From Aquirufa antheringensis (GTDB lineage: Bacteria; Bacteroidota; Bacteroidia; Cytophagales; Spirosomataceae): a stretch of 64,000 bases of DNA. The notes under the pieces were generated by a model. The model searched no databases and was not told the origin of the DNA. It was given only the letters and a program-made list of their open reading frames with translations. The stretch is from assembly GCF_004307425.1 (NCBI RefSeq), contig NZ_SEWZ01000004.1:1-64000 (forward strand). Reading direction: 5' to 3'. The number at the start of each line of letters is the position of its first letter. The stretch's first letter is position 1. Position numbers and translations under genes: made by a program. Shown here in pieces: positions 1 through 64,000 of the stretch.

Positions 1-149
1 GGATAAGGTTTGGTATAAAGAATGGATATGTAAATAAGGTGAAGAAGGATGAAGTCTTAAAGTGGGTAGACCTTATTTTAAAGCATGGAGTGGTTAAAAT
101 GAATAATAAATTATTGCTGGATGAGGATAAGCCAATTTTGAAGGTTTAA
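1..149 (+). CDS. C-terminal fragment of an unidentified protein (cut by window edge)
   Basis: An open frame enters from the left edge (first full codon at position 3) and ends at TAA 147-149. The 48 visible residues are lysine-rich and AT-rich in codon choice, with no recognisable motif. There is no start in the window, so this is only the tail of a larger gene. Function cannot be assigned. The 150 bases downstream, up to the next gene, hold nothing I recognise. Confidence 0.5.
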   Translation, partial: IRFGIKNGYVNKVKKDEVLKWVDLILKHGVVKMNNKLLLDEDKPILKV

Positions 150-301
150 ATATGTTTTTGGCTTGATTTTAGAATTGTCTGAAAGTAGTATCGATTAATC
201 AGTTGATTTTAAGTGTATTATAGAAATATATATGATTCTATATAGACTATCCGATGATCAGAATTGATTTTTGAGCTTATTCAATTTGTTACTTTATTAA
301 A

Positions 302-1114
302 CTAAAATCTCCAATGCCTCTTATTAGGAATTTTGTTTGCCTTATTTTCAGTTAATTCTAATTGAAGTCTAATGATCTCTTCAGCATTCCTTTTATCTAA
401 ATCATCTTTCTTTAATTCATCCATTAAAATACTGAATCTTTTGTTCCATTCTCCATTAATAATAGATTGGATGAAAGATACAGAACTGAATTTTGCTAGG
501 ATTGCATTACGACCAACCCTTTGTGGGAATAGACAATAAAGAAATCCTTTTGAAGAACAAAATTCTATGCTATTGGTAATTGGCATAAAATCAAAAACAA
601 CTGGAACAGTACAATCTATCCAAAAAGATGGTAATAAATCTTCAATATTTGAAACTTCGAAAATGTCCTTTTTGTCTTTGTAATATATTGTTAAATAATG
701 TGACTTCTTTTTAAAGCGTTTATAATCATTGATTAATCTACTTCCGTCCACAACCCAGATTAAGTTATTATAAAACTTTTCACGTGATATCCTTTCTTCT
801 TTTGTAATAGAAGAGTGTTGGAATTCTATTGTTAGTCCATCAGGTGTATAAATGTCTGCCCTGTGGATTTCCATTGTTGAATCATTTTTAAAACTTATCT
901 CTCTAAATTCTTCAGGGAATTTATTCTTCCAATCACGATGCCATAAAGTTTCAGATTCCCACCATTTATCGCATTCTTTTCGATTATAATGTGACCAGTG
1001 GTGAACAACTATATCTCCACACTTAGCTATAACCTTGCCATTACACAGCTCACATACTCCTTCAAGCCCTTTTTGGGCTTGAGCACGAACTTGGTTTACT
1101 AGGGCGTATTGCAT
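302..1114 (-). CDS. CoiA-like protein (competence-associated nuclease family)
   Basis: This 270-residue protein has the layout of the CoiA family. A zinc-finger-like N-terminus (CELC near residue 21, then HHWSH and a Cys about 20 residues later) is followed by an E-x3-H element (ESETLWH), then HRADI and EFQHS, which match the PD-(D/E)xK nuclease core. CoiA-family proteins are linked to natural transformation, but many homologues lie outside competence loci, so a role in DNA uptake is not shown here. The C-terminal 100 residues are unassigned. The gene stands alone in a very AT-rich segment unlike the rest of the window, which may indicate transfer. The start is ATG at 1114. Confidence 0.72.
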   Translation of the reverse strand: MQYALVNQVRAQAQKGLEGVCELCNGKVIAKCGDIVVHHWSHYNRKECDKWWESETLWHRDWKNKFPEEFREISFKNDSTMEIHRADIYTPDGLTIEFQHSSITKEERISREKFYNNLIWVVDGSRLINDYKRFKKKSHYLTIYYKDKKDIFEVSNIEDLLPSFWIDCTVPVVFDFMPITNSIEFCSSKGFLYCLFPQRVGRNAILAKFSSVSFIQSIINGEWNKRFSILMDELKKDDLDKRNAEEIIRLQLELTENKANKIPNKRHWRF

Positions 1115-1178
1115 ATAAATAAATTTACTTTTTTTAGAATTAAATAATAACTTTATTAGAACTTAAATCTCAATTTAT

Positions 1179-1538
1179 ATGCCAAAATTACTTTTAATTA
1201 CCTTGTTAATTTGTTTAAGTCAATCATCATTTTCTCAAGACTTTGTCAAAAATCTTTCCCCAACATATTCTTACTCATATCTCACTGTAATGGGTAAAGC
1301 GTTATCAAAAAAACTTAGTGTTGAAGTGGATTTAGGTGATGCCCCAGAACAGATCGAGCTTGGGAAAAGTTATTCTGATATACTAAATAACAAGAAGTCT
1401 TATGCTGCTATATTAAACTTTATGGCTGATCAGAAATATGAACTTGTAGAGTCTCGTGACATCGTTGGCTCTTACCAGGGTACAGGTGGGTCTTTTGGTA
1501 TTATTCTGATTATGCGAAAAGTAAATAATGATCATTAA
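1179..1538 (+). CDS. Small exported protein of unknown function
   Basis: A 119-residue protein beginning with a clear Sec signal peptide (hydrophobic LLLITLLICLSQ, probable cleavage after FSQ near residue 20). The mature part is about 100 residues with no Cys pair, lipobox or enzyme motif. A glycine-rich stretch (GSYQGTGGSFG) precedes a hydrophobic C-terminal strand. I do not recognise the family. It is divergent from the CoiA-like gene with a 64-base AT-rich gap and shares its AT-rich composition. A strong terminator follows about 110 bases downstream. Confidence 0.6.
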   Translation: MPKLLLITLLICLSQSSFSQDFVKNLSPTYSYSYLTVMGKALSKKLSVEVDLGDAPEQIELGKSYSDILNNKKSYAAILNFMADQKYELVESRDIVGSYQGTGGSFGIILIMRKVNNDH

Positions 1539-1651
1539 TAGAGATTGTGGCTCGACTTTGGGTTGAGGAATACCAAATAGCTTATAAATGCGTGTATATG
1601 TGCGAGTTAATATAAATTAAAACGCCCCAGCGGGATCACTTCTTAAAAATT

Positions 1652-1689
1652 AAACACTATCTATTTCAATATAGATGGTGTTTTTTTTT
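1652..1689 (+). terminator. Rho-independent terminator
   Basis: Inverted repeat AAACACTATCTAT / ATAGATGGTGTTT (13 bp with one G-U pair, six-base loop) followed by an unbroken nine-T run. It is oriented for the exported-protein gene ending at 1538. The 110 bases between that gene and the hairpin hold no ORF. Confidence 0.8.
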
Positions 1690-1745
1690 GCTCCTCTAAA
1701 TACGAGATAAACGAGTGCAATCGTTAGGTTTTATGGTGTAAACAA

Positions 1746-2039
1746 TTATCTGAAAATTGTTTTGTCTGCATAAAAAGTTCCAAAAGGTACGAGTGAAGCA
1801 ATAAAAGCCCAAAAGATTTTCACTAAGTTCCATCGTTGTAAAAACGAAACTTGAAGCACTAAAACGATATAAAGGACAAATAGAATTCCATGTGCTAAAC
1901 CCACCACGTAATTAGGCTGTGGAATACCAAATTTGTATTTTAAAATCATCGTAAAACCCAAAAGCAAATACGAGCAACCTTCTAAAAATGCGATAATGCG
2001 TAGTCTGCCTACTGCTGTTTTCAATAAATTATTAATCAT
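1746..2039 (-). CDS. DUF3817 family integral membrane protein
   Basis: A 97-residue protein with three hydrophobic segments (about residues 15-33, 45-65 and 72-90). It matches the DUF3817 pattern: an N-terminal LRIIAFLEGCSYLLL helix, then a PNYVVGLAHGILFVLY helix containing the conserved Gly-x-x-His. The family is a small inner-membrane protein of unknown function, sometimes found fused to transporters. It is transcribed in the same direction as the PNPOx-like gene upstream (36-base gap), so the two may form one unit. Confidence 0.8.
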   Translation of the reverse strand: MINNLLKTAVGRLRIIAFLEGCSYLLLGFTMILKYKFGIPQPNYVVGLAHGILFVLYIVLVLQVSFLQRWNLVKIFWAFIASLVPFGTFYADKTIFR

Positions 2040-2075
2040 AGTTGAAATTTAATTGATAGAGTGTGAAAAACCAAC

Positions 2076-2687
2076 TCAAGGCACCATCCACTGAAAACTC
2101 CCCTCCTCATAATCAAAGAAAACTCTTCTGTGTCCCGCATGATTCAACCACAACCAATCGATGGATTGAACATGAATGGAAACGATGCCAAAGTTCGTGT
2201 AGCCCGACTCACTTTCTGCTAGCGTAAAGTTCTCTTGTTCGATGTCTTCTGGTAGTCCGCTTGTAGATGAATCTGCAAAACTGGATGGGCTATGTTGCGT
2301 TAAGTAACACTTTCTGCTGGATAGAGAGGTGGTTTTCCAGGCTTTGGCCGTCAAATCATCTGTGTGATGTAAAAAAGCTTTCCCCTTTAGGCGTAATTGA
2401 ATGCGCTCTTCGGAATCATAAAATAGCGCGCTTATAGAAGGATTATGTATTAACTCTTTCCATTTAGGGCTTCTGATATCCGTATGGAAACGCAATTCTC
2501 TTTCTGTAGGCAAAGTCTTACGTAAAACAACCGTCCGCATATTCACTTCGCCATTAGCCAAAGTAGCCACGCATGGCGTATGAAAAGGATTTCTGCTTTT
2601 AGTGGCTCCAGTGACTAATCTATTCCAGCAATCCTGTTCAAGATCGGTTAAACTATAATCGATGTAATTGATTCTATTATTTTCCAT
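2076..2687 (-). CDS. Pyridoxamine 5'-phosphate oxidase family flavoprotein
   Basis: This 203-residue protein has the split-barrel FMN-binding fold of the PNPOx family. The N-terminal NPFHTPCVATLANGEVNMRTVVLR strand region includes the R-T-V-V-L-R motif that contacts FMN in PdxH. It is followed by LRFHTDIRSPK and a C-terminal DWLWLNHAGHRR segment. It is a little shorter than E. coli PdxH (218 residues) and lacks the full PdxH C-terminus, so it may be a flavin-dependent oxidoreductase of the wider family rather than the vitamin B6 enzyme. It is followed by the DUF3817 gene. Confidence 0.75.
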   Translation of the reverse strand: MENNRINYIDYSLTDLEQDCWNRLVTGATKSRNPFHTPCVATLANGEVNMRTVVLRKTLPTERELRFHTDIRSPKWKELIHNPSISALFYDSEERIQLRLKGKAFLHHTDDLTAKAWKTTSLSSRKCYLTQHSPSSFADSSTSGLPEDIEQENFTLAESESGYTNFGIVSIHVQSIDWLWLNHAGHRRVFFDYEEGSFQWMVP

Positions 2688-2733
2688 ACGATTAGTTTAA
2701 CAAGGGAGTAAGGGTATTGTTATGAAAACATCT

Positions 2734-2766
2734 CATTCACCATTTACCATTCACCATTTACCATTA
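2734..2766. repeat. Degenerate heptanucleotide tandem array, unit CATTYAC
   Basis: Four consecutive 7-mers (CATTCAC, CATTTAC, CATTCAC, CATTTAC) and a partial fifth. The partial copy overlaps the TAA stop codon of the DUF4197 gene at 2764-2766. This is one of seven heptamer arrays in the window. Confidence 0.8.
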
Positions 2767-3483
2767 CTTTTCAAACACTCGCTTCAACAACTCACTCGTC
2801 CGTGCCATTGGATTCGCACGAATATCTTTTTCTTGTTTTGCTATTTCGCTGTAGATTCCTTCCATCGCCTTTTCTGTTACATAGGCACTTAGATCAGGGT
2901 TGATTTTCTTATTACTGAACGGAATCGCATTATAAGCTGTGATAGCCTTTTCCCAGTATTTGGTGGCGTTTACTTTGTCTAAGGACGTTTTTACGATAGG
3001 ATTAAAGGTCGATTTCAAATTATCGGTGGTCTTTGAGCGCAAATAAGAAGTAGCTGCTGTTTCATCGCCACGTAGAATGTTGATGCCATCTGTGATGGTC
3101 ATTTGTTTGATGGCGTTCACAAAGATGGGTGCGGCGGTAGCGGAAGCATCTTCTGCCGCGCGGTTCATACTAAGGATGAAATCGTCCGCTAATTGGTTTA
3201 AGCCCACACTTCTGAGGGTGCTTTCGACTTTAGCAGCTTCTGGTGGCATAAGGATTTTTAAGGCAGCATTTTTGAAGAATCCATCTGGTTTTGCGAGGTT
3301 TGCGCAGCCTTTTTCGGCTCCTACAGCTAAGGCTTCTTTGAGGCCATTGGCAATATCATCTGAACTTAAGCCTGTTTTAGTGGCGCCGGAAGCGATTTCG
3401 GTGGCTTTTTTGAGTATGCCTTGGAAGGATTGGGCTTTGGACTGTATTGAAAACAATAATAACAGGATTAGGAATTTTTTCAT
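2764..3483 (-). CDS. DUF4197 domain-containing exported protein
   Basis: A 239-residue protein with a signal peptide (MKKFLILLLLFSIQSKAQS, cleavage near 18). The body is largely helical and matches DUF4197: GLKEALAVGAEKG near the N-terminus, a central DGINILRGDETAATSYLR segment, and a C-terminal region ending in NPMARTSELLKRVF. DUF4197 proteins are periplasmic and of unknown function. The ATG at 3483 is the first Met and leads straight into the signal peptide. Heptamer arrays flank the gene on both sides. Confidence 0.85.
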   Translation of the reverse strand: MKKFLILLLLFSIQSKAQSFQGILKKATEIASGATKTGLSSDDIANGLKEALAVGAEKGCANLAKPDGFFKNAALKILMPPEAAKVESTLRSVGLNQLADDFILSMNRAAEDASATAAPIFVNAIKQMTITDGINILRGDETAATSYLRSKTTDNLKSTFNPIVKTSLDKVNATKYWEKAITAYNAIPFSNKKINPDLSAYVTEKAMEGIYSEIAKQEKDIRANPMARTSELLKRVFEK

Positions 3484-3494
3484 GATATCAATTT

Positions 3495-3526
3495 AAAGAA
3501 TAAAGCATAAAGCACAAAGAATAAAG
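3495..3526. repeat. Degenerate heptanucleotide tandem array, unit AAAGCAC
   Basis: Units AAAGAAT, AAAGCAT, AAAGCAC, AAAGAAT and a partial AAAG, all in 7-base register, lie just upstream of the DUF4197 start. The small hairpin ATCCC-TTGC-AGGGAT follows near 3533-3548. Confidence 0.75.
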
Positions 3527-3564
3527 TTGGTATCCCTTGCAGGGATGACCATATGAAATATTTC

Positions 3565-3648
3565 GACTATCGGCTATCGACTATCGGCTATCGACTAGTG
3601 ACTATCGACTAGTGACTATCGACTTTCGACTAGTGACTATCGACTAGC
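3565..3648. repeat. Degenerate heptanucleotide tandem array, unit GACTATC, 12 copies
   Basis: Twelve uninterrupted 7-mers (GACTATC, GGCTATC, GACTAGT and GACTTTC variants) fill 84 bases of the 219-base gap between the DUF4197 and M28 peptidase genes. The same GACTATC/GACTAGT units recur at 44947-44984, more than 41 kb away. No ORF or terminator uses this DNA. Confidence 0.9.
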
Positions 3649-3702
3649 AACTAAATTTACCGAATAATTACTATCTTTAAACACACTTTTTATTAACTGT
3701 CT

Positions 3703-5073
3703 ATGAAATTTCGTTTCCTACCCTTATTACTCCTTCCCCTCTTTTCTAACGCACAATCCAATGTCGATAGTCTCTTTATCAAGAAAATGTCTGATGAGAT
3801 TATGACGAACGGAAAGGCTTATGACTTATTGTATGAGTTAACCAAAAAGATTGGCGGGCGTTTAGCCGGTTCTCCACAGGCGCAGAATGCGGTGATTTGG
3901 GGTAAGAAAAGTTTAGAGGCGATGGGTCCAGATAAAGTGTTCTTGCAGCCGGTGAAAACACCGAATTGGAAGCGTGGAGGGAATGATTTTGTGGCGATTA
4001 CGGGGGTGAATGGGGAGGCGAGAATGCAGCCATTGGCGGCTTTGGCCTTAGGGAATTCCCTAGGTTCGAATGGATTAATCGAGGCGGAAGTGGTCGCAGT
4101 GGCTAGTTTCGAGGAATTAGAGAAGCATAAGGAAGAGGTGAAAGGCAAGATTGTGTATTTCCACAGTGTTTTTGATCCGACAAAAATTCAGACGTTTAAG
4201 GCTTATGGCGAGAGTGGCGCTTTTCGCCGTTCTGGTGCGAGTAAAGCCGCGAAATATGGTGCGGTGGCGGTGTTAATTCATTCACTGAGCACGGCACCGG
4301 ATAATGAGCCGCATACCGGTGTGATGGTCTATGATGAAGCATATCCGAAGATTCCAGCGGTGGCTTTAGGTCCGAATGATGCGAAGATGCTATATTCTTT
4401 GGCCAAAAAAGGAACCATCAAAGCCCAAGTACAAACTTACGGTTTCTTCCTTCCAGATGCGGATGACAACAACGTAATTGCAGAAATCCGAGGATCTGAA
4501 TTCCCAGACCAATACATCACCTTAGGCGGTCACTTAGACAGCTGGGACGTAAATGAGGGCGCACACGACGACGGCGCCGGCATCGTCCAAACGATGGAAG
4601 TATTACGCGTTATGAAAGCGTTAAACTACAAACCAAAACGTAGCATCCGTTTTGTCCTATTCGCTAATGAAGAAAATGCCGCGCGTGGTGGCAAGGAATA
4701 TGCGAACCAAGCCAAAATCAACAAAGAGAACCACATTTTTGTCATTGAAAGTGATGAAGGCGGCTTCACTCCTCGTTCCATCGGAATTACAGCCCCTCCT
4801 GCTCAATTCGCTAGATTTCAAACGTGGACTCCCCTATTAAAGCCTTACGGTTCTGAGATTACTTTTGGCGGTGGCGGTACGGACATTGCTCCTATGGCCG
4901 GTATCAATAAAGAATCCATCTTAGCGGGACTTATCCCTGACAGCCAACGCTATTTCGATTTACACCATGCAAAGACGGACGTGTTCGAAAACGTAAACAA
5001 AAGAGAATTACATTTAGGTGCCGTGAACATGGCAGCCATCATCTATTTAATTGATAAATACGGCGTAAAATGA
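3703..5073 (+). CDS. Secreted M28 family metallopeptidase (carboxypeptidase Q-like)
   Basis: A 456-residue exported zinc aminopeptidase/carboxypeptidase. It has a signal peptide (1-18), a PA-type insert (about 110-245), and the M28 catalytic domain. Visible metal and catalytic residues are H277 and D289 (GGHLD...AHDDGAG), the Glu pair in NEENAARGG (323-324), D351 and H422 (DLHHAKTD). The closest general match is plasma glutamate carboxypeptidase/Q-type enzymes, which trim peptides in the periplasm. Its stop overlaps the start of the ThuA gene by four bases (ATGA), so the two are translationally coupled. The strand composition changes sharply inside the gene near 4400. Confidence 0.9.
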   Translation: MKFRFLPLLLLPLFSNAQSNVDSLFIKKMSDEIMTNGKAYDLLYELTKKIGGRLAGSPQAQNAVIWGKKSLEAMGPDKVFLQPVKTPNWKRGGNDFVAITGVNGEARMQPLAALALGNSLGSNGLIEAEVVAVASFEELEKHKEEVKGKIVYFHSVFDPTKIQTFKAYGESGAFRRSGASKAAKYGAVAVLIHSLSTAPDNEPHTGVMVYDEAYPKIPAVALGPNDAKMLYSLAKKGTIKAQVQTYGFFLPDADDNNVIAEIRGSEFPDQYITLGGHLDSWDVNEGAHDDGAGIVQTMEVLRVMKALNYKPKRSIRFVLFANEENAARGGKEYANQAKINKENHIFVIESDEGGFTPRSIGITAPPAQFARFQTWTPLLKPYGSEITFGGGGTDIAPMAGINKESILAGLIPDSQRYFDLHHAKTDVFENVNKRELHLGAVNMAAIIYLIDKYGVK

Positions 5074-5882
5074 GATTAACGACATTATTTCTGCTTTTTG
5101 CTTTTGCATCTTTCGCATCATTCGCGCAAAAGACTTCTTATTCGGTTCTTGTGTACACGAAAAATGGCCCTGGCTACGTGCACGATAATATACCCTCTGC
5201 GGTAGCCGCAGTTCAGAAGTTAGGCTCTGAAAATCACTTTCAAGTGGATGTTTCTGCTGATCCTGTGGTGTTTGAAGAACAGAATTTGGCCAAATACAAA
5301 GTCATCATCTTCACCTCCACTAACAACGACGTCTTCGACACAGACGCCCAGCGCGTCGCTTTCCGCCGCTACATCGAAGCCGGTGGCGGATTCGTGGGCG
5401 TGCACTCGGTAACGGGCACAGAACGCAAATGGAGCTGGTTCAAATCGATGGTAGGCGAAACGTTCTCCTGGCACGCCAAGTTCCAGCCTTTCTCGGTCAT
5501 CAACATCGCCCCATCCCACCCTTCCCTACAAGGAGTCCCATTAAAATGGACGAAGGAAGACGAATGCTATTTTGGCTTTGAACTTTACCCCGGCATCCAA
5601 ACACTAATGATGCATGACGTGACTACCTTAGATCCGTCTCAAAAAGAACTCATCACAAAACACAAAGGCGTCTATGGGGACTATTTCCCAGCGGTCTGGA
5701 CCCAACACTTCCAAGGCGGACACATCTGGGTCACCACCCTAGGCCACGCGAAAGAAAACTACCAAGAACCGACCTACTTAAACCACTTGTTGCAAGGGAT
5801 CAATTACATCGCAGGTCAGGTTCGCAAAATCGATTACTCGAAGGCTTTCTCGACGGGTAAAGATGATGGGTTGAGGTTTTAA
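5070..5882 (+). CDS. Secreted ThuA domain protein
   Basis: This 270-residue protein has a signal peptide (1-19) followed by a ThuA-like glutamine-amidotransferase-fold domain. Visible elements are VLVYTKNGPGYVHDNIPSA at the start, GGGFVGVHSVTG at the nucleophile-elbow position (His-Ser instead of a catalytic Cys), and a C-terminal PAVWTQHFQGGHIWVTTLGH motif. ThuA proteins are associated with disaccharide utilisation in rhizobia and are abundant in Bacteroidota sugar-degradation loci, where the exact reaction is uncertain. The ATG at 5070 overlaps the peptidase stop. Confidence 0.88.
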   Translation: MRLTTLFLLFAFASFASFAQKTSYSVLVYTKNGPGYVHDNIPSAVAAVQKLGSENHFQVDVSADPVVFEEQNLAKYKVIIFTSTNNDVFDTDAQRVAFRRYIEAGGGFVGVHSVTGTERKWSWFKSMVGETFSWHAKFQPFSVINIAPSHPSLQGVPLKWTKEDECYFGFELYPGIQTLMMHDVTTLDPSQKELITKHKGVYGDYFPAVWTQHFQGGHIWVTTLGHAKENYQEPTYLNHLLQGINYIAGQVRKIDYSKAFSTGKDDGLRF

Positions 5883-5919
5883 ATTGGGATTTCTTTTTCC
5901 TTTTTTCGCGAAAAATGCC

Positions 5920-5927
5920 CATTTTTG
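5920..5927 (+). promoter_or_regulatory. Bacteroidota -7 promoter element
   Basis: CATTTTTG matches 7 of 8 positions of TAnnTTTG and ends four bases before the ATG at 5932. This argues for the short form of the lipoprotein gene and for a near-leaderless mRNA. Confidence 0.5.
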
Positions 5928-5931
5928 CACC

Positions 5932-6279
5932 ATGATTAGAGTATTTATAGTGGCTTTGGCCTCCGTGTTCATCTTAAATTCGTGTAAAAAAACCTCTGCT
6001 GAAATCGAGGGCGAAGTGCGTGAATTGTGGTTACAAAATCTTCAAAAAGAGCAGGTTACAGGTGTAAGTGTCCTAGATGTTTCCTTAGTTCAAAAGAGTG
6101 ATTCGCTCTATACAGGTATATTGAAAACCAAAGAGCCAGAGGGTACTTTCTTGTACAATCTGGAGGTAACCCGTGCGGGAGATCAGCTTAGTTACGAGGT
6201 AATTGGGGATGGTATTCCGACCGATGGCCGAAATACCCACGAACCCGATGATCAGCCTGTGGTGACTGATTCCTTATAA
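5932..6279 (+). CDS. Small lipoprotein of unknown function
   Basis: A 115-residue protein beginning MIRVFIVALASVFILNSCKK, a type II signal peptide with lipobox LNSC (Cys 18). The mature part is about 98 residues, acidic, ends in PDDQPVVTDSL and has no known domain. An in-frame ATG at 5884 would add 16 residues, but the promoter-like CATTTTTG sits between the two ATGs and the lipobox is only well placed from 5932, so I use 5932. It converges on the acylase gene with a one-base gap. Confidence 0.7.
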   Translation: MIRVFIVALASVFILNSCKKTSAEIEGEVRELWLQNLQKEQVTGVSVLDVSLVQKSDSLYTGILKTKEPEGTFLYNLEVTRAGDQLSYEVIGDGIPTDGRNTHEPDDQPVVTDSL

Positions 6280-6280
6280 T

Positions 6281-8341
6281 TTATTCCGGCTGATAGATAC
6301 GTTCCGCATTTTTCAGTATTTCCGCTTTATCTAAAGTCATCACCTTCGTCTTCTGAGCCTGGTAAAGTTCGCGTTGATCTGCGAAATGTTTCGAATCCGG
6401 ATGCGAACTAGCGCCAAAAGTATTCACCGTCTCAATCAGCGGCAAACCTCCGCCTTTGGGAAACTTCACAAAACCGATGTAGGCATCGCCTGAATTCATC
6501 TTACGTTGTGATTCACCCATAGGCTCAGACATAACTGCCGCTAACACATCTGGCATTCCCGCTTGTGGCCAATCTTGATCTCCCCTTTTCAGGCGTTGGA
6601 ACTCCCCTAGCGTCACGTCCAAGCGGCCGTAGTGCTTCAGTAAGAAATCGTGCACGTACTGCGTTAGCTCGACTGCTTCCGATTCTGTTAAGGGATCTTT
6701 CGATGCGTTTTTACGTATTTTAGAGGCCCCATAATACGCGATGTTATAATACAAAGCGCCTATACTTTCGATATTGGTCACATGGTCCCATTCTTTCAAT
6801 TCCTTTATAATAGTCGCTAAGGACGGGTATTTAGCCGCATCAAGCGTAAATAGCACCGAAGCATCGTATCCATAGGGATATAAAATCTTCGCTGGTAATT
6901 GACGATCGAACTTGATGCGCTTTAAATCTTCCCAACCTATTTTGTCGTAAGTATCAATTAAGTCCTTAGCCCGCTGTGAACGGTTATTGTGGTAGGTCTC
7001 GTATCCGTCGTATTTATCGTAGTTCGCTGGATTTAGATTCTCATTAACGGCCGTCGCCATAAAGGGCGAGTGATTCGTGTTAAACAAATACCCAGCTGCA
7101 GGATTCAAATGCTGAGGTAATTCATTCAGCGGTTTGAACTTCTGCCAAAGCGTCTCCCGCGTATTTCCTGGCAAGGTGGAGGCCCAGTTGTATTTGGCAT
7201 TACGATACGGCATCTTCCCATTCGAGATATAGAATATGTTGTCCTCCTTATCTGCGTACATGATGTTGAACATAGGCAGGTGATTCTGGTTTAACGCCGC
7301 CTTGAATTCCGTGAAGTTCGTAGAGCGGTTCATCGCATACCACTGCTGAAGAGCGCCGGCGTCCATTAAGGACGGAAGACGTAAGGAGAAATAGCCACCT
7401 TTGGGCGATTTCACCGTAGGGCCATAAATCGATTCGTAGGCCATCTTAGAGACCGAGAAAGGAATCCCTTTGATGTTCAGCTTTATTCTTCTTTTCACTA
7501 AAGGAAGCCATTCGCCATCCACCTCGTATTGACCCGGATGCGCTTTGTCCGTCTTCAATTGATAGACGTCGATTTTGTCCTGGAAATTTACCGTATGTGC
7601 CCAAGCGAGATTAGGTGTCACCCCGTGGAAGATCAATGGACCGCCAGGGAACAAACCACCCAAGATATTCCAACCCTCCTCCGATTGCACATGAGCCTCA
7701 TAGAAAGCCGTAGCGCCCTCGATGGGCTGATGCGCATTAATGACTAACATCGGCTCGCCAGTAGCCGATTTCGAGCTCTTAATGGCAAAGGCATTACTCC
7801 CTTCTCCCGTAAAGCCGGGAAGCGAGGGAATGGAGCCATCGAGGATTTTGGGCAAAGCCTTATCCACTCCACAGAAAATAGCCACCGAAAACATCGTCGT
7901 CGCTATATAATCTTCTATCGCAATAGGAAATACGTGCTTGTTCACCACTTCCGATGGATGTGCCTTCCCATAGGCTTCTAGCCCCATCAGGTAGCCCTGC
8001 ACTAATTGCAGAAAGCGAGGATCCATCGCCTTGATCTGTTGATCCACCACTTTGCGCGTATTCAATAAGCCAAAAACAAAATCCACCGGCGCGCCTTTCT
8101 TGCCAAGGTGTGTGCCTAACTTGCCCTTACCGGTTAGAATAAGCGTCTGAATCGTCTTAAAGTCATCCTCTGAATGCGCCCAGGCTAAACCATAAGCTAC
8201 TTCTGGATCTGTAGGCGCAAATATGTGTGGAACCCCGTAAGAATCGCGTGCGATCGTTATTTTGTCCTTGCGGATAATCGGCTGTTGCTGGGCATTTGCC
8301 CAAAAAGTAAAAAGGCAAAGAGCTAGTAGTTTTAATTTCAT
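6281..8341 (-). CDS. Penicillin acylase family Ntn-hydrolase (secreted amidase)
   Basis: A 686-residue precursor with a signal peptide (1-17), an alpha-chain region, and the autoproteolytic serine in GEGSNAFA (S182), which becomes the N-terminal nucleophile of the beta chain. The family cleaves amide bonds of N-acylated compounds (beta-lactams, acyl-homoserine lactones, lipopeptides such as aculeacin) in the periplasm. It is the last gene of a four-gene operon; its ATG overlaps the TGA of the PIG-L gene (ATGA). Together with GH30 and PIG-L it suggests stepwise breakdown of an N-acylated sugar or glycolipid, which is inference. A paralogue lies at 25823-27934. Confidence 0.9.
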   Translation of the reverse strand: MKLKLLALCLFTFWANAQQQPIIRKDKITIARDSYGVPHIFAPTDPEVAYGLAWAHSEDDFKTIQTLILTGKGKLGTHLGKKGAPVDFVFGLLNTRKVVDQQIKAMDPRFLQLVQGYLMGLEAYGKAHPSEVVNKHVFPIAIEDYIATTMFSVAIFCGVDKALPKILDGSIPSLPGFTGEGSNAFAIKSSKSATGEPMLVINAHQPIEGATAFYEAHVQSEEGWNILGGLFPGGPLIFHGVTPNLAWAHTVNFQDKIDVYQLKTDKAHPGQYEVDGEWLPLVKRRIKLNIKGIPFSVSKMAYESIYGPTVKSPKGGYFSLRLPSLMDAGALQQWYAMNRSTNFTEFKAALNQNHLPMFNIMYADKEDNIFYISNGKMPYRNAKYNWASTLPGNTRETLWQKFKPLNELPQHLNPAAGYLFNTNHSPFMATAVNENLNPANYDKYDGYETYHNNRSQRAKDLIDTYDKIGWEDLKRIKFDRQLPAKILYPYGYDASVLFTLDAAKYPSLATIIKELKEWDHVTNIESIGALYYNIAYYGASKIRKNASKDPLTESEAVELTQYVHDFLLKHYGRLDVTLGEFQRLKRGDQDWPQAGMPDVLAAVMSEPMGESQRKMNSGDAYIGFVKFPKGGGLPLIETVNTFGASSHPDSKHFADQRELYQAQKTKVMTLDKAEILKNAERIYQPE

Positions 8342-10803
8342 TGTTGAGGTTTTGCTAGTAAGTTAGCTAGTAAACGGTAGGCGCCTGGAACGCCAGCCGG
8401 TAATTCCCGGAAGAAAACCAATCCGGTATAAATGAATTGCCCTTTTCCATATTTCGCCACAGCGATGTTTCCCTTGTTTTCTGCTTCATTCGGATCGGTA
8501 AACCCGAGAGGAAATTCGAAATGTGGATCATTGGTCTCCGCTGTATAAACACTGCGTTCTTGGATCCAATCTTGGAAATCTGTTTCGCTGATTTTGTTTG
8601 GGCTGTTGAGGAGCGTATGCGACGGCAAAAGGAATGCGGGTTTCGCTTCTTCTTTTGTAATCCGGTTACGTGAAACCAGCAAGGGATAAGGCGACATACT
8701 CGACTTCATAGGCCCTAAGAAACTGGCCGTATTGTATTGAACGACATAATTGCCGCCATTCTCGATGTATTTCATGATCTCAGGATAAGCGTTTTCCCAA
8801 TAGTCATTGGTATTGTAAGCACGCACACCGGTAAGCACCGCATCGTATTTCTGCAGATTCGCTGCCGTTAAGTCTTTCTCGCCTAAGAAGTCGACCTCGT
8901 ATCCCATCTGCTTTAATGCCTCTGGGACCTTATCGCCAGCGCCTTTGATGTAGCCTAAGCGATTACCTTTTTTCGCGAAGTCGATGTGCAATAAGCTCAA
9001 GTTCACTGGTGTAAAATAGCGTTGGGTCGGAATGTGTGGGTATTCAATGGTTTGCAAGTCGAGTGAATCGATCCAGTTTTCGCTCCCAGCGTAAATATGT
9101 AATTGGAGGTTGCTGGTTATTTTTCCGTCAGGTACGACTGCCTCGTTGAAAGAGACAGGCCATTCCCGCTTCTCCCCTGCTTTCATTCCGTCTTTTAATG
9201 TGATGTTTGCCAAAACCGATGCTCCCGACTTCACCTCCATTCGGCCAGGCTTTAAAGCGGCTAATGCCGTGATGGATAGTTGAATCGTTTTTGTTGTCTT
9301 GCTGCCTTTAGGTAATAATACCACGTTAGAACTTAAGCGAAAGACCGTTTTAGGAGTCACTGAGATAGGCTGCAAGATTTCTCCTTTTACCGGGTCGATG
9401 ATCAATTCTTGTACCGGTTTCTCTAGGGAAAATACTTCCCCTTGAATCAGAAAAGTGGCTTTAGCCGTATAGGCAGGATCTACTTTCGCCTGACCGATTT
9501 TTTGCTGGTCACTGACATTAAAATGTCCTGTAGCTTTCGCTTCTTGTATCCAATAAGGTTGTGTGATAGGCGCGGAGGCCGTTATTACGCGATGGAAAGG
9601 ATACTTTTTATAGGGTTCTAAGGTTCCATGGATGGTCGAATCCATTCCTGCGAAAGAAATCTGCACCTTTTCTACCTGTATAGGTGCGCGAACGATAAAC
9701 TCCGTCTTAATCGGCAGTTTTTCGCCAACTGCAACAATGCCTTGAGAAGTTGTGGCTCCGAGGTAAATCCCGGCGGCATTCACTACCCAGGTATTGATTT
9801 CATTTAATTTCTTCTCGGTCCATGGGCTTTTAGGTAGCGCTTGGATGGATTTTTTTAAGTTGATCAGAGCCGAAATGCTCTCGTAAGGTTTCGCTGGGTT
9901 ATACGCTTTGATGATGGGAGTGATAAGCGCATCGATGTTCGAATTCACGCGATTCCACGAGGCGTCTACCCCATCCCACAAGAATTCTTTGGGAGCCTCA
10001 CCGCCTAAAGTGGCGAAGTATTCCGTGCTTCTTCCGCGGTCCACAGCAAAGCCAAAACCTTGGGATTTATGCTGGCTACGGCTGTAGGCGGCTAGTTCTC
10101 CGGTGCTTTGGCCTAAAAAGGGCAGATAATCGCCAATGTTTACTTTGAACTGAGAGTCAGAAATAGTCGAATTTCCCGTCGAACCCGGGAAACGGAATGT
10201 GTTCCACAATAAGCGTTTCGCCTGCCACACGTCCACTCCCTTTTTCAATTGTTCTGGGAACATCTTGGGATCTGCGGCTGCTTTATAGGCTTCAATGGCC
10301 AGTGCCGCGGAGGCAGAATGATGCCCGTGTCCAGCCCGTGCATCCGGTGGAAAGCGCGTGAAAATGATATCAGGACGTGTTTTTCGAATCACCCAGACTA
10401 AGTCCGATAGAATCAGTTGCCTGTCCCAAAACACCAAAGCTTCCTCCGTCGACTTCGAAAAGCCAAAGTCAAACGCACGCGAAAAATATTGATTCGCCCC
10501 GTCAATTCTCCTAGCGGCTAACAATTCTTGTGTTCGGATTAATCCTAAAGGAACACCTTGCTCGTCGCCGATGAGATTTTGGCCGCCGTCTCCCCTTGTA
10601 CAGGCAAAATAGCTCGTCTCCCAATGTTGTTGCTGGGCGAACCACGTCAACATATGCGTACTTTCATCGTCCGGATGTGCTGCCACATGCAACACAGAGC
10701 CAAGCACCCGTAATTTCTGCAAATCTTCTCCTAATTGGGCAGAGGTGCGTTGTTGTGCAAATGCAGGAAGTGATAGCAAGGCAAAAAGAATGATTCTTTT
10801 CAT
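8338..10803 (-). CDS. PIG-L family deacetylase with C-terminal ThuA-like domain
   Basis: An 821-residue exported protein (signal peptide to about residue 17). Residues 35-280 form a PIG-L/LmbE zinc N-deacetylase with the metal-binding AHPDDE (H43, D45, D46) and a second ligand in GHGHHSAS. A beta-rich middle follows, then a C-terminal (about 600-815) class-I-amidotransferase-like module (LTGVRAYN, GGNYVVQYNT) typical of ThuA-type folds. PIG-L enzymes remove acetyl groups from GlcNAc-type conjugates. The start at 10803 shares one base with the upstream stop (TAATG) and puts the signal peptide at the N-terminus; an ATG at 10827 would bury it. Confidence 0.88.
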   Translation of the reverse strand: MKRIILFALLSLPAFAQQRTSAQLGEDLQKLRVLGSVLHVAAHPDDESTHMLTWFAQQQHWETSYFACTRGDGGQNLIGDEQGVPLGLIRTQELLAARRIDGANQYFSRAFDFGFSKSTEEALVFWDRQLILSDLVWVIRKTRPDIIFTRFPPDARAGHGHHSASAALAIEAYKAAADPKMFPEQLKKGVDVWQAKRLLWNTFRFPGSTGNSTISDSQFKVNIGDYLPFLGQSTGELAAYSRSQHKSQGFGFAVDRGRSTEYFATLGGEAPKEFLWDGVDASWNRVNSNIDALITPIIKAYNPAKPYESISALINLKKSIQALPKSPWTEKKLNEINTWVVNAAGIYLGATTSQGIVAVGEKLPIKTEFIVRAPIQVEKVQISFAGMDSTIHGTLEPYKKYPFHRVITASAPITQPYWIQEAKATGHFNVSDQQKIGQAKVDPAYTAKATFLIQGEVFSLEKPVQELIIDPVKGEILQPISVTPKTVFRLSSNVVLLPKGSKTTKTIQLSITALAALKPGRMEVKSGASVLANITLKDGMKAGEKREWPVSFNEAVVPDGKITSNLQLHIYAGSENWIDSLDLQTIEYPHIPTQRYFTPVNLSLLHIDFAKKGNRLGYIKGAGDKVPEALKQMGYEVDFLGEKDLTAANLQKYDAVLTGVRAYNTNDYWENAYPEIMKYIENGGNYVVQYNTASFLGPMKSSMSPYPLLVSRNRITKEEAKPAFLLPSHTLLNSPNKISETDFQDWIQERSVYTAETNDPHFEFPLGFTDPNEAENKGNIAVAKYGKGQFIYTGLVFFRELPAGVPGAYRLLANLLAKPQQ

Positions 10804-12167
10804 TAGTTCAGCATGTTTCGGTTCCATGGACCACGGTAATTTCTCGCTAACAGAGCGGTAGCTTCTGGATCATTTAACACGGTTTTTGTACCAGGATCGT
10901 AAGAAAGTGGTCGTCCTAGTTTCATCGAAAGATTCGCAATGATACAGGATGCCGTAGAAATATGTCCTTCAGCGATGTCTGCAATGGGTTTTGAACCTTT
11001 ATCGATCGCGGCTAAGAAATCGAGCATGTGGCCACGCGTAGCTGGTGCCGCATTTAATTCAATGCGATCCTCTTTTAGATCCTCCGGATATTTTTCTTTT
11101 TCATACACCACTTCACCGTGCAACTTCTCGCTTTTCGGATCCGTAGGCGTGAAATCGTATTTCATGGTGCTCATTCGCAGGGTTCCTTTTTCTCCATAAA
11201 TGGTTAAGCCCCATGGATATTCCGGGTCTGGAGCTGTTCCCCAAGTTCTATGTTGCCAAACACAGTTCAATCCATTGTATTCAAAAACGGCTGTTTGTGT
11301 GTCAGGGATGTTCGATTTGCCCTCTTTTTGGACATAAATACCACCTTCTGAACTCACGCGGTTAGGCCAACCTAAATCGAGTAACCAGCGCGCTGTATCA
11401 AACATGTGGATGCACATATCGCCCATAATTCCATTGCCATACTCCTCGAAAGTTCTCCACCACCGCGTGTGTGGTAAACCATCATAAGGACGCAAAGGCG
11501 CTGGTCCGGTCCACATTTCGTAATCAAAATAGTCTGGAACGGCCTGGACTGGCGGATTACCATTATTGCGCATGTGGTAATAGCAATACATTTCTACGTG
11601 CGCCACTTTGCCTAATAATCCTTTGTCGATGATTTCTTTTTTCGCTTGAATCAGGTGTGGTGTACTTTTTCTTTGTGTACCCACTTGAACCGTTTTGCCG
11701 TATTTTCTGGCGGCAGCGACCATCGCCTCGCCTTCCAGCACATCGACTGAAATAGGCTTCTGCACATAGACGTGTGCCCCGGCCTTCACGGCATCGATCA
11801 TCTGTAATGCGTGCCAATGATCTGGACTTCCTACAAGGGCGATGTCTAGTTCATTTTCCTTCAATAATTGGCGGTAATCCCCGTATAACTTAGGCGTTTT
11901 GCGTGATTTTTGACGGGCTGCTACAAGCTTACCAGCTTCTGTTAACATATTTCGATCCGGATCACACAAGGCTACCACTTCTACAGGAACGACCTGCATC
12001 AGACGGAATAAATCACTCTTTCCATACCAGCCAGTGCCTATAAGAGCCACTCGGTAAGGACGTGCGGGATTCACTAAATCTAATCCATAAGCGCCAAAAG
12101 TAGACAAAGCCAAAGCAGCCGATGCCCCTTTCATAAAATGTCTGCGGTTAATGTTAAAGTTTTTCAT
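10803..12167 (-). CDS. Gfo/Idh/MocA family oxidoreductase (Tat-exported)
   Basis: A 454-residue NAD(P)-dependent oxidoreductase. It has a twin-arginine leader (RRHFMKGASAALALS), a Rossmann fold (ALIGTGWYGKSDL), the sugar-oxidoreductase E/K-P element VQKPISVD, and a C-terminal alpha/beta substrate domain. Family members oxidise or epimerise sugars and inositols; exported versions with Tat leaders are common in Bacteroidota carbohydrate loci. It is the second gene of the GH30 operon: its ATG overlaps the GH30 TGA by four bases and its TAA shares a base with the PIG-L start. A relative lies at 53027-54379. Confidence 0.9.
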   Translation of the reverse strand: MKNFNINRRHFMKGASAALALSTFGAYGLDLVNPARPYRVALIGTGWYGKSDLFRLMQVVPVEVVALCDPDRNMLTEAGKLVAARQKSRKTPKLYGDYRQLLKENELDIALVGSPDHWHALQMIDAVKAGAHVYVQKPISVDVLEGEAMVAAARKYGKTVQVGTQRKSTPHLIQAKKEIIDKGLLGKVAHVEMYCYYHMRNNGNPPVQAVPDYFDYEMWTGPAPLRPYDGLPHTRWWRTFEEYGNGIMGDMCIHMFDTARWLLDLGWPNRVSSEGGIYVQKEGKSNIPDTQTAVFEYNGLNCVWQHRTWGTAPDPEYPWGLTIYGEKGTLRMSTMKYDFTPTDPKSEKLHGEVVYEKEKYPEDLKEDRIELNAAPATRGHMLDFLAAIDKGSKPIADIAEGHISTASCIIANLSMKLGRPLSYDPGTKTVLNDPEATALLARNYRGPWNRNMLN

Positions 12168-13471
12168 AGGATGATTGTTAAGACTGATTCAGCCGGTATT
12201 TCTAGGTTTAGTTTTTCAATGCTCAGATTCTTTTTACGGCCCTCGTTTTGGACTAATAACACTGTTTTTCCATCTGGCCGTTTAAATGCCGCCGCCTGAA
12301 TTCCTTCCGGCACATCGATTCCTAAGCGTATGGAGCCAGCTGGAACAAATCGCGCTGCTTGCATAACAATATAATACGATTGATTTCGAATAATATCCTG
12401 ACCTGAGATGGTTAGCGCACCTAAGCATTCAGTGCAACCGCCAGGTGTATGTGGCCCATAGCTAGGATCATTCGCTAAATTCCATTCAATGGCCGTTTTC
12501 GCATGATTATTCACCGCACCTAAGATGACATTCTTAACGTGCCACATGAAATCACCTGTAAAATCCCCTTTGTATCCCGTCCATTGCTCGGTAAAATAGA
12601 GGTCTTTATCCGGATGCGCCGCTTTCACTTTGCTCAAGGCTGAGATATCCCCATTGTACAAGTGGAAAGCTGAACCACTCACATATTGTTTTGCATCCGC
12701 ATTATTTAAAAGATCTATGGCGTACTCTGGATGATCGCAATTGTGATCGTATACGATGATTTTGGTCGTGATTTTTCGCTTTTTGAATACAGGACCCAAG
12801 GCTGTTTTGATAAAATTCGCCTGCATCTGCGAGCTCATGTACATGCTGGGGTTGTTTCCTGGGTGTAAGGGCTCGTTTTGGGGCGTTAATGCCCAGATAG
12901 GAATTCCCTCTTTCTCCATCGCTTGAATGTAGTTTGCGAGGTAATTCGCATAGGTTATATAGTGTTTTTCCAAAAGAGATCCACCTTTACTCTCCCCATT
13001 ATCTTTCATCCAGGTGGGTGGAGACCAAGGTGTGGCCATCAATTTTATCGCGGGATTAATGGCAATTATTTGTTGTAAAACGGGAATCAAATCGGCTTTT
13101 GAGGGTTCTAAGCTGAATTTTTTAGGCTTGTCTTCGTAGGAAAATACGGTTGCATCAAGATCGGTTGCACCCACACCTATTCTTAGAACGGAGATTCCAT
13201 TGGGTCCAAATAATTCCTGTAACAAAGCCGCTTTTTTGGTGGGTTCTAATTGCTGAATTAATTGAGCGCTACCGCCGGTTAAGGTAAATCCGAATCCATC
13301 GATGCTTTGAAAGGTCTGTTCTGGGTGTACCGTAATCTTCGCTCCGCTGAAATCAGAATAGAGATTTTCGGTCTTTTGAAAAAAGGATTTCTGTTTAGGT
13401 TGACTTAGGTACAACTCCGCTTGGGAAAAACAGAAAAGAGGCAAGCTTAGCAGCAGCACTAGTTTTTTCAT
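12164..13471 (-). CDS. Glycoside hydrolase family 30 (glucosylceramidase-like)
   Basis: A 435-residue secreted (beta/alpha)8 hydrolase with a signal peptide MKKLVLLLSLPLFCFSQ. The GH30 signature is clear: QSIDGFGFTLTGGSA, LRIGVGATD, TPWSPPTWMK, acid/base Glu200 in TPQNEP, and nucleophile Glu295 in YFTEQW. The family cleaves beta-glucosides, including glucosylceramide, beta-1,6-glucans and beta-xylosides; the subfamily is not certain. I prefer ATG 13471 (signal peptide, preceded by the promoter-like TACCTTTA near 13489) over ATG 13486. It leads the four-gene operon; the terminator at 13507-13541 separates it from sulP. Confidence 0.9.
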   Translation of the reverse strand: MKKLVLLLSLPLFCFSQAELYLSQPKQKSFFQKTENLYSDFSGAKITVHPEQTFQSIDGFGFTLTGGSAQLIQQLEPTKKAALLQELFGPNGISVLRIGVGATDLDATVFSYEDKPKKFSLEPSKADLIPVLQQIIAINPAIKLMATPWSPPTWMKDNGESKGGSLLEKHYITYANYLANYIQAMEKEGIPIWALTPQNEPLHPGNNPSMYMSSQMQANFIKTALGPVFKKRKITTKIIVYDHNCDHPEYAIDLLNNADAKQYVSGSAFHLYNGDISALSKVKAAHPDKDLYFTEQWTGYKGDFTGDFMWHVKNVILGAVNNHAKTAIEWNLANDPSYGPHTPGGCTECLGALTISGQDIIRNQSYYIVMQAARFVPAGSIRLGIDVPEGIQAAAFKRPDGKTVLLVQNEGRKKNLSIEKLNLEIPAESVLTIIL

Positions 13472-13506
13472 AGGTTTAAATTTCATTAAAGGTATCGATT
13501 ATTTAC

Positions 13507-13541
13507 AAAAAAATAAACCGCCTTTTTGAGGGGCGGTTTAT
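13507..13541 (-). terminator. Rho-independent terminator of the dab-sulP operon
   Basis: Perfect 10-bp stem ATAAACCGCC (13513-13522) / GGCGGTTTAT (13532-13541), nine-base loop, followed on the minus strand by seven T (13513-13507). It lies between the sulP stop and the GH30 start. Confidence 0.9.
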
Positions 13542-13548
13542 AGTTGTC

Positions 13549-13616
13549 CAAAGACCAAAGTTCAAAGTCCAAAGTCTGATTTGGGAAATTGCTCCGGACT
13601 AAATCCCTCCGGACTA
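13549..13616. repeat. Heptamer array CAAAGTC plus a 10-bp direct repeat at the sulP stop
   Basis: 13549-13576 holds four 7-mers (CAAAGAC, CAAAGTT, CAAAGTC, CAAAGTC). Further on, CTCCGGACTA occurs at 13592-13601 and again at 13607-13616; the second copy contains the sulP TAG stop (minus strand, 13614-13616). Confidence 0.75.
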
Positions 13617-15191
13617 TTTCTTCCGTTTCATCGCGGCGGCCTTATGACCTGAGAGCGATTTGTGTGAATCTAACCCTATAAGAGTCACAGATCCACCACC
13701 ACGTTCATAATCGTGTTTAAAGTGTTCGAAATTTTCCATGACGGAGTGATCGACAAGATGCGTTTTGGAAAGGTCAATTGTTACATGGAATCCAGATGGA
13801 ATGGCTTCTAGTTTACGTTTGATTCCCAAGTAATTTGTGAATACCGCAGCATCAGAAATCTCGACAAGGTAGGCGTCATCCGTGAATGAAACCTCCGTAG
13901 GTGCGCTGAATATGGCTTTTAATGGCTTGCCGTTAAATAAATTGACTAAGATTTCGGTCAAAATACCGGCTCCAATTCCCACCAATAAATCTACCCCCAA
14001 AGTGAAAAAGATCGTCACTAGGAAAATCAATAGTTGCTCTTTTCCTTTTTCAAGTGTGTGGATGAATTCTTTAGGGTGGGTTAACTTGATACCCACTGTA
14101 ATTAACATGGCTGCTAATGCTGTATTCGGGATTAACTCAATTAAATGAGCAGCTAATAAGACGAATACTAAAATAAAGAATCCGTGGAAGAAGTTTGCCC
14201 AACGTGTTTTGGCCCCATTCGCGATATTAGCTGATGAACGCGCTACTTCTGAAATCATTGGTAAACCACCTAAAAACGCGACCAATGTATTCCCTATACC
14301 GGTGGCAATCAAATCTTTATTCGCATCTGATTTACGTTTGTAGGGATCTAACATATCCATGGCTTTTACCGTCAAAAGGGATTCCAAAGTACCCACTAGG
14401 GCAAACATAATCACAAACTTGATAAAAGTTCCCGTTTGAGCGAAACCCTCAAACGAGGCGTTGAATTTAATATTATCCACTAAATTACCGATGTGAACAA
14501 GGGCGTATTTGGGCTCTGTTGTTTGGAAATCCATCAATAATTCTGCGGGGATAGCGATTGCTAAAACGACTAAAGGGGCAGGTACTTTTTTAATTAGCGG
14601 GTTCTTGATATACGGCCATCCCATCATAATGATTAAGCTGATCGCACCGATTAAAGTAGCCTTGGGGTCCCAATTCGCAATAAATTCAGGTATGGCTGCG
14701 AATAATTCCAAAGGTTCTTTTCCTTTGGCTAGGATTGGATTCACGTCTAAAAATACTGGAATCTGCTTGCCTATGATGATTAATCCAATCGCTGCTAACA
14801 TACCGTGTACGGCAGAAAGGGGGAAGAAATCCATCAATTTGCCCAGTTTGAATACCCCGAAAAGGATTTGGACTAAACCCGCTATCACCATCGCTCCTAG
14901 GGCTAAATGCCAGCCTTGTTCTCCTCCGCCAAATTCAGCTACAGCTCCCGCCACAATCACAATTAATCCAGCTGCAGGTCCTTTTATGGTTAAACGTGAT
15001 CCACTAAATAAACTGACAACGATACCCCCAATGATGGCGGTAAGTAAACCCATAATCGGAGGGAAATCCGATGCTTTAGCAATCCCTAAACTTAAAGGAA
15101 GCGCTAATAAAAAAACAATAAATCCAGAGGCTGCGTCTGACGCATAGTTCTCTTTTAATCCGGCTAGGCCGTCTTTAGGTATATTCTTCAT
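13614..15191 (-). CDS. SulP family anion permease (bicarbonate/sulfate) with STAS domain
   Basis: A 525-residue transporter. It has about 12 membrane segments in the SLC26/SulP fold (FIVFLLALPLSLGIA, SGSRLTIKGPAAGLIVIVAG, GGLPMISEVARSSANI) and a C-terminal cytoplasmic STAS domain (about 420-520; FHVTIDLSKTHLVDHSVMENF). SulP members such as BicA move bicarbonate with sodium, while others move sulfate. Being third in a dabA-dabB-sulP operon, bicarbonate is the best inference. The start at 15191 is one base after the dabB stop; an upstream in-frame ATG at 15257 would overlap dabB by 65 bases and adds no family sequence. Confidence 0.88.
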   Translation of the reverse strand: MKNIPKDGLAGLKENYASDAASGFIVFLLALPLSLGIAKASDFPPIMGLLTAIIGGIVVSLFSGSRLTIKGPAAGLIVIVAGAVAEFGGGEQGWHLALGAMVIAGLVQILFGVFKLGKLMDFFPLSAVHGMLAAIGLIIIGKQIPVFLDVNPILAKGKEPLELFAAIPEFIANWDPKATLIGAISLIIMMGWPYIKNPLIKKVPAPLVVLAIAIPAELLMDFQTTEPKYALVHIGNLVDNIKFNASFEGFAQTGTFIKFVIMFALVGTLESLLTVKAMDMLDPYKRKSDANKDLIATGIGNTLVAFLGGLPMISEVARSSANIANGAKTRWANFFHGFFILVFVLLAAHLIELIPNTALAAMLITVGIKLTHPKEFIHTLEKGKEQLLIFLVTIFFTLGVDLLVGIGAGILTEILVNLFNGKPLKAIFSAPTEVSFTDDAYLVEISDAAVFTNYLGIKRKLEAIPSGFHVTIDLSKTHLVDHSVMENFEHFKHDYERGGGSVTLIGLDSHKSLSGHKAAAMKRKK

Positions 15192-15192
15192 C

Positions 15193-17058
15193 TTAAAAAT
15201 ATCTGTTTGAAAATGTGGCATGAGTTCTATAATTAGGACCCATAAAAATGCGGGCATAAATACGGATCACGGCTAATCCATCCAGGATAAAGCTAAGTGA
15301 AACGATGCCTGCGAGTAAAAATTGATCTTCGTGAATGTGTGAAAAGATTAAATCCTCTCCTATGAAAGTGGGTGTTATCGGAAATCCGGTAAGCCCTAAA
15401 CACGCTAATAAAAAGATCAGGGCAATTTTAGGATGGTTTTCAGATAAACCTTGGAAACGATTTAAGGTCATTTTGCCTTCTTGTTGGAATAAACGTTGCA
15501 AGCAAAGGTATCCAATAAGCCCAGCTACCATAATTCCACTTAAATAGAGCACTGACTCGAATGAATCAAATTTCTCATTTAATGAAATGGCTAAGGCAAT
15601 CCAGAAATGGTTCATGATTACCAAAATCCAGCTTAAACGAATACTCCTGCGTTGTGTAAAGGATTTAAATACGAGCACTAAGCCAATTCCTGCAAAAAAT
15701 ACGGGTAGCCAGTGCAAGGCAGTTACATTCATTTGGTTTTCGTTGATCAGGTAATAACTGATGCCAAAAGCCGGTACAAAATAGGCCATCAACCGTTTTC
15801 CATTCAAGAAATTCAATTTGTTGCCTGCCCATTTCATTGGATTCCAAAGGTATTGGTACAACATCGAATCTAAATTCCATTCCTTCAAGCAAAGTACGTA
15901 TAAGGTATTGCGCAATTTTATAGGCAATAAGCGCTCAATCGAACTAGACCGTGGCTCGAAGTGGTAGAATTGTTCTCTGATCAAATAGGAAACCACGGAT
16001 GGCGAAACCAATAATTGATAAGTTCGTAGGAACGCATTACCCGCGAAATGGAACAAGGCTAATTTTTCAAACCCAAGCGAAACTTCGATGAAGATCAAAC
16101 CTATTTGCGCAATGGAGGCATAGGCAATCTGACTTTTCACCGATGATTGAACTCGGGCAATTCCCGTAGCCACTAAAGCCGTCAATAGGCCTAATGCTGC
16201 TATTAGTATTCGCACAGACGTCTGATTCTCCCAAAAAGGAAACGTTCTTAGCATCAAAAAGACCCCGATATGCACCGAAAGAGAACCATAAAAAATGGCA
16301 GAAGACGGTGTAGGACCTTCCATTGCACGTGGTAACCAGGACGAAAAAGGCAATTGAGCTGATTTAGCAGTGGCAGACAGTAAAAACATCAGCGATATAA
16401 ATACCCCGATGATACTGTGAGTTTGCAAATGCTCGTGAACCAATTCAGCATTATTCAATTGGAAAAACGTGATGTTTTGGCCCCATAAATGATGACTCGC
16501 CCACATCGCTAAAATAATGCCCACATCCCCAATCCGGTAAATAGAAAATACTTTCACCGCATTCTTCACCGGCAAATAACGTTCGCGGTAGAATGAAATC
16601 AGTAGGAAAGACGAAATTCCTAGAATTTCCCATCCGATGAATAGTGTCTCTAAATTGCCAGAAAGCGTTGTCACACAATAACCCACATAGAAAAAGAGCG
16701 TGGTGTTAAAAAAGCGCTTATACCCCGCTTCGCGGTGTAAATAATAGCGAGAATACAAGGTCACCATAAAGGTTAATATGGCTCCCACAAGCAAATAGAC
16801 TGCTGTTATTTTGTCGAATAGAAAATCAATTTGGAAGACATATTCCTCGTTTTTAAAGAGGATTAGGTCATTGATTTGTATCGTCTTAGCGCCTCTAAAA
16901 AGCCAATAAGCGATGAATCCAGTCGCGAGACTTAATTGAATCGCTAAGGTGCTAAAGGCCGTAACAGAAATGAGTGTCTCGTTCTTTTTGGGTAAAATTA
17001 AACTCACCAAAAAGCCGAAAATAGGCACCCAGATAAATAAATGGAGGGTTAAATTCAT
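15193..17058 (-). CDS. dabB: DabB-like proton-channelling subunit of the DAB inorganic-carbon pump
   Basis: A 621-residue polytopic protein of the NADH-quinone oxidoreductase ND5/Mrp antiporter family. Family motifs include FIGWEILGISSFLLISFYRER (first 20 or so residues of the antiporter core near 145), the conserved Lys/His helices around SATAKSAQLPFSSWLPRAM, and GPTPSSAIFYGS. In DAB systems this subunit is thought to couple ion flux to DabA. It sits seven bases after dabA and one base before sulP on the same strand, with no other complex I genes nearby. This excludes a respiratory role and supports the DabB assignment. Confidence 0.88.
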   Translation of the reverse strand: MNLTLHLFIWVPIFGFLVSLILPKKNETLISVTAFSTLAIQLSLATGFIAYWLFRGAKTIQINDLILFKNEEYVFQIDFLFDKITAVYLLVGAILTFMVTLYSRYYLHREAGYKRFFNTTLFFYVGYCVTTLSGNLETLFIGWEILGISSFLLISFYRERYLPVKNAVKVFSIYRIGDVGIILAMWASHHLWGQNITFFQLNNAELVHEHLQTHSIIGVFISLMFLLSATAKSAQLPFSSWLPRAMEGPTPSSAIFYGSLSVHIGVFLMLRTFPFWENQTSVRILIAALGLLTALVATGIARVQSSVKSQIAYASIAQIGLIFIEVSLGFEKLALFHFAGNAFLRTYQLLVSPSVVSYLIREQFYHFEPRSSSIERLLPIKLRNTLYVLCLKEWNLDSMLYQYLWNPMKWAGNKLNFLNGKRLMAYFVPAFGISYYLINENQMNVTALHWLPVFFAGIGLVLVFKSFTQRRSIRLSWILVIMNHFWIALAISLNEKFDSFESVLYLSGIMVAGLIGYLCLQRLFQQEGKMTLNRFQGLSENHPKIALIFLLACLGLTGFPITPTFIGEDLIFSHIHEDQFLLAGIVSLSFILDGLAVIRIYARIFMGPNYRTHATFSNRYF

Positions 17059-17065
17059 GGTTGGA

Positions 17066-19546
17066 TTAATTTTGATTGAGTAGATACACAGGGAAATTTT
17101 CTTGCGATGACGCTAATAATTCATCCAAATTATCAATCTCTTGGATATCCTTTGTTAGCGGTTCATAAGGCTTAAACTCCCCTTTTTCAAATACAAATAA
17201 CTCTTTCGTTTCTGGATTAATCGACACGAGTTTCACCCAGTCATTGATGAACCATTCATAGGTTTCTTCGGCCTTTTGAATAGTTTTCAATACAATTTCA
17301 GGGAAGTGCTCCACGATCAACAACAAACGAACCGGGTCGTGCACTTCGGTCATCTGAGCCGGTAAACCGGGTCTTAAATCACCATCGATTCCATTGGCCA
17401 CCCCAAAAAGTCCCATCACATTGTGCGGTAACTTCGTTCCTGCGCCTAATTTCTCGCCATCCACTCTAGAGAAGTAATATTCTAAATTGATCCCGCCGCA
17501 CACAGGCGCAGCCGCTTTCAAAATATTGAATAAATACGTTCCATCGAGATCTACGCGGTAATCAAAGGAGTTCAAGAACGAACGGCGATCTAAGAAAACC
17601 CCTTTCGATAATTCTCTTCGACCCACGATGCACAAGGCATTTGTTGCGTGATTTAGTTCTGGACGCGGTTCAAAAATGGAAACGGAACGGGTTCTGATTT
17701 TCTCGTGTATGTCGCTTGCTCTCGCAGAGGTGTTGATGGATTCAAAGCGTCTTGAACGTTCTTTGGCATTATTATTTAAAGCCTTTTCAAACAATTTTAC
17801 GTGTTCCGCGTGCTTGATTTTATAATCTGCATAGGTGATTTGTTCATCGTAGAAAACGACATCATCGCGAGTCGTGTCACGTAAACCTCCCACGAATACC
17901 GTTGTTTCCGGAATGTGAATCCCTTTTTCTCTCAGTATCGCTCGAACCTCCGGTTTATTGGCCATTTGGCTGATCACCCGCGCATTAACTGAACCCGCAC
18001 GTCCAGAGCATGCACCACAATCATAGGCCGCGTAATGTGGATTATTCACCGAACTTGCTCCGTGACCGATCACATAAACGATAGGGGCAAAATTATCCAC
18101 AAGTCCAATGCTCTTCAATAAGCTTTCGACTCTTACCGCCATTTCTTCGATATGGAAGCCTACTTGAAGCCCATTTTCAATCGCTTGGTAATCCACCCGA
18201 ATGGTCGAAAATTTATCCACGTGCTTCAATGAAGAGGCAGTCGCAGGACTCATCGACGGTTTGAATAGGTTTACGAAAAGCTTGGCAGCAGACCAAAATC
18301 CAAGTGTTTGGCTAAATAACCAACCCGTATAGAAATTATGGCTGTGCTTCGAGAAATGGAGATCAGTTCCTGACTTTTTCTCGCTTCCCTCCTCTTTGAT
18401 TAAGAAGTTAGGGGTAACTGGAGCGGGACAAAGTTTGGTATAAAATTTACCTCCTACCGGCTGATAGAAAAACTCCACAGAAAAGAATCCCGGGGTTCCA
18501 TAGGTATCACAGGCTGGATCTAATGCCTCCAAATGACGTCTAAACGAACATTCCCGGTCATCAATGCAAAACATCGCCTGAAAACTTTTCGCATGCGGTT
18601 GAATGGAGTCCACCTTTTCCATCTGCAAGCCTTTTAAAACCTGGTCATAATAGGTCCATTCAAAAGCTTCTTGCCAAAGGCTCACAACGTCCAACTTCTC
18701 CGAATAAGCAATCGGATCATGCAAGGGGATAATTTTCTCTGTCGCGAAATGGCCAATTGGAGACCAGGATTGGTCTAACTTGTAGTTCAGCGCATCAAAC
18801 TCTAACAATAATTCAAATAGAATTAAGTCTTCTAACTTAATCAGACGTGTATCCAATAAGGTCTGAGGTAAATCCTCTACGGTAGAAACCATTCCTGACC
18901 ATCCCTGGTGAGAAAACTGTTGATCGTATAAATACTGCTCATACAGTTCTTCCTTATCCCCCACAACTTTCTTAAGCAAGTCCGTTATACTCAATTCAGG
19001 ATCCAATAAGAGTTTTTTCGTTTCCTTACGATAGAACATACTCGCAAAACTGGTGCTTTCTAGTGTGCGAATCGCTTCTAAAAAGGATTTGCCGTTTAAA
19101 GGGAAATTCCAGATGGAAATACCTTGGTCTAAAAAGCTACCAATGATTCGAAATAAGGTAGGATGTACTAAGGAATCTAAGTCAATTCCGTAGGTACTTT
19201 TCCAAATACCCCGTAAAGCTCCCACTCGTCCAGGTTCAACGGTAGGATATTCACCAAAGAGTAATTTACCCTTCCAGGCTTCCGCATTTCCTTTTTTCTG
19301 TACTAGAACGCGTTCTAAAACATCATCCGAGATTCGCCCTTCCTGATACATCGAACGAAAGTTCTCTAATGGGAAATAAACCTGATATCCAAGTTTAACA
19401 TGCGCGGTGGCTAATGCTTCGTGAAACGCTAGGTTTTGGAATGCATGCAAGGTATTGTGGTGCACAAAGTCCATTAATGGAGCTTGTGCTGGCAAAAAGT
19501 GCTTCAGTTCATGAATCACCTGATGCTCATCAAATGAGGTTGGCAT
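17066..19546 (-). CDS. dabA: DabA (DUF2309), carbonic-anhydrase-like subunit of the DAB inorganic-carbon pump
   Basis: This 826-residue cytoplasmic subunit carries the zinc site described for DabA of Halothiobacillus. Cys327 and Asp329 lie in FCIDDRECS, His495 in VIGHGAS and Cys510 in YDCGACSG. The C-x-D spacing and the 15-residue His-Cys spacing agree with C351/D353/H524/C539 of the characterised protein. With DabB it would hydrate CO2 to trapped bicarbonate, driven by the membrane potential. The ATG at 19546 (MPTSFDEH) is preferred over a TTG six bases earlier because the -7 promoter element overlaps that TTG. A palindrome lies just upstream. Confidence 0.92.
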   Translation of the reverse strand: MPTSFDEHQVIHELKHFLPAQAPLMDFVHHNTLHAFQNLAFHEALATAHVKLGYQVYFPLENFRSMYQEGRISDDVLERVLVQKKGNAEAWKGKLLFGEYPTVEPGRVGALRGIWKSTYGIDLDSLVHPTLFRIIGSFLDQGISIWNFPLNGKSFLEAIRTLESTSFASMFYRKETKKLLLDPELSITDLLKKVVGDKEELYEQYLYDQQFSHQGWSGMVSTVEDLPQTLLDTRLIKLEDLILFELLLEFDALNYKLDQSWSPIGHFATEKIIPLHDPIAYSEKLDVVSLWQEAFEWTYYDQVLKGLQMEKVDSIQPHAKSFQAMFCIDDRECSFRRHLEALDPACDTYGTPGFFSVEFFYQPVGGKFYTKLCPAPVTPNFLIKEEGSEKKSGTDLHFSKHSHNFYTGWLFSQTLGFWSAAKLFVNLFKPSMSPATASSLKHVDKFSTIRVDYQAIENGLQVGFHIEEMAVRVESLLKSIGLVDNFAPIVYVIGHGASSVNNPHYAAYDCGACSGRAGSVNARVISQMANKPEVRAILREKGIHIPETTVFVGGLRDTTRDDVVFYDEQITYADYKIKHAEHVKLFEKALNNNAKERSRRFESINTSARASDIHEKIRTRSVSIFEPRPELNHATNALCIVGRRELSKGVFLDRRSFLNSFDYRVDLDGTYLFNILKAAAPVCGGINLEYYFSRVDGEKLGAGTKLPHNVMGLFGVANGIDGDLRPGLPAQMTEVHDPVRLLLIVEHFPEIVLKTIQKAEETYEWFINDWVKLVSINPETKELFVFEKGEFKPYEPLTKDIQEIDNLDELLASSQENFPVYLLNQN

Positions 19547-19549
19547 ATT

Positions 19550-19557
19550 CAAATAAA
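19550..19557 (-). promoter_or_regulatory. -7 promoter element of the dab-sulP operon
   Basis: On the minus strand TTTATTTG (7 of 8 to TAnnTTTG) ends three bases before the dabA ATG. This implies a near-leaderless transcript. The palindrome at 19573-19587 is placed where the -33 element should be. Confidence 0.5.
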
Positions 19558-19572
19558 TTAAAATGTAAAAAA

Positions 19573-19587
19573 TACGATAGTATCGTA
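19573..19587. promoter_or_regulatory. Candidate operator palindrome upstream of dabA
   Basis: Perfect inverted repeat TACGATA-G-TATCGTA with a one-base centre. That is too tight for an RNA hairpin but typical of a dimeric repressor site. It overlaps the expected -33 region of the dabA promoter. The cognate regulator is not identifiable from this window. Confidence 0.55.
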
Positions 19588-19594
19588 GGCTTTT

Positions 19595-19942
19595 TTACAG
19601 TCTAATATTTCTGAAAGTCAAGAAAATAGGTGTTTTAAAGAAGGCGAATGCCTTAGTGGGAAAACCTGTTTTTGTTCTAGAAATGGAGAAATCTACAGGT
19701 GAAAATAGCGAAGAGACTTTATATAAATTAAAAGGAATAAATAAATTATCGTCCTCATTCTCCGTAGTATCCTCTTCGAATAAAAAATCCATAAAACCAT
19801 AGTCAGATGACTCGGTTTTATGGATTTGTTGTGATTTTTCTTTTTGAATGGAAGCTTGCACCCCGTCCACTTGTCCTTTCGACGCCATAGACGTCAAAAA
19901 CAAGAGTGAGATGAACAATAAGTATATTTTGTTTAGCTTCAT
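19595..19942 (-). CDS. Small exported protein of unknown function upstream of dabA
   Basis: A 115-residue protein with a signal peptide (MKLNKIYLLFISLLFLTSMASKG, cleavage near 23), a Gln/Lys-rich then acidic middle (EEDTTENEDD), and a basic hydrophobic C-terminus (KTPIFLTFRNIRL). No domain is recognised. A perfect TATATTTG promoter element ends five bases before its ATG, which supports it as real. It ends 48 bases before dabA on the same strand, with the palindrome in between, so it may be co-transcribed with the dab genes or be independent. Confidence 0.6.
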   Translation of the reverse strand: MKLNKIYLLFISLLFLTSMASKGQVDGVQASIQKEKSQQIHKTESSDYGFMDFLFEEDTTENEDDNLFIPFNLYKVSSLFSPVDFSISRTKTGFPTKAFAFFKTPIFLTFRNIRL

Positions 19943-19947
19943 TAGGT

Positions 19948-19955
19948 CAAATATA
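19948..19955 (-). promoter_or_regulatory. -7 promoter element, exact TAnnTTTG
   Basis: Minus-strand TATATTTG, five bases from the ATG at 19942. It sits in the 16-base gap before the cytochrome gene's stop codon, giving the small exported protein its own start of transcription. Confidence 0.65.
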
Positions 19956-19958
19956 CGC

Positions 19959-22900
19959 TTATTTTAGGGATGATAAGTATTCCACCACATCTCTAATTTC
20001 TCTTTTACTCATCAAAGAACCCATTGGAGGCATTCCTGATGGCAAGTTTTCTCTTGATTTAATACGCGTTACAGGAATGCGCAAAGGTTCCGCATCGTTC
20101 GTTTTTAATTGCACCAGTTCATCCGTTTCAGAAATAATGGAACCTGAAACTTCTTGTCCATCTGTCAAGACAAAATTCGTAGTACCATAACCTGGAGAAA
20201 TGCGCGCACTCGGCTCGATCAGAGCCTGTAAAAGTTGCTCTCTCGTTAATCGAGAAGCAACACCCTTTAAATTAGGGCCTACGTTTGTTCCTTCCCCACC
20301 TACAATATGACAGCGTACGCATTGGACGGTTGAATTATAATTAAAGATATTACGTCCATCCGCCACAGAACCGCCATACAAGGCTTCTTTGAATTCGTCA
20401 GTTAGTGTTCCTTTTACTTTAAGGGCATCTAATTTAGCCACTAATTTCTCTTCATTACTTGCCTCTACAGCCTCCATTAGGTCTAATTTAATCCCAGACG
20501 GCAATTGATTATCGACCATTCTTTGAATCAAATCGGCTAAAATGGCAGATGTGTTAGCCGGCTTCATTTTGGCCATACTTTGCAATAGCGATTGCTGCTC
20601 GGTAAGCGATCCTTTTTCGAAAATTGGTTTGGTAATAGCGGGTAATTCTGTTGCGCTTAGTTCAATTTTGTTCAAATTGCTTAAGGCGATTCCGCGGACG
20701 ATTTTGTCCTCATCGCTGATACCTTTTTCTAAGATCGAGCCTAGCTGAGGTGTTTGAAGTTCTGCCAAAGAACTTAATAAAGCTGCCCTTACCTTCGCAT
20801 TAGGATGATTTTTGAAAAGGTTGATCTCAATCTCCGTGAATGATTTCAATTGTAACTCTGCTACTAATTTAGCCGTTGCGATTAAAACGTCTGGATTTTC
20901 TGAAGCGAAGAATCCCGGGATTTTAGGCTGTATACGCGCAATCACATCGGAAGGATTTCTTTCCAAAGCACCTCTGTGGCGTCCATCCACTCGGTCCATC
21001 ACGGATGGATTTGCCCAGGAACCTAAGGTCGCGATCGCTTCCGCACGCAATGCCTCAGGGATTCCTGTTCTTTCCGAATAGGCAATCAATAGATCAATCT
21101 CTTTCGCCGATCCCACACGTAAACATGCATTGATGGCTCTTCGAATGATTACTTCTGACGTGAAACGTGAATCCGCTAAGGTTGCCGCTAAAGCTGGCAA
21201 AGCAGCCGGAATAGATTCATCATCGTTAATTGCTCTCGCCGCTTCCGCCACGATGTATTCATCCGAATCTTGTAGGAATCCCGCAATTCCTGGATGAGCT
21301 AAACGACGTAACACTAATACCGCCGCAATACGCAACGAACGATTTGGCGAATTTTGCAAAGCTAACATCGGTTCTGCCTGCCCTATTCTGCTAATGGCTA
21401 AAACCGCTGCATGACGCAAATACAGATCTTTGTCCGCGTTTGTTTCGATTAATTTCAATAAGGTAGGAATGGCTTTCTCAGAACGAATGCGACCTAAAGC
21501 CTGTGCCGCAAAGAAAGAAACACGCGGGTTAGTCGATGCCACTAAAGGGATTAATTGATCAGAAGCAGATGCATCGAAAATATCCCCCAAGGCTTTTGCC
21601 GCTTGCGCGACGATTTCCTCGTCTGTATCCGCTAAAAGTGGCTGAATAGCAGTTGCTGCCTTGATTTGGCCTAATCCCCAAATTCCGTGTACGCGAGCTA
21701 ACTGATTCTCTTTTTGTTGAACGGCTTTAACGAAAATAGCGCTTGCCTTTCTCTCCGCTAATTCATATTGAGCCTTCAAACGAACACGTTGATCTGCGTA
21801 GAATAACAAGTCATACAATTGCGTCAAACTTTGTTTCGCATAATCCTGCTGGATATACTGCTTCGTTTGCTCGCGTTCCGCTTTCAAATCATTCTCTTTC
21901 TCATCTACATCAATTTTCCAGATGCGACCATAGTTCTTGGTATCCCATCCAAAGATCCAATCAGACGCGTATAATGCTCCCTCAGGACCGAAACGAATGC
22001 CGGTAGGCAAAATACCTTTCACCACATCTTCTTCTGATTTGAAGTCAAAAGAAGCCCCTTTGGGCTTTAAGTCAAAGGACCAGATATGGGACATATTCGC
22101 GTTACCCACAAACTCCACCAAGAAGAATTTATTCGTCCAGCGCTTTCCTAAAGCCGTTCCTGGGTTCCAAAGCATCCCCGTAGGACCGTTGTGAAAATTG
22201 CGAATCGGAGGAATAATATAGGCTGCTTGACCTTCCCAACGAGGAACATACAGTTTCTCATCCATCCAAACCTTGTATTGGTTGTTACGAGGATCCGTAT
22301 ACTTTCCATACTGCCAGTTTGAGCGCCAGCCGGCATCAGAACCTTCCACTACGTGCACTAAACGCTCACTTTCGCCTGGATGATCTCCATCGTTATCGGA
22401 ACTGATTAAATTACCATAGTTATCAAAAACGAATTCATGCGTGTTACGCAAGCCGCTCGCATAGACTTCGAATTCTGAACCATCTGGATTCGAACGTACG
22501 ATGACTCCAGAATTGGGATTTTTGTATTGTTTGCCATCTTTGGCCGTAATATTTGCTCCAATATCCCCAATTTGCCAATAGATTTTGCCGTCTGGGCCTT
22601 CCGTAACACCTGACATCCCATGTCCACCAAAACCAATGTGAACAGCATATCCCGTCGAAATCGATTCTGGATTCATCCATTGTCCTCCCTTGTGTTTTAA
22701 TCGCATTAAATCAGGACCAATGGCCACAAAAGCATCTTTCTTCCGCACTAATAAACCTCCCGCTACATCCGTTACTTCTTCGTTAAATCCGTTAAAAACG
22801 CGCGTGGATTGATCTGCATAGCCATCCCCATTCAGGTCTTCCACTTTGTAGATTTCTTCTTTTTCCACTTTTAAATCTAACCAATCGTGTGATCCATCGC

Positions 22901-23312
22901 CATTCATATCTGGTAGCCACGTATTTTTAGCGGAGTTCTCTGGAGCAAATGTGCGGCGTAAAAAGGCACGACGATCCTCGACTGTTTGGAAACCTATAGA
23001 TTCAGTCATCCAATCGCGGTGACCTCTTATGTCAAATTCAGAGGCCTTATTTCGATTCGTGCTATTGACGAAGATGGCTCCTTTGTCATCCACTGCGATG
23101 GCAACGGGATCTTGTAGCAAGGAATCGGATGCCCATAAATCTATTTTGAGTCCAGGAATGAGCTTGATAGGTTGTTTGTCTTTGATGGCTTTCGCATTTT
23201 CGGCTACCTTCGTTTGGTCTTCGTAAATAATCTTGTAGGTGTCGTCTTTGCCTTGTTTGCTACAAGAAAAAAGCGCTAAAGCGGAGCAAGAAAGTAGGAT
23301 GATTCTTTTCAT
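19959..23312 (-). CDS. PVC-type heme-binding CxxCH lipoprotein with HEAT repeats
   Basis: A 1117-residue lipoprotein (lipobox LFSC, Cys about 16). Residues about 45-470 form a seven-bladed propeller/sugar-dehydrogenase-like domain with calcium-type loops (DLNGDGYADQ, SDNDGDHPGE). Residues 490-980 are HEAT repeats (AAKALGDIF, AAQALGRIR and similar). The C-terminus is a c-type cytochrome with CVRCH near 1022 and a distal Met (SGMPPMGSL). These proteins are abundant in Planctomycetes, Verrucomicrobia and Bacteroidota and are thought to oxidise sugars in the periplasm. It lies eight bases after the outer-membrane receptor gene, as a two-gene unit. Confidence 0.88.
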   Translation of the reverse strand: MKRIILLSCSALALFSCSKQGKDDTYKIIYEDQTKVAENAKAIKDKQPIKLIPGLKIDLWASDSLLQDPVAIAVDDKGAIFVNSTNRNKASEFDIRGHRDWMTESIGFQTVEDRRAFLRRTFAPENSAKNTWLPDMNGDGSHDWLDLKVEKEEIYKVEDLNGDGYADQSTRVFNGFNEEVTDVAGGLLVRKKDAFVAIGPDLMRLKHKGGQWMNPESISTGYAVHIGFGGHGMSGVTEGPDGKIYWQIGDIGANITAKDGKQYKNPNSGVIVRSNPDGSEFEVYASGLRNTHEFVFDNYGNLISSDNDGDHPGESERLVHVVEGSDAGWRSNWQYGKYTDPRNNQYKVWMDEKLYVPRWEGQAAYIIPPIRNFHNGPTGMLWNPGTALGKRWTNKFFLVEFVGNANMSHIWSFDLKPKGASFDFKSEEDVVKGILPTGIRFGPEGALYASDWIFGWDTKNYGRIWKIDVDEKENDLKAEREQTKQYIQQDYAKQSLTQLYDLLFYADQRVRLKAQYELAERKASAIFVKAVQQKENQLARVHGIWGLGQIKAATAIQPLLADTDEEIVAQAAKALGDIFDASASDQLIPLVASTNPRVSFFAAQALGRIRSEKAIPTLLKLIETNADKDLYLRHAAVLAISRIGQAEPMLALQNSPNRSLRIAAVLVLRRLAHPGIAGFLQDSDEYIVAEAARAINDDESIPAALPALAATLADSRFTSEVIIRRAINACLRVGSAKEIDLLIAYSERTGIPEALRAEAIATLGSWANPSVMDRVDGRHRGALERNPSDVIARIQPKIPGFFASENPDVLIATAKLVAELQLKSFTEIEINLFKNHPNAKVRAALLSSLAELQTPQLGSILEKGISDEDKIVRGIALSNLNKIELSATELPAITKPIFEKGSLTEQQSLLQSMAKMKPANTSAILADLIQRMVDNQLPSGIKLDLMEAVEASNEEKLVAKLDALKVKGTLTDEFKEALYGGSVADGRNIFNYNSTVQCVRCHIVGGEGTNVGPNLKGVASRLTREQLLQALIEPSARISPGYGTTNFVLTDGQEVSGSIISETDELVQLKTNDAEPLRIPVTRIKSRENLPSGMPPMGSLMSKREIRDVVEYLSSLK

Positions 23313-23320
23313 TGGTGTGA

Positions 23321-25720
23321 TTAATTTTCTTCGTCCATTAAGCTGCGGCGTTGTTTGGCAGCCTGTTTAGTTGTTTTAAATCGGTAATTAAAAGTTAAAT
23401 TTAGGGATGTTAATCGGCCTTGCGATTCTCCTCGGGTGTAAAAACCAGAACCATCTGTAGGTTCTAAGAAACGGGACTCGTATCGATTAATTCGAGAGCT
23501 AAATAAATCTAAAATACTCAAACTTAGTGTCCCGTTTCCTTGTAAAATATCTTTAGAAGCAGAGAAATCAGCCCACGCGATATACCCGCGCGTTCCTTGA
23601 GGGGTTTGTTGAGGCGCTTCGTAATTTGCTCTCACTTGAAAATCGACCGCACCTAGTTTAATGCGGGAACTATGGCGAACAAACCATGAATACGTATCAC
23701 TTTTAAAAGCAGCATTGATGTTAGTCGCATCGGTTATTGCTCTGAAAGCATTGATACTTAGATCCGCTTTATAGGCTTTCGTGAACGTGTAAGAACTCGC
23801 AATTTCAATTCCCATTGATTGTTGATCACTTAAATTAACGGGTAGTGTTTTGGCAAAACCAGAGGTGTCTACGGATCTGAATCGGTCGATTTTTCCCAAA
23901 GTATGGCGGTAATAAAGGGACGAGCTAACACTTCCCTTATCAAAGTACCGTACGTTTCCTAAATCAAATGAATTGGTAAATTCCGGATTCAAATTGGGGT
24001 TTCCGGAGAAGAAATTTCGGTTATCTGAGAAGGTGACAAAGGGGCTCAAATCATTGTAAGTAGGCCTTCTAACGCGTCTGGAATAACTTAATTGAAAAGA
24101 ATTGTCCGGAGTAATAGTATAGGTAAAATGGGCACTAGGAAACAAATTTGCATAATTTCGAGGGTTCTTCTCCCCTGTTTGCTCCAATTCAGTTTGGATA
24201 TCGGTGGTCTCAGCTCTTAACCCGAATTGATAGGAGAATTGCTTCATTTTATTGCCAAAAATGACATAAGCCGCAGAGATATTTTCTTTGTAATTAAACA
24301 CGTTTCTTAAACCGGGGATGATGGTAAAAATGCCGGACGGCTGTTGTTCGGTCACAATATAATCGTTGATCATATTTCTGAAACTAGTCCGAACACCCAT
24401 TTCAATTTTAGCGTCTTTACCGATTGGATTAACATAATCAGCTTGTAGAATCCATTGGCGTTCGAATTCGTCGTTTAAGGCCTTTTGTACCTTAGAAAGT
24501 TCAGGAAAAACGGATCCATCGGCTTTCTTTCCGTTTTGGGTGTAGGTCTGATCCGATCGCTCCCAATAATCTAAGTAGCGCAAATCGGCACTAAATTCTT
24601 TGCCTTTTTTCGCAAAACTTTTCTTGAAAGTAAGGGCATATTCCCCATTCGGTTCCGCTTCTTTTTCATCCTGTTGGCGGTAGGTATCACTGTACAAATT
24701 GAAGACATTACCTCGGTAATCCAGGTAATTAAAGTCGGTAATGCGCTGTACATCTGTACGTCTGAAGATGTAGGAAGCCGTTAAAATGGTTTTATCATTG
24801 AAGAAATAATCGGCTCCTCCTCTTACGTTATTTACGAGGCCGGTAACATTGTTTTGAGAACGTTGCTCTAAAATATTGGTCTGCTTACCTGTATAAACTT
24901 CTTGGTAAATACTTCCTCTGCCGGGCGTTCTGCGGTAGAAAACGCCATAGTTAATAAAGAAGTTGAATTTGTTTTTTCGGTAATTGACGATGGCTGTTCC
25001 TCCAAAATTCTCCGGATACCCCGTCGTCGTTTCTATGGCGCCGTTGAAACCTTGGTTTTGGTTTTTTTTCAGCACGATATTGATGATTCCAGCCATTCCC
25101 TCCGCCTCATATCGCGCGGATGGATTTGTGATGATCTCCACTTTATCGATGAGGTTACCTTGCAAGGATTGTAATCCAGAAGATCCATTGATTCCAGCTA
25201 AAGTAGAGGGTTTTCCATCAATCAAAATACGGACATTATCACTTCCACGTAGCTTAATCGCCCCTTCTGGATCTACTTGAATGGAAGGTAAGTTACCTAA
25301 AATTTCGGATGCCGTGGCTCCCTTATTCGCTAAATCTGTACCCACATTAAAGATGCGTTTATCGAGGTTGAGTTCCATGGAGGCTTTTTGGCCCTTCACT
25401 ACCACTTCATTCAACGTCTGATTACTTTCTTTTACTGTGATTATACCGAGGTTTGTAGAAGAAGCAAAAGATTGATTTGTCATCTTTAAAGCCTCATATC
25501 CAATGCTTTCAACTAAAAGATCATACACCCCAGGCGCGACTTCCATCGTGAATTTTCCCTTTTCATTCCCGATCGTTCCGGTCACTAGTGAAGTACCTTT
25601 AAAAAGACGAATGCTGGAGAAAGGGACATTCACTTCCCCTTGAATCTTGATTTTAGACTGTGCAAAAAGGCTGGAAACGCACAATAAGAGTAGTATCGGA
25701 AGAAGCCGAACGATTTTCAT
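23321..25720 (-). CDS. TonB-dependent receptor-like outer-membrane protein
   Basis: A 799-residue outer-membrane protein. It has a signal peptide (1-20), an N-terminal carboxypeptidase-regulatory-like beta-sandwich (25-105; GEVNVPFSSIRLFKG, GVYDLLVESIGYE), and a plug domain (about 120-225; ASEILGNLPSIQVDPEG, VRILIDGKPSTL, IEIITNPSARYEAEG-type motif). The C-terminal beta-barrel is of the OMP_b-brl_3 type, with the family motif LSYSRRVRRPTYNDLSPFV. The substrate is unknown. The downstream cytochrome suggests a carbohydrate or its oxidation products. It is divergent from the acylase at 25823. Confidence 0.9.
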   Translation of the reverse strand: MKIVRLLPILLLLCVSSLFAQSKIKIQGEVNVPFSSIRLFKGTSLVTGTIGNEKGKFTMEVAPGVYDLLVESIGYEALKMTNQSFASSTNLGIITVKESNQTLNEVVVKGQKASMELNLDKRIFNVGTDLANKGATASEILGNLPSIQVDPEGAIKLRGSDNVRILIDGKPSTLAGINGSSGLQSLQGNLIDKVEIITNPSARYEAEGMAGIINIVLKKNQNQGFNGAIETTTGYPENFGGTAIVNYRKNKFNFFINYGVFYRRTPGRGSIYQEVYTGKQTNILEQRSQNNVTGLVNNVRGGADYFFNDKTILTASYIFRRTDVQRITDFNYLDYRGNVFNLYSDTYRQQDEKEAEPNGEYALTFKKSFAKKGKEFSADLRYLDYWERSDQTYTQNGKKADGSVFPELSKVQKALNDEFERQWILQADYVNPIGKDAKIEMGVRTSFRNMINDYIVTEQQPSGIFTIIPGLRNVFNYKENISAAYVIFGNKMKQFSYQFGLRAETTDIQTELEQTGEKNPRNYANLFPSAHFTYTITPDNSFQLSYSRRVRRPTYNDLSPFVTFSDNRNFFSGNPNLNPEFTNSFDLGNVRYFDKGSVSSSLYYRHTLGKIDRFRSVDTSGFAKTLPVNLSDQQSMGIEIASSYTFTKAYKADLSINAFRAITDATNINAAFKSDTYSWFVRHSSRIKLGAVDFQVRANYEAPQQTPQGTRGYIAWADFSASKDILQGNGTLSLSILDLFSSRINRYESRFLEPTDGSGFYTRGESQGRLTSLNLTFNYRFKTTKQAAKQRRSLMDEEN

Positions 25721-25822
25721 AGGAGAGGTTTAGAATATTCTTGTAAGATAGAAAGACAATTTTACATTGTTTATACCCTCCTGACCCGATTTTTTTCTAT
25801 TTTTATATCTCATCAAAAAGCT

Positions 25823-27934
25823 ATGAAAAAAATATTTCCCCTTGTTCTATTATTCATTTCTTCGATATCGCTGGCAAATCCGTACACGGATCAATCTAAA
25901 CGCGTAACAATCCACCGAGACGAATGGGGTATTCCTCATATTTATGGTAAAACGGATGCTGACGCTGTTTTTGGATTGATGTATGCCCAGTGCGAGGATG
26001 ATTTCGCCCGAGTGGAGATGAATTACATCGAGAAATTAGGACGAATGTCTGAAGTAAAAGGGGAAAAGGAATTAGCGTATGATCTCTACATCAAGCTTTT
26101 AATAGATGAGTCGGAAGCCAAAGCAGAATACAAAACCTCCCCTGTATGGCTTAAAAAACTTTTGAACGCGTACGCCGACGGAATCAATTATTATTTACAA
26201 AAGCATCCGGAAGTAAAACCTAAATTATTAACCCATTTTGAGCCTTGGTATCCCCTATTATGGACCGATGGATCCATTGGAGCCATTTCTACGGGAGATG
26301 TGACTGAACAAGAAACAGCCTTGTTTTATGGTTTACCAGCTCAAGTCGCTAGTGTGAAATACCAAACTCCAGACGAAAAATTAACGGGTTCGAATGGCTT
26401 CGCAGTAGGCCCTTCCCTCTCTAAATCCGGTCATTCTTTACTTTATATTAATCCGCACGTGACCTTTTATTTTCGTCCCGAAGTACACGTAGAAAGTGAA
26501 GAAGGTTTATCGGTGTATGGAGCGGTGACTTGGGGGCAATTCTTTGTCTATCAAGGATTTAATCCGTACAATGGTTGGATGCATACCTCCTCTGAAGTCG
26601 ATGTGGCGGATGCCTATGTAGAGACAACACGCTCGCGGAACGGACAGATGGAATACCTTTTAGATGGCAAATGGATTCCTTTTCAAACGAAAATAATCAC
26701 TTTAGGATCACGTAAAATCAAGGCCTATTTTAACCACCGAGGTCCCGTTTTAGCGGCAAGAAATGGCAAATGGATCTCGGTTCGCTCCTATAACAGAGCT
26801 CGCAAGAGTTTAATGCAAAGCTGGCTTCGCACAAAAACGAAAGGTTTGGAAGATTATAAACGAGTGATGGACATGAGGGCGAATACCTCGAATAATACGG
26901 TTTATGCTGATAATAAAGGTAATATCGCTTACTGGCACGGGAATTACGTTCCGCGTAGAGACGCTACTAAGGACTGGGGCGTGCCTCAGGATGGCTCTTC
27001 TAGCCAAATCGATTGGAAAGGACTTCATTCTGTTGACGAAATCGTTCACGTATACAATCCTACCTCTGGATGGATTCAAAATTGCAATTCAACGCCTTTC
27101 ACCGTTTCAGGAACTTCGAGTCCGCTTCGCACTAATTATCCCGTTTATATGGCGCCAGATGGGGAAAATTTCCGTGATCGAAATGCGGTACGTTTATTCT
27201 CTCAGACGGGTAAATTGGATTTGCAGGGTCTGATTGGATTAGGTTACGATCGACGTTTGATGGCTTTCGAAACTTTATTGCCAGCACTTGTAAATGCGGC
27301 AAGTCAAGAATCGGATTTGGGAGAGGTGGTTGAGGAATTGAAAAAATGGGATTATACTGCTTCGACGAGTTCAATCGCCCAAACCATCGCCATTCTATGG
27401 GGGCTAAAAATAATGCCTAAAATTCCTAAGCCCAAGCAATTTGGAGGAGAAACGGAGGTTGTTCAGAATATGGAAAGCTATGCGAGAACCGGTTCGAAGT
27501 TAGCAATGGTTCAGGCATTAAGAGAAGTTTTGGCGGAGTTGAAGAGGGATTTTGGCACTTGGCGCGTTGCTTGGGGAGATCTGAATCGTTTTCAACGCGT
27601 TTCAAATGGTGATGCCCTACAAATGGATGATTCGAAAGCGAGTATTCCCGTACCCTTTACCTCTTCCGCTTGGGGCCAACTACCCTCTTATACGAGTCGA
27701 TCGATTCAAGGTTCGAAAAAATGGTATGGGGTGAATGGCAATAGTTTTATTGCGGCGGTAGAATTTGGCCCTAAAATAAAGGCCTATTCCCTGTTAGCAG
27801 GTGGTCAAAATGGTGATCCGACTTCCCCGCATTTCTTCGATCAAGGTCAAATGTATGCCGAAGGAAAATTTAAGGCTATTTATTTTTATAAAAGTGATGT
27901 CTTGAAGCATGCGGTTGCTTCCTATCATCCTTAA
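25823..27934 (+). CDS. Penicillin acylase family Ntn-hydrolase (second copy)
   Basis: This 703-residue secreted precursor has a signal peptide (1-18) and the autocatalytic serine S190 in LTGSNGFAVG. Its layout (VTIHRDEWGIPHIYG at the alpha-chain start, FYGLPAQVAS, VTWGQFFVYQGFNPYNGWMHT) is that of aculeacin A/acyl-homoserine-lactone acylase relatives. It would cleave an N-acyl amide in the periplasm; the substrate is unknown. It is a paralogue of the enzyme at 6281-8341. The gene is divergent from the outer-membrane receptor (102-base gap) and 32 bases upstream of the histidine kinase. Confidence 0.9.
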   Translation: MKKIFPLVLLFISSISLANPYTDQSKRVTIHRDEWGIPHIYGKTDADAVFGLMYAQCEDDFARVEMNYIEKLGRMSEVKGEKELAYDLYIKLLIDESEAKAEYKTSPVWLKKLLNAYADGINYYLQKHPEVKPKLLTHFEPWYPLLWTDGSIGAISTGDVTEQETALFYGLPAQVASVKYQTPDEKLTGSNGFAVGPSLSKSGHSLLYINPHVTFYFRPEVHVESEEGLSVYGAVTWGQFFVYQGFNPYNGWMHTSSEVDVADAYVETTRSRNGQMEYLLDGKWIPFQTKIITLGSRKIKAYFNHRGPVLAARNGKWISVRSYNRARKSLMQSWLRTKTKGLEDYKRVMDMRANTSNNTVYADNKGNIAYWHGNYVPRRDATKDWGVPQDGSSSQIDWKGLHSVDEIVHVYNPTSGWIQNCNSTPFTVSGTSSPLRTNYPVYMAPDGENFRDRNAVRLFSQTGKLDLQGLIGLGYDRRLMAFETLLPALVNAASQESDLGEVVEELKKWDYTASTSSIAQTIAILWGLKIMPKIPKPKQFGGETEVVQNMESYARTGSKLAMVQALREVLAELKRDFGTWRVAWGDLNRFQRVSNGDALQMDDSKASIPVPFTSSAWGQLPSYTSRSIQGSKKWYGVNGNSFIAAVEFGPKIKAYSLLAGGQNGDPTSPHFFDQGQMYAEGKFKAIYFYKSDVLKHAVASYHP

Positions 27935-27966
27935 AAAAGGGTATATTTATATCAAATTTCAGTCAA

Positions 27967-29172
27967 ATGCCTAATCAAATACAAGCCGGATTCGAGTTTG
28001 AAGCCATTTTTCAAGAGGCGGCTATCGGGATTATTGTGACGAATTCGCGATTTGAAATGATTCTTTCTAATCGTTTTGCAGATAAACTTTTTGGTTACGA
28101 ATCGTCTGAGTTAATAGGAGAAAACATATCCTTGTTAATTCCTAATCATTTGAAAGAGCGTCACCATGGTCATTTGGAAAATTTAGGACATGAAAAACCC
28201 ATTTCTCGTCCCATGGGAATAGGTCTTGACTTAAAAGCGAAAAGAAAGGACGGTTCCTTATTCCCCATCGAAATCTCCTTAAGTCACTTTAAAGCGAGCG
28301 ATAGCATGCATTATATCGCCTTCGTAAGTGATGTGACTTTAAAGCGAAAAGTGGAGATGGAATTGATTTTAAAGAATCAGCAGATTAACCAATTAAACGA
28401 AACCTTAGAGCAAGAAGTGGCAGCTAGAACACAAGCTCTTCAAAATACCTTGGACAAATTAGAGGTGAATGCGAAAGAATTGGAAATCTCTTTAGAGAAG
28501 GAGAAAGTCTTAGGGGATTTGAAAACACGCTTTGTCTCAATGGCGTCTCATGAATTTAGAACGCCATTAACCTCCATTTTGGGGTCTGCTACGTTGATTG
28601 AAAAATATACAAAGGAAGAAGATCAGCCTAAAAGGGAACAGCATATTAATCGGATTAAGTCATCTGTTAGTCATTTAACGGAGATATTAGAAGAGTTTTT
28701 GTCTGTCGGAAAACTGGAGGATGGAAAATTAGAAATTCATCCCTCTGAATTTAGTGTGAGACACTTTTTACTAGATATTATATCTGATTTTAGTACTTAT
28801 CAGCAAGCTATTCGCTTGGAATTAGAGGGAGATTACACTTGCGTGCAAGATGCTTCGATTCTGCGAAAAGTCATTTTCAATGGACTTTCGAATGCACTAA
28901 AATTTTCACAGAAAGAGGTGGTGCTACGTGTCATTCCACAAGAGAAATCGGTTACCTTAGCCATTATTGATCAAGGTATTGGTATTAGTGAGGAGGACCA
29001 AAAGCATTTATTCGAACGTTTCTTCAGAGGTGGAAATGCGACCGTTATTCAAGGAACGGGATTAGGATTGCACTTGGTAGATCGTTATATGCGTTTATTA
29101 GGTGGCAAAGTAGAAATTAAAAGTGAATTAAATAAAGGGACTGAACTACGAATTCAGTTACCTCTGAATTAA
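27967..29172 (+). CDS. PAS-domain sensor histidine kinase (FixL-like layout)
   Basis: A 401-residue soluble kinase with no membrane segment. It has one PAS domain (about 8-125), a coiled coil (130-185), a dimerisation box with phospho-acceptor His195 (SHEFRTP), and an HATPase domain (N-box NGLSNALKF, G1 DQGIGIS, F-box LFERFF, G2 GTGLGLHLV). The PAS FG region (ERHHGHL, then MGIGLDLKAKRKDGSLFP) aligns well with heme-binding FixL; His66 sits at the heme-ligating position, but the FixL distal Arg is Leu87. It lies four bases before its presumed response-regulator partner and faces the cbb3 oxidase cluster, so oxygen or redox sensing is a reasonable inference. Confidence 0.85.
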   Translation: MPNQIQAGFEFEAIFQEAAIGIIVTNSRFEMILSNRFADKLFGYESSELIGENISLLIPNHLKERHHGHLENLGHEKPISRPMGIGLDLKAKRKDGSLFPIEISLSHFKASDSMHYIAFVSDVTLKRKVEMELILKNQQINQLNETLEQEVAARTQALQNTLDKLEVNAKELEISLEKEKVLGDLKTRFVSMASHEFRTPLTSILGSATLIEKYTKEEDQPKREQHINRIKSSVSHLTEILEEFLSVGKLEDGKLEIHPSEFSVRHFLLDIISDFSTYQQAIRLELEGDYTCVQDASILRKVIFNGLSNALKFSQKEVVLRVIPQEKSVTLAIIDQGIGISEEDQKHLFERFFRGGNATVIQGTGLGLHLVDRYMRLLGGKVEIKSELNKGTELRIQLPLN

Positions 29173-29176
29173 CAGG

Positions 29177-30232
29177 ATGAGCAAGCGCATACTAATTATT
29201 GAGGATAGTGTGGATATTCGAGAGAACACCGCAGAGCTATTGGAATTATCTGGATTCACAGTCGAAACGGCTTCGGATGGTTTGGAAGGTGTGCGTTTAG
29301 CGCGTTCTTGGAATCCTGATTTAGTGATTTGTGATATCATGATGCCTAATTTAGATGGATTTGGCGTTTTGCAGGTTTTCTCCAGTCAGACAGAATTATC
29401 GTCCATTCCTTTCATATTTCTAACGGCTAAAACCGATCGTGCCGATATGCGCAAGGGGATGGAAATGGGTGCGGATGATTATTTGACGAAACCCTTCCAA
29501 GAAGTGGAATTATTAAAAGCCATTGAGGCTCGTTTGAAAAAATCAAAAACGCAGACACCGGTTTTAGAATCGGTTTCGGATTTGAAAGCAGTGCACGAAG
29601 CTTTGGCATTTTTAGATTTAACTACTTGGACTGGTGAGAAGAAGACGCAAACGCATGCAAAAAAGCAAGTCATTTATGCGGAAGGCGATCATCCGATTCG
29701 GTTGTATTATTTGGCCAAAGGAAAAGTGAAAACCTACCACACCAATAAAGATGGCAAGTATTTCATTACTTCTTTTATACAAGAAGGGGAATTTTTCGGC
29801 TTTGTTGACATCTTAGAAAACCAGGCCTACCGCGAAAGTGCGGAAGCCTTGGAAGAATCTCAAATTATTAGTGTATCCGCTGTCGATTTCCAGCAAAGAC
29901 TAAAAGAAAATATTCATTTGGAAGTCTTCTTTAGAAAAGCCTTAACCAGCTATTTGTTAAAGAATGAAAAGTTACTAGTTGAAATGGCTTATCAAAGTCT
30001 GCGTATGCGCGTTGCTATGGTCTTAGTCGAATTAGCAGAAACTTATGGCTCGAATACCTCGGAACCTTTAATCATCAAGCTTTCCAGAGAGGATCTAGCC
30101 TCTCGCGTAGGAACAGCCACCGAATCCGTCATTCGTACCTTGAGTGACTTTAAGAAAGAGGGGTACTTGGATGTGAAAGGAGGCGAAATGACTTTGAAAA
30201 ACATCGCGGGTCTCGCAAAACTTAAATACTAA
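29177..30232 (+). CDS. Response regulator fused to a Crp/Fnr transcription factor
   Basis: 351 residues. They comprise a receiver domain (1-122; phospho-acceptor Asp53 in ICDIMMPNLDG, Lys in LTKPF), a linker, a cyclic-nucleotide-binding fold (about 150-260; YAEGDHPIRLYYLAKGKVK) and a Crp-type helix-turn-helix (303-345). The recognition helix TESVIR keeps the Fnr-type Glu316 and Arg320 but has Ile319 where Fnr has Ser. It lacks the N-terminal Cys cluster of Fnr, so its oxygen signal would come from phosphorylation by the kinase four bases upstream. AGG in ACAGGATG precedes the start. It converges with the cbb3 cluster, overlapping the SafE-like gene by 11 bases. Confidence 0.88.
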   Translation: MSKRILIIEDSVDIRENTAELLELSGFTVETASDGLEGVRLARSWNPDLVICDIMMPNLDGFGVLQVFSSQTELSSIPFIFLTAKTDRADMRKGMEMGADDYLTKPFQEVELLKAIEARLKKSKTQTPVLESVSDLKAVHEALAFLDLTTWTGEKKTQTHAKKQVIYAEGDHPIRLYYLAKGKVKTYHTNKDGKYFITSFIQEGEFFGFVDILENQAYRESAEALEESQIISVSAVDFQQRLKENIHLEVFFRKALTSYLLKNEKLLVEMAYQSLRMRVAMVLVELAETYGSNTSEPLIIKLSREDLASRVGTATESVIRTLSDFKKEGYLDVKGGEMTLKNIAGLAKLKY

Positions 30233-30887
30233 AGGGGTGACAGATGATAGGACTCAAAGTCGAGTGAGCTAAATAGTCTGAATAAGCCATCCCGATTCCC
30301 CAAGCTCCTCTAAATAAAAGAATTCCAGCGACTAACCAGCCCAAGTATTGGAAAATCAGCTGTTTCTTTAATTTAGCTGTACCCCAAATGTATAGCTGTA
30401 AGGCTGGCAATGTCGCAATGCCTAAGGAAACCATAGACATGGATCCTAAGATAGGTTGAGGTTGAATTAAGGCCACACTTAACCCTGCCACCACGAGTCC
30501 GCAAGGCAATAAACCATTGGCCATTCCTAAAAAAAAATAGCCAAAGGGCCCCATGGTTGCCCCTATTTTTTGTAATTTTTTCCCAATGGATTGATGTAAA
30601 AAAGCGAGCGGCCCCTCTCCTATGTTTTGGCTAAGAATGAGTACAATGAATACCCCGGCTATCAGATAATAATAGGACCAGAGCGATGGAAATAACCAAA
30701 TAGAGCCAATTCCTGCCACGAAATAACCTAAGATTCCATACATCACTATTCTCCCCAAAGGATACAAAAATAGTCTCGCTGGCGAATGTCCTCGCGCATT
30801 GATTTGGGAGACGATGGGTCCGCACATGGCAAAGCAATGCCAGCTTCCGGCTAGTCCGATCAGAAAGGTATAATACCAGGTATACAT
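30222..30887 (-). CDS. UreH/SafE-like membrane protein of the cbb3 cluster
   Basis: A 221-residue protein with six membrane segments. The N-terminal LIGLAGSWHCFAMCGPIV helix carries the His-x-x-x-x-Cys-Gly pattern of the UreH-like/TauE-SafE family (PF13386 type), repeated in the second half as GMANGLLPCGLVVAGL. Members next to ccoGH in Bacteroidota and proteobacteria are thought to act in copper or heme delivery to cbb3 oxidase. This is known from context rather than biochemistry. The start shares one base with the ccoH stop (TAATG), so it is the last gene of the cluster. Confidence 0.8.
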   Translation of the reverse strand: MYTWYYTFLIGLAGSWHCFAMCGPIVSQINARGHSPARLFLYPLGRIVMYGILGYFVAGIGSIWLFPSLWSYYYLIAGVFIVLILSQNIGEGPLAFLHQSIGKKLQKIGATMGPFGYFFLGMANGLLPCGLVVAGLSVALIQPQPILGSMSMVSLGIATLPALQLYIWGTAKLKKQLIFQYLGWLVAGILLFRGAWGIGMAYSDYLAHSTLSPIICHPFSI

Positions 30888-31333
30888 TAGGGAACTTGAA
30901 TGCGCTTCTCTTCGATGTAGCTTTTGCCGTCCTTCTTCCAGCTTAAGCTCACATTCCAGGGGCCTTTTACTAAAAAGGGCGTTGTGATGAAGGCTAGTCC
31001 GGCCGAATCAGCCGAAACGCGGAGTGTTTTATCTTGACTTGCATTAGATGGACGATAAAAAACTAAAATGCCTGTAGCTACTGAATTCGGAAACTGAATT
31101 TTGGCTTGTTGAAAATCTGATGAAAACTCCAAGCTGGCCTTAGCCTTTAAAGCCTCCGTTTGCTCTCGCTCATTGATTTTTTGCTGAAATGCCTGACCAT
31201 CTGCATAATAGTTTTTACCTACTAATTCGATATTTTCTTTCGACATATTCACATAGAAATAAGCCATAAAAGCCCCAAAAAGTATAAAGGTGACAATAAT
31301 GCCATGACCCCAATTAAATGAAAATTTAGTCAT
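30887..31333 (-). CDS. ccoH: FixH/CcoH family cbb3 oxidase assembly protein
   Basis: A 148-residue membrane-anchored protein. It has one N-terminal helix (WGHGIIVTFILFGAFMAYFY), the YYADGQAFQQKINE segment typical of FixH, then a periplasmic Ig-like domain ending in KGPWNVSLSWKKDGKSYI. CcoH is needed for stable assembly of the cbb3 complex. It lies eight bases after ccoG and is coupled to the UreH-like gene. Confidence 0.88.
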   Translation of the reverse strand: MTKFSFNWGHGIIVTFILFGAFMAYFYVNMSKENIELVGKNYYADGQAFQQKINEREQTEALKAKASLEFSSDFQQAKIQFPNSVATGILVFYRPSNASQDKTLRVSADSAGLAFITTPFLVKGPWNVSLSWKKDGKSYIEEKRIQVP

Positions 31334-31341
31334 TTTGATTT

Positions 31342-32724
31342 TTATTCAGGTTGTATAAAACTTGTCTTTATGGTTTCTTCATCACCCCCTTTTTCAATTA
31401 TGGTAACAGGAACCTTCTCTCTACTTTTCCATTTGCCTATTTTTACCCGAAGGAAAAATTCACTTTTAGCTAATTTACCAGCTTCAATTTGTAGTAGGGG
31501 TTTTCCTACCCATACTATGTTAAATGCGTCCGGAGCCTTGACAGAGAACTCCTGTTTATCCATCGATTTATTTAATAATTTGATTTGGTACAAATTACTT
31601 ACCTCTTGGGTTTTTTCATCGACCTGGAAAATCATTCCTGGTGTGCGCAGCAGTGTCGTTTCAAAATGAGTGCGTGTCACCAACATATACGTTAAACCCG
31701 CGACAATTAATGCCAAAACCGTGCTATAAGCACCGATACGCCAGGTGAATTTCAGTTTTTGTCCAGAATTTACTCCGTTCAACGAATCATAGCGAATTAA
31801 TCCGGTAGGCTGATGGGTTTTCTCCATGACCATATCACACGCATCAATACAAGCTGTGCAACCAATACATTCTAATTGGTTACTTCCATTTCTAATATCA
31901 ATCCCGGTAGGACAAACACGCACGCACCAATGGCAATCAATACACGCTCCTTTATCTTCTCCTTTTCCGCGCGGTTCTCCCCTCTTATGATCATATTGAA
32001 CCAGAATGGAATTATTATCTAATAATACGCCTTGCAGACGGCCATAAGGACAAATGACCATACACACCATCTCTCTGAATCGAGCAAAAACAAAGTAAAA
32101 TACCGCTGTGAAAATAAGAATGGCGATTAAGCCTACTACGTGATCTAAAGGTGGCTCTGTCACTAATTTTAACCATTCTTTTTTGCTGATGAGGTACATT
32201 AAGAAGGTATTCGCAATGGCAAAAGATAACAACACGAATAAGCTATGCTTTGTGCCTCTTTTTACCATTTTTTCGGTGTTCCAAGGGGATTCTGCCAGTT
32301 TTCTTTGGGCCTTATCATCTCCTTCTATCCAGTATTCAATTTTCCTGAATAGCATTTCCATGAAAATGGTTTGAGGGCATGCCCAACCGCACCAAATGCG
32401 ACCAAAGAGTACGGTAAATAGACTCACAAATAAGAGAAATGCCACTAATCCTAAAGCGACTAAATGAAAATCTTGCGGAAAAAAGGGAACACCCCAAAAG
32501 ATAAATTTCCGTTCTAAGACGTTAAAGAGAAAAATGGGATTCCCCTTATACTCGAGCCAAGGTAAGCCGAACAAAAGTGTTAATAACAAGTAGGAGAAAT
32601 ACGTTCTTAATCGATAAAATTGACCGATAATGCGACCCGGAAAGATCCAAAGTCGTTTACCGTCCTTTGTCTGGTTGTACAGATGGTCCCGGTAATCATC
32701 ATTATCTAAATTGAATTGTGACAT
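31342..32724 (-). CDS. ccoG: Cbb3 oxidase accessory iron-sulfur protein CcoG (RdxA/FixG)
   Basis: A 460-residue polytopic protein. N-terminal helices carry GRIWCGWACPQTIFMEM, and two 4Fe-4S ferredoxin motifs follow near 255-300 (CIDCHWCVRVCP and CIGCTACIDAC). After a further transmembrane helix (LALIVAGLTYML) comes a C-terminal Ig-like FixG domain. CcoG reduces Cu(II) to Cu(I) for copper insertion into cbb3 oxidase. Its ATG directly follows the T-run of a terminator hairpin, an unusual arrangement within the cluster. Confidence 0.93.
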   Translation of the reverse strand: MSQFNLDNDDYRDHLYNQTKDGKRLWIFPGRIIGQFYRLRTYFSYLLLTLLFGLPWLEYKGNPIFLFNVLERKFIFWGVPFFPQDFHLVALGLVAFLLFVSLFTVLFGRIWCGWACPQTIFMEMLFRKIEYWIEGDDKAQRKLAESPWNTEKMVKRGTKHSLFVLLSFAIANTFLMYLISKKEWLKLVTEPPLDHVVGLIAILIFTAVFYFVFARFREMVCMVICPYGRLQGVLLDNNSILVQYDHKRGEPRGKGEDKGACIDCHWCVRVCPTGIDIRNGSNQLECIGCTACIDACDMVMEKTHQPTGLIRYDSLNGVNSGQKLKFTWRIGAYSTVLALIVAGLTYMLVTRTHFETTLLRTPGMIFQVDEKTQEVSNLYQIKLLNKSMDKQEFSVKAPDAFNIVWVGKPLLQIEAGKLAKSEFFLRVKIGKWKSREKVPVTIIEKGGDEETIKTSFIQPE

Positions 32725-32751
32725 AAAAAAAGAGGGTCCGTTGCCGGACCC
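32725..32751 (-). terminator. Terminator-like hairpin inside the cbb3 cluster
   Basis: On the minus strand GGGTCCG-GCAA-CGGACCC forms a 7-bp GC-rich stem with a GNRA tetraloop. TCTTTTTTT follows and runs straight into the ccoG ATG at 32724. It lies between the DUF2892 stop and ccoG and could attenuate transcription into ccoG-ccoH-UreH-like. Confidence 0.8.
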
Positions 32752-32759
32752 CTTTTACA

Positions 32760-32972
32760 TTAAAATGGAGATTTTTCTCGGCAGGTACTTATTCCAAAGG
32801 GTTTATACAATAAACACACTCTGACAATTCCCGTTAGGGCAATGATAGCAGCTACAATGTATACTGTTAAAGCAAGATTGGCTGGAATGATTCGAGCATA
32901 GGCCAGAATCGATAAGCTCACGGCGATCGCTAATCGAAAAATGCGATCCATTTTACCTACGTTTTTTTTCAT
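32760..32972 (-). CDS. DUF2892 family small membrane protein
   Basis: A 70-residue protein with two hydrophobic helices (about 10-27 and 32-52), matching DUF2892 (YgaP-type membrane part): NVGKMDRIFRLAIAV, then a C-terminal VCLLYKPFGISTC. The family is often found next to rhodaneses or oxidase genes, and its role is unknown. It lies three bases after ccoP and just before the hairpin at 32725-32751, so it appears to close the first transcriptional segment of the cluster. Confidence 0.85.
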   Translation of the reverse strand: MKKNVGKMDRIFRLAIAVSLSILAYARIIPANLALTVYIVAAIIALTGIVRVCLLYKPFGISTCREKSPF

Positions 32973-32975
32973 AAT

Positions 32976-33719
32976 TTAAGGTGTTTTAGTTTCTGTTCCT
33001 TGTGGTTCTTTTGCTCCAGGAGGATTCGTCCCTTGAAGCGTTAGAATGTAAGACGCAACTTTCTGAATTTGTAAGGGATTTAATGTTTTATTCCAGGCTA
33101 TCATTCCTTTCTCAGGAATACCGTGGGTAATCGTTTTAAATAAACCCTTTACATCTCCACCGTGAATCCAAAACTTATCCGTTAAGTTAGGTCCCACGCC
33201 CCCTTGCCCCTTATCACCATGACAAGCTACGCAATTTGTGGAATAAATTTGTGATCCTTCTGTTAAATCTTTAGCCTCTTTTACCACCGTGACATTATCT
33301 TCATTCACCGAGTTTGCGAACTTCTTCAGGTATTCCTCTCTTGCTTTTTCCGCAATGGTAACTTCGTTTTTGTACTCCGTTTCTTGAATATTTCCATCTA
33401 AATAGACATGGTAATACAAGCCATAAATGACAGCAAAAAGGATTGATAAATAGAATAAATACATGAACCAGGGCGGTGTAGGATTGTCTAATTCTGCGAT
33501 ATCATCGTATTTGTGTTCCATTAGAAGCTCTTTTTCTTTTTCCAATGGTTTCAAACCTGAGAATCCCTCCCACCAGGATTGCTTTTCAGCGGGTTCCGGT
33601 GCTGCCTGTTCAGCCCATTTTTTTAGGGCCACGTGCAATTGTAACGTTACGATTAAAATAACAACCCCAGTCACTAGGATCATACTGACTAACCAAATTT
33701 CAATAACAGAAACTGACAT
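32976..33719 (-). CDS. ccoP: Cbb3 oxidase cytochrome c subunit CcoP, single heme
   Basis: A 247-residue subunit. It has an N-terminal transmembrane helix (IEIWLVSMILVTGVVILIV), then a second helix with the CcoP N-domain (ELDNPTPPWFMYLFYLSILFA). One cytochrome c domain follows, with CVACH near residue 165 and Met in KGMIAWN as the likely distal ligand. Canonical CcoP carries two CxxCH hemes; only one is present. The ATG at 33719 (MSVSVIEIW) is chosen because an upstream in-frame ATG at 33785 would overlap ccoQ by 62 bases and add non-family residues. It lies four bases after ccoQ. Confidence 0.9.
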   Translation of the reverse strand: MSVSVIEIWLVSMILVTGVVILIVTLQLHVALKKWAEQAAPEPAEKQSWWEGFSGLKPLEKEKELLMEHKYDDIAELDNPTPPWFMYLFYLSILFAVIYGLYYHVYLDGNIQETEYKNEVTIAEKAREEYLKKFANSVNEDNVTVVKEAKDLTEGSQIYSTNCVACHGDKGQGGVGPNLTDKFWIHGGDVKGLFKTITHGIPEKGMIAWNKTLNPLQIQKVASYILTLQGTNPPGAKEPQGTETKTP

Positions 33720-33723
33720 AATT

Positions 33724-33912
33724 TTAAGATTTTGAGTTCTCAGATAAGGTATTTCCATCGTTAAAGGGCATATGCTCCATTTCAACGAGGTGCTTTTTGT
33801 CCATCCAAATCAAGTAGATGCCTACTAGAACAAAGAAGGTAAAAAAAGTGAGTAGCGAGAAAATCATATAATTATCTGCTCCTGGAATGTTAGCTATAAA
33901 CTGTTTAAACAT
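33724..33912 (-). CDS. ccoQ: CcoQ-like small cbb3 subunit
   Basis: A 62-residue protein with a single membrane helix (YMIFSLLTFFTFFVLVGIYL) and a charged tail (WMDKKHLVEMEHMPF). This is the size and layout of CcoQ, which stabilises the cbb3 complex. It lies between ccoNO and ccoP with four-base gaps on both sides, which makes the assignment strong despite weak sequence conservation in this family. Confidence 0.8.
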   Translation of the reverse strand: MFKQFIANIPGADNYMIFSLLTFFTFFVLVGIYLIWMDKKHLVEMEHMPFNDGNTLSENSKS

Positions 33913-33916
33913 AGGT

Positions 33917-36043
33917 CTATTTTTTAGAAATGTCCGTACCTAATCGTTGTAAGTAAGCAATCAATGCAATAATCTCCTTGTCTTGGCTTACCTTAATTTT
34001 TTCCGCTGCTAAATTTAATTGGATGGCTTTAGCCTGCGTATTCAAGTCTTTAACAGCATTTGTAATCTCATCTGTTGAATAAGGAACGCCCAGTTTTTTC
34101 ATGGCGGCTAACTTATCCTGGGTTGCAGAAGTGTTTACTGTTTGTTCTAAAAGCCAAGCGTAGTTAGGCATAATTGAACCTGGAGACATACTGCTCGGCT
34201 CTCTCATGTGGTGGTAGTGCCAGGAATCGGGGTATTTCCCTCCTTCTCTGTGCAAATCTGGTCCAGTACGTTTAGATCCCCATAGGAAGGGATGATCATA
34301 CACAAACTCCCCTGATTTAGAGAATTCCCCATAGCGTTCCGTCTCACTTCTGAATGGACGTACCAGCTGAGAGTGACAACTGACACAACCTTCCCGGATA
34401 TAGATATCTCTACCCTCTAATTCTAAGGATGTGTACGGTTTAACTGATTCGATGGTAGGAACATTCGATTTGACCATAAACGTAGGAAGTAATTCGACCA
34501 AAGATCCTACTAAAATCATCACTAAAGAAGCCACTAATAACTGGATAGGGCGTTTTTCAATCCAACGATGCCAGTGTCCATCACTTTCGTGTTTCTCTTC
34601 GATGATGGCTAATGGAGCCGCTTCTGCTTTCTCATTGGCCAATAAAGTGCCTTGTTTCATCGTTTTGAACAAGTTGTAGGCCATTAACACCGCTCCTGTT
34701 AAATAAAGAGTCCCCCCTAAAGCGCGCATCATGTGCATGGGTAATAATTGTAAAGTTGTATCTAAAAAGTTACCGTATTGCAAGGTGCCCTCTGCAGTAA
34801 ATTGCTTCCACATCATCCCCTGTGTAAAACCGGAGATGTACATCGGGATGGCATAAAAAGCGATACCAATCGTTCCGATCCAGAAGTGGGTTTTAACTAA
34901 TTTCTCTGAATAAACAGTGGTTTGGAAGATCCGGGGAACTAACCAATACAACATCGCAAAGGTTAAGAATCCATTCCAGCCTAAAGCTCCTACGTGTACG
35001 TGCGCCACGATCCAGTCCGTAAAGTGGGCAATCGCGTTAATATTTTTTAACGATAGCATAGGACCTTCAAAAGTAGCCATGCCATAGGATGTGATCCCTA
35101 CTACCATGAATTTCAATAGCGTATTCTCCCGTACTTGATCCCAAGCACCGCGTAAAGTCAATAGACCATTAATCATTCCACCCCAAGAGGGAGCAATAAG
35201 CATGATGGAGAAAACAACCCCTAACGATTGAGCCCAATCTGGCAAGGAAGAATACAATAAGTGGTGAGGCCCCGCCCAAATGTAGATAAAGATCAAGGCC
35301 CAGAAGTGTAGAATGGAAAGTCGATAAGAATAGACCGGACGATTCGCCATTTTTGGCAAGAAATAATACATCATTCCTAAGAACGGAGTCGTTAAGAAAA
35401 ACGCCACTGCATTGTGGCCGTACCACCATTGAATTAAGGCATCTTGAACGCCGGCATAGACATAATACGATTTAGTAAAGGAGATCGGTAATTGAACGGA
35501 GTTCGTTAAGTGCAACACCGCGACCGTAATAAAGGTCGCGATATAGAACCAAATCGCCACATATAGGTGACGTTCTCTTCTTTTAAAGATGGTACCGAAC
35601 ATATTAATGCCAAAAGCAACCCACACTAACGTAATCGCTATATCCAATGGCCATTCTAATTCGGCATATTCATGTGAAGTGGTGATACCTAGTGGCAAAG
35701 TAATCGCAGCAGCTACAATGATTAATTGCCAACCCCAAAAATGGAAATTAGATAAGAAATCACTGTACATACGTGCTTTTAAAAGACGCTGCAACGAATA
35801 ATAAACGCCAGCAAAAATGGCATTTCCCACGAATGCGAAAATGACGGCATTGGTATGCAAAGGACGAAGACGCCCAAAGGTTCCGTATTGAGTTAAATTC
35901 CACGAGGGAGCAAAAAGTTGAGTGGCAATAATGACACCTACTGTCATCCCGATTACCCCCCAAAGAATGGTTGCCAAGGAAAAATTTCGAACAATTTTAT
36001 TATCGTAATAAAATTGCTCTAATGAGGTAGTTTTTGTGCTCAT
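33917..36043 (-). CDS. ccoNO: Fused cbb3 oxidase subunits I and II (CcoN-CcoO)
   Basis: A 708-residue fusion. Residues 1-475 are the catalytic subunit CcoN with 12 helices. The heme b ligand His lies in LHTNAVIFAF, the CuB ligands in WWYGHNAVAF and GPHHLLYSSLPDW, and the heme b3/b ligands in IVAHVHVGALGW. A charged linker (about 475-500) and one helix lead to CcoO (about 515-708), a monoheme cytochrome c with GCVSCHSQLVRPF and a Met ligand in SIMPNY. The enzyme reduces O2 with high affinity. The fusion is usual in Bacteroidota. The ATG overlaps the ccoS stop by four bases. Confidence 0.95.
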   Translation of the reverse strand: MSTKTTSLEQFYYDNKIVRNFSLATILWGVIGMTVGVIIATQLFAPSWNLTQYGTFGRLRPLHTNAVIFAFVGNAIFAGVYYSLQRLLKARMYSDFLSNFHFWGWQLIIVAAAITLPLGITTSHEYAELEWPLDIAITLVWVAFGINMFGTIFKRRERHLYVAIWFYIATFITVAVLHLTNSVQLPISFTKSYYVYAGVQDALIQWWYGHNAVAFFLTTPFLGMMYYFLPKMANRPVYSYRLSILHFWALIFIYIWAGPHHLLYSSLPDWAQSLGVVFSIMLIAPSWGGMINGLLTLRGAWDQVRENTLLKFMVVGITSYGMATFEGPMLSLKNINAIAHFTDWIVAHVHVGALGWNGFLTFAMLYWLVPRIFQTTVYSEKLVKTHFWIGTIGIAFYAIPMYISGFTQGMMWKQFTAEGTLQYGNFLDTTLQLLPMHMMRALGGTLYLTGAVLMAYNLFKTMKQGTLLANEKAEAAPLAIIEEKHESDGHWHRWIEKRPIQLLVASLVMILVGSLVELLPTFMVKSNVPTIESVKPYTSLELEGRDIYIREGCVSCHSQLVRPFRSETERYGEFSKSGEFVYDHPFLWGSKRTGPDLHREGGKYPDSWHYHHMREPSSMSPGSIMPNYAWLLEQTVNTSATQDKLAAMKKLGVPYSTDEITNAVKDLNTQAKAIQLNLAAEKIKVSQDKEIIALIAYLQRLGTDISKK

Positions 36044-36195
36044 AGATTCGTGTTTTTTTCGTCTTCTTGTAAAATGCGCATGGCTGGAGTAATTAAATCC
36101 TCTTGTTGTCCCGTTTTAACAGACCAAACAAAGGCAATTACAAATCCGATCGCCATAAAAAGGCTTAATCCGATCATTAGGTACATTATTTCCAT
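36040..36195 (-). CDS. ccoS: Cbb3 oxidase maturation protein CcoS
   Basis: A 51-residue protein beginning MEIMYLMIGLSLFMAIGF, with one membrane helix, the conserved FVWSVKTGQQEDLITPAMRI stretch after it, and an acidic tail. This matches CcoS (FixS), which is required for heme and copper incorporation into CcoN. Its TGA overlaps the ccoNO ATG (ATGA), and it lies 57 bases downstream of ccoI. It is short enough to be missed by length cut-offs. Confidence 0.92.
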   Translation of the reverse strand: MEIMYLMIGLSLFMAIGFVIAFVWSVKTGQQEDLITPAMRILQEDEKNTNL

Positions 36196-36252
36196 GGCCT
36201 ACCCATTTTATTTGTTGCAATTTCGGGACAAAGCCCTTCGCAAAACCTGACT

Positions 36253-38676
36253 TTACTCAGCTTTTAATCTGATTTTAAAACGGTTTAGTGCTTGCCCTTT
36301 CCAATTCATTCCCCAAGTGGCTATCACTAACATACTGATGGAATTAATGGGCATCAATATGGCTGCTATCAAAGGATATAAATTCCCCTGAATCGCATAG
36401 CTTAATCCAAATCCATTGTATACGAGCGAAAGAAGGAAACTTGCTTTGATCAATTGAAGGCCAAATTTAGAGTAGTTTAAGAACTCGCCAAGGTGAGGCA
36501 ACTCCGATCCTTTTAAGATGGCATCAGACGACGGGGTAAAATGTAGGTGGTCATCTGAAACGGCAATACCTACGGCTGCCTGTTTTAAAGCCCCTGCATC
36601 ATTTAGACCATCCCCAATCATGGCCACGATTTTTCCTTGTTTTTGAAGTGCTTGGATATACTCCATTTTGTCCAGTGGACTGCACTCAAATTTCACGTGA
36701 TTTTGATCTTCAAACCAATCCAACAAGTGAGCCGCGTGTTCTTTTTTGTCCCCTGAAATCAAATGGACTTCGTATTGATGTCTTAAGCTATGTAACATGG
36801 CTTCTATACCAGGTCTATTTTCCCAAGGAAATTCTATAAATCCGATGGGCTCTTGGTTGATTGAAACAAATAAGCGTGTTTCTGAGCTGATAAATCCCTC
36901 TGGTAAATCGAGTTTATTCAAGGTGTATTTAGCGCTTCCGATTTGGACAAATAAGTCATCAAATGTAGCTTCAAGTCCCTTTCCGCTATGTTCTTTAAAT
37001 TCAGAAAAGGCAATCAAGCTTCGCTGTTGCAAGAATTTTTTGGCTTGTTTTGAAAGTGGATGCGTGGATTGATAAACCAAGGAATAGATCGCGTTCCATT
37101 CCTTGTCTGTTACTTCACGGTTAAAATGAACGCTAGGTTCTTGTTGACTTTGCAAAGTTAGCGTTCCTGTTTTGTCAAAAACCAAAGTGTCTACTTGGGC
37201 CATTCGTTCGAATGTTTGAATATCTTTTACGAAAAAGTGGAATTTAGCTAGCCAGCGAATACCGTGTCCGAGAGCAAAGGGATATGAAACGGCCAAAGCA
37301 CACGGGCAGGCAATCACTAGAATGCTCACTACCGCATTAGACCAACGGCTTGGATCTACATTATACCAATAAATACCCGCAGCGGTGGCTAGACTTAACA
37401 GTATCCCGGTGAAATACATCCCCACTTTATTCGCAAAGTTTTCCCAGTTTTCCGTCTTGTGGTGCGGGTCTTTAAAAGCTTGTTGCTCCCAAAGCTGTGT
37501 TAAGTGGCTTTGGTTTAATTCTTTGCTTAATTGAATTTCGATAGACTCTCCTAGGTGTTTTCCGCCTGCATAGATGGATTGACCCGCTTGAATTGGAATT
37601 AATTCACTCTCGCCGGTGACGAAGCTGTAGTCCATTTGACTTTGGCCCTTTAATAAATAGGCGTCTGCTGGAATGATTTCTTGATTGCGGATTAACAAGC
37701 GGTCCCCCACCTGAATTTCTTCAAGAGGAGCTATTTCTTCTTTTCCATTCGCCATTCTAGTAACGACTAAGGGAAAATAGGCTTTATAATTGCGTTCAAA
37801 CGAGAGGAAATCAAAGGATTTCTGCTGGAACCACTTCCCTATTAATAAGAAGAATATCAGGCCAGAAACGGAATCGATATAGCCAGCACCCGTATGCGAT
37901 AAAATTTCAAATACACTGCGACCATATCCTACCAGAATACCTAGTAAAATGGGTAATTCAATGGTCATTTTGCGCAATTTGAGGTGCGCATAGACCTGGC
38001 TAAAATAGTCCGAACCGGAATAGAATACGGCCACGCTACCCAAAGCAAGATTCAAGTAACCAAATAAAGCCTGAAGAGAGCCATCATCAATCCCTAAATA
38101 CTCCGGAAAGCTAAAAAGCATCGCATTTCCTGCGCAAAAACCGGCGATTCCGAGCTTAAGAAATAGCTTTTTTTGATCCTTATTTTGTGGTCTTTCTTCC
38201 GCATTCGAGATATGCGGTTCATACCCTAAGCTTGCTATCAAGGTGGCTAAGGCACCTAAATTAAGTTGATCTTCTTTAAACCAAACTGTCAGATCTTTCT
38301 TGCCAAAATTAAGACTCGTTTTAATAATCTGCGGATTTACCTTTTGCAGATTCTCTAATAAATACAAGCAAGATCGGCAGTGAATAGCTGGTAAATGGAA
38401 GCTGACTTTGGAAAAATCAGCATTTGAAAAAGTGATTAATCGATCTCTAAAGGCCTTGTTGTTAAGGAAATCAAAATTCTTGTCTGTAGGTGAAATACCT
38501 GGATTTAGGTCACATGAATAGTAGGCGTCGAGGTGATTTTCATTTAGTAATTCATATACTTGTTCGCAGCCGTGGCAACAAAAAGTCTTATCCTGATGAA
38601 TGATGGGTGTCTCAGGGCATTCATCTCCGCAATGATAGCAAATTACCTCTTCAAGAATCTCTGTGTGTATACTCAT
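36253..38676 (-). CDS. ccoI: Copper-translocating P-type ATPase CcoI/FixI
   Basis: An 807-residue P1B-type ATPase. A Cys-rich N-terminus (CYHCGDECPE, FCCHGCEQVYE) and an HMA-like domain with HCRSCLYLL precede the membrane segments. The CPC metal motif (VIACPCALAVSYPFAL), phosphorylation site DKTGTLT and hinge GDGLNDAGAL are intact. FixI-type ATPases supply copper to cbb3 oxidase and are distinct from detoxifying CopA. It is the first gene of the minus-strand cluster; a FNR-like dyad and a GAAATTTG promoter element lie upstream. Confidence 0.93.
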   Translation of the reverse strand: MSIHTEILEEVICYHCGDECPETPIIHQDKTFCCHGCEQVYELLNENHLDAYYSCDLNPGISPTDKNFDFLNNKAFRDRLITFSNADFSKVSFHLPAIHCRSCLYLLENLQKVNPQIIKTSLNFGKKDLTVWFKEDQLNLGALATLIASLGYEPHISNAEERPQNKDQKKLFLKLGIAGFCAGNAMLFSFPEYLGIDDGSLQALFGYLNLALGSVAVFYSGSDYFSQVYAHLKLRKMTIELPILLGILVGYGRSVFEILSHTGAGYIDSVSGLIFFLLIGKWFQQKSFDFLSFERNYKAYFPLVVTRMANGKEEIAPLEEIQVGDRLLIRNQEIIPADAYLLKGQSQMDYSFVTGESELIPIQAGQSIYAGGKHLGESIEIQLSKELNQSHLTQLWEQQAFKDPHHKTENWENFANKVGMYFTGILLSLATAAGIYWYNVDPSRWSNAVVSILVIACPCALAVSYPFALGHGIRWLAKFHFFVKDIQTFERMAQVDTLVFDKTGTLTLQSQQEPSVHFNREVTDKEWNAIYSLVYQSTHPLSKQAKKFLQQRSLIAFSEFKEHSGKGLEATFDDLFVQIGSAKYTLNKLDLPEGFISSETRLFVSINQEPIGFIEFPWENRPGIEAMLHSLRHQYEVHLISGDKKEHAAHLLDWFEDQNHVKFECSPLDKMEYIQALQKQGKIVAMIGDGLNDAGALKQAAVGIAVSDDHLHFTPSSDAILKGSELPHLGEFLNYSKFGLQLIKASFLLSLVYNGFGLSYAIQGNLYPLIAAILMPINSISMLVIATWGMNWKGQALNRFKIRLKAE

Positions 38677-38687
38677 AATGGAATGTT

Positions 38688-38695
38688 CAAATTTC
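38688..38695 (-). promoter_or_regulatory. -7 promoter element of ccoI
   Basis: Minus-strand GAAATTTG matches 7 of 8 positions of TAnnTTTG and ends 11 bases before the ccoI ATG. No clear -33 TTG element is seen, which would fit an activator-dependent promoter. Confidence 0.45.
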
Positions 38696-38739
38696 CGGAG
38701 TTTCGCTGTTGATTATCGTGATAAATAACACGTTCAAAA

Positions 38740-38753
38740 CTGATGAATATCAG
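38740..38753. promoter_or_regulatory. FNR/FixK-like operator dyad
   Basis: Perfect inverted repeat CTGAT-GAAT-ATCAG, one base per half-site from the FNR consensus TTGAT-N4-ATCAA. It lies in the 124-base divergent region between ccoI and the cyclic-nucleotide-binding gene, with its centre about 40 bases upstream of the latter's predicted start site and about 60 from that of ccoI. A second weaker dyad, TTATC-GT-GATAA, is at 38713-38724. Confidence 0.65.
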
Positions 38754-38775
38754 GTATTGGGAACGTTTATCCCTG

Positions 38776-38783
38776 TACTTTCG
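38776..38783 (+). promoter_or_regulatory. -7 promoter element of the cyclic-nucleotide-binding gene
   Basis: TACTTTCG resembles TAnnTTTG (7 of 8) and lies 17 bases before the ATG at 38801. The spacing to the dyad at 38740-38753 would suit a class II activator. Confidence 0.4.
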
Positions 38784-38800
38784 CCTTATTATTTAAGCCC

Positions 38801-39187
38801 ATGAACAATTTTTCAGATACGGAACGAAAAGTGTTAGCTAGTGGAATCGAACTCCGCTATTTGCCTGATGAATATTTATTTCGTCAAGGCCAAAAAGCAG
38901 AATTTGTATTTTACCTGCAAGAAGGCAGCCTCGTGTTAGAAGGACCGGCTGGCTTTGTGACCATCGATCGGAAAGGTGTTTTTATTGGAATTGAGGAAGC
39001 AATCGAAGAGAAAAAGCATGTGTATGCTGCGATGACTTCGAGTTATTCACAATTTTTGGTTTTTGAACGGAAGTATTTTAAACAATTAATCGATGAATTC
39101 GATTTAGCCCTTCCCTATTTTGAGTATAAAAAAGCGGAATTCAATGAACTCTTACAGAAGGTTCAATTGAATTATGCTACGGTATAA
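38801..39187 (+). CDS. Cyclic-nucleotide-binding domain protein without HTH
   Basis: This 128-residue protein is a single cNMP-binding beta-roll of the Crp/Fnr type (LRYLPDEYLFRQGQKAEFVFYLQEGSLVL) followed by a helix. It ends at residue 128, where the dimerisation helix would lead into a helix-turn-helix; no DNA-binding domain follows in any frame up to the terminator. It is divergent from ccoI and shares its regulatory region, which suggests a role in cbb3 control, perhaps as a decoy or co-sensor. This is inference. The stop is TAA and no frameshift is evident. Confidence 0.75.
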   Translation: MNNFSDTERKVLASGIELRYLPDEYLFRQGQKAEFVFYLQEGSLVLEGPAGFVTIDRKGVFIGIEEAIEEKKHVYAAMTSSYSQFLVFERKYFKQLIDEFDLALPYFEYKKAEFNELLQKVQLNYATV

Positions 39188-39217
39188 ATGATTAGAGTGG
39201 TATTTAATTGGGTTTTG

Positions 39218-39250
39218 GCTCCCTTTTGCTTTTAGCGGAAGGGAGCTTTA
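39218..39250. terminator. Bidirectional terminator
   Basis: Stem GCTCCCTT / AAGGGAGC (39218-39225 / 39239-39246) followed by TTTATTTT. It separates the convergent cyclic-nucleotide-binding gene and SDR gene; the SDR stop (39248-39250) directly follows the stem. Confidence 0.7.
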
Positions 39251-40054
39251 TTTTAAGGGACTATCCTTTTCCTTTTTCAGGGTATTGTAGACCATTTTGT
39301 CCAAAAATCCATTCATCCATTTATTTAGGAATACGGTTAATTTACCTTGGAAAGTGAGTACTAACGTCTTCTTCTTAGATTCATAAGCCTCAGCAATGCG
39401 TTTAGCCACTTCTTCAGCAGACATCATTTCTCCCTCATCCCGCATGGAATCACCTGTCACTTTCCCCTCACTGTTTAAAGAGGCTGCTCTAATATTCGAA
39501 GCAGTGAATCCGGGGCAAGCAATTAAGACATGAACACCCGTTTCTAATAACTCTGTTCTCAAGGCTTCTAAGAAACCATTCATCGCGAATTTGGAGGCAG
39601 AATACCCTGTTCTGACGGGAAGTCCGCGGTAACCTGCGATAGAAGATATACCTATTATTCCACCTTTTGCGGCTTTTATATGGGGTAATGCCGCGTGTGT
39701 GGCGTAAACTGTTCCCCAGAAATTAATGTCCATCACTTGTTTCAATACCTTGAGGTCGACCGTTTCAAACATCGATCGCATGGAGATTCCTGCGTTATTG
39801 ATTAGCAGATCAATTCTGCCAAACAGGTGCATCACCTGATCTACCATGGCACGTGTTTGTTCCTCAGAGGCTGAGTCGCAGACGATGCCTTTGGCAGCTA
39901 TGCCTGCTTCCTGTAATTCCGCTTCTGCAGCCAATAGATTCTGCTCATTTCTACCCGTGATGACGATTTGAGCTCCTTTTCTGCCGTATTCAAAGGCTAA
40001 CGCTTTTCCGATTCCAGAACTAGCTCCCGTGATGATAACTACTTGATTCTTCAT
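39248..40054 (-). CDS. SDR family oxidoreductase
   Basis: A 268-residue classical short-chain dehydrogenase. It has the cofactor motif TGASSGIG, NNAG, catalytic Ser in GIISIAG-type strand (ISSIAG) and YSASK. A C-terminal segment of about 30 residues contains a hydrophobic patch and WMNGFLDKM. The substrate is unknown. I use ATG 40054 rather than 40069 because a TAACTTCG promoter-like element ends two bases before the first ATG and SDR sequence begins right after the second. It is divergent from rlmD. Confidence 0.85.
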   Translation of the reverse strand: MKNQVVIITGASSGIGKALAFEYGRKGAQIVITGRNEQNLLAAEAELQEAGIAAKGIVCDSASEEQTRAMVDQVMHLFGRIDLLINNAGISMRSMFETVDLKVLKQVMDINFWGTVYATHAALPHIKAAKGGIIGISSIAGYRGLPVRTGYSASKFAMNGFLEALRTELLETGVHVLIACPGFTASNIRAASLNSEGKVTGDSMRDEGEMMSAEEVAKRIAEAYESKKKTLVLTFQGKLTVFLNKWMNGFLDKMVYNTLKKEKDSPLK

Positions 40055-40120
40055 GTGAATTAATTTCATCGCGAAGTTAAGGTTTTATCTTGAATTGGTT
40101 GGCTTGCCCACATAAAGCCG

Positions 40121-40128
40121 TATTTTTG
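40121..40128 (+). promoter_or_regulatory. -7 promoter element of rlmD, exact TAnnTTTG
   Basis: TATTTTTG ends 17 bases before the ATG at 40146. It overlaps an in-frame GTG at 40128, which is therefore unlikely to be the start. Confidence 0.6.
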
Positions 40129-40145
40129 TGCACATTTTTAGCAGC

Positions 40146-41567
40146 ATGAGTCAGAAAAAAGAAAAGAAAGCCCCAGTGGTGTTGGAACAAATTGCCATTT
40201 TGGATTTTGCCGCTGAGGCAAAGTGTATTGCCAAAGTGAATGAGGAAGTGATTTTTGTTCAAGGTGCTGTCGCTCCTGGCGATATCGCTGATTTACGTAT
40301 ATTGAAGTCCAAAAAAAGCTTCAAACAAGCCCAAGCCATCAATATTCAGCCACTTTCTAAACACCGTACAGACGTAGCCTGTAGCCATTTTGGCATTTGT
40401 GGCGGTTGTAAGTGGCAACACGTTTATTACGAAGCTCAAACCGCTTTTAAAGCGCAACAAGTCAAAGATAATTTGACCCGCATCGCTAAAGTGAAATTGC
40501 CCGATTTTCAACCGATTCTAGGTTCTGAGGAGACCTATTACTACCGCAATAAATTAGAATTCACCTTTTCTTGTGCCCGCTGGCTGACGGAAGATGAAAT
40601 TGGTAAAGAAGATTTAGGATCGATGAATGCCTTGGGATTCCATGTCCCAGGCCGTTTTGATAAGATTTTGCCAGTTGATCATTGCTATTTGCAACCTGAT
40701 CCATCCAATGCGATTCGCAATGGAGTGCGTGATTTCGCTGAAGCGAATGGTATCTCCTATTATGAATTAAAGAATCAAAAAGAAGGAGCTTTACGTAATT
40801 TAATTATCCGAAATACGGTTACAAACGAATGGATGGTCACCGTCCAGTTTGCCTATGCCACAGAAGAGGAAATAAAATCAGTCATGGAGTATTTGAAGTC
40901 AACATTCCCGATGATCACCTCTTTGAATTATGTGGTGAATCAAAAAGGAAATGACACTTTTCATGATTTAGACGTAGTTTGCTACCATGGAAAACCTTTT
41001 ATGGTAGAAATAATGGAAGATTTGAAGTTCCAAATTGGACCTAAATCATTCTTTCAAACGAATGCAAAGCAAGCGCTCAAGCTATACCAACTAGTGCGTG
41101 AATACGCTGATTTGCAAGGAAATGAAGTTGTTTACGACTTGTATACGGGTACAGGAACTATTGGTTTGTTTTTAGCGAAACACGCGTCTAAAGTTGTTGG
41201 CCTCGAATACGTCGAGATGGCCGTAGAAGATGCACGTATTAATGCCGAATTAAATGGTATCAAGAATGCAACCTTCTTTGCCGGTGATATGAAGAAAGTC
41301 TTGACAGAAGAATTTATTGCTATCCACGGCGCGCCAGATGTCATTATTACCGATCCTCCTCGTGCAGGAATGGATCTGGATGTGGTGAATCAAATATTAG
41401 CCGTTAAGCCAAAGAAAATCGTTTACGTTTCTTGTAATCCGGCTACTCAGGCTCGCGATTTAGCCTTACTGGATGTTGCCTATGAAGTAGATGTGGTTCA
41501 TCCGGTGGATATGTTCCCTCAGACGCATCATGTGGAGAATATAGTGAGGTTGAAATTAAGAGCATAG
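40146..41567 (+). CDS. rlmD: 23S rRNA (uracil-1939-C5)-methyltransferase RlmD-type
   Basis: A 473-residue TrmA/RlmD family methyltransferase. It has an N-terminal TRAM domain (about 10-70), an iron-sulfur Cys set (CSHFGICGGCKWQH), and an SAM-binding domain with FFQTNAKQ, YTGTGTIGLFLA and DPPRAGM. The catalytic Cys lies in VSCNPATQARDL and the C-terminal general base in HHVEN. It methylates U1939 or a similar uridine in 23S rRNA or tRNA. The family includes RlmCD and TrmA, so the exact target is by homology only. A large hairpin starts at its stop codon. Confidence 0.88.
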   Translation: MSQKKEKKAPVVLEQIAILDFAAEAKCIAKVNEEVIFVQGAVAPGDIADLRILKSKKSFKQAQAINIQPLSKHRTDVACSHFGICGGCKWQHVYYEAQTAFKAQQVKDNLTRIAKVKLPDFQPILGSEETYYYRNKLEFTFSCARWLTEDEIGKEDLGSMNALGFHVPGRFDKILPVDHCYLQPDPSNAIRNGVRDFAEANGISYYELKNQKEGALRNLIIRNTVTNEWMVTVQFAYATEEEIKSVMEYLKSTFPMITSLNYVVNQKGNDTFHDLDVVCYHGKPFMVEIMEDLKFQIGPKSFFQTNAKQALKLYQLVREYADLQGNEVVYDLYTGTGTIGLFLAKHASKVVGLEYVEMAVEDARINAELNGIKNATFFAGDMKKVLTEEFIAIHGAPDVIITDPPRAGMDLDVVNQILAVKPKKIVYVSCNPATQARDLALLDVAYEVDVVHPVDMFPQTHHVENIVRLKLRA

Positions 41568-41636
41568 AATATTTCATTACGCGATTCCGAAATTGTGCTG
41601 CGCAATAATTTCTTGAACCGCGCAATAAAATATTCT
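41566..41636. repeat. Nested 71-nt inverted repeat directly after rlmD
   Basis: The outer arms AGAATATTTCATTACGCG (41566-41583) and CGCGCAATAAAATATTCT (41619-41636) pair at 16 of 18 positions. Inside, GAAATTGTGC (41589-41598) pairs with GCAATAATTTC (41602-41612). The left arm begins inside the rlmD TAG. No T-run follows, so it is not a standard terminator. Confidence 0.75.
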
Positions 41637-41675
41637 AATGCCTAATTTAACTCTACTCTAACTGCAATAAAATGG

Positions 41676-41701
41676 AAAAAGGGCGATTAATCGCCCTTTT
41701 T
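41676..41701. terminator. Bidirectional terminator between rlmD and dnaB
   Basis: A perfect 26-bp palindrome AAAAAGGGCGATT / AATCGCCCTTTTT, with A- and T-runs on both flanks. It serves both convergent genes. Confidence 0.85.
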
Positions 41702-41736
41702 ATTCTTCAGAAATGTATTCCCGAAGGGAATTCCAA

Positions 41737-41771
41737 CTTTGTACTTTTTGCTTTGCTATTTGTGCTTTACT
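41737..41771. repeat. Degenerate heptanucleotide array near the dnaB 3' end
   Basis: Five 7-mers on the plus strand (CTTTGTA, CTTTTTG, CTTTGCT, ATTTGTG, CTTTACT). On the dnaB strand the unit reads GCACAAA, a cyclic permutation of the AAAGCAC unit at 3495-3526. Confidence 0.7.
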
Positions 41772-41801
41772 TTTAAAAAATTGCATTGCAATTTTTTAAA
41801 A
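41771..41801. repeat. 31-nt perfect inverted repeat spanning the dnaB stop
   Basis: Fifteen-base arms (TTTTAAAAAATTGCA and its exact complement) with a single central T at 41786. The dnaB stop codon (41796-41798, minus strand) lies in the right arm. Base content is almost all A/T. Confidence 0.75.
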
Positions 41802-43385
41802 CGGAGTGTTCAATGGATCATAATCCTCTGGAGGTAAATTCATCTTACTTCCTTTGAAAACAGAATCATTGCTTGACTCAAAAGCGGATGTTTGATCACC
41901 TAGTGCACTTAAGTCGAAGTTACCCCCTTCATTGTTTGAGAACGGTTGGAAGTCTAAATCGCAGTATTTAGTGAATTTACCGATGAATTTCAGCCAAACA
42001 CTGTCGAGTGAACCGGAACGGTTTTTGGCCATAATGATCTCTCCCATTCCCGTGATGGAGTTTCCTTGATCATCCGCCGTGATGCCATAATATTCTGGAC
42101 GGTAGATGAACATTACCTGATCGGCATCTTGCTCGATGGCTCCAGATTCACGAAGGTCAGACAGTTGCGGTTTCTTGTTTCCTCCACGCGTCTCGGTAGA
42201 ACGGTTTAATTGAGAAAGGGCAATGACAGGCACATCTAATTCTTTGGCTAATTGCTTCAGTGCACGGGAAATTTGGGCGATTTCTTGCTCGCGATTTCCG
42301 CTGGCTCCTTTACCCGAACTATCTCCGGTCATTAGCTGTAAGTAATCGATGACGATGAGGTCAATGCCTTTTTGGGCTTTTAAACGACGACATTTTGCTC
42401 TTAATTCCAAAATCGATAAGGCCGGCGTATCATCAATAAACATATTCGCTTCAAATAATTTATTGATTTTCGTATGTAGCTGCTGCCATTCGTGTGGCTC
42501 CAATTTTCCTTTACGGATTTTATCAGCCTCGATTTCTGCTTCTGCAGAAATGATACGATTCACAAGTTGAACGGCACTCATCTCAAGGGAGAACAACGCG
42601 ACTGAGTGATTGAAATCTACCGCAGCATTACGGCAAGCCGAAACGACGAAGGCCGTCTTACCCATACCTGGACGAGCCGCGATAATGATTAATTCTTGTC
42701 GCTGCCAGCCAGATGTCAAGCGGTCTAAGTCTGTAAATCCGGATGGAATACCCGTTAAGCCACTTTTTTGTAATTGTTTCTTTTCTAATTCATCCACAGC
42801 TTTCTTTAAGATATCCGACATACTTTCGTAATTCTTACGGATATTGGATTCTGCGATGGTAAAAAGTTCCTGCTCCATCTTATCCAGTAAATGGAACACG
42901 TCAGACGTGTCTTCATAGGATAGACGTTGGATTTCGGAGGATATTTGGATTAGCTGACGCTTCAAATATTGCTCAATAATGATTCTGGCGTGGAATTCAA
43001 CGTTCGAAGTGGAACTAACCCGCGAAGTTAATTGCGCTAAGTAGCTGGTGCCACCTGCTTTTTCCAAACTGCCATTTTGCTTCAAGTAATTATTAACCGT
43101 CAATAAATCAACGGGTTGAGAAGCTTGGAATAAACCTTGAATTGCCTCGAATATCAACTGATGCCCTTCTTTGTAAAAGGAATCAGGTTTTAATAATTCG
43201 ATGACGTTTGCCAAAGGTTCTTTCTCTAACATCAAAGCCCCTAGCAAGGCTTCTTCTAGGTCAACCGCTTGCGGAGGTAATTTTCCTAGCCCCAAATCGC
43301 TTAAACGCGTGGGTCCTGTCTGCGAACGAATGCCAGCAGACTGATTTCCTTTTTTATAAATGGATGAAGGGGTGTTAGATTCCAT
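41796..43385 (-). CDS. dnaB: Replicative DNA helicase DnaB
   Basis: A 529-residue hexameric helicase. The N-terminal DnaB domain (about 35-140; PPQAVDLEEALLGALM) and linker precede the RecA-like domain (190-470). That domain has Walker A ARPGMGKTAF, Walker B LIVIDYLQLM, the SQLNRSTE/LSDLRESGAIEQDAD motifs, and a long acidic Gly/Asn/Ser-rich C-tail. It unwinds DNA at the replication fork. It is single copy in this window, monocistronic, and divergent from phoH. Confidence 0.96.
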   Translation of the reverse strand: MESNTPSSIYKKGNQSAGIRSQTGPTRLSDLGLGKLPPQAVDLEEALLGALMLEKEPLANVIELLKPDSFYKEGHQLIFEAIQGLFQASQPVDLLTVNNYLKQNGSLEKAGGTSYLAQLTSRVSSTSNVEFHARIIIEQYLKRQLIQISSEIQRLSYEDTSDVFHLLDKMEQELFTIAESNIRKNYESMSDILKKAVDELEKKQLQKSGLTGIPSGFTDLDRLTSGWQRQELIIIAARPGMGKTAFVVSACRNAAVDFNHSVALFSLEMSAVQLVNRIISAEAEIEADKIRKGKLEPHEWQQLHTKINKLFEANMFIDDTPALSILELRAKCRRLKAQKGIDLIVIDYLQLMTGDSSGKGASGNREQEIAQISRALKQLAKELDVPVIALSQLNRSTETRGGNKKPQLSDLRESGAIEQDADQVMFIYRPEYYGITADDQGNSITGMGEIIMAKNRSGSLDSVWLKFIGKFTKYCDLDFQPFSNNEGGNFDLSALGDQTSAFESSNDSVFKGSKMNLPPEDYDPLNTPF

Positions 43386-43488
43386 ACCACAATTTTACGT
43401 TAAATTTTCAAAATTATCTTATAAAGGAAGATATTAAATTTCAGGAATTTCTTATTTTTACTCCCATACGATTTAAACCCATTTTTAC

Positions 43489-44448
43489 TTGTTAGAAAAA
43501 ATAATTTCCCTCTCAGAGGTCTCTCTAATTGACTTTTTAGGCGTTGCAAACGCAAATATCAATTTATTGATTAACGCCTTCCCTCAGTCCAAAATCATCG
43601 CTCGTGGTGAACAATTAACCGTCCGTGGATCGAATGATCAGATTGCTTTAGTCGAAGCGATTGTGAACTCTTGTGTGGCCCATTTGGACAAGCATGCTAC
43701 CCTCACGGAAAAGCATATGCAAGCCTATATCGATTCGGTTTTAAATCCGACGGGTGAGGAAACGGATCAGCCGTGGGTGGAGGATAAAGACGTGCTTCTT
43801 TTTGGCAATAAAGGAATCGTGATTAAGGCCAAAACTCCGAATCAACGTAAACTGGTCGATGCCGCCACTACGAATGACATCGTCTTCGCGATTGGACCTG
43901 CCGGTACGGGTAAAACCTATACCGCAGTGGCTTTGGCAGTGAAAGCATTGAAGAATAAAGAAGTAAAGAAAATCATCATCACGCGTCCAGCTGTTGAGGC
44001 AGGCGAAAATCTAGGTTTCTTACCAGGTGATTTGAAAGAGAAAATTGATCCGTATTTGCGTCCTATTTATGATGCGTTGGATGATATGATTCCGGCAGAG
44101 AAATTGAAATTTTATTTAGAAAATCGGACGATTGAAATTGCGCCTTTGGCCTATATGCGTGGACGTACTTTAAACAAAGCTTTTATTTTGTTAGATGAAG
44201 CCCAAAACACGACATCCATGCAAATGAAGATGTTTTTGACACGTATGGGTATTCAATCGAAGACGATTATTACGGGGGACAAATCACAGGTCGATTTGCC
44301 TAAAAACCAAACATCAGGTTTGGGAGAAGCAGAACGCATCCTTTCTGGAATAAATGGGATTGCCTTTGTCGAATTGGACGGTTCAGATGTCGTTCGTCAC
44401 CGTTTAGTGCGTAAAATTATCGAGGCATATGGGAAACAAGAAAAATAG
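43489..44448 (+). CDS. phoH: PhoH family ATPase
   Basis: A 319-residue PhoH-like P-loop protein. It has an N-terminal KH-like region (1-85; IDFLGVANANINLLINAFP), Walker A in FAIGPAGTGKTYTAVALA, the PhoH signature RPAVEAGENLGFLPGDLKEK, and Walker B FILLDEAQNTT. Family members are linked to RNA metabolism and YbeY-associated ribosome maturation. There is no ATG upstream within the frame after the last stop; translation from TTG at 43489 gives the expected family N-terminus. It overlaps the GNAT gene by 20 bases. Confidence 0.9.
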   Translation: MLEKIISLSEVSLIDFLGVANANINLLINAFPQSKIIARGEQLTVRGSNDQIALVEAIVNSCVAHLDKHATLTEKHMQAYIDSVLNPTGEETDQPWVEDKDVLLFGNKGIVIKAKTPNQRKLVDAATTNDIVFAIGPAGTGKTYTAVALAVKALKNKEVKKIIITRPAVEAGENLGFLPGDLKEKIDPYLRPIYDALDDMIPAEKLKFYLENRTIEIAPLAYMRGRTLNKAFILLDEAQNTTSMQMKMFLTRMGIQSKTIITGDKSQVDLPKNQTSGLGEAERILSGINGIAFVELDGSDVVRHRLVRKIIEAYGKQEK

Positions 44449-44875
44449 GATCATACAGGCGATTAGTCCGCAAGAAATCGAACAGGTGTTTGCCATTCGT
44501 ACCGAAGTGTTTGTCAAAGAACAAAAGTGCTTGCCCTCTGAGGAATTTGATGAGTTAGATGCAGTAGCCAAACATTATTTACTGTTTGATGACGCCACAC
44601 CAGTGGCAACCGGTCGATACCGCAAAACAGATAAAGGAATTAAGGTGGAGCGAATCGCTACGCTGGAATCAGCGCGTGGTAGAGGCTATGCTTCCCTAAT
44701 TATTCAGCATATTTTTTCAGAATCCGCTAAAGAATACCCGGATTGCACTCATTATTATTTACACGCTCAGGTTTCCGTGATGCCACTTTATGCATCCTTA
44801 GGGTTTCAGCCTTACGGAGATACGTTTATTGAGGCGGATATTGTGCATCAAGCGATGGAGCTGTCTAGTCGCTAG
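44429..44875 (+). CDS. GNAT family N-acetyltransferase (ElaA-like)
   Basis: A 148-residue acetyltransferase. It has the N-terminal VFAIRTEVFVKEQKC strand, the GRYRKTD and ERIATLESARGRGYASLII elements (R/Q-x-x-G-x-G/A acetyl-CoA loop), and a C-terminal HAQVSVMPLYASLGFQPYGD motif. This resembles the ElaA/YjcF group; the substrate is unknown. It overlaps the phoH 3' end by 20 bases, so the two are co-transcribed. Its last residues (Ser-Ser-Arg-stop) are encoded by the heptamer array that begins at 44865. Confidence 0.85.
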   Translation: MGNKKNRIIQAISPQEIEQVFAIRTEVFVKEQKCLPSEEFDELDAVAKHYLLFDDATPVATGRYRKTDKGIKVERIATLESARGRGYASLIIQHIFSESAKEYPDCTHYYLHAQVSVMPLYASLGFQPYGDTFIEADIVHQAMELSSR

Positions 44876-44888
44876 TCGCTAGTCGCTA
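44865..44888. repeat. Heptanucleotide array CTAGTCG x3.4 crossing a stop codon
   Basis: Three perfect CTAGTCG copies and a CTA remnant. The first two copies encode the end of the GNAT protein and its TAG stop (44873-44875). CTAGTCG is the complement of CGACTAG, found in the arrays at 3565 and 44947. Confidence 0.85.
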
Positions 44889-44913
44889 AAGTTACATTCG
44901 ATAGCTCGTAAAA

Positions 44914-44942
44914 AAAAAGCCAGAACGATGTTCCAGCTTTTT
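44914..44942. terminator. Bidirectional terminator
   Basis: AAAAAGC / GCTTTTT arms with an inner GAAC / GTTC pairing, lying between the convergent GNAT and DUF3127 genes, with A- and T-runs on both sides. Confidence 0.65.
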
Positions 44943-44946
44943 AATT

Positions 44947-44984
44947 TATCGACTATCGACTAGTGACCAGTGACTATCGACTAG
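44947..44984. repeat. Degenerate heptanucleotide array, unit GACTATC, at the DUF3127 stop
   Basis: TATC followed by 7-mers GACTATC, GACTAGT, GACCAGT, GACTATC and GACTAG. The last unit contains the complement of the DUF3127 TAG stop (44981-44983). The units are the same as at 3565-3648. Confidence 0.85.
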
Positions 44985-45349
44985 AATGGCAAATCATCCC
45001 CACTCTCAGCCGCTAATGGAGGGAATTGGTATCCGCCTGCTGCTGGTGTAGGCTCCACTCCTGCTGGGATTGAACCAGTACGATCTAAACGATACGCGCG
45101 GATTTCTGTATACCAACGCTCGTTGTATTCTCTTGATTCTACGTTGAATTGAACTTTAACGATTTCGCCCTCTTGAACTGGCGTTAAATCTTGTGTTTTA
45201 TCTCCCCAAACTGACATACACACCTTTTTAGGGTATTGATCTTGTGTTTCGATCACAAATTCTTGCTTGATCCAGTTGGTGCCGTTTTTACCTGTTCCTG
45301 TAACCTCAGGTAATTTCTTGATTAATTTTCCGCTTATTTCTAAAGCCAT
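44981..45349 (-). CDS. DUF3127 domain protein (OB-fold-like)
   Basis: A 122-residue protein beginning MALEISGKLIKKLPEVTGTG, matching DUF3127, a Bacteroidota family with a single-stranded-DNA-binding-like OB fold. Visible elements are NWIKQEFVIETQDQYPKKV, CMSVWGD and REYNERWYTEIRAYRLDR. The Pro/Ala/Gly-rich tail ends in acidic DDLPF, as in SSB proteins, and could bind partner proteins. I choose ATG 45349; an in-frame ATG at 45385 adds 12 non-family residues. No experimental function is known to me. Confidence 0.82.
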   Translation of the reverse strand: MALEISGKLIKKLPEVTGTGKNGTNWIKQEFVIETQDQYPKKVCMSVWGDKTQDLTPVQEGEIVKVQFNVESREYNERWYTEIRAYRLDRTGSIPAGVEPTPAAGGYQFPPLAAESGDDLPF

Positions 45350-45421
45350 TGTACTAATTTTTTTGAGTTCCGTAATTGTTGGCAAGTAAGTAAATAATTG
45401 GTAATTTTACTAACCGTTTTT

Positions 45422-45504
45422 GGCGATGTGGTGAAATTGGTAGACACGCTACCTTGAGGTGGTAGTGCCGTTAAGGTTTGGGAGTTCGAATCTCCCCATC
45501 GTCA
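45422..45504 (+). tRNA. tRNA-Leu, anticodon GAG
   Basis: An 83-base class II tRNA. The acceptor stem GGCGATG / CATCGTC has one G-U pair and discriminator A45504. The D-arm starts GTG and closes CAC. Anticodon stem CTACC / GGTAG encloses loop TTGAGGT with anticodon GAG at 45456-45458. A long variable arm and T-arm GGGAG-TTCGAAT-CTCCC follow. CCA is not encoded. It reads CUC/CUU leucine codons. Confidence 0.95.
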
Positions 45505-45531
45505 CTTAATTTTTTGTTTAATCTGTAAATC

Positions 45532-46530
45532 ATGTTGAAGATGAAACCTTACAGTGTATTGCTTTACTATAACTATACTCCTATTCCGAATCCGGAAGAG
45601 TACCGAGTAAAACATCACCTTTTTTGTATTGAAAATAACCTTTTGGGACGTATTATCGTCGCAGCAGAGGGTTTGAATGGAACCGTTTCTGGTTTAAAAG
45701 CGGATTGCGATGCTTACATGAATTGGTTAGAAAATGATCCTATTTTTGTAGGATCAGATTTTGACTTCAAAATCGATTATTACGAAGCGCATACGTTTAA
45801 TAAATTGCACGTTCGGGTGAAGAATGAAATTGTCCATTCTGATTTAGGGGTTGATCCTCGCGTTAGAACGGGTAAGCATCTGAAGCCGAAAGAATTCAAG
45901 CAATTATTGAAGAATGACCCGGATGTCGTCTTGGTCGATATGCGTTCGAATTACGAGCACGAATTAGGTCGTTTCAAAGGTGCTTATACTTTTGACATGG
46001 AGAATCTGCGCGATTTGCCTGATCATGTGCAGGAGATAGAGCATTTGAAAAATAAAAAGGTTATCACGTATTGTACGGGTGGCATCAAATGCGAGAAAGC
46101 GTCCGCCTATCTAATCGAAAAAGGTTTTACGGATGTGTATCAATTGCATGGAGGTATTATTAAATATGGTTTAGAAGAAGGTGGAGAGGATTTTGATGGC
46201 TCTTGCTATGTATTTGATAACCGAGTAGCGACGCCAGTTAATTCGGTAAACCCGGAGGTTGTTTCCGAATGCCATGTTTGTCATACGAAATCAGATCACA
46301 TGGTCAATTGTGCTAATCCAGAATGTAATGAGCATTTAGCCATTTGTCCATCTTGCCTAAAAGAAATGGAGGGCGCCTGTTCCCCTGAATGTAAAGAGCA
46401 TCCGCGGAAGCGTCCTTACAATGAGAAAGGGTATTATTCCAAAAACTCAGTGGGTTATTCTCCTGAATTAGGATTCAAGTCCTTTAAACGGACAGAGAAA
46501 ATTGAAAAACAAAAGAAGGCTCAATTATGA
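45532..46530 (+). CDS. trhO: tRNA uridine-34 hydroxylase TrhO (rhodanese family)
   Basis: A 332-residue rhodanese-related protein. The N-terminal acylphosphatase-like domain (1-105; AAEGLNGTVSG) precedes a rhodanese domain with catalytic Cys in TYCTGGIKCEKAS. A C-terminal Cys-rich zinc-like segment follows (CHVCHTKSDHMVNCANPEC). TrhO (YceA) hydroxylates U34 of several tRNAs in an oxygen-dependent reaction. It begins 28 bases after the tRNA-Leu gene and may be transcribed with it. Its stop lies in the shared terminator at 46516-46540. Confidence 0.9.
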   Translation: MLKMKPYSVLLYYNYTPIPNPEEYRVKHHLFCIENNLLGRIIVAAEGLNGTVSGLKADCDAYMNWLENDPIFVGSDFDFKIDYYEAHTFNKLHVRVKNEIVHSDLGVDPRVRTGKHLKPKEFKQLLKNDPDVVLVDMRSNYEHELGRFKGAYTFDMENLRDLPDHVQEIEHLKNKKVITYCTGGIKCEKASAYLIEKGFTDVYQLHGGIIKYGLEEGGEDFDGSCYVFDNRVATPVNSVNPEVVSECHVCHTKSDHMVNCANPECNEHLAICPSCLKEMEGACSPECKEHPRKRPYNEKGYYSKNSVGYSPELGFKSFKRTEKIEKQKKAQL

Positions 46531-46540
46531 GCCTTTTTTC
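46516..46540. terminator. Bidirectional terminator overlapping two stop codons
   Basis: Stem AAGGCTCA-ATTA-TGAGCCTT (46516-46535) flanked by A-rich and T-rich runs. It contains the TGA of trhO (46528-46530) and the TAA of the convergent DUF1801 gene (46525-46527). Confidence 0.85.
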
Positions 46541-46875
46541 TTTTTGGCTAAATTCTCCTGAACTCTAAATAAGGTGATCTCTTTTATCAGTTCCAAAGGC
46601 ATAGGGGAATGATACGGAAACTTAATCGCCCCTTTTGATCCCTCGTAAGGCGCTAATTCTTGCACAAAATTCTTGATTCCACTCGGTGTAGGGTAAAAAC
46701 CTAGATGATTATTCCAGGCTGCAAAGTGGATTAAATTTCCATTTAATTTAAACGTGGGCATCCCGTAAGACATCGTTTCTTCCGTTTCCTCCGGTACGAC
46801 CGAACGAATCGCATCACGCACTTCGATTAAAATTTTCTGTGTGGCCTCCGGAAAGGTCTTGATGTATTCTTCCAT
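46525..46875 (-). CDS. DUF1801 family protein (YdhG/iron-chaperone-like fold)
   Basis: A 116-residue protein with the frataxin-like DUF1801 pattern: MEEYIKTFPEATQKILIEVRD, then PEETEETMSYGMPTFKLNG, a central HFAAWNNHLGFYPTPSG and a C-terminal KFPYHSPMPLELIKEITLFR. The family includes YdhG/YdeI-type proteins; iron binding is suggested for some homologues but not general. It is convergent with trhO, and their 3' ends overlap by six bases inside a shared terminator. Confidence 0.85.
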   Translation of the reverse strand: MEEYIKTFPEATQKILIEVRDAIRSVVPEETEETMSYGMPTFKLNGNLIHFAAWNNHLGFYPTPSGIKNFVQELAPYEGSKGAIKFPYHSPMPLELIKEITLFRVQENLAKKKKGS

Positions 46876-46880
46876 GAATA

Positions 46881-47030
46881 TTAGGCTAATTGTCTATGTC
46901 TAACGAATAAAAATAAGGGAAATGCAAAGGCAAAACCTATTAAAACGGTTGCCAATAAATAAAGATATAGGTATTTGATTTTAATCCGTAATCCTTCTAA
47001 CAGTATAAAAAAGGTGCCTGCATTTTTCAT
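46881..47030 (-). CDS. 49-residue single-pass membrane protein coupled to the GreA-like gene
   Basis: A short ORF begins MKNAGTFFILLEGLRIKIKY, continues into a hydrophobic helix of about 22 residues (YLLATVLIGFAFAFPLFLF) and ends VRHRQLA. Its ATG overlaps the TGA of the GreA-family gene (ATGA), the same coupling used by confirmed operon pairs in this window. The positive residues flanking the helix suit an inner-membrane protein. No family is recognised. It is too short for most length filters and is probably unannotated. Confidence 0.65.
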   Translation of the reverse strand: MKNAGTFFILLEGLRIKIKYLYLYLLATVLIGFAFAFPLFLFVRHRQLA

Positions 47031-47467
47031 ACGATTGATTTTATGGTGATATGTCGACCGCGCATTTCGATGCGGTCCCCTACTCTTTTGCCCTTTAATT
47101 CCAATCCAAGTGGTGATTCAATTGAAATGGCGTAAATAGAATCGAGTTTGCCGTATCCGATGGATATAAAATAAGTTTCTTGATCTGTTTCTACTAGGCT
47201 TCCCTCAGAAATGACTGCTGAAGCGGGCAAATCAGCAAGTCTGTCTAATTTGGCAATAGAATTAAGTGTATTATCTACCAAAGCACTTAGCTTATCCATC
47301 TCTCGCTGCATCATTTCTCGACCGGTTTCAAATTTATCACCAGCGCTACTTTTTGTGTCAGAGTCGCGGGATTCTTTGGCCAAAAGATATTCTCTACGGG
47401 CTTCTTCTAGTGTATTTTCCAAAATGGAACGCAGATTTGCCTGTATCTGTGACTTAGTGCTTTTCAT
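47027..47467 (-). CDS. GreA/GreB family transcript-cleavage-factor-like protein
   Basis: A 146-residue protein with the Gre layout. It has an N-terminal coiled-coil hairpin (about 1-75; NTLEEARREYLLAKESRDSDTKSS, then KFETGREMMQREMDKLSALV) and a C-terminal FKBP-like domain ending in SPLGLELKGKRVGDRIEM. Canonical GreA carries an acidic D/E-x-x-x-E tip; here the tip reads ESRDSDTKSSAGDKFE, so cleavage stimulation is uncertain. Bacteroidota encode several such relatives. ATG 47467 is preferred over 47497. It is divergent from the phosphorylase and coupled to the 49-residue membrane protein. Confidence 0.78.
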   Translation of the reverse strand: MKSTKSQIQANLRSILENTLEEARREYLLAKESRDSDTKSSAGDKFETGREMMQREMDKLSALVDNTLNSIAKLDRLADLPASAVISEGSLVETDQETYFISIGYGKLDSIYAISIESPLGLELKGKRVGDRIEMRGRHITIKSIV

Positions 47468-47497
47468 GAGGGGCTTATTACATTGGAAAATTATCAA

Positions 47498-47505
47498 TAA
47501 ATTTG
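47498..47505 (+). promoter_or_regulatory. -7 promoter element, exact TAnnTTTG, next to a start codon
   Basis: TAAATTTG is followed by CGC and then the ATG at 47509, so transcription should start at or within a few bases of the start codon. This is a strong leaderless-mRNA candidate. Confidence 0.6.
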
Positions 47506-47508
47506 CGC

Positions 47509-48375
47509 ATGACCTATTTCTCTCCCACAGACTTGATTATTAATCCGGACGGAAGTTCCTATCATTTGAACTTACGGCCTGATCAAATTCCGGATACCCT
47601 TATTTTGGTGGGTGATCCAGAGCGTGTTCCCACTGTTTCTGCCTTTTTTGATGAAGTGACTGAAATCGTTCATAAAAGAGAATTCGTGACTCATTTAGGC
47701 GTTCTAAGGGGTAAGAAGATTGGTGTGTTATCCAGCGGTATTGGTGCGGATAATGTGGAGATTGTGATGAATGAACTAGATGCTTTGGTTAATATTGATT
47801 TTCAAACGCGTTTGGAGAAATCCGTAAAAAGATCTTTAAAACTCATCCGAATCGGCACTTCGGGTAGTATTCAGTCGCATATCCCAGTGGATTCGATTTT
47901 GATCTCGACTGCAGCAATTGGATTTGATAATTTAGCCCAATTCTATGGTTTTGAATCTGCTATGTCGATATCGGAAGATGTTTTAACCGCTTGGACTTCA
48001 GCAATTGATTATCCATTGCCTCTCTACGCAGCCAAAGCTAGTGCTTCGCTTTGCGCGCAATTTGCGCCATTGAATGCATTTAATGGAGTTACCTTAACGG
48101 CACCAGGATTTTATGCACCGCAGGGTCGCACGATTCGAATGCAATCCATAAGACCCGATTTTTTAGAAAAAGTCGCTGCCGCTAAGCTAGGTGATGAAGA
48201 AATTACGAATATCGAAATGGAAACCGCAGCCTATTACGCCTTTGGGGGTGCTATGGGGCATGAATTTATCTCATTGAATGCCATTTTAGCGAATCGCATC
48301 ACGAATGAATTTTCGAAAGATCCGGAGGGACAAATTCGGTCTTTGATCGAGAAAGCTATAGCATTAATCGCATAA
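47509..48375 (+). CDS. Nucleoside phosphorylase (uridine phosphorylase-like)
   Basis: A 288-residue PNP/UDP family enzyme. It has the NPDGSSYHLNLRPDQIPDTLILVGDPERV N-terminus (about 20 residues of family sequence), HKREFVTHLGVLRGKKIGVLSSGIG, RIGTSGSIQ for phosphate/ribose contacts, and the catalytic NIEMETAAYYAFG loop. It releases bases from nucleosides using phosphate. A TTG six bases upstream is excluded because the promoter element overlaps it. The 3' end overlaps the convergent GNAT gene by 20 bases. Confidence 0.88.
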   Translation: MTYFSPTDLIINPDGSSYHLNLRPDQIPDTLILVGDPERVPTVSAFFDEVTEIVHKREFVTHLGVLRGKKIGVLSSGIGADNVEIVMNELDALVNIDFQTRLEKSVKRSLKLIRIGTSGSIQSHIPVDSILISTAAIGFDNLAQFYGFESAMSISEDVLTAWTSAIDYPLPLYAAKASASLCAQFAPLNAFNGVTLTAPGFYAPQGRTIRMQSIRPDFLEKVAAAKLGDEEITNIEMETAAYYAFGGAMGHEFISLNAILANRITNEFSKDPEGQIRSLIEKAIALIA

Positions 48376-48832
48376 CGTAATCATCCATTACGTAGCCGTT
48401 GCCTATGTCTAGGATCATTTCACGGTCTTTGATGAAACCTTTCTTCAGGTAAAATTCTACCGCAGAGTTGTGTTTGTTAACGTTAAGGTAGATGGATGTT
48501 AGGCCCATAGAACGGGCTTGATGACATATCTGTTCGATAATGAAGCTTCCAGCTCCTTTTTGTTTGACGGATGGTCGCAAATAGAGTTTATGTAATTTAC
48601 CGTCAGTCTCTGAGGTCTTTTCGAAAGCACAATAGCCGATCGCTTTCCCCTCCAATTCTAACAGGGAGAAAATTTCTATTTGCTGAAGTATAACCTCACG
48701 AGAATACATCATCGGAATCATGTACAAAGTCTGTTCCTCTGTCAAAATATGGCCATAGGTGGGTCTCCAGGCTTCTTCTGCAATTTCTTGAATGAGGGGA
48801 ATGTCTTCGAGCGTCGCTTTGCGTAAAATCAT
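48356..48832 (-). CDS. GNAT family N-acetyltransferase
   Basis: A 158-residue acetyltransferase. It begins MILRKATLEDIPLIQEIAEE, has the PSVKQKGAGSFIIEQICHQA acetyl-CoA-binding element and a C-terminal NKHNSAVEFYLKKGF motif. This resembles RimI-like or spermidine acetyltransferases; the substrate is unknown. An in-frame ATG at 48889 adds 19 residues that overlap surE on the other strand and do not fit the family, so I use 48832. It is divergent from surE with a 37-base gap. Confidence 0.85.
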   Translation of the reverse strand: MILRKATLEDIPLIQEIAEEAWRPTYGHILTEEQTLYMIPMMYSREVILQQIEIFSLLELEGKAIGYCAFEKTSETDGKLHKLYLRPSVKQKGAGSFIIEQICHQARSMGLTSIYLNVNKHNSAVEFYLKKGFIKDREMILDIGNGYVMDDYVMRLML

Positions 48833-48869
48833 TGCCAAAATTTGTAAATTGCAGTCAAAATAGCAACAT

Positions 48870-49637
48870 ATGAAGCCACTTATTCTCATCGCAAACGACG
48901 ATTCAATCTATTCTAAAGGTATCCGCGTTCTAACGGAAATCATGTCCGAAATGGGCGAAGTCGTAGTGGTGGCTCCAGATACGCATCAATCCGGTATGGG
49001 TCATGCGATAACCTTGGGTGAGCCGTTGCGCGTGGAGAAGACGAATAATTTTGGCGATCATATTCAATCCTATAAGTGTTCAGGTACTCCTGCTGATTGT
49101 GTGAAGATAGGTAAACACCAAATTCTAAAAGGTCGAAAAATTGATTTAGTCGTTTCGGGTATTAACCACGGTTCGAATGCTTCGATTGCGGTTTTATATT
49201 CAGGAACCATGTCTGCAGCTATCGAAGCGGCGATGGAGGGTATTCCGGCTATCGGATTCTCCCTTTGCGATTTTGCATCAGATGCGGATTTTTCGCATTG
49301 CCACGATTATATCATCAAAATTTGTCAACAAGTGTTAGTTCACGGTTTGCCAAAAGGATTGACATTAAACGTGAATTTCCCCGCTCACTCTTCCATGCCA
49401 TTGCAGGGGGTGAAAGTGGTGAAACAAGCCAATGCAATCTTTAGAGAGCGTTTCGAAGAGCGTAAAGATCCATATGGTAAGCCTTATTATTGGATGGATG
49501 GAGATTTGCACAACGAGGACTTGAACAACAACACCGATTTAGATGCTTTAGCAGAAAATTATGTTAGCATAGTACCCGTCAAATATGATTTGACAGATTA
49601 TGATGAATTAAAGCAAATGCAAAGCTGGGACCTTTAG
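48870..49637 (+). CDS. surE: 5'/3'-nucleotidase SurE
   Basis: A 255-residue metal-dependent phosphatase. It has the SurE N-terminus LILIANDDSIYSKGI (metal-binding Asp pair), VVAPDTHQSGMGHAIT, GTPADCVKIG and VSGINHGSNAS (Asn metal ligand). SurE dephosphorylates nucleoside monophosphates and is linked to stress survival. Its 3' end overlaps the convergent NUDIX gene by 30 bases. Confidence 0.94.
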   Translation: MKPLILIANDDSIYSKGIRVLTEIMSEMGEVVVVAPDTHQSGMGHAITLGEPLRVEKTNNFGDHIQSYKCSGTPADCVKIGKHQILKGRKIDLVVSGINHGSNASIAVLYSGTMSAAIEAAMEGIPAIGFSLCDFASDADFSHCHDYIIKICQQVLVHGLPKGLTLNVNFPAHSSMPLQGVKVVKQANAIFRERFEERKDPYGKPYYWMDGDLHNEDLNNNTDLDALAENYVSIVPVKYDLTDYDELKQMQSWDL

Positions 49638-50162
49638 GAGCGTCAACACGCTCAAGGCGTCAGTAATCTGGCCATTTTGCGCCATTTCAATCGCCTCTTT
49701 TAACGGTAACTTACGTATTTTTAATTGTTCGGTTTCTTCTGGGCAGGCTTGATGTTGGCTGAGGCTTTGGGCCAAATACATCACCGCTTTCTCATCGCTC
49801 ACCGAATTCGAAAGATACACCTCCCCTAGTTCTGTCCATTCTGTGGCTACAAGTCCAGTTTCTTCCAATAGTTCGCGTTTTGCAGCTGCTAAAGTAGATT
49901 CGCCGGATTCAATGGAACAACCACCTTCCGGCACTTCCCAGGAATAGGCATTCAGCGTATAGCGGTATTGACCTACTAAATAGGTAAAGCCGTCTGAGTC
50001 TAAAGCAACAATGGATATGGCTGTATTTTTAAAATGCACTTTTCCGTAAACTCCGGGATTTCCAGCCGGATTCAAGACTTCATGGTGTTCTACCCTAATC
50101 CATGCATTCTCGTAAGCCGTTTCTTGATTGAGTGTTTTCCAAGGATTGTTTTCCGTTTCCAT
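49608..50162 (-). CDS. NUDIX hydrolase (ADP-ribose pyrophosphatase-like)
   Basis: A 184-residue NUDIX protein with VAAKRELLEETGL-type box (AAAKRELLEETG) preceded by EVPEGGCSIESGES. The Glu-rich metal-binding part is intact, but the Gly-x5-Glu spacing has one extra residue compared with the classic box. The N-terminal ENAWIRVEHHEVLNPAGN strand fits ADP-ribose or sugar-nucleotide pyrophosphatases. It is divergent from the CDF transporter with only 26 bases between starts, and its 3' end overlaps surE. Confidence 0.85.
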   Translation of the reverse strand: METENNPWKTLNQETAYENAWIRVEHHEVLNPAGNPGVYGKVHFKNTAISIVALDSDGFTYLVGQYRYTLNAYSWEVPEGGCSIESGESTLAAAKRELLEETGLVATEWTELGEVYLSNSVSDEKAVMYLAQSLSQHQACPEETEQLKIRKLPLKEAIEMAQNGQITDALSVLTLLKVPALHLL

Positions 50163-50164
50163 CC

Positions 50165-50183
50165 GGTAAAAATACTATCTTTG
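50165..50183. promoter_or_regulatory. Back-to-back promoter elements of NUDIX and CDF genes
   Basis: TATCTTTG at 50176-50183 (plus, exact TAnnTTTG) lies six bases before the CDF ATG. TATTTTTA on the minus strand (50165-50172) lies just before the NUDIX ATG. Both fit in a 26-base gap, so each -33 region must lie inside the other gene. Confidence 0.55.
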
Positions 50184-50188
50184 TGCTA

Positions 50189-51175
50189 ATGAAACAGCGG
50201 CTTGTCCTTCTTTCTTTTGTCGTTTCGGTGCTTATCATGGCATCGAAGTTTGCCGTCTACTATGCAAGTGGATCCACGACTTTATTAACAGATGCGTTAG
50301 AGTCGATTATCAATGTGGTCGCCGCGTGTTTTGCCTACTATTCGATCTATTTAGCCTCTTTACCTAAAGATTTGAATCATCCCTATGGTCATGGAAAGAT
50401 TGAATTTTTTGCCTCTGGATTAGAGGGTGTGCTCATATTATTAGCAGCTGCCTATATTTTTCTTCACGCTTCACAGCATTTGTATTCATCTCCTGAGTTG
50501 AAGAGTTTGGATGTAGGTATGGCCGTTTCCTTTGTTTCAGCAGGAATTAATGGCTTAATGGGTTATTTTTTAGTTAAGAAAGGGCGTTCCTCTCACTCTC
50601 CTGCTCTTGTTGCCGATGGTAAGCACCTACGGTTGGATGCCTATAATGGGATTTTGGTGGTTGCTGCTTTGGCGCTTACCTATTTTACCCACTGGTATTG
50701 GGTCGATTCTGTCGCCTCCTTCTTGTTTGCAGGATTTATGTGCTGGCAGGGAATACACTTAATGAGAGAATCGGTAGCTGCTTTGATGGATGAAACGAAT
50801 CCAGCCTTATTCCAAAAGGTGACTGACTGGGTCGTAGCGAATAAAAAAGAGGAATGGATTGATTTACATAATCTACGCGTACAACAATATGGCGGAGATT
50901 TGCACATCGATTGCCATTTGACTTTACCTCGTTATTGGGATTTACACAGAACGCATGAAGAGATTCATGGCTTTGAAGAAATGCTGAAGGAATTACAGGC
51001 GACCCACGTGGAGATTTTCGTCCACGCGGATCCTTGTTTAGATGAATGTTGTAGTCACTGTTCGATTGCAGATTGCGTGATTCGTCAGGCTGCTTTTTCG
51101 AAGAAAATAGAATGGAATCAAATGAATTTGGCCTTAAACCAAAAGCATTTCAATGAAACCCTAGCTCGTTCTTAA
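50189..51175 (+). CDS. Cation diffusion facilitator (CDF) family metal transporter
   Basis: A 328-residue CDF protein. It has six predicted helices, the conserved TTLLTDALESIINV (metal-site Asp) in helix 2 and DGKHLRLDAYNG in helix 5, HPYGHGKIEFFASGLEG between helices 2 and 3, and a C-terminal cytoplasmic domain. The tail is Cys/His-rich (DPCLDECCSHCSIADC), suggesting a soft-metal site. It exports divalent metals (Zn, Fe, Co or Mn) using the proton gradient. ATG 50189 follows an exact promoter element. It converges with the SDR gene, overlapping by 15 bases. Confidence 0.9.
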   Translation: MKQRLVLLSFVVSVLIMASKFAVYYASGSTTLLTDALESIINVVAACFAYYSIYLASLPKDLNHPYGHGKIEFFASGLEGVLILLAAAYIFLHASQHLYSSPELKSLDVGMAVSFVSAGINGLMGYFLVKKGRSSHSPALVADGKHLRLDAYNGILVVAALALTYFTHWYWVDSVASFLFAGFMCWQGIHLMRESVAALMDETNPALFQKVTDWVVANKKEEWIDLHNLRVQQYGGDLHIDCHLTLPRYWDLHRTHEEIHGFEEMLKELQATHVEIFVHADPCLDECCSHCSIADCVIRQAAFSKKIEWNQMNLALNQKHFNETLARS

Positions 51176-51859
51176 CGATCCTATTCCACCGTCCACTCCA
51201 ATGATTTGTCCTGTAATCCAAGAGTTGGCAGGATTTAACAAAAATGTCGCTAGATTAGCCACATCTTCGGATTGGCCTACTCGTCCTAAAGGATGTCTTT
51301 TTCCACCAGCTTCGATTTTCTCCGGAGAATTTAGTAAGGCTCCAGCTAAAGGCGTTTGCGTTAATGAAGGCGCAATGGCATTCACTCTTATTTTATTAGC
51401 GGCTAATTCTGCTGCTAATGATCTAGTTAAGCCTTCGATAGCCCCTTTCGCACTAGCAATGGAAGCGTGAAAGCCCATGCCTGTTTGAACGGCCACGGTG
51501 CTGAAAAGGACAATAGAAGAGGTCGGAGACTGTTTCAATGCAGGTAATAGTGCTTGAATGACGCGAACTGCACCTAAAACGTTGATCTGGAAGTCTTTCT
51601 CAAAATCTGCCGAAGTCAAGCGGTGAAATGGTTTCAAGTTAATACTTCCCGGGCAATAGGCGATTCCATCTACAGGTCCAGTGATGGCAGCAATAGCTGA
51701 ATCATCCGCTACTAACGCATCCCAAGTATAGTTCACTACGCCAGACAGGGAGGAAGGATTTCTAGCGAAATTAATCACTTCGTGGCCAGCAGCAAGCAAA
51801 GCAGTAGCAATGGACTCACCAATTCCTTGGCTAGCCCCAACAATAACGTATTTTCCCAT
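51161..51859 (-). CDS. SDR family protein lacking the catalytic tyrosine
   Basis: A 232-residue SDR fold. It has cofactor loop GASQGIGE, CPGS in place of NNAG, a Ser in LFSTVAV, and HASIASAKG where the family has Y-x-x-x-K. Lys138 is kept, but residue 134 is Ile instead of Tyr. The C-terminal SWITGQIIGVDGG is canonical. It lies three bases after folE in a cluster with a PTPS enzyme, which hints at pterin or folate metabolism, although the missing Tyr argues for a non-classical reaction. Confidence 0.82.
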   Translation of the reverse strand: MGKYVIVGASQGIGESIATALLAAGHEVINFARNPSSLSGVVNYTWDALVADDSAIAAITGPVDGIAYCPGSINLKPFHRLTSADFEKDFQINVLGAVRVIQALLPALKQSPTSSIVLFSTVAVQTGMGFHASIASAKGAIEGLTRSLAAELAANKIRVNAIAPSLTQTPLAGALLNSPEKIEAGGKRHPLGRVGQSEDVANLATFLLNPANSWITGQIIGVDGGIGSLRTS

Positions 51860-51862
51860 GAT

Positions 51863-52564
51863 TTAGGCTTGAATAGATTGTAAGAATTCTCTTCTGGTAT
51901 TGTCCTCTTGGAATTTACCTCCATAGTAGGAAGTAATGGTAGACGTAGCCTCATCTTTTACACCTCTGGAAGAAACACACAAGTGTTTTGCATCGATGAA
52001 TACTGCTACGTGATCAGTTTTTAGCACTCTTTGCAGGTGTTTAGCAATTTGCATCGTCAAACGTTCCTGAACTTGAGGTCTTTTAGCATAGAATTGGACC
52101 ACACGGTTTAGTTTCGAAAGGCCAATGACTTGTCCAGACGAAATATACGCTATGTGTGTTTTGCCCATGATAGGCACGAAATGGTGCTCGCAATTAGAGT
52201 AAAACGAAATGTTCTTTTCGATTAACATCTCATTATACTGATACTTGTTATTAAATAAAGCTATTTTAGGCTCATTAGCTGGATTTAAACCACTGAAGAT
52301 TTCCTCAATGTACATTTTAGCTACTCGCTTAGGAGTGCCTCGTAAAGAATCATCCGTTAAATCTAACCCCAAGGTTAACATGATTTCACGGAAATGCGAT
52401 TCGATAATGGCCATTTTCTCAGAATCAGAAATATCAAAAGCATCCTCCCTCATCGGTGTCTCGATAGAGGTGGCTACATGATTATCTCCAATTTCCTCGT
52501 CAGTTAACAAGAAATTGTCATTATCAATTAGCAGGGAATTCAACGAAATTTCTTTCTGTTTCAT
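51863..52564 (-). CDS. folE: GTP cyclohydrolase I FolE
   Basis: A 233-residue enzyme. It has zinc and catalytic residues in SNCEHHFVPIMGKTHIAYI and KHLCVSSRGVKD, and the RTPKRVAKMY-type DSLRGTPKRVAKMYIEEIF region. A Bacteroidota-type N-terminal extension of about 40 residues is acidic. It converts GTP to 7,8-dihydroneopterin triphosphate for folate or queuosine precursors. Its start overlaps the PTPS gene by 41 bases; no later ATG precedes the conserved region except Met38, so the overlap is accepted. Confidence 0.94.
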   Translation of the reverse strand: MKQKEISLNSLLIDNDNFLLTDEEIGDNHVATSIETPMREDAFDISDSEKMAIIESHFREIMLTLGLDLTDDSLRGTPKRVAKMYIEEIFSGLNPANEPKIALFNNKYQYNEMLIEKNISFYSNCEHHFVPIMGKTHIAYISSGQVIGLSKLNRVVQFYAKRPQVQERLTMQIAKHLQRVLKTDHVAVFIDAKHLCVSSRGVKDEATSTITSYYGGKFQEDNTRREFLQSIQA

Positions 52565-52946
52565 ACAATCTGATTTTTAAATCTAGTGTGGTCGGGAGTT
52601 TGGCCCTTAATTTGTTGTAAATCACGATGACGATATTTTCAGCGGAAGGATTTAAATCTGCGAATTCTGGTACGTCTAGATTTAAATTCTTGTGGTCAAA
52701 TTTTTTGCAAACTTCTGTTTGAGCTAAATCCGATAAAAACTTCGTATCGATAACATAACCCGTTTCTGGGTCAATTGTTCCGGTTACCTGAATAATTATT
52801 TCATAATTATGTCCATGGTAGTTCGGATTGTTGCATAAACCGAATATTTCTTTGTTTTTCTCAGCTGTCCAAAGTGGATTATGCAAACGATGTGCAGCAT
52901 TGAAATGTTCTTTACGGAATACGGTAACGCGAGGGGCTTCAGTCAT
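52524..52946 (-). CDS. 6-pyruvoyl-tetrahydropterin synthase / QueD family enzyme
   Basis: A 140-residue PTPS/QueD protein. It has zinc ligands in HFNAAHRLH and YHGHNYEI, the Cys in FGLCNNPNYHGH, and catalytic DTKFLSDL and KFDHKNLN segments plus the C-terminal RLYETERNFVEF. It acts on dihydroneopterin triphosphate, the product of FolE encoded next to it, making either the queuosine precursor or a pterin. The overlap and order indicate a PTPS-folE-SDR operon on the minus strand. Confidence 0.9.
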   Translation of the reverse strand: MTEAPRVTVFRKEHFNAAHRLHNPLWTAEKNKEIFGLCNNPNYHGHNYEIIIQVTGTIDPETGYVIDTKFLSDLAQTEVCKKFDHKNLNLDVPEFADLNPSAENIVIVIYNKLRAKLPTTLDLKIRLYETERNFVEFPAN

Positions 52947-53026
52947 TTTTTCTAAATTCTTATAAATTTAAAGTATTTTCCTTAAATTTCATCTTTTAAA
53001 CACTTGCTAGACCTATCATAAACTAA

Positions 53027-54379
53027 ATGAAAAGAAGGAAATTTATCTCTGATTCCTTAGTATATACCTCAGGTACCGCTTTATTCCCTACTTTCTTACG
53101 ACAGATACCAGAAGAACAAACAAAAGTGCGTTTAGGTTTTATTGGCGTGGGCTTAAGAGGCCAAAATCACCTGGAGATGGCCATGTACCGGCCGGATGTT
53201 GAAGTGGTTGCTATTTGTGATATCGACCCTAAAGCTATTGACATCGCTTTAAAGATGGTTTCTGCGAAAGGGCGTCCTGCTCCTGCGGTCTATGGAAAGA
53301 CCGAAAAAGATTTTGAAAATTTAGCTAAGCGCACTGATATCGATGGCGTGGTGATTGCGACTCCCTGGGAATGGCATGTACCGATGGCCTTAGAAGTGAT
53401 GAAGCAAGGCAAATATGCTGGTGTTGAAGTTTCAGCGACTGTTACCTTGAAAGAATCGTGGGATCTCGTGAATATGTACGAAAAAACGGGTTCTCATTGC
53501 ATGATTTTGGAGAATGTGTGTTATCGTCGGGATGTTCTCGCGACGTTGAATATGGTTCGCCAGGGGATGTTTGGAACCTTAAATCACGTGCAGTGTGGTT
53601 ACCAGCACGATTTGCGCGAAGTGAAATTCAATGATGGAAAACAGGCCTATGGTGGCGGTGTGGAGTTTGGGGAGAAAGGTTTTTCTGAGGCCAAATGGCG
53701 CACCCAACATTCTGTCGATCGCAATGGAGATTTGTATCCAACACACGGTTTAGGACCGGTGGCGGAGATGTTAAATATCAATAGAGGAAATCAGTTTGCT
53801 TATCTAACGGCGATGGCTACTCCTGCTTTGGGACTACATAATTACATTGTAGAAAAAGGAGGCGCGGATCATCCAAATGCGAAAGTGGATTTCAAATGCG
53901 GTGATATCGTTCAAACGATGATCAAATGTGTCAACGGGGAAACCATTCTCATTACTCACGATACGAATTCACCACGTCCTTATTCTTTAGGCTTCCGAGT
54001 TCAAGGAACGAAAGGTTTATGGATGGAAGACAATAAATCGATCTATTTAGAAGGTATTTCGCCTAAAGCGCATCGTTGGGAAGAAGCCAAGCCTTATTTA
54101 GAGAAATACGATCACCCTTTATGGAAAGCGCACGCAGCGGATGCGGAGAATGCAGGTCACGGAGGGATTGATTATTTTGTATTAAGAGCCTTTATCGAGG
54201 CGATTAAGGCCAAAGTAGCACCACCAATCGACGTGTATGATGCGGCGGCTTGGTCTGCCATTGCGCCACTTTCAGAGGAATCAATCAAAAAGGGCTCCGC
54301 TCCTATCCAAATACCTGATTTTACACGCGGTAAATGGAAAAAAAATCAACCAATTTTTGCTTTAAACGATCAATACTAA
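53027..54379 (+). CDS. Gfo/Idh/MocA family oxidoreductase
   Basis: A 450-residue oxidoreductase. Its N-terminal leader (KRRKFISDSLVYTSGTALF) resembles a degenerate Tat signal. The Rossmann motif is LGFIGVGLRGQNH, then GVEVSATVTLKESW at the E-K-P position. The substrate domain contains a GGGVEFGEKGFSEAKWRTQHS segment typical of GH109-type alpha-N-acetylgalactosaminidase relatives and alike oxidoreductases. It probably oxidises or cleaves a glycoside by a redox mechanism; the substrate is unknown. It precedes the sugar MFS transporter by four bases. Confidence 0.85.
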   Translation: MKRRKFISDSLVYTSGTALFPTFLRQIPEEQTKVRLGFIGVGLRGQNHLEMAMYRPDVEVVAICDIDPKAIDIALKMVSAKGRPAPAVYGKTEKDFENLAKRTDIDGVVIATPWEWHVPMALEVMKQGKYAGVEVSATVTLKESWDLVNMYEKTGSHCMILENVCYRRDVLATLNMVRQGMFGTLNHVQCGYQHDLREVKFNDGKQAYGGGVEFGEKGFSEAKWRTQHSVDRNGDLYPTHGLGPVAEMLNINRGNQFAYLTAMATPALGLHNYIVEKGGADHPNAKVDFKCGDIVQTMIKCVNGETILITHDTNSPRPYSLGFRVQGTKGLWMEDNKSIYLEGISPKAHRWEEAKPYLEKYDHPLWKAHAADAENAGHGGIDYFVLRAFIEAIKAKVAPPIDVYDAAAWSAIAPLSEESIKKGSAPIQIPDFTRGKWKKNQPIFALNDQY

Positions 54380-54383
54380 ACCT

Positions 54384-55586
54384 ATGAACCAATCAAAAAA
54401 CGTTAACGGACCTCTATTAATTATCGGTATTCTCTTCTTTGTATTCGGTTTTGTGACCTGGGTGAATTCGGTTTTAATTGCCTTTTTTAAGGATGCTTTT
54501 CAATTAAATAATTTTGACTCTTTGCTCGTTACTTTCGCTTTCTTTATCTCGTATTTCGTAATGGCAATTCCCTCCTCTTGGGTTTTGTCCAAGACTGGAT
54601 TTAAGAAAGGGATGTCCATGGGATTGCTAGCGATGGCTGTGGGGACATTATTATTCATTCCGGCGGCTAAGATGGAGAATTATCCGATGTTTTTGTTTGG
54701 ACTTTTTGTCATAGGAACTGGCCTAGCGCTCTTGCAGACAGCTTCGAATCCCTACGTGACTATTTTAGGGCCAGCGGAATCAGCAGCGCAAAGAATTTCT
54801 GTGATGGGTATTTGCAATAAAGTGGCGGGTATTTTGAGCCAGTTTATTTTCGGGGGATTGTTTCTTTCTAGCGCTGTGGGTGGATCTGAGAAATTAGCCA
54901 TCGTGATTATGCCTTACGGAATTATGACTGCTGTTTTAGTGGTATTAGCGGTTTGGGTGTGGTTTTCCTCTTTACCTGAAGTAGAAGCGGAGGAAACCGT
55001 GGAGGAAGCCGGAAATGCGAAAGCCTCCGTTTGGTCCTATCCTAGCTTAGTTTTAGGCCTGGTAGCTTTCTTTTTATATGTGGGTGTTGAAGTGATCGCT
55101 GGTGATACGATTATTAATTACGGAGTTTCTCAAGGATTTAGTCAGGATGTTGCCAAAAGCTTCACCACCTATACCTTGTATGGAATGTTAGCAGGATATG
55201 TAATAGGTATTTTCTTTATTCCCAACTACTTATCTCAACAAAAGGCCTTGAATTATTCCGCTATTTTAGGTGTTTTGTTTTCGATTGGAGCTGTCATCTT
55301 CACTGGATTTAATTCGGTGTTATGTTTAGCTTTATTAGGTTTAGCGAATGCATTAATGTGGCCTGCTTTATGGCCTTTGGCAATTAATGGATTAGGGAAG
55401 TTTACTAAAATTGGAAGTGCTTTTATCATTATGATGATTTCTGGTGGTGCCTTAATGCCTTTGTTGTACGGTAAAATAGCGGACCAAATCGGGAATACGC
55501 AGAGTGCCTACCTCATTTTGATCCCTTGCTATATTTTTATCTATTATTACGCAACAATTGGACATAAAAAGAGTTCTTGGAAGTAG
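54384..55586 (+). CDS. MFS sugar transporter (FucP-like)
   Basis: A 400-residue 12-helix permease of the sugar:H+ symporter group of the MFS. It has GPLLIIGILFFVFGFVTWVN at helix 1 and the GTGLALLQTASNPYVT helix-4 motif shared with FucP/glucose-galactose transporters. The C-terminal half includes LWPLAINGLGKFTKIGSAF. It would import a hexose made or released by the neighbouring oxidoreductase/glycosidase. It is in a two-gene operon with the Gfo/Idh gene. Confidence 0.9.
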   Translation: MNQSKNVNGPLLIIGILFFVFGFVTWVNSVLIAFFKDAFQLNNFDSLLVTFAFFISYFVMAIPSSWVLSKTGFKKGMSMGLLAMAVGTLLFIPAAKMENYPMFLFGLFVIGTGLALLQTASNPYVTILGPAESAAQRISVMGICNKVAGILSQFIFGGLFLSSAVGGSEKLAIVIMPYGIMTAVLVVLAVWVWFSSLPEVEAEETVEEAGNAKASVWSYPSLVLGLVAFFLYVGVEVIAGDTIINYGVSQGFSQDVAKSFTTYTLYGMLAGYVIGIFFIPNYLSQQKALNYSAILGVLFSIGAVIFTGFNSVLCLALLGLANALMWPALWPLAINGLGKFTKIGSAFIIMMISGGALMPLLYGKIADQIGNTQSAYLILIPCYIFIYYYATIGHKKSSWK

Positions 55587-55593
55587 AATTGCC

Positions 55594-55601
55594 TATTTTT
55601 G
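55594..55601 (+). promoter_or_regulatory. -7 promoter element of ispG, exact TAnnTTTG
   Basis: TATTTTTG starts eight bases after the MFS stop and ends 15 bases before the ATG at 55617. So ispG has its own promoter rather than depending on the sugar operon. Confidence 0.6.
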
Positions 55602-55616
55602 CGTATTAACCCTGTT

Positions 55617-57602
55617 ATGTCTAAAATGTTGAATTTGATAGATCCCCTTATCGTTGATGGAAATCAGTATGCTTCATCCCTGTATGCCTATGAGAGACGC
55701 AGCACGATTCCAGTACAAATAGGAGATCTCTATTTAGGATCAGACTTTCCTATTCGGATTCAGTCCATGACTACGGTAGATACCATGGATACGCAAGGAT
55801 CCATTGAACAATCCATTCGAATGATTGATGCTGGATGCGAATTAGTTCGCATTACAGCTCCTTCAGTTAAGGAAGCTCAAAACCTCGAGAATATTCGCAA
55901 AGGATTGCGCGAGCGTGGTTATACCACGCCTTTAGTGGCTGATATTCACTTCACCCCTAACGCAGCTGAATTAGCGGCTAGAATCGTGGAGAAGGTGCGT
56001 ATCAATCCTGGAAACTATGCGGATAAAAAGCGCTTTGAGACGATTGATTATACCGACGCTTCTTATGCGTCCGAATTAGATCGAATTCGAGATAAATTTC
56101 TTCCATTAGTCAAAATCTGTAAAGAATATGGCACGGCGATGCGTATTGGAACGAACCATGGTTCGCTTTCAGATCGTATTTTAAGTCGCTATGGTGATAC
56201 ACCACACGGGATGGTGGAATCGGCTTTAGAGTTCTTACGTATTTGTGAGGATGAAAACTATTTCAATATCGTGCTTTCGATGAAATCATCGAATACACAG
56301 GTGATGGTAGAAGCCTACCGTCTATTGAGTAAAAAATTAAAGGATGGCGGATTTAAGGCTTATCCCATGCACTTAGGTGTGACTGAAGCGGGTGATGGAG
56401 AAGATGGTCGAATTAAATCGGCTGTAGGGATTGGCACTTTATTAGAGGATGGCTTAGGTGATACGATTCGTGTTTCTTTAACCGAAGATCCAGAATTTGA
56501 AATTCCGGTAGCACAAGACTTGGTGCGTCGGTATGATACGCGAGCAGCGTCTCAGGATCCTATATCCCTATTTTCTGGCGATTCTGTAACTTTTGACTCC
56601 CCTATTCATCCTTTTGCGCATTCGCGAAGAAAGACTTCAGAAATTTTTTCGATTGGTGGACACCAAGTACCTCGCGTAATCGCTGATTTCTCAACTAGGT
56701 CTAACATAACGATTGCCGATCTGAAGGCCATAGGCCATTTCTATTTGCCTGAACCGGATAAATGGGCGATGAACGATTTAGGAGCGGATTTTATTTATAC
56801 AGGCCAGCAGTCACTTGATTTTATGTTACCTAATGGCTTACGTCAAATTCAGGATGCATCGGTTTGGACGCCTTCTGACTATGTCTATCCTTTATTTGAC
56901 TATGTAGCCTATCAATCTGCTACTCACAAGCATTCCACGTTAAATTTCGTATCCCTAGACGCTGCAGATTTAGTGGCAGGCGCTGATTCTTTTGATGAAA
57001 AGACAGTTATTGTTATTCATTCTTCGAATGTACATCAGATGCCGGCTATCAGACGTGCCTTCTTTCATTTAATTGAAAAGGGAATCATTAATCCGGTGAT
57101 TATCCAGCTGAATTATAGTTCTATTTCAGACGATCAATTTCTGTTGTTCGCCCCTACGGATGGAGGTGCCTTGTTTATTGATGGTTTAGGAGATGGATTG
57201 TTATTAAGTCTGAATCATTCTAAAAATAAGGAAGCCTTGTGCAATGCGACAAATTTTGGGACGCTTCAAGCAAGTAGAATGCGTATTTCTAAAACGGAAT
57301 ACATTTCTTGTCCTTCTTGTGGTCGTACTTTATTTGATCTGCAAGAAACGACAGCGATGATTCGACAGAAAACCGATCACCTAAAAGGCATCAAGATTGG
57401 TATTATGGGCTGTATCGTAAATGGTCCAGGTGAAATGGCTGATGCCGATTATGGGTATGTAGGAATAGGAAAAGATAAAATTGCGCTCTATAAAGGGCAA
57501 GATGTAGTGAAGAAATCAGTGCCTGCGGATTCTGCAGTGGATGAGTTAATTCAATTAATTAAAGAACATGGGGATTGGCGTGAGCCGTCTGTAAACGAAT
57601 AA
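55617..57602 (+). CDS. ispG: 4-hydroxy-3-methylbut-2-enyl-diphosphate synthase IspG, long form
   Basis: This 661-residue enzyme of the MEP isoprenoid pathway has an N-terminal TIM barrel (IRIQSMTTVDTMDTQGS, DIHFTPNAAELAA, KVRINPGNYAD). A large insertion domain (about 320-565) and a C-terminal 4Fe-4S domain follow, with CPSCGRTLFD and the GIMGCIVNGPGEMADADYGY signature. The long form is usual in Bacteroidota, Chlamydiae and plants; short bacterial IspG is about 370 residues. An upstream in-frame codon at 55599 lies in the promoter and is not used. A small membrane protein follows after four bases. Confidence 0.94.
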   Translation: MSKMLNLIDPLIVDGNQYASSLYAYERRSTIPVQIGDLYLGSDFPIRIQSMTTVDTMDTQGSIEQSIRMIDAGCELVRITAPSVKEAQNLENIRKGLRERGYTTPLVADIHFTPNAAELAARIVEKVRINPGNYADKKRFETIDYTDASYASELDRIRDKFLPLVKICKEYGTAMRIGTNHGSLSDRILSRYGDTPHGMVESALEFLRICEDENYFNIVLSMKSSNTQVMVEAYRLLSKKLKDGGFKAYPMHLGVTEAGDGEDGRIKSAVGIGTLLEDGLGDTIRVSLTEDPEFEIPVAQDLVRRYDTRAASQDPISLFSGDSVTFDSPIHPFAHSRRKTSEIFSIGGHQVPRVIADFSTRSNITIADLKAIGHFYLPEPDKWAMNDLGADFIYTGQQSLDFMLPNGLRQIQDASVWTPSDYVYPLFDYVAYQSATHKHSTLNFVSLDAADLVAGADSFDEKTVIVIHSSNVHQMPAIRRAFFHLIEKGIINPVIIQLNYSSISDDQFLLFAPTDGGALFIDGLGDGLLLSLNHSKNKEALCNATNFGTLQASRMRISKTEYISCPSCGRTLFDLQETTAMIRQKTDHLKGIKIGIMGCIVNGPGEMADADYGYVGIGKDKIALYKGQDVVKKSVPADSAVDELIQLIKEHGDWREPSVNE

Positions 57603-57606
57603 ACAA

Positions 57607-57795
57607 ATGAGCAGATTAAGAGAACAATTCAAAGTAGGCGAAGTATTCACTTATTTTATTCGCGTGTTTCAAAAGCCAAAACCTGGCGCACCGGCGAACT
57701 TTAATATACGCGCGATGCACACGATCAATAAGATTTCGATCTTGATGTTTATTGTTTGTTTAATTGTGATGACTTACCGCGCGTTTATTCGCTAA
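57607..57795 (+). CDS. Small single-pass membrane protein downstream of ispG
   Basis: A 62-residue protein: a basic soluble N-terminus (LREQFKVGEVFTYFIRVFQK, then PGAPANFNIRAMH) followed by one transmembrane helix (KISILMFIVCLIVMTYRAF). The layout matches a small Bacteroidota family annotated as DUF6728, an assignment I make from memory and with moderate confidence. It lies four bases after ispG and so is probably co-transcribed, but its function is unknown. It converges on the thioredoxin-like gene with no gap. Confidence 0.75.
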   Translation: MSRLREQFKVGEVFTYFIRVFQKPKPGAPANFNIRAMHTINKISILMFIVCLIVMTYRAFIR

Positions 57796-58830
57796 TTATT
57801 TCGTTCCGTACAAGCACCAATTGGACTTTGCTTTTTTCAAAGCAGCCACATCTTTTGTTTTGCCTTTGACATAATCACACAAGAATTGATTCTCTTTAGG
57901 CCCTAAAGCGCCGGGCATCGAGTTGATTAATTCATCGATTACCTTCATCGCTTGCGTTGCTTTTCGTTGCTTGAAAAGCATATCAGATTCAAGCATCCAG
58001 GTTCTACGAACGATACTGGAACGATCTAATCCTGTTTTAGCCATCTGGGCTTTTAATTTCATCAGGCCTGCATCGCCTAATTGATTAGCACGCGAACTGG
58101 TTAAAGTGATTTGGAAAATATTCTCATAAATCATTCGCACCACGGATGGGTCATAGATGGAATTATAGTAGTTTAGATTCCGAATGAAATAATCAAAAAG
58201 TCGATTATCGTGGCTCATTAAGGCCACTTGCATTAAATTGAAGGTTGATTGGGAGCTATACTGGGCTGGTTTTAATAAGGTGATATAGGCATTCATCGCC
58301 TTGATATTTGCTAGCGTATCTCCCGTTATACGCGCATATTCAGCATAATTAATCAACATGCCCGGATTCTTTTCTCCTGCTGCTAAACGCTTAGGGAATT
58401 GAGCTGCTTGCTCAGCCGGATTAGCCGCTTTCGTTCCAATGCCGTTAACCATTCCGACTGAATTCTCCTTTTCTCCAAATATCCTCGCCTGAACAATTTT
58501 CATCGTCTTAGGTTCAAAGAAAACAAACGTGGGCGTCGCATTTACAATGATTCCTGCCTGCTTTAGTGCCATTTGATTCGCTGGATTGCGAATATCTAAT
58601 TGAAAATTGACAAAGTTCTTGTTGTAGACCGCTCCTACTGCTGGCTGGGTAAATACGCCTTTAAAGGAATTGCAAATGTGGCAATCTGGGGCATAAATCT
58701 CCATGAAAAGCAATTTGTTTTGCTTGATAGCCTCTGATCTAGCTTCTTGTAAAGAGGAAGCCGAACTGAAATGGATGCCTTGTGAGAATCCTAAAAAGGG
58801 TAATATCAGGAATAGGAGTATTTTTTTCAT
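57796..58830 (-). CDS. Secreted thioredoxin-family protein
   Basis: A 344-residue exported protein. It has a signal peptide (1-16), a thioredoxin fold (about 20-140) with a CHIC redox motif (YAPDCHICNSFKGVF) and cis-Pro in VNATPTFVFFEP, then a mainly helical TPR-like C-terminal half of about 200 residues. It probably handles disulfides or redox in the periplasm; the partner is unknown. It lies three bases after gldC, so the two share a transcript. Confidence 0.85.
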   Translation of the reverse strand: MKKILLFLILPFLGFSQGIHFSSASSLQEARSEAIKQNKLLFMEIYAPDCHICNSFKGVFTQPAVGAVYNKNFVNFQLDIRNPANQMALKQAGIIVNATPTFVFFEPKTMKIVQARIFGEKENSVGMVNGIGTKAANPAEQAAQFPKRLAAGEKNPGMLINYAEYARITGDTLANIKAMNAYITLLKPAQYSSQSTFNLMQVALMSHDNRLFDYFIRNLNYYNSIYDPSVVRMIYENIFQITLTSSRANQLGDAGLMKLKAQMAKTGLDRSSIVRRTWMLESDMLFKQRKATQAMKVIDELINSMPGALGPKENQFLCDYVKGKTKDVAALKKAKSNWCLYGTK

Positions 58831-58832
58831 GC

Positions 58833-59186
58833 TTATTTAGCGCCTTTTTCTAACGCTACGATTTCTTTCTGTAAATGCGATGATAGCGTACGACAGGTGG
58901 CCTCTAATTCTTGAGCGAAGAAATTATCGCCTGTGGCTTGTAACGAAGCATCTGCTACGGTTCCTACGATTTCGATGAAGAAACGTTTCATGTCTAAGAC
59001 TTCCATATCTTTCGTCCAAAGTGGTAAAGTCAACGTTCCTTTGTGATAGGGATCCCAAGTGGCTACTAAAATGGCTTTCGTTTCCTCGATGCCTTCGTTC
59101 GGATTATCGGTAGCTGACCAAGAGATTTGCTCGGGGATATTTTGGTCGTCTAATTGTATTTTAAAATTGATTTCAGAATGTTTCAT
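58833..59186 (-). CDS. gldC: Gliding motility protein GldC
   Basis: A 117-residue protein matching GldC of gliding Bacteroidota. It begins SEINFKIQLDDQNIPEQISW, then ATWDPYHKGTLTLPLWTKDM and a C-terminal FFAQELEATCRTLSSHLQKE. GldC assists, but is not strictly essential for, gliding with the GldB partner in Flavobacterium. gldB is not next to it here. It is the main taxonomic marker for a gliding-type Bacteroidota in this window. Confidence 0.88.
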   Translation of the reverse strand: MKHSEINFKIQLDDQNIPEQISWSATDNPNEGIEETKAILVATWDPYHKGTLTLPLWTKDMEVLDMKRFFIEIVGTVADASLQATGDNFFAQELEATCRTLSSHLQKEIVALEKGAK

Positions 59187-59230
59187 GGATGTAAAATTAA
59201 TCGTATTTTCGTATAAATTAAGGAAAATTA

Positions 59231-60481
59231 ATGGTTAAGGCTGAAATTATTACCATTGGTGATGAGATACTTTACGGGCAAATCTTAGATACGAACACGC
59301 AGTGGATCAGTCTTGAATTAGATAAATTAGGGATCAAGACCGTACGGAAATCATCCGTGGGCGATCAAAAATCAGAGATACTCCAAATACTAAATGAAGC
59401 TGCCCTGCGGGCAGATGTCGTTTTTATTACCGGAGGATTAGGTCCTACGAAGGATGATTTGACGAAAAAAATCCTCGCCGAATATTTTGACTGCGAGTTA
59501 GCCATGCACCCCTTGGCTTTGCAAGATGTCACTGAATTCTTTGCGAAACGTGGTCGAGAATTATCTGATATTAACCGAGATCAAGCCCTATTACCTACGA
59601 AGGCAGAATTTATTCGAAATAGTCAAGGAACAGCGCCTGGGATGTGGTTTAATGAGAAAGGAGTTCTATGGGTTTCTATGCCGGGCGTTCCTTTTGAGAT
59701 GAAAAACATCATGGAACAAGAAGTGCTACCTCGTTTAGTGAAGCATTTCCAAACGCCGGTTATTTACCATAAGGTTATTAAGACGGTCGGTATCGGTGAA
59801 TCCTATCTATCAGATCTGATTGAGAGCTGGGAATTGCAATTACCAGAAAATATTAAATTAGCCTATTTACCCTCAATAGGCATTGTTAAATTACGTTTAA
59901 CGGCTGTTGGAGATGATTTAAGTCGTTTGCAAGCGGAGGTTGAAGTGGAATTACAAAAAGTGAATTCGTTAATTAAATCCTATATTTTTGGGTATGAAAA
60001 GGAGGAGCTGGCTGAAGTCGTAGGACGATTATTAGTGGATGAAAAAGCCACTTTATCTGTAGCCGAAAGTTGCACCGGAGGACATTTAGCACATCAGTTT
60101 ACTCAAAACCCGGGTTCATCTGCTTATTTTTTAGGCGGAATTCTATCCTATGCAAATCAAGTGAAAATAGATCAATTAGGGGTTTCAGAAGCTATTTTAA
60201 CTTCGGATGGTGCGGTGTCAGAGGAATGTATCAAGGCAATGGCTATAGGAGTTCAGAAGCGACTTGGATCCACATTTGCTTTAGCCACTTCTGGCATTGC
60301 TGGGCCTGACGGAGGAACCGAAGATAAACCGGTAGGGACTGTTTGGATTGCTTTGGCACATCCATCAGGAGTTGTTACCCGTAAATTAACCTTAGGAGGA
60401 ACACGTATGCAAAATATATACTTGAGCTCTTTAGCTTGTATCAATTTGCTGCGTAAATATTTATTAAACGATTTAAGCTAA
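59231..60481 (+). CDS. cinA: CinA family protein with NMN deamidase domain
   Basis: A 416-residue two-domain protein. The N-terminal MoaB/MptBind-type COG1058 domain (EIITIGDEILYGQILDTNT, FITGGLGPTKDDLT, PGVPFEMKNIM) is followed by the C-terminal PncC amidase domain (AESCTGGHLAHQFT, TSGIAGPDGGTEDKPVGTV). It recycles nicotinamide mononucleotide in the pyridine nucleotide cycle, with ADP-ribose pyrophosphatase activity in the first domain. Despite the name, a competence role is not general. It is followed by the E2 gene after four bases. Confidence 0.92.
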   Translation: MVKAEIITIGDEILYGQILDTNTQWISLELDKLGIKTVRKSSVGDQKSEILQILNEAALRADVVFITGGLGPTKDDLTKKILAEYFDCELAMHPLALQDVTEFFAKRGRELSDINRDQALLPTKAEFIRNSQGTAPGMWFNEKGVLWVSMPGVPFEMKNIMEQEVLPRLVKHFQTPVIYHKVIKTVGIGESYLSDLIESWELQLPENIKLAYLPSIGIVKLRLTAVGDDLSRLQAEVEVELQKVNSLIKSYIFGYEKEELAEVVGRLLVDEKATLSVAESCTGGHLAHQFTQNPGSSAYFLGGILSYANQVKIDQLGVSEAILTSDGAVSEECIKAMAIGVQKRLGSTFALATSGIAGPDGGTEDKPVGTVWIALAHPSGVVTRKLTLGGTRMQNIYLSSLACINLLRKYLLNDLS

Positions 60482-60485
60482 GTCT

Positions 60486-61742
60486 ATGGCCATTACAGAG
60501 GTGATTATGCCCAAAATGGGCGAGAGTATCATGGAAGCGACTGTTTTAAATTGGTTAAAACAGCCGGGCGATTATGTGGAAGCCGATGAATTTATTTTAG
60601 AAGTGGCGACGGACAAGATTGATACGGAAGTCCCCTCTCCTGTGGCGGGTTATTTACAGAAAATTTTAGTTCCCGTGGGTTCTGTCGCGACCATAGGTAA
60701 GGCAATTTGCGTGATTGATGCGGTAGAAAGTGGCTCCACATCAACGGCTGACACTTTTTCTATGGACGAGTCGATTAGTTCATTAATTGATTTAAGCTTG
60801 GCTCCCACTGAATTAAGCTCCGAAAAGTCCACTAATCCGTGGATTTCGCCTTTGATTAAGCAGATTTGTCAGTCGGAGAATGTATCCCAAAGAGAATTAA
60901 ACCAACTCCCCGGTTCTGGGCTAGACGGTCGCATCACCAAGAAAGATGTGCTGAATTATATTGCGGTTCGAAACTCGAAGCGGATGATTTCATCCGGAAC
61001 CTTAAGTCAAGGAGCTGGAATGCGTCTTCCAGGTGACGAAGTGATTGAAATGGATCGCATGCGGAAGATGATTTCTGAGCGTATGCTGGATTCGAAACGG
61101 ATTGCACCTCACGTTACGTCATTCTTAGAGTCAGATGTAACTAATCTGGTCAATTGGCGTGCTAAAGTAAAGCAAGACTTTCAAGACAAATACAAGGAAG
61201 CCTTAACCTTCACTCCGCTCCTATTTAAAGCCACCGCGGATGCCTTGAAGGATTTTCCGGGTATGCTTATCTCGGTGGAAGGTAATTACATTGTTCAACA
61301 CGCTCAAATTAACATCGGTATGGCAGTTGCCTTGCCTAATGGTAATTTAATTGTGCCCGTTATTCACGAAGTGGATAAAATGACCTTAGCTGAATTGACG
61401 CAAAAGGTGAATGATTTATCTGCTCGAGCAAGAGCCAATAAATTGAAGCCTGCTGATTTAGAAGGTGGAACATTCACGATTTCTAATATTGGTGGATTTG
61501 GCAATTTAATGGGAACGCCTATTATAGTGCAGCCACAAGTAGGTATTTTAGCCTTCGGAGTGATTGAAAAGAAACCAGCAGTTATTACGAATGACAATGG
61601 AGAAGATATAATAGCCATTCGTCAGAAGATGTTTATATCCCATTCCTATGACCACCGAGTGGTGGATGGTTCGCTGGGTGGAGGATTCGTGAAGCGGGTC
61701 TCGGATTACTTAGAGAAGTTTAGTTTAGATACGGAAATATAA
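60486..61742 (+). CDS. 2-oxo acid dehydrogenase E2 component (dihydrolipoamide acyltransferase)
   Basis: A 418-residue E2. It has a lipoyl domain (1-78; Lys in EVATDKIDTEVPSP), a peripheral-subunit-binding domain (about 112-150; SPLIKQICQSENVSQRELN, GSGLDGRITKKDV) and a catalytic core ending in the SYDHRVVDGSLGGGF active-site motif. It transfers acyl groups in a branched-chain, pyruvate or 2-oxoglutarate dehydrogenase complex; no E1/E3 genes are adjacent, so the complex cannot be named. It lies four bases after cinA and is closed by the terminator at 61744-61769. Confidence 0.92.
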   Translation: MAITEVIMPKMGESIMEATVLNWLKQPGDYVEADEFILEVATDKIDTEVPSPVAGYLQKILVPVGSVATIGKAICVIDAVESGSTSTADTFSMDESISSLIDLSLAPTELSSEKSTNPWISPLIKQICQSENVSQRELNQLPGSGLDGRITKKDVLNYIAVRNSKRMISSGTLSQGAGMRLPGDEVIEMDRMRKMISERMLDSKRIAPHVTSFLESDVTNLVNWRAKVKQDFQDKYKEALTFTPLLFKATADALKDFPGMLISVEGNYIVQHAQINIGMAVALPNGNLIVPVIHEVDKMTLAELTQKVNDLSARARANKLKPADLEGGTFTISNIGGFGNLMGTPIIVQPQVGILAFGVIEKKPAVITNDNGEDIIAIRQKMFISHSYDHRVVDGSLGGGFVKRVSDYLEKFSLDTEI

Positions 61743-61743
61743 A

Positions 61744-61769
61744 AAAAGAGCCTCATTTGAGGCTCTTTT
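61744..61769. terminator. Bidirectional terminator
   Basis: Stem AAAAGAGCCTCA-TT-TGAGGCTCTTTT (12 bp) directly after the E2 stop, shared with the convergent desaturase gene at 61789. Confidence 0.85.
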
Positions 61770-61788
61770 CCTTTATGACTAAAAGGTC

Positions 61789-62550
61789 TTAGAATTTAGC
61801 ATCTGCCGGTTTCACATTCGGACGAATGATCTTTAGAAGCGTTAAGAGTTTAATCATAGGATAAGTCGGATCAAACTCAAACCATTTCGTAGCGAAGTTA
61901 ACACGGTTTGGTAGTTTGTGGTGGTTGTTTTGGAACAACTCGCCCATCATCACTACGTCAAAGATTAACGAGTTCTTCGAGTGATCGTGGTTGTCATAGT
62001 TTTGGTAGCCATATTTATGTCCTGACCAGTTGACGATAGCTCCGTGTACAGGTCCCATCAAAAAATGAACCGGTAATAAGAAGAAAAAGGCCCAGTGCAT
62101 ATCGAAATATACGTATCCTACGATGTATAAAGAGGCATAAGCCACTCCCCATCCTAAACGGGAAATCCAAGAATCACCAATTTTCTCAATCGTTTTAGAT
62201 ACGGGGTAATCATGTTCAAAACGTTCTTCCACCTTTTGCTCTCTATTCAAGACCGCATTATAGATGTTTTTGGTCTTCCACATCATCGTAAATACGTTGC
62301 TTGAGAACATCGGAGAGTGTGGATCTTTTTTTGTGTCAGAAAATGCATGGTGCATTCTGTGTAAAATCGCGTAAGCACGAGGGCTTAAAAAGGATGAACC
62401 TTGCGATAAGTAAGTCAAGAAATAGAAGAATTTTTCCCAAAACTTGCTCATCAAAAACATCTTGTGAGCGGAGTAACGGTGAAGGAAAAAAGTTTGGCTA
62501 AACAAAGAAACATACCAATGTATGAAGAAAGCCGGCAGTACTAATTGCAT
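61789..62550 (-). CDS. Fatty acid desaturase family membrane enzyme
   Basis: A 253-residue acyl-CoA/acyl-lipid desaturase. It has the three His boxes HRYSAH (about 24), HRMHHAFSD (about 65) and QNNHHKLPN (about 205), with hydrophobic helices between. It inserts a double bond (Delta-9 type by box spacing) using O2 and two iron atoms. The annotated Met leads directly into the first helix. It is monocistronic, and a 3' terminator is shared with the E2 gene. Confidence 0.9.
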   Translation of the reverse strand: MQLVLPAFFIHWYVSLFSQTFFLHRYSAHKMFLMSKFWEKFFYFLTYLSQGSSFLSPRAYAILHRMHHAFSDTKKDPHSPMFSSNVFTMMWKTKNIYNAVLNREQKVEERFEHDYPVSKTIEKIGDSWISRLGWGVAYASLYIVGYVYFDMHWAFFFLLPVHFLMGPVHGAIVNWSGHKYGYQNYDNHDHSKNSLIFDVVMMGELFQNNHHKLPNRVNFATKWFEFDPTYPMIKLLTLLKIIRPNVKPADAKF

Positions 62551-62634
62551 AATAGAGAGATAAATTTAATGTTCTAACAAAGTTACGAAGCAAATGTTTC
62601 TTTTTTAAGCTCCATCTACGTTAAATAACTGATT

Positions 62635-63339
62635 TTAGTCAGCATTCAAAATATGTAGGCCAAGGCAAACCGCGATTCCAGCCGTCTCCGTACGTAAAAT
62701 GGACTTTCCAAGACTAAAAGGTTTCCAATTATTTTTGGACAATGTATCAGATTCCTCTGGGGTAAAGTCTCCCTCTGGTCCTACGATTACGTGGTATTCT
62801 TTATTTTTTGCGGCTGTTTTCATTAACACAGAAACCGGCGGGTTCGAAATAAAGGCAAATAATTTTTCTCCTCCCTCCTTATCAGCAATTTCCTTAAACG
62901 TATGTAAGCCCGTAATTTCAGGCAAATACAAGTTCTTGGATTGCTTCAAAGCAGAGATGGCAGTTTTCTCCAAACGCTGGAGTTTGATCTCTTTCCTTTC
63001 CGAATTCTTGGAGGCAAAGAAGTGAATCCCATGTATACCAAATTCCCCGCATTTCTCCACCATCCATTCCATTCGCTCCATTTGCTTGGTGGGTGCGACA
63101 TAAAGATGAATTTTATAAGAAGGTGACGGTTCTGATTCGACCACTTCTAAAGGGCCGAAAGCGACTTTTTTACCTTCAATCGAAGAAATGGACGTACTAA
63201 ATTTAGAGCCACGACCATCTAACAGATGGATCGTCTCTCCTACTCTTAAACGCAATACCCGTATAGCATGAAAGGATTCCTCTTCAGATAAATAAGAGGA
63301 ATCCTTAGCATTAGGAGCGTAAAATACGGCTATACTCAT
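62635..63339 (-). CDS. rsmE: 16S rRNA (uracil-1498-N3)-methyltransferase RsmE
   Basis: A 234-residue SPOUT methyltransferase. An N-terminal PUA-like domain (1-70; SYLSEEESFHAIRVLRLRVG) leads into a C-terminal knotted domain with KQMERMEWMVEKCGEFGIHG, VIVGPEGDFTPEE and the LGKSILRTETAGIAVC motif. It methylates U1498 in the decoding centre of 16S rRNA. It lies three bases after the acidic-protein gene and is co-transcribed with it. Confidence 0.93.
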   Translation of the reverse strand: MSIAVFYAPNAKDSSYLSEEESFHAIRVLRLRVGETIHLLDGRGSKFSTSISSIEGKKVAFGPLEVVESEPSPSYKIHLYVAPTKQMERMEWMVEKCGEFGIHGIHFFASKNSERKEIKLQRLEKTAISALKQSKNLYLPEITGLHTFKEIADKEGGEKLFAFISNPPVSVLMKTAAKNKEYHVIVGPEGDFTPEESDTLSKNNWKPFSLGKSILRTETAGIAVCLGLHILNAD

Positions 63340-63342
63340 TGA

Positions 63343-63918
63343 TTATTCTTCGTCCTCCTCGTCCTCATCATCTGAGTTAAAGGTATAAAGAGATGGATCT
63401 AAACTTAAGGTGTTGCCATTAAAGTCCTGAACAAATTGGGATAACATCTCATCATCTAAGGCCGGCACATATAGGGCTGCTTCTATGCTAACGCCATATT
63501 CGAATTCTGGATCGATTTCGATGTATTCTGCTACCTTTATTTCTTCGTTTTCCTCTAGGTCTTCAATCACCTCTAGGATTAACATTTCTACCTCCTCGTC
63601 TAATTCCTCATTAGGCTCGTAATTTTCATCACGGTTCTCTAAAGGAACATACAAGGGATATTGCTGAATGATTTCTCTTTCAGCTGCTTCATATAATAAG
63701 CTGGAGTAATGTAGTTGCAGGGTGCATACTATGGCATCATAAATGACTTCTTGCTTCTCGTATTGACCCACAAATTGGATGTGAACCATTTCTCGTTCGT
63801 TTCCAGAAGGCAAATCCTCATCTAAAATGTAGACAAATGAACGTTTCTCTGCTTCACATTGCTTTTTTAAGGCTGCAATTTCTGCTGGGTCAAAGCCTGG
63901 GTTGGTGTTAGTTGACAT
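63343..63918 (-). CDS. Acidic protein of unknown function
   Basis: A 191-residue, strongly acidic protein. It has an N-terminal AALKKQCEAEKRSFVYILDEDLPSG segment, a central SSLLYEAAEREI helix, a glutamate run (about 105-135; ELDEEVEMLILEVIEDLEENEE), and a C-terminus of nearly pure Asp/Glu (SDDEDEEDEE). No enzyme motif or signal peptide is seen. It is probably a conserved Cytophagales protein that I cannot name. It is co-directional with rsmE (three-base gap) and six bases downstream of the glutamine synthetase tail. Confidence 0.75.
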   Translation of the reverse strand: MSTNTNPGFDPAEIAALKKQCEAEKRSFVYILDEDLPSGNEREMVHIQFVGQYEKQEVIYDAIVCTLQLHYSSLLYEAAEREIIQQYPLYVPLENRDENYEPNEELDEEVEMLILEVIEDLEENEEIKVAEYIEIDPEFEYGVSIEAALYVPALDDEMLSQFVQDFNGNTLSLDPSLYTFNSDDEDEEDEE

Positions 63919-63924
63919 TTAGGA

Positions 63925-64000
63925 TTATTTGATTAACAATAGTTCACGGTATTTTGGTAATGGCCACTCATCATCGTCGATAATTAGTTCTAATTTATCG
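63925..64000 (-). CDS. C-terminus of probable type III glutamine synthetase (cut by window edge)
   Basis: An open frame entering from the right edge ends at TAA 63925-63927. The 24 visible residues (LELIIDDDEWPLPKYRELLL is the informative part) match the W-P-L/F-P-x-Y-x-x-L-L tail of Bacteroidota GlnN-type glutamine synthetases. The assignment rests on this tail only. It lies six bases upstream of the acidic-protein gene on the same strand. Confidence 0.55.
   Translation of the reverse strand, partial: DKLELIIDDDEWPLPKYRELLLIK

Follow-up and report, generated by a model that had tools for sequence, protein, structure and literature searches.

Heptamer arrays in a contig of Aquirufa antheringensis look like dispersed pieces of a PF05635 four-helix-bundle element

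REPIN-RAYT systems consist of inverted pairs of short repeats in intergenic spacers together with a vertically kept master gene that is bracketed by cognate repeats, the repeat type being tied to the gene type; the RAYT protein is a Y1/HUH transposase and the REPIN units are palindromes. Avd, the accessory protein of diversity-generating retroelements (DGRs), binds nucleic acid. The four-helix-bundle (4HB) family PF05635, which also goes by the names 23S rRNA intervening-sequence, S23 and IVP family, resembles Avd according to the available part of a published account (PMC10053308). The rRNA intervening sequence (IVS) of Coxiella is described, in the passages available, as having three to four tandem heptamers (GACAGAT/GACAGAA) before its S23p ORF, in a copy number that varies between strains (PMC4990558). 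Tandem heptamers are also known as simple sequence repeats (SSRs, STRRs): the accessible parts of two reports describe TAACTGA repeats from Beggiatoaceae, cyanobacteria and Bacteroidetes (PMC4679880) and GGGNATC repeats from Xanthomonas and Nostoc (PMC4692102), and name no gene partner for them there.

The window analysed here is a stretch of 64,000 nucleotides from A. antheringensis (positions 1 to 64,000 of contig NZ_SEWZ01000004.1). TRF and a separate period scan agree on six clear period-7 arrays, with some ends differing by a few bases: the first four solo arrays of Table 1 and both arms of the inverted pair, at approximately the positions listed there (44983 for the end of the right arm). 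At period 7 the scan returned six segments while 10 dinucleotide-shuffled sequences averaged 0.0, and it returned none at the remaining periods from 2 to 30 except the multiples 14, 21 and 28. The first-pass annotation had counted seven heptamer arrays; six are clear, and the other, at 41737, is weak and was detected by neither program. Its gene names (DUF4197, GNAT, DUF3127, Sulfate_transp and DnaB) are upheld by Pfam, and the three arrays that it placed over stop codons (2734, 44865 and 44947-44984) do overlap or touch them. A profile search of the window found no PF05635 ORF. There is no rRNA in the window, where Rfam at gathering threshold gives only a tRNA. The inverted pair as a whole (44865..44984) has a predicted RNA fold of -50 kcal/mol (z -8.9).

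Table 1 Heptamer features of the window, with their scores against cassette dialects.
Feature	Position	Strand	Description	Score (best shuffle)	Matching cassette
Solo array, AATGG dialect	2734..2765	-	Five AATG cores on minus strand; overlaps DUF4197 stop codon	29 (11)	L261, own contig C3
Solo array, AAAGCA dialect	3494..3526	+	Five AAAG cores; immediately upstream of DUF4197 start	26 (11)	L213, congener G013
Solo array, TAGTCG dialect	3563..3653	-	GACTATC/GACTAGT on plus strand; divergent spacer DUF4197 / M28 peptidase	61 (11)	L045, own contig C1
Solo array, AAAGTTC/AAAGACC dialect	13546..13576	+	Between terminator-like hairpin and sulP 3' end	25 (10)	L321, own contig C1:590319
AGTCCG-dialect module	13591..13616	-	TAGTCCGGAGGG...TAGTCCGGAG on minus strand; starts at sulP stop codon	19 (12), 13578-13617 scored	L290, L291, L295, L298, L316 (congeners)
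Weak, degenerate AAAG-type array	41737..41771	-	Near dnaB 3' end	15 (12)	
Left arm of inverted pair, TAGTCG dialect	44865..44888	+	Includes GNAT stop codon		
Loop of inverted pair	44889..44946	.	Contains terminator-like hairpin		
Right arm of inverted pair, TAGTCG dialect	44947..44984	-	Starts at DUF3127 stop codon		

Because the heptamers agree, dialect by dialect, with the inverted arms on either side of 4HB genes, they resemble scattered parts of a mobile element that is little known and present in several bacterial phyla. In its complete form, this element would comprise an array in plus orientation, a PF05635 gene and an array in minus orientation. Among the 44 4HB genes of the genus, which include orthologous cassettes and are therefore not independent cases, 40 have inverted flanking repeats with a score of at least 18, compared with 0/60 DUF4197 control genes; permuted flank pairs reached this score in 15 of 216 cases. 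Two-sided period-7 arrays flank 22/44 of the same set, versus 5/906 genes from three of the same genomes. The cassette ORFs match PF05635 (Pfam) and four-helix-bundle type families (NCBIfam) only, and neither database returned a nuclease, transposase or RT domain in the 4HB protein. Complete cassettes occupy few, conserved loci, and each 4HB protein type of the genus has one dialect (TAGTCG, CAGTAG, AATGG, AAAGCA, AGAGTA, AAAGTTC, AGTCCG and others). At the locus flanked by a GTPase gene and URO-D, different congeners have TAGTCG, CAGTAG or AGTCCG cassettes, whose 4HB proteins share 75-83% identity within a type and 54-57% across types. For a whole cassette, the predicted RNA fold is -271 kcal/mol (z -16).

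Of the 198 genomes sampled from the phylum, 157 contain PF05635. The expectation that every PF05635 gene has heptamer flanks failed on the best-scoring phylum set: the 30 best matches include 4 with period-7 flanks and 7 with inverted flanks. The TAGTCG-type protein had no match in a search for relatives in phages.

The 704 kb of the same genome that were scanned contain 33 period-7 arrays (7 inside ORFs as called), 0 arrays at periods 1-6, 8 and 9, and 0-5 at each of the other non-multiples up to 30; array densities may be too high because contigs C2 and C3 (200 kb) and several stretches of genomes G007 and G013 were chosen with some array sites already known, which does not affect the context test below. 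Period 7 dominates here too, a point that the first-pass annotation had left to a wider scan. For the context test, 60 arrays from three genomes were used, excluding those in ORFs (7 own, 1 from G007) and one unplaced G013 array. Convergent spacers hold 29/60, where 11.1 are expected from spacer length, and divergent spacers 2/60, where 19.2 are expected. The proposed enrichment near gene 3' ends is thus borne out in this larger sample, with convergent spacers favoured and divergent ones avoided; for the window, the statement that most arrays touch 3' ends is only partly right, since those at 3494 and 3563 lie at 5' ends in a divergent spacer.

The sharing of unit types between distant sites, also remarked on in the first pass, reflects a few dialects that recur at many loci. 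All own arrays tested (35/35) best match a cassette dialect and score above 20 letter shuffles each, a letter shuffle being a weak control. A G4 or rut-site reading was set aside, most heptamer units not being G-rich. This genome also has arrays of the AAAGCA, AGAGTA, AGTCCG and CAGTRG dialects to which none of its four PF05635 genes corresponds. Adjacent arrays have a consistent polarity: 17 of 22 pairs are "+ then -", 0 are "- then +" and 5 run in the same direction, such that every opposite-direction pair (17/17) is "+ then -". Six of these 17 pairs have one dialect and 11 have two. Arrays at 5' ends are likewise oriented inward (15/19). We considered whether the arrays serve as stop-codon backup, as TAGTCGN, TAAATGG and TAAAGCA carry a sense-strand stop: this fits the 3' ends, yet arrays at 5' ends and around 4HB genes point inward as well, which marks it as a by-product. 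In tolerant counts, AAAG and AATG runs have 4 cores in 24 and 11 cases, 5 cores in 25 and 14, and more than 5 in 3 and 2, respectively; other runs are longer, with up to 26 cores for AGTC, 11 for CAGT and 14 for AGAG.

Between relatives at 95.6% median protein identity, arrays in orthologous spacers are often swapped or absent, and array lengths differ. The array at 3494..3526 has an identical counterpart at the same position in L052 and L054, the place of 3563..3653 is mostly occupied by other modules in relatives, and the spacer of the weak dnaB-side array holds an ACTCTCT array in G007. In some spacers a syntenic relative has both arms in another dialect. In the GNAT/DUF3127 spacer, the dialect is swapped in both arms with complementarity kept (scores of 14, 18, 21 and 20 within genomes, 6-7 across dialects), the version of this genome (G000) and that of G007 having predicted RNA folds with z of -8.9 and -6.9. 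The spacer at 271232 behaves in the same way, with arm scores of 52 and 13 within genomes and 8 and 8 when crossed. When the 44875 spacer was divided more crudely, the two classes of arm score did not separate (14 and 10 within genomes; 6 and 11 crossed). No clean insertion with a target-site duplication was seen by eye in ten array-bearing spacers. The prediction that the AGGTAAT dialect occurs only in genomes with an AGGTAAT cassette partly failed: 10-33 copies are present in each of five congeners where PF05635 has no match, and no hidden 4HB gene turned up in 12 stretches taken from four of these congeners. Arrays can outlive their gene, or the gene can have been lost in assembly gaps.

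The association extends to other phyla. Named plasmid records supplied 26 4HB genes, which are not independent cases since some of the plasmids are closely related. By threshold, 24 of these genes have a heptamer array no more than 300 nt away, and 21 have one on both sides; for 117 control CDS taken from four of these records, the corresponding numbers are 4 and 1. Named plasmids of Nostoc, Anabaena and Planktothrix show the same array architecture around 4HB genes, which gives substance to the earlier mention of cyanobacterial STRRs. On a named Bernardetia plasmid, a TTAGTGA array adjoins the 4HB gene, and a 23S rRNA gene of Azospirillum contains a PF05635 ORF (1.9e-33) with four GACRGAN units per inverted arm at exact 7-nt spacing. 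Inverted heptamer arms at 4HB genes are found in four phyla by threshold and in a fifth by pattern.

Complete genus elements resemble rRNA IVSs with an S23/IVP ORF in having a PF05635 ORF, inverted arms that form stems in predicted folds, and a size of ~0.4-0.7 kb, and heptamers lie beside the ORF both in the Azospirillum 23S copy and, in the passages available, in Coxiella (PMC4990558). They differ in that they are located in intergenic spacers and not inside an rRNA gene as in Azospirillum, and in having protein-specific dialects and many solo arrays genome-wide. With REPIN-RAYTs they share inverted repeat pairs in spacers, a vertically kept master gene that has its own type of repeat on either side and the pairing of repeat type with gene type, but no Y1/HUH domain was matched in the 4HB protein and the units are tandem heptamers, not palindromes. 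As with STRRs and the TAACTGA and GGGNATC repeats, the arrays are tandem, 7-nt, intergenic, many per genome, of several unit types and variable between close relatives, F. litoralis being a bearer in the parts of those reports available (PMC4679880, PMC4692102); here, however, the gene partner is PF05635. The TAACTGA repeats lie mostly directly upstream of start codons whereas the present arrays prefer convergent spacers, and no TAACTGA unit is among the arrays listed. The own 4HB protein scores 19.9 bits against the Avd model NF033474 (cut-off 80), and its genome has no match to RVT_1 (PF00078), which matched in 11 genomes out of 39 searched. The latter absence led us to reject DGR-like copying by an RT and, together with the lack of matches to nuclease, transposase or RT domains in the 4HB protein, leaves the element with no known mover.

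Could the arrays be plain microsatellites? Units of 7 nt slip readily and might originate independently at unconstrained 3' ends, which would agree with the avoidance of divergent spacers and with array lengths varying among relatives, and among long-unit SSRs those of period 7 form the commonest class in most of the genomes surveyed by Mrazek in 2007 (as cited in the accessible part of PMC4679880). Slippage alone, suggested in the first pass, is nonetheless very improbable: it fails on the few dialects, not random heptamers, that are shared at dozens of loci and each match a 4HB cassette, on the uniform "+ then -" polarity, on the inward orientation at 5' ends, on the joint change of both arms at two spacers, and on AAAG and AATG runs that mostly end at five cores while AGTC, CAGT and AGAG runs continue. 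The companion term, 3'-UTR element, is too narrow, as arrays also flank 4HB genes and lie in divergent spacers. We likewise give little credence to heptamer arrays that spread alone and merely host 4HB genes landing or tolerated within them. The five genomes with arrays and no detected 4HB gene, and the several PF05635 lineages without arrays, would suit such a relationship, but random landing would not give each protein type a dialect of its own, the same on either side of the gene, at one and the same locus, nor would it produce inverted arms in four or five phyla.

Still unlikely, but more probable than these two, is a regulatory network in which 4HB proteins regulate by binding RNA or DNA, solo arrays are operator or UTR sites maintained by selection, and the cassette arms autoregulate, without mobility. 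The protein-dialect pairing, the position of arrays at gene ends, the retention of cassettes at few loci, the resemblance of PF05635 to Avd and the five chains listed in each of the PDB homologues 2gsc and 2rld are consistent with it. Operators would be poorly conserved, however, given the swapping and loss of arrays in orthologous spacers, and the many dialects per genome and the persistence of arrays in genomes where no 4HB gene was found also argue against it.

We consider it likely that 4HB (IVS-type) elements are the source of the arrays, each of which would be a solo, non-autonomous copy of an inverted heptamer-array arm, standing to its element as a REPIN does to a RAYT. Two results speak against a strict link: the AGGTAAT arrays of the five genomes in which no 4HB gene was detected, and the lack of arrays at most of the best-scoring PF05635 genes of the phylum. 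Solo arrays, often as inverted pairs, occupy many spacers, chiefly those next to gene 3' ends, and their turnover is rapid, which is how two relatives can have different dialects in one spacer. Each 4HB protein type, paired with its own dialect, would bind its own heptamers and in trans favour their copying or retention, and the dialect of a genome would follow the resident master gene. Where arms are paired, transcripts may fold into a stem of the RNase III type like those of rRNA IVSs, which would render insertions harmless.

In the accessible part of the open literature, we found no report linking PF05635 to dispersed heptamer arrays. Two old puzzles meet here, the 7-nt preference of bacterial SSRs (STRRs) and the role of the S23/IVP 4HB proteins of 23S intervening sequences. 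If the link is true, a very common protein family gains a nucleic-acid partner and heptamer arrays gain an owner, and the protein-specific dialects make it directly testable. More tentatively, PF05635 proteins could be the active partners of an unrecognised class of selfish elements in at least four, probably five, phyla, with no transposase of their own. A pentameric 4HB ring, each subunit contacting one core, might recognise a run of some five heptamers in its own dialect and drive array copying into spacers; replacement of the master gene would then rewrite the dialect genome-wide, and the class would include rRNA intervening sequences along with many cyanobacterial STRRs. The pentamer idea draws on two observations, the five-core AAAG and AATG runs and the five chains in 2gsc and 2rld.

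The first-pass annotation had placed seven heptamer arrays in the window, and all lie at those positions: six are recovered as period-7 segments in a scan of periods 2-30, while the seventh, at 41737 near the 3′ end of dnaB, is weak. The only other periods returned were the multiples 14, 21 and 28, and dinucleotide shuffles of the window (n=10) gave a mean of 0.0 segments at period 7. The singling out of period 7 holds more widely: 704 kb of the genome (the window, 240 kb further along its contig and 400 kb from three other contigs, half of this last portion chosen with array sites there already known) contain 33 arrays at this period and none at periods 1-6, 8 or 9, and the pattern GACTATCGACTA has 87 copies in the genome versus 0 for its reverse. 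Arrays are over-represented where two genes converge and scarce where they diverge, with 29 of 60 arrays in convergent spacers versus 11.1 expected from spacer length, and 2 of 60 in divergent spacers versus 19.2 expected. A short palindrome similar to those listed in the table beside AAAG-type arrays is present again at the DUF4197 site of three fetched loci (L051, L052 and L054).

Inverted array pairs about 500 bp apart bracket a gene, which matches PF05635 (23S_rRNA_IVP, 1.2e-33) and the four helix bundle family TIGR02436 (hereafter 4HB). We term this arrangement of array, 4HB gene and inverted array a cassette, an array that encloses no such gene a solo array, and a family of units common to many arrays a dialect. 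PF05635 was found in 30 of 39 genomes, our own included, and in none of 14 control genomes; a sample of 198 genomes from the phylum has it in 157. The fetched loci, which are part of all PF05635 matches, yielded 75 ORFs; dropping three duplicates left 44 from the genus and 28 from other families of the order. With flanks of 300 nt, one or both sides bear a period-7 array in 31/44 genus genes (both sides, 22/44), counts that contain orthologues, and in 15/28 genes of the other families (7/28), 4/30 best PF05635 matches of the phylum (0/30) and 16/29 phylum relatives of the AATGG-type protein (5/29); the controls gave 95/906 (5/906) for genes of our genome (G000), its syntenic relative G007 and the congener G013, and 2/60 (0/60) for phylum DUF4197 genes. 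Inverted flanks scoring at least 18 were found for 40/44, 13/27, 7/30 and 10/28 genes of the same four groups and 0/60 DUF4197 controls; permuted flank pairs gave 15/216, 0/132, 0/144 and 3/137, and direct repeats 4/44, 4/27, 1/30 and 2/28. Two protein types are without strict heptamers: the MRVSKF type has inverted AGTCCG modules in 5/5 cassettes, and the MRIYHF type inverted TTAGTC and small hairpin modules in all four cassettes, out of five, whose flanks were viewed (L314, L312, L313 and L210).

Protein type goes with dialect. Cassettes are confined to few loci, among them the spacer between hemE (URO-D) and a GTPase gene (Pfam match MMR_HSR1), which we take to be engB. This spacer holds 14 cassettes, three with one neighbour only visible: five TAGTCG, four CAGTAG and five AGTCCG, whose proteins are 75, 76 and 83% identical within type and 54-57% between types. 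The 4HB gene occurs there in both orientations (L045, L279, L289, L290 and others), as if flipped between inverted arms. A second locus carries AAAGCA in G013 and AGAGTA in G002 and G008, with 67% protein identity. When 35 arrays of our genome (the 33 of the census and two added window stretches) were matched to 13 cassette dialects, the best match exceeded 20 letter shuffles each in 35/35, with narrow passes at C1:160430 and C4:41737 and runner-up dialects scoring 8-26. In G026, from another family, the solo AGACAGT array L425 resembles the same-genome cassette L333; a second array, L423, has no cassette assigned.

Several results count against a strict link between dialect and gene. The AGGTAAT dialect has cassettes in G004 and G019, with 29 and 37 dialect copies there, but copies also occur in genomes where no PF05635 was found: G001 (24 copies, 94% complete), G009 (28, 79%), G010 (33, 98%), G014 (10, 81%) and G017 (18, 83%). 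Twelve stretches of G001, G009, G010 and G017 contained no 4HB gene. Many of the genomes are fragmented. Elsewhere there are 0-2 copies per genome, G028 having 5 versus 8 in its reversed control. No cognate gene was found for the AAAGCA, AGAGTA, AGTCCG and CAGTRG copies of our own genome, and most of the phylum's top-scoring PF05635 matches have no arrays.

Unit families are few (for example TAGTCGN, AATGGTR, AAAGCAN/AAAGAAT, AGAGTAN and AAAGTTC; AGTCCG is a module of 7+8 nt) and, counting our own genome, patchily spread: TAGTCG in 9/39 genomes, AAAGCA in 8/39, CAGTRG in 15/29 and AATGG in 10/29. They also turn over between G000 and G007, which share 255 orthologues (median identity 95.6%) and 244 conserved gene pairs. 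Ten spacers bear an array in at least one of the two; judged by eye, 113398 alone keeps its dialect, 2687 alone lacks an array in G007, and the remaining eight differ in sequence type wholly or partly (130584 keeps its right half, 3483 two TAGTCG-type units). TAGTCG is exchanged with CAGTGG/CAGTAG at 44875, 264636 and 271232, both arms differing jointly at 44875 and 271232. At 44875, the GNAT/DUF3127 spacer, arm complementarity is 14, 18, 21 and 20 within four genomes versus 6-7 for crossed arms of unlike dialect; two array-less relatives score 5 and 6. The predicted folds lie far below shuffles (z -8.9 in G000, -6.9 in G007). Simply halving the G000 and G007 spacers gave, at 271232, within-genome scores of 52 and 13 and crossed scores of 8 and 8. 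At 113398, which is not swapped, the within-genome scores were 18 and 17 and the crossed ones 15 and 18. At 44875 they were 14 and 10 versus 6 and 11; some of the G007 arm there, which lies inside the called gene, fell outside the cut.

The arrays are polar. One '+' reading per dialect, set after the first pairs had been seen, coincides with the arm that precedes the 4HB gene in cassettes. Among neighbouring arrays sharing a spacer, 17 pairs run '+ then -', six of them within a single dialect and 11 between two; none runs '- then +', and 5 pairs have both arrays in the same direction. Arrays are directed away from the nearest gene in 47/56 cases at 3′ ends and 15/19 at 5′ ends; selection for stop codons cannot account for those at 5′ ends.

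The first-pass annotation had suggested slippage-driven or 3′-UTR-related elements; its arrays stand, and we judge their cause to be different from slippage. Beyond the observed architecture, protein-dialect pairing, polarity, turnover and recurrence, we propose that the 4HB protein would recognise its own dialect and that the arms would pair into a stem in RNA, which RNase III could cut as in IVSs; the whole cassette has a predicted fold of -271 kcal/mol (z -16). AAAG and AATG runs mostly stop at five cores, whereas other dialects do not, and in the PDB the two relatives 2gsc and 2rld are each listed with five chains; tying core number to chain number is speculation. A search of the 4HB protein found no catalytic domain, and RVT_1 had no match in our genome, so no candidate for moving the DNA emerged. 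We rate the element as a new category, since it lacks a defining feature of REPIN-RAYT, one of DGR and, in its intergenic forms, one of rRNA IVS; if every S23-bearing element counts as an IVS, assignment as an IVS variant may be preferable.

The association recurs in other phyla. Searches (tblastn) of plasmids with two protein types returned 25 and 26 records, of which 18 and 8 were fetched, the 8 hand-picked for spread. In 18/18 and 6/8 copies, some on Nostoc plasmids closely akin to each other, a heptamer array above threshold is no more than 300 nt from the 4HB gene, with arrays on both sides in 16/18 and 5/8 and inverted scores of at least 18 in 15/18 and 5/8; among 117 control CDS from four of these records, the counts were 4 (any side), 1 (both) and 2 (inverted). 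Array-bearing copies belong to Cyanobacteriota, Bacteroidota, Chloroflexota and Spirochaetota. The copy of Azospirillum lipoferum (Pseudomonadota), inside a 23S rRNA gene by Rfam, falls below the array threshold; each inverted arm contains GACRGAN four times, spaced exactly 7 nt apart. In the Coxiella IVS, similar heptamers (GACAGAT) are reported to precede the S23p ORF (PMC4990558).

Coordinates of individual features
Feature	Sequence	Position	Description
Palindrome	window	3529-3550	GGTATCCCTTGCAGGGATGACC, adjoining AAAG-type array
Palindrome	window	about 41728-41745	GTATTCCCGAAGGGAATTCC, adjoining AAAG-type array
tRNA gene	window	45422-45504	sole Rfam match in the window at gathering threshold
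L234	G028:C1	2020537-2020593	perfect array of eight CGTAATT units, 5 bases off a called gene
L454	Azospirillum lipoferum 4B plasmid AZO_p2	14392-14736	open PF05635 frame within 23S rRNA gene

Six cyanobacterial plasmid cassettes (L432, L434, L435, L449, L450 and L453) lie between or beside CRISPR-cas genes, with cas1/cas2, csx2/cas1, cas6/cas4 and cas10/cmr3 as neighbours. L437 adjoins a DISARM drmD gene, and L429 and L431 adjoin XisH/XisI genes.
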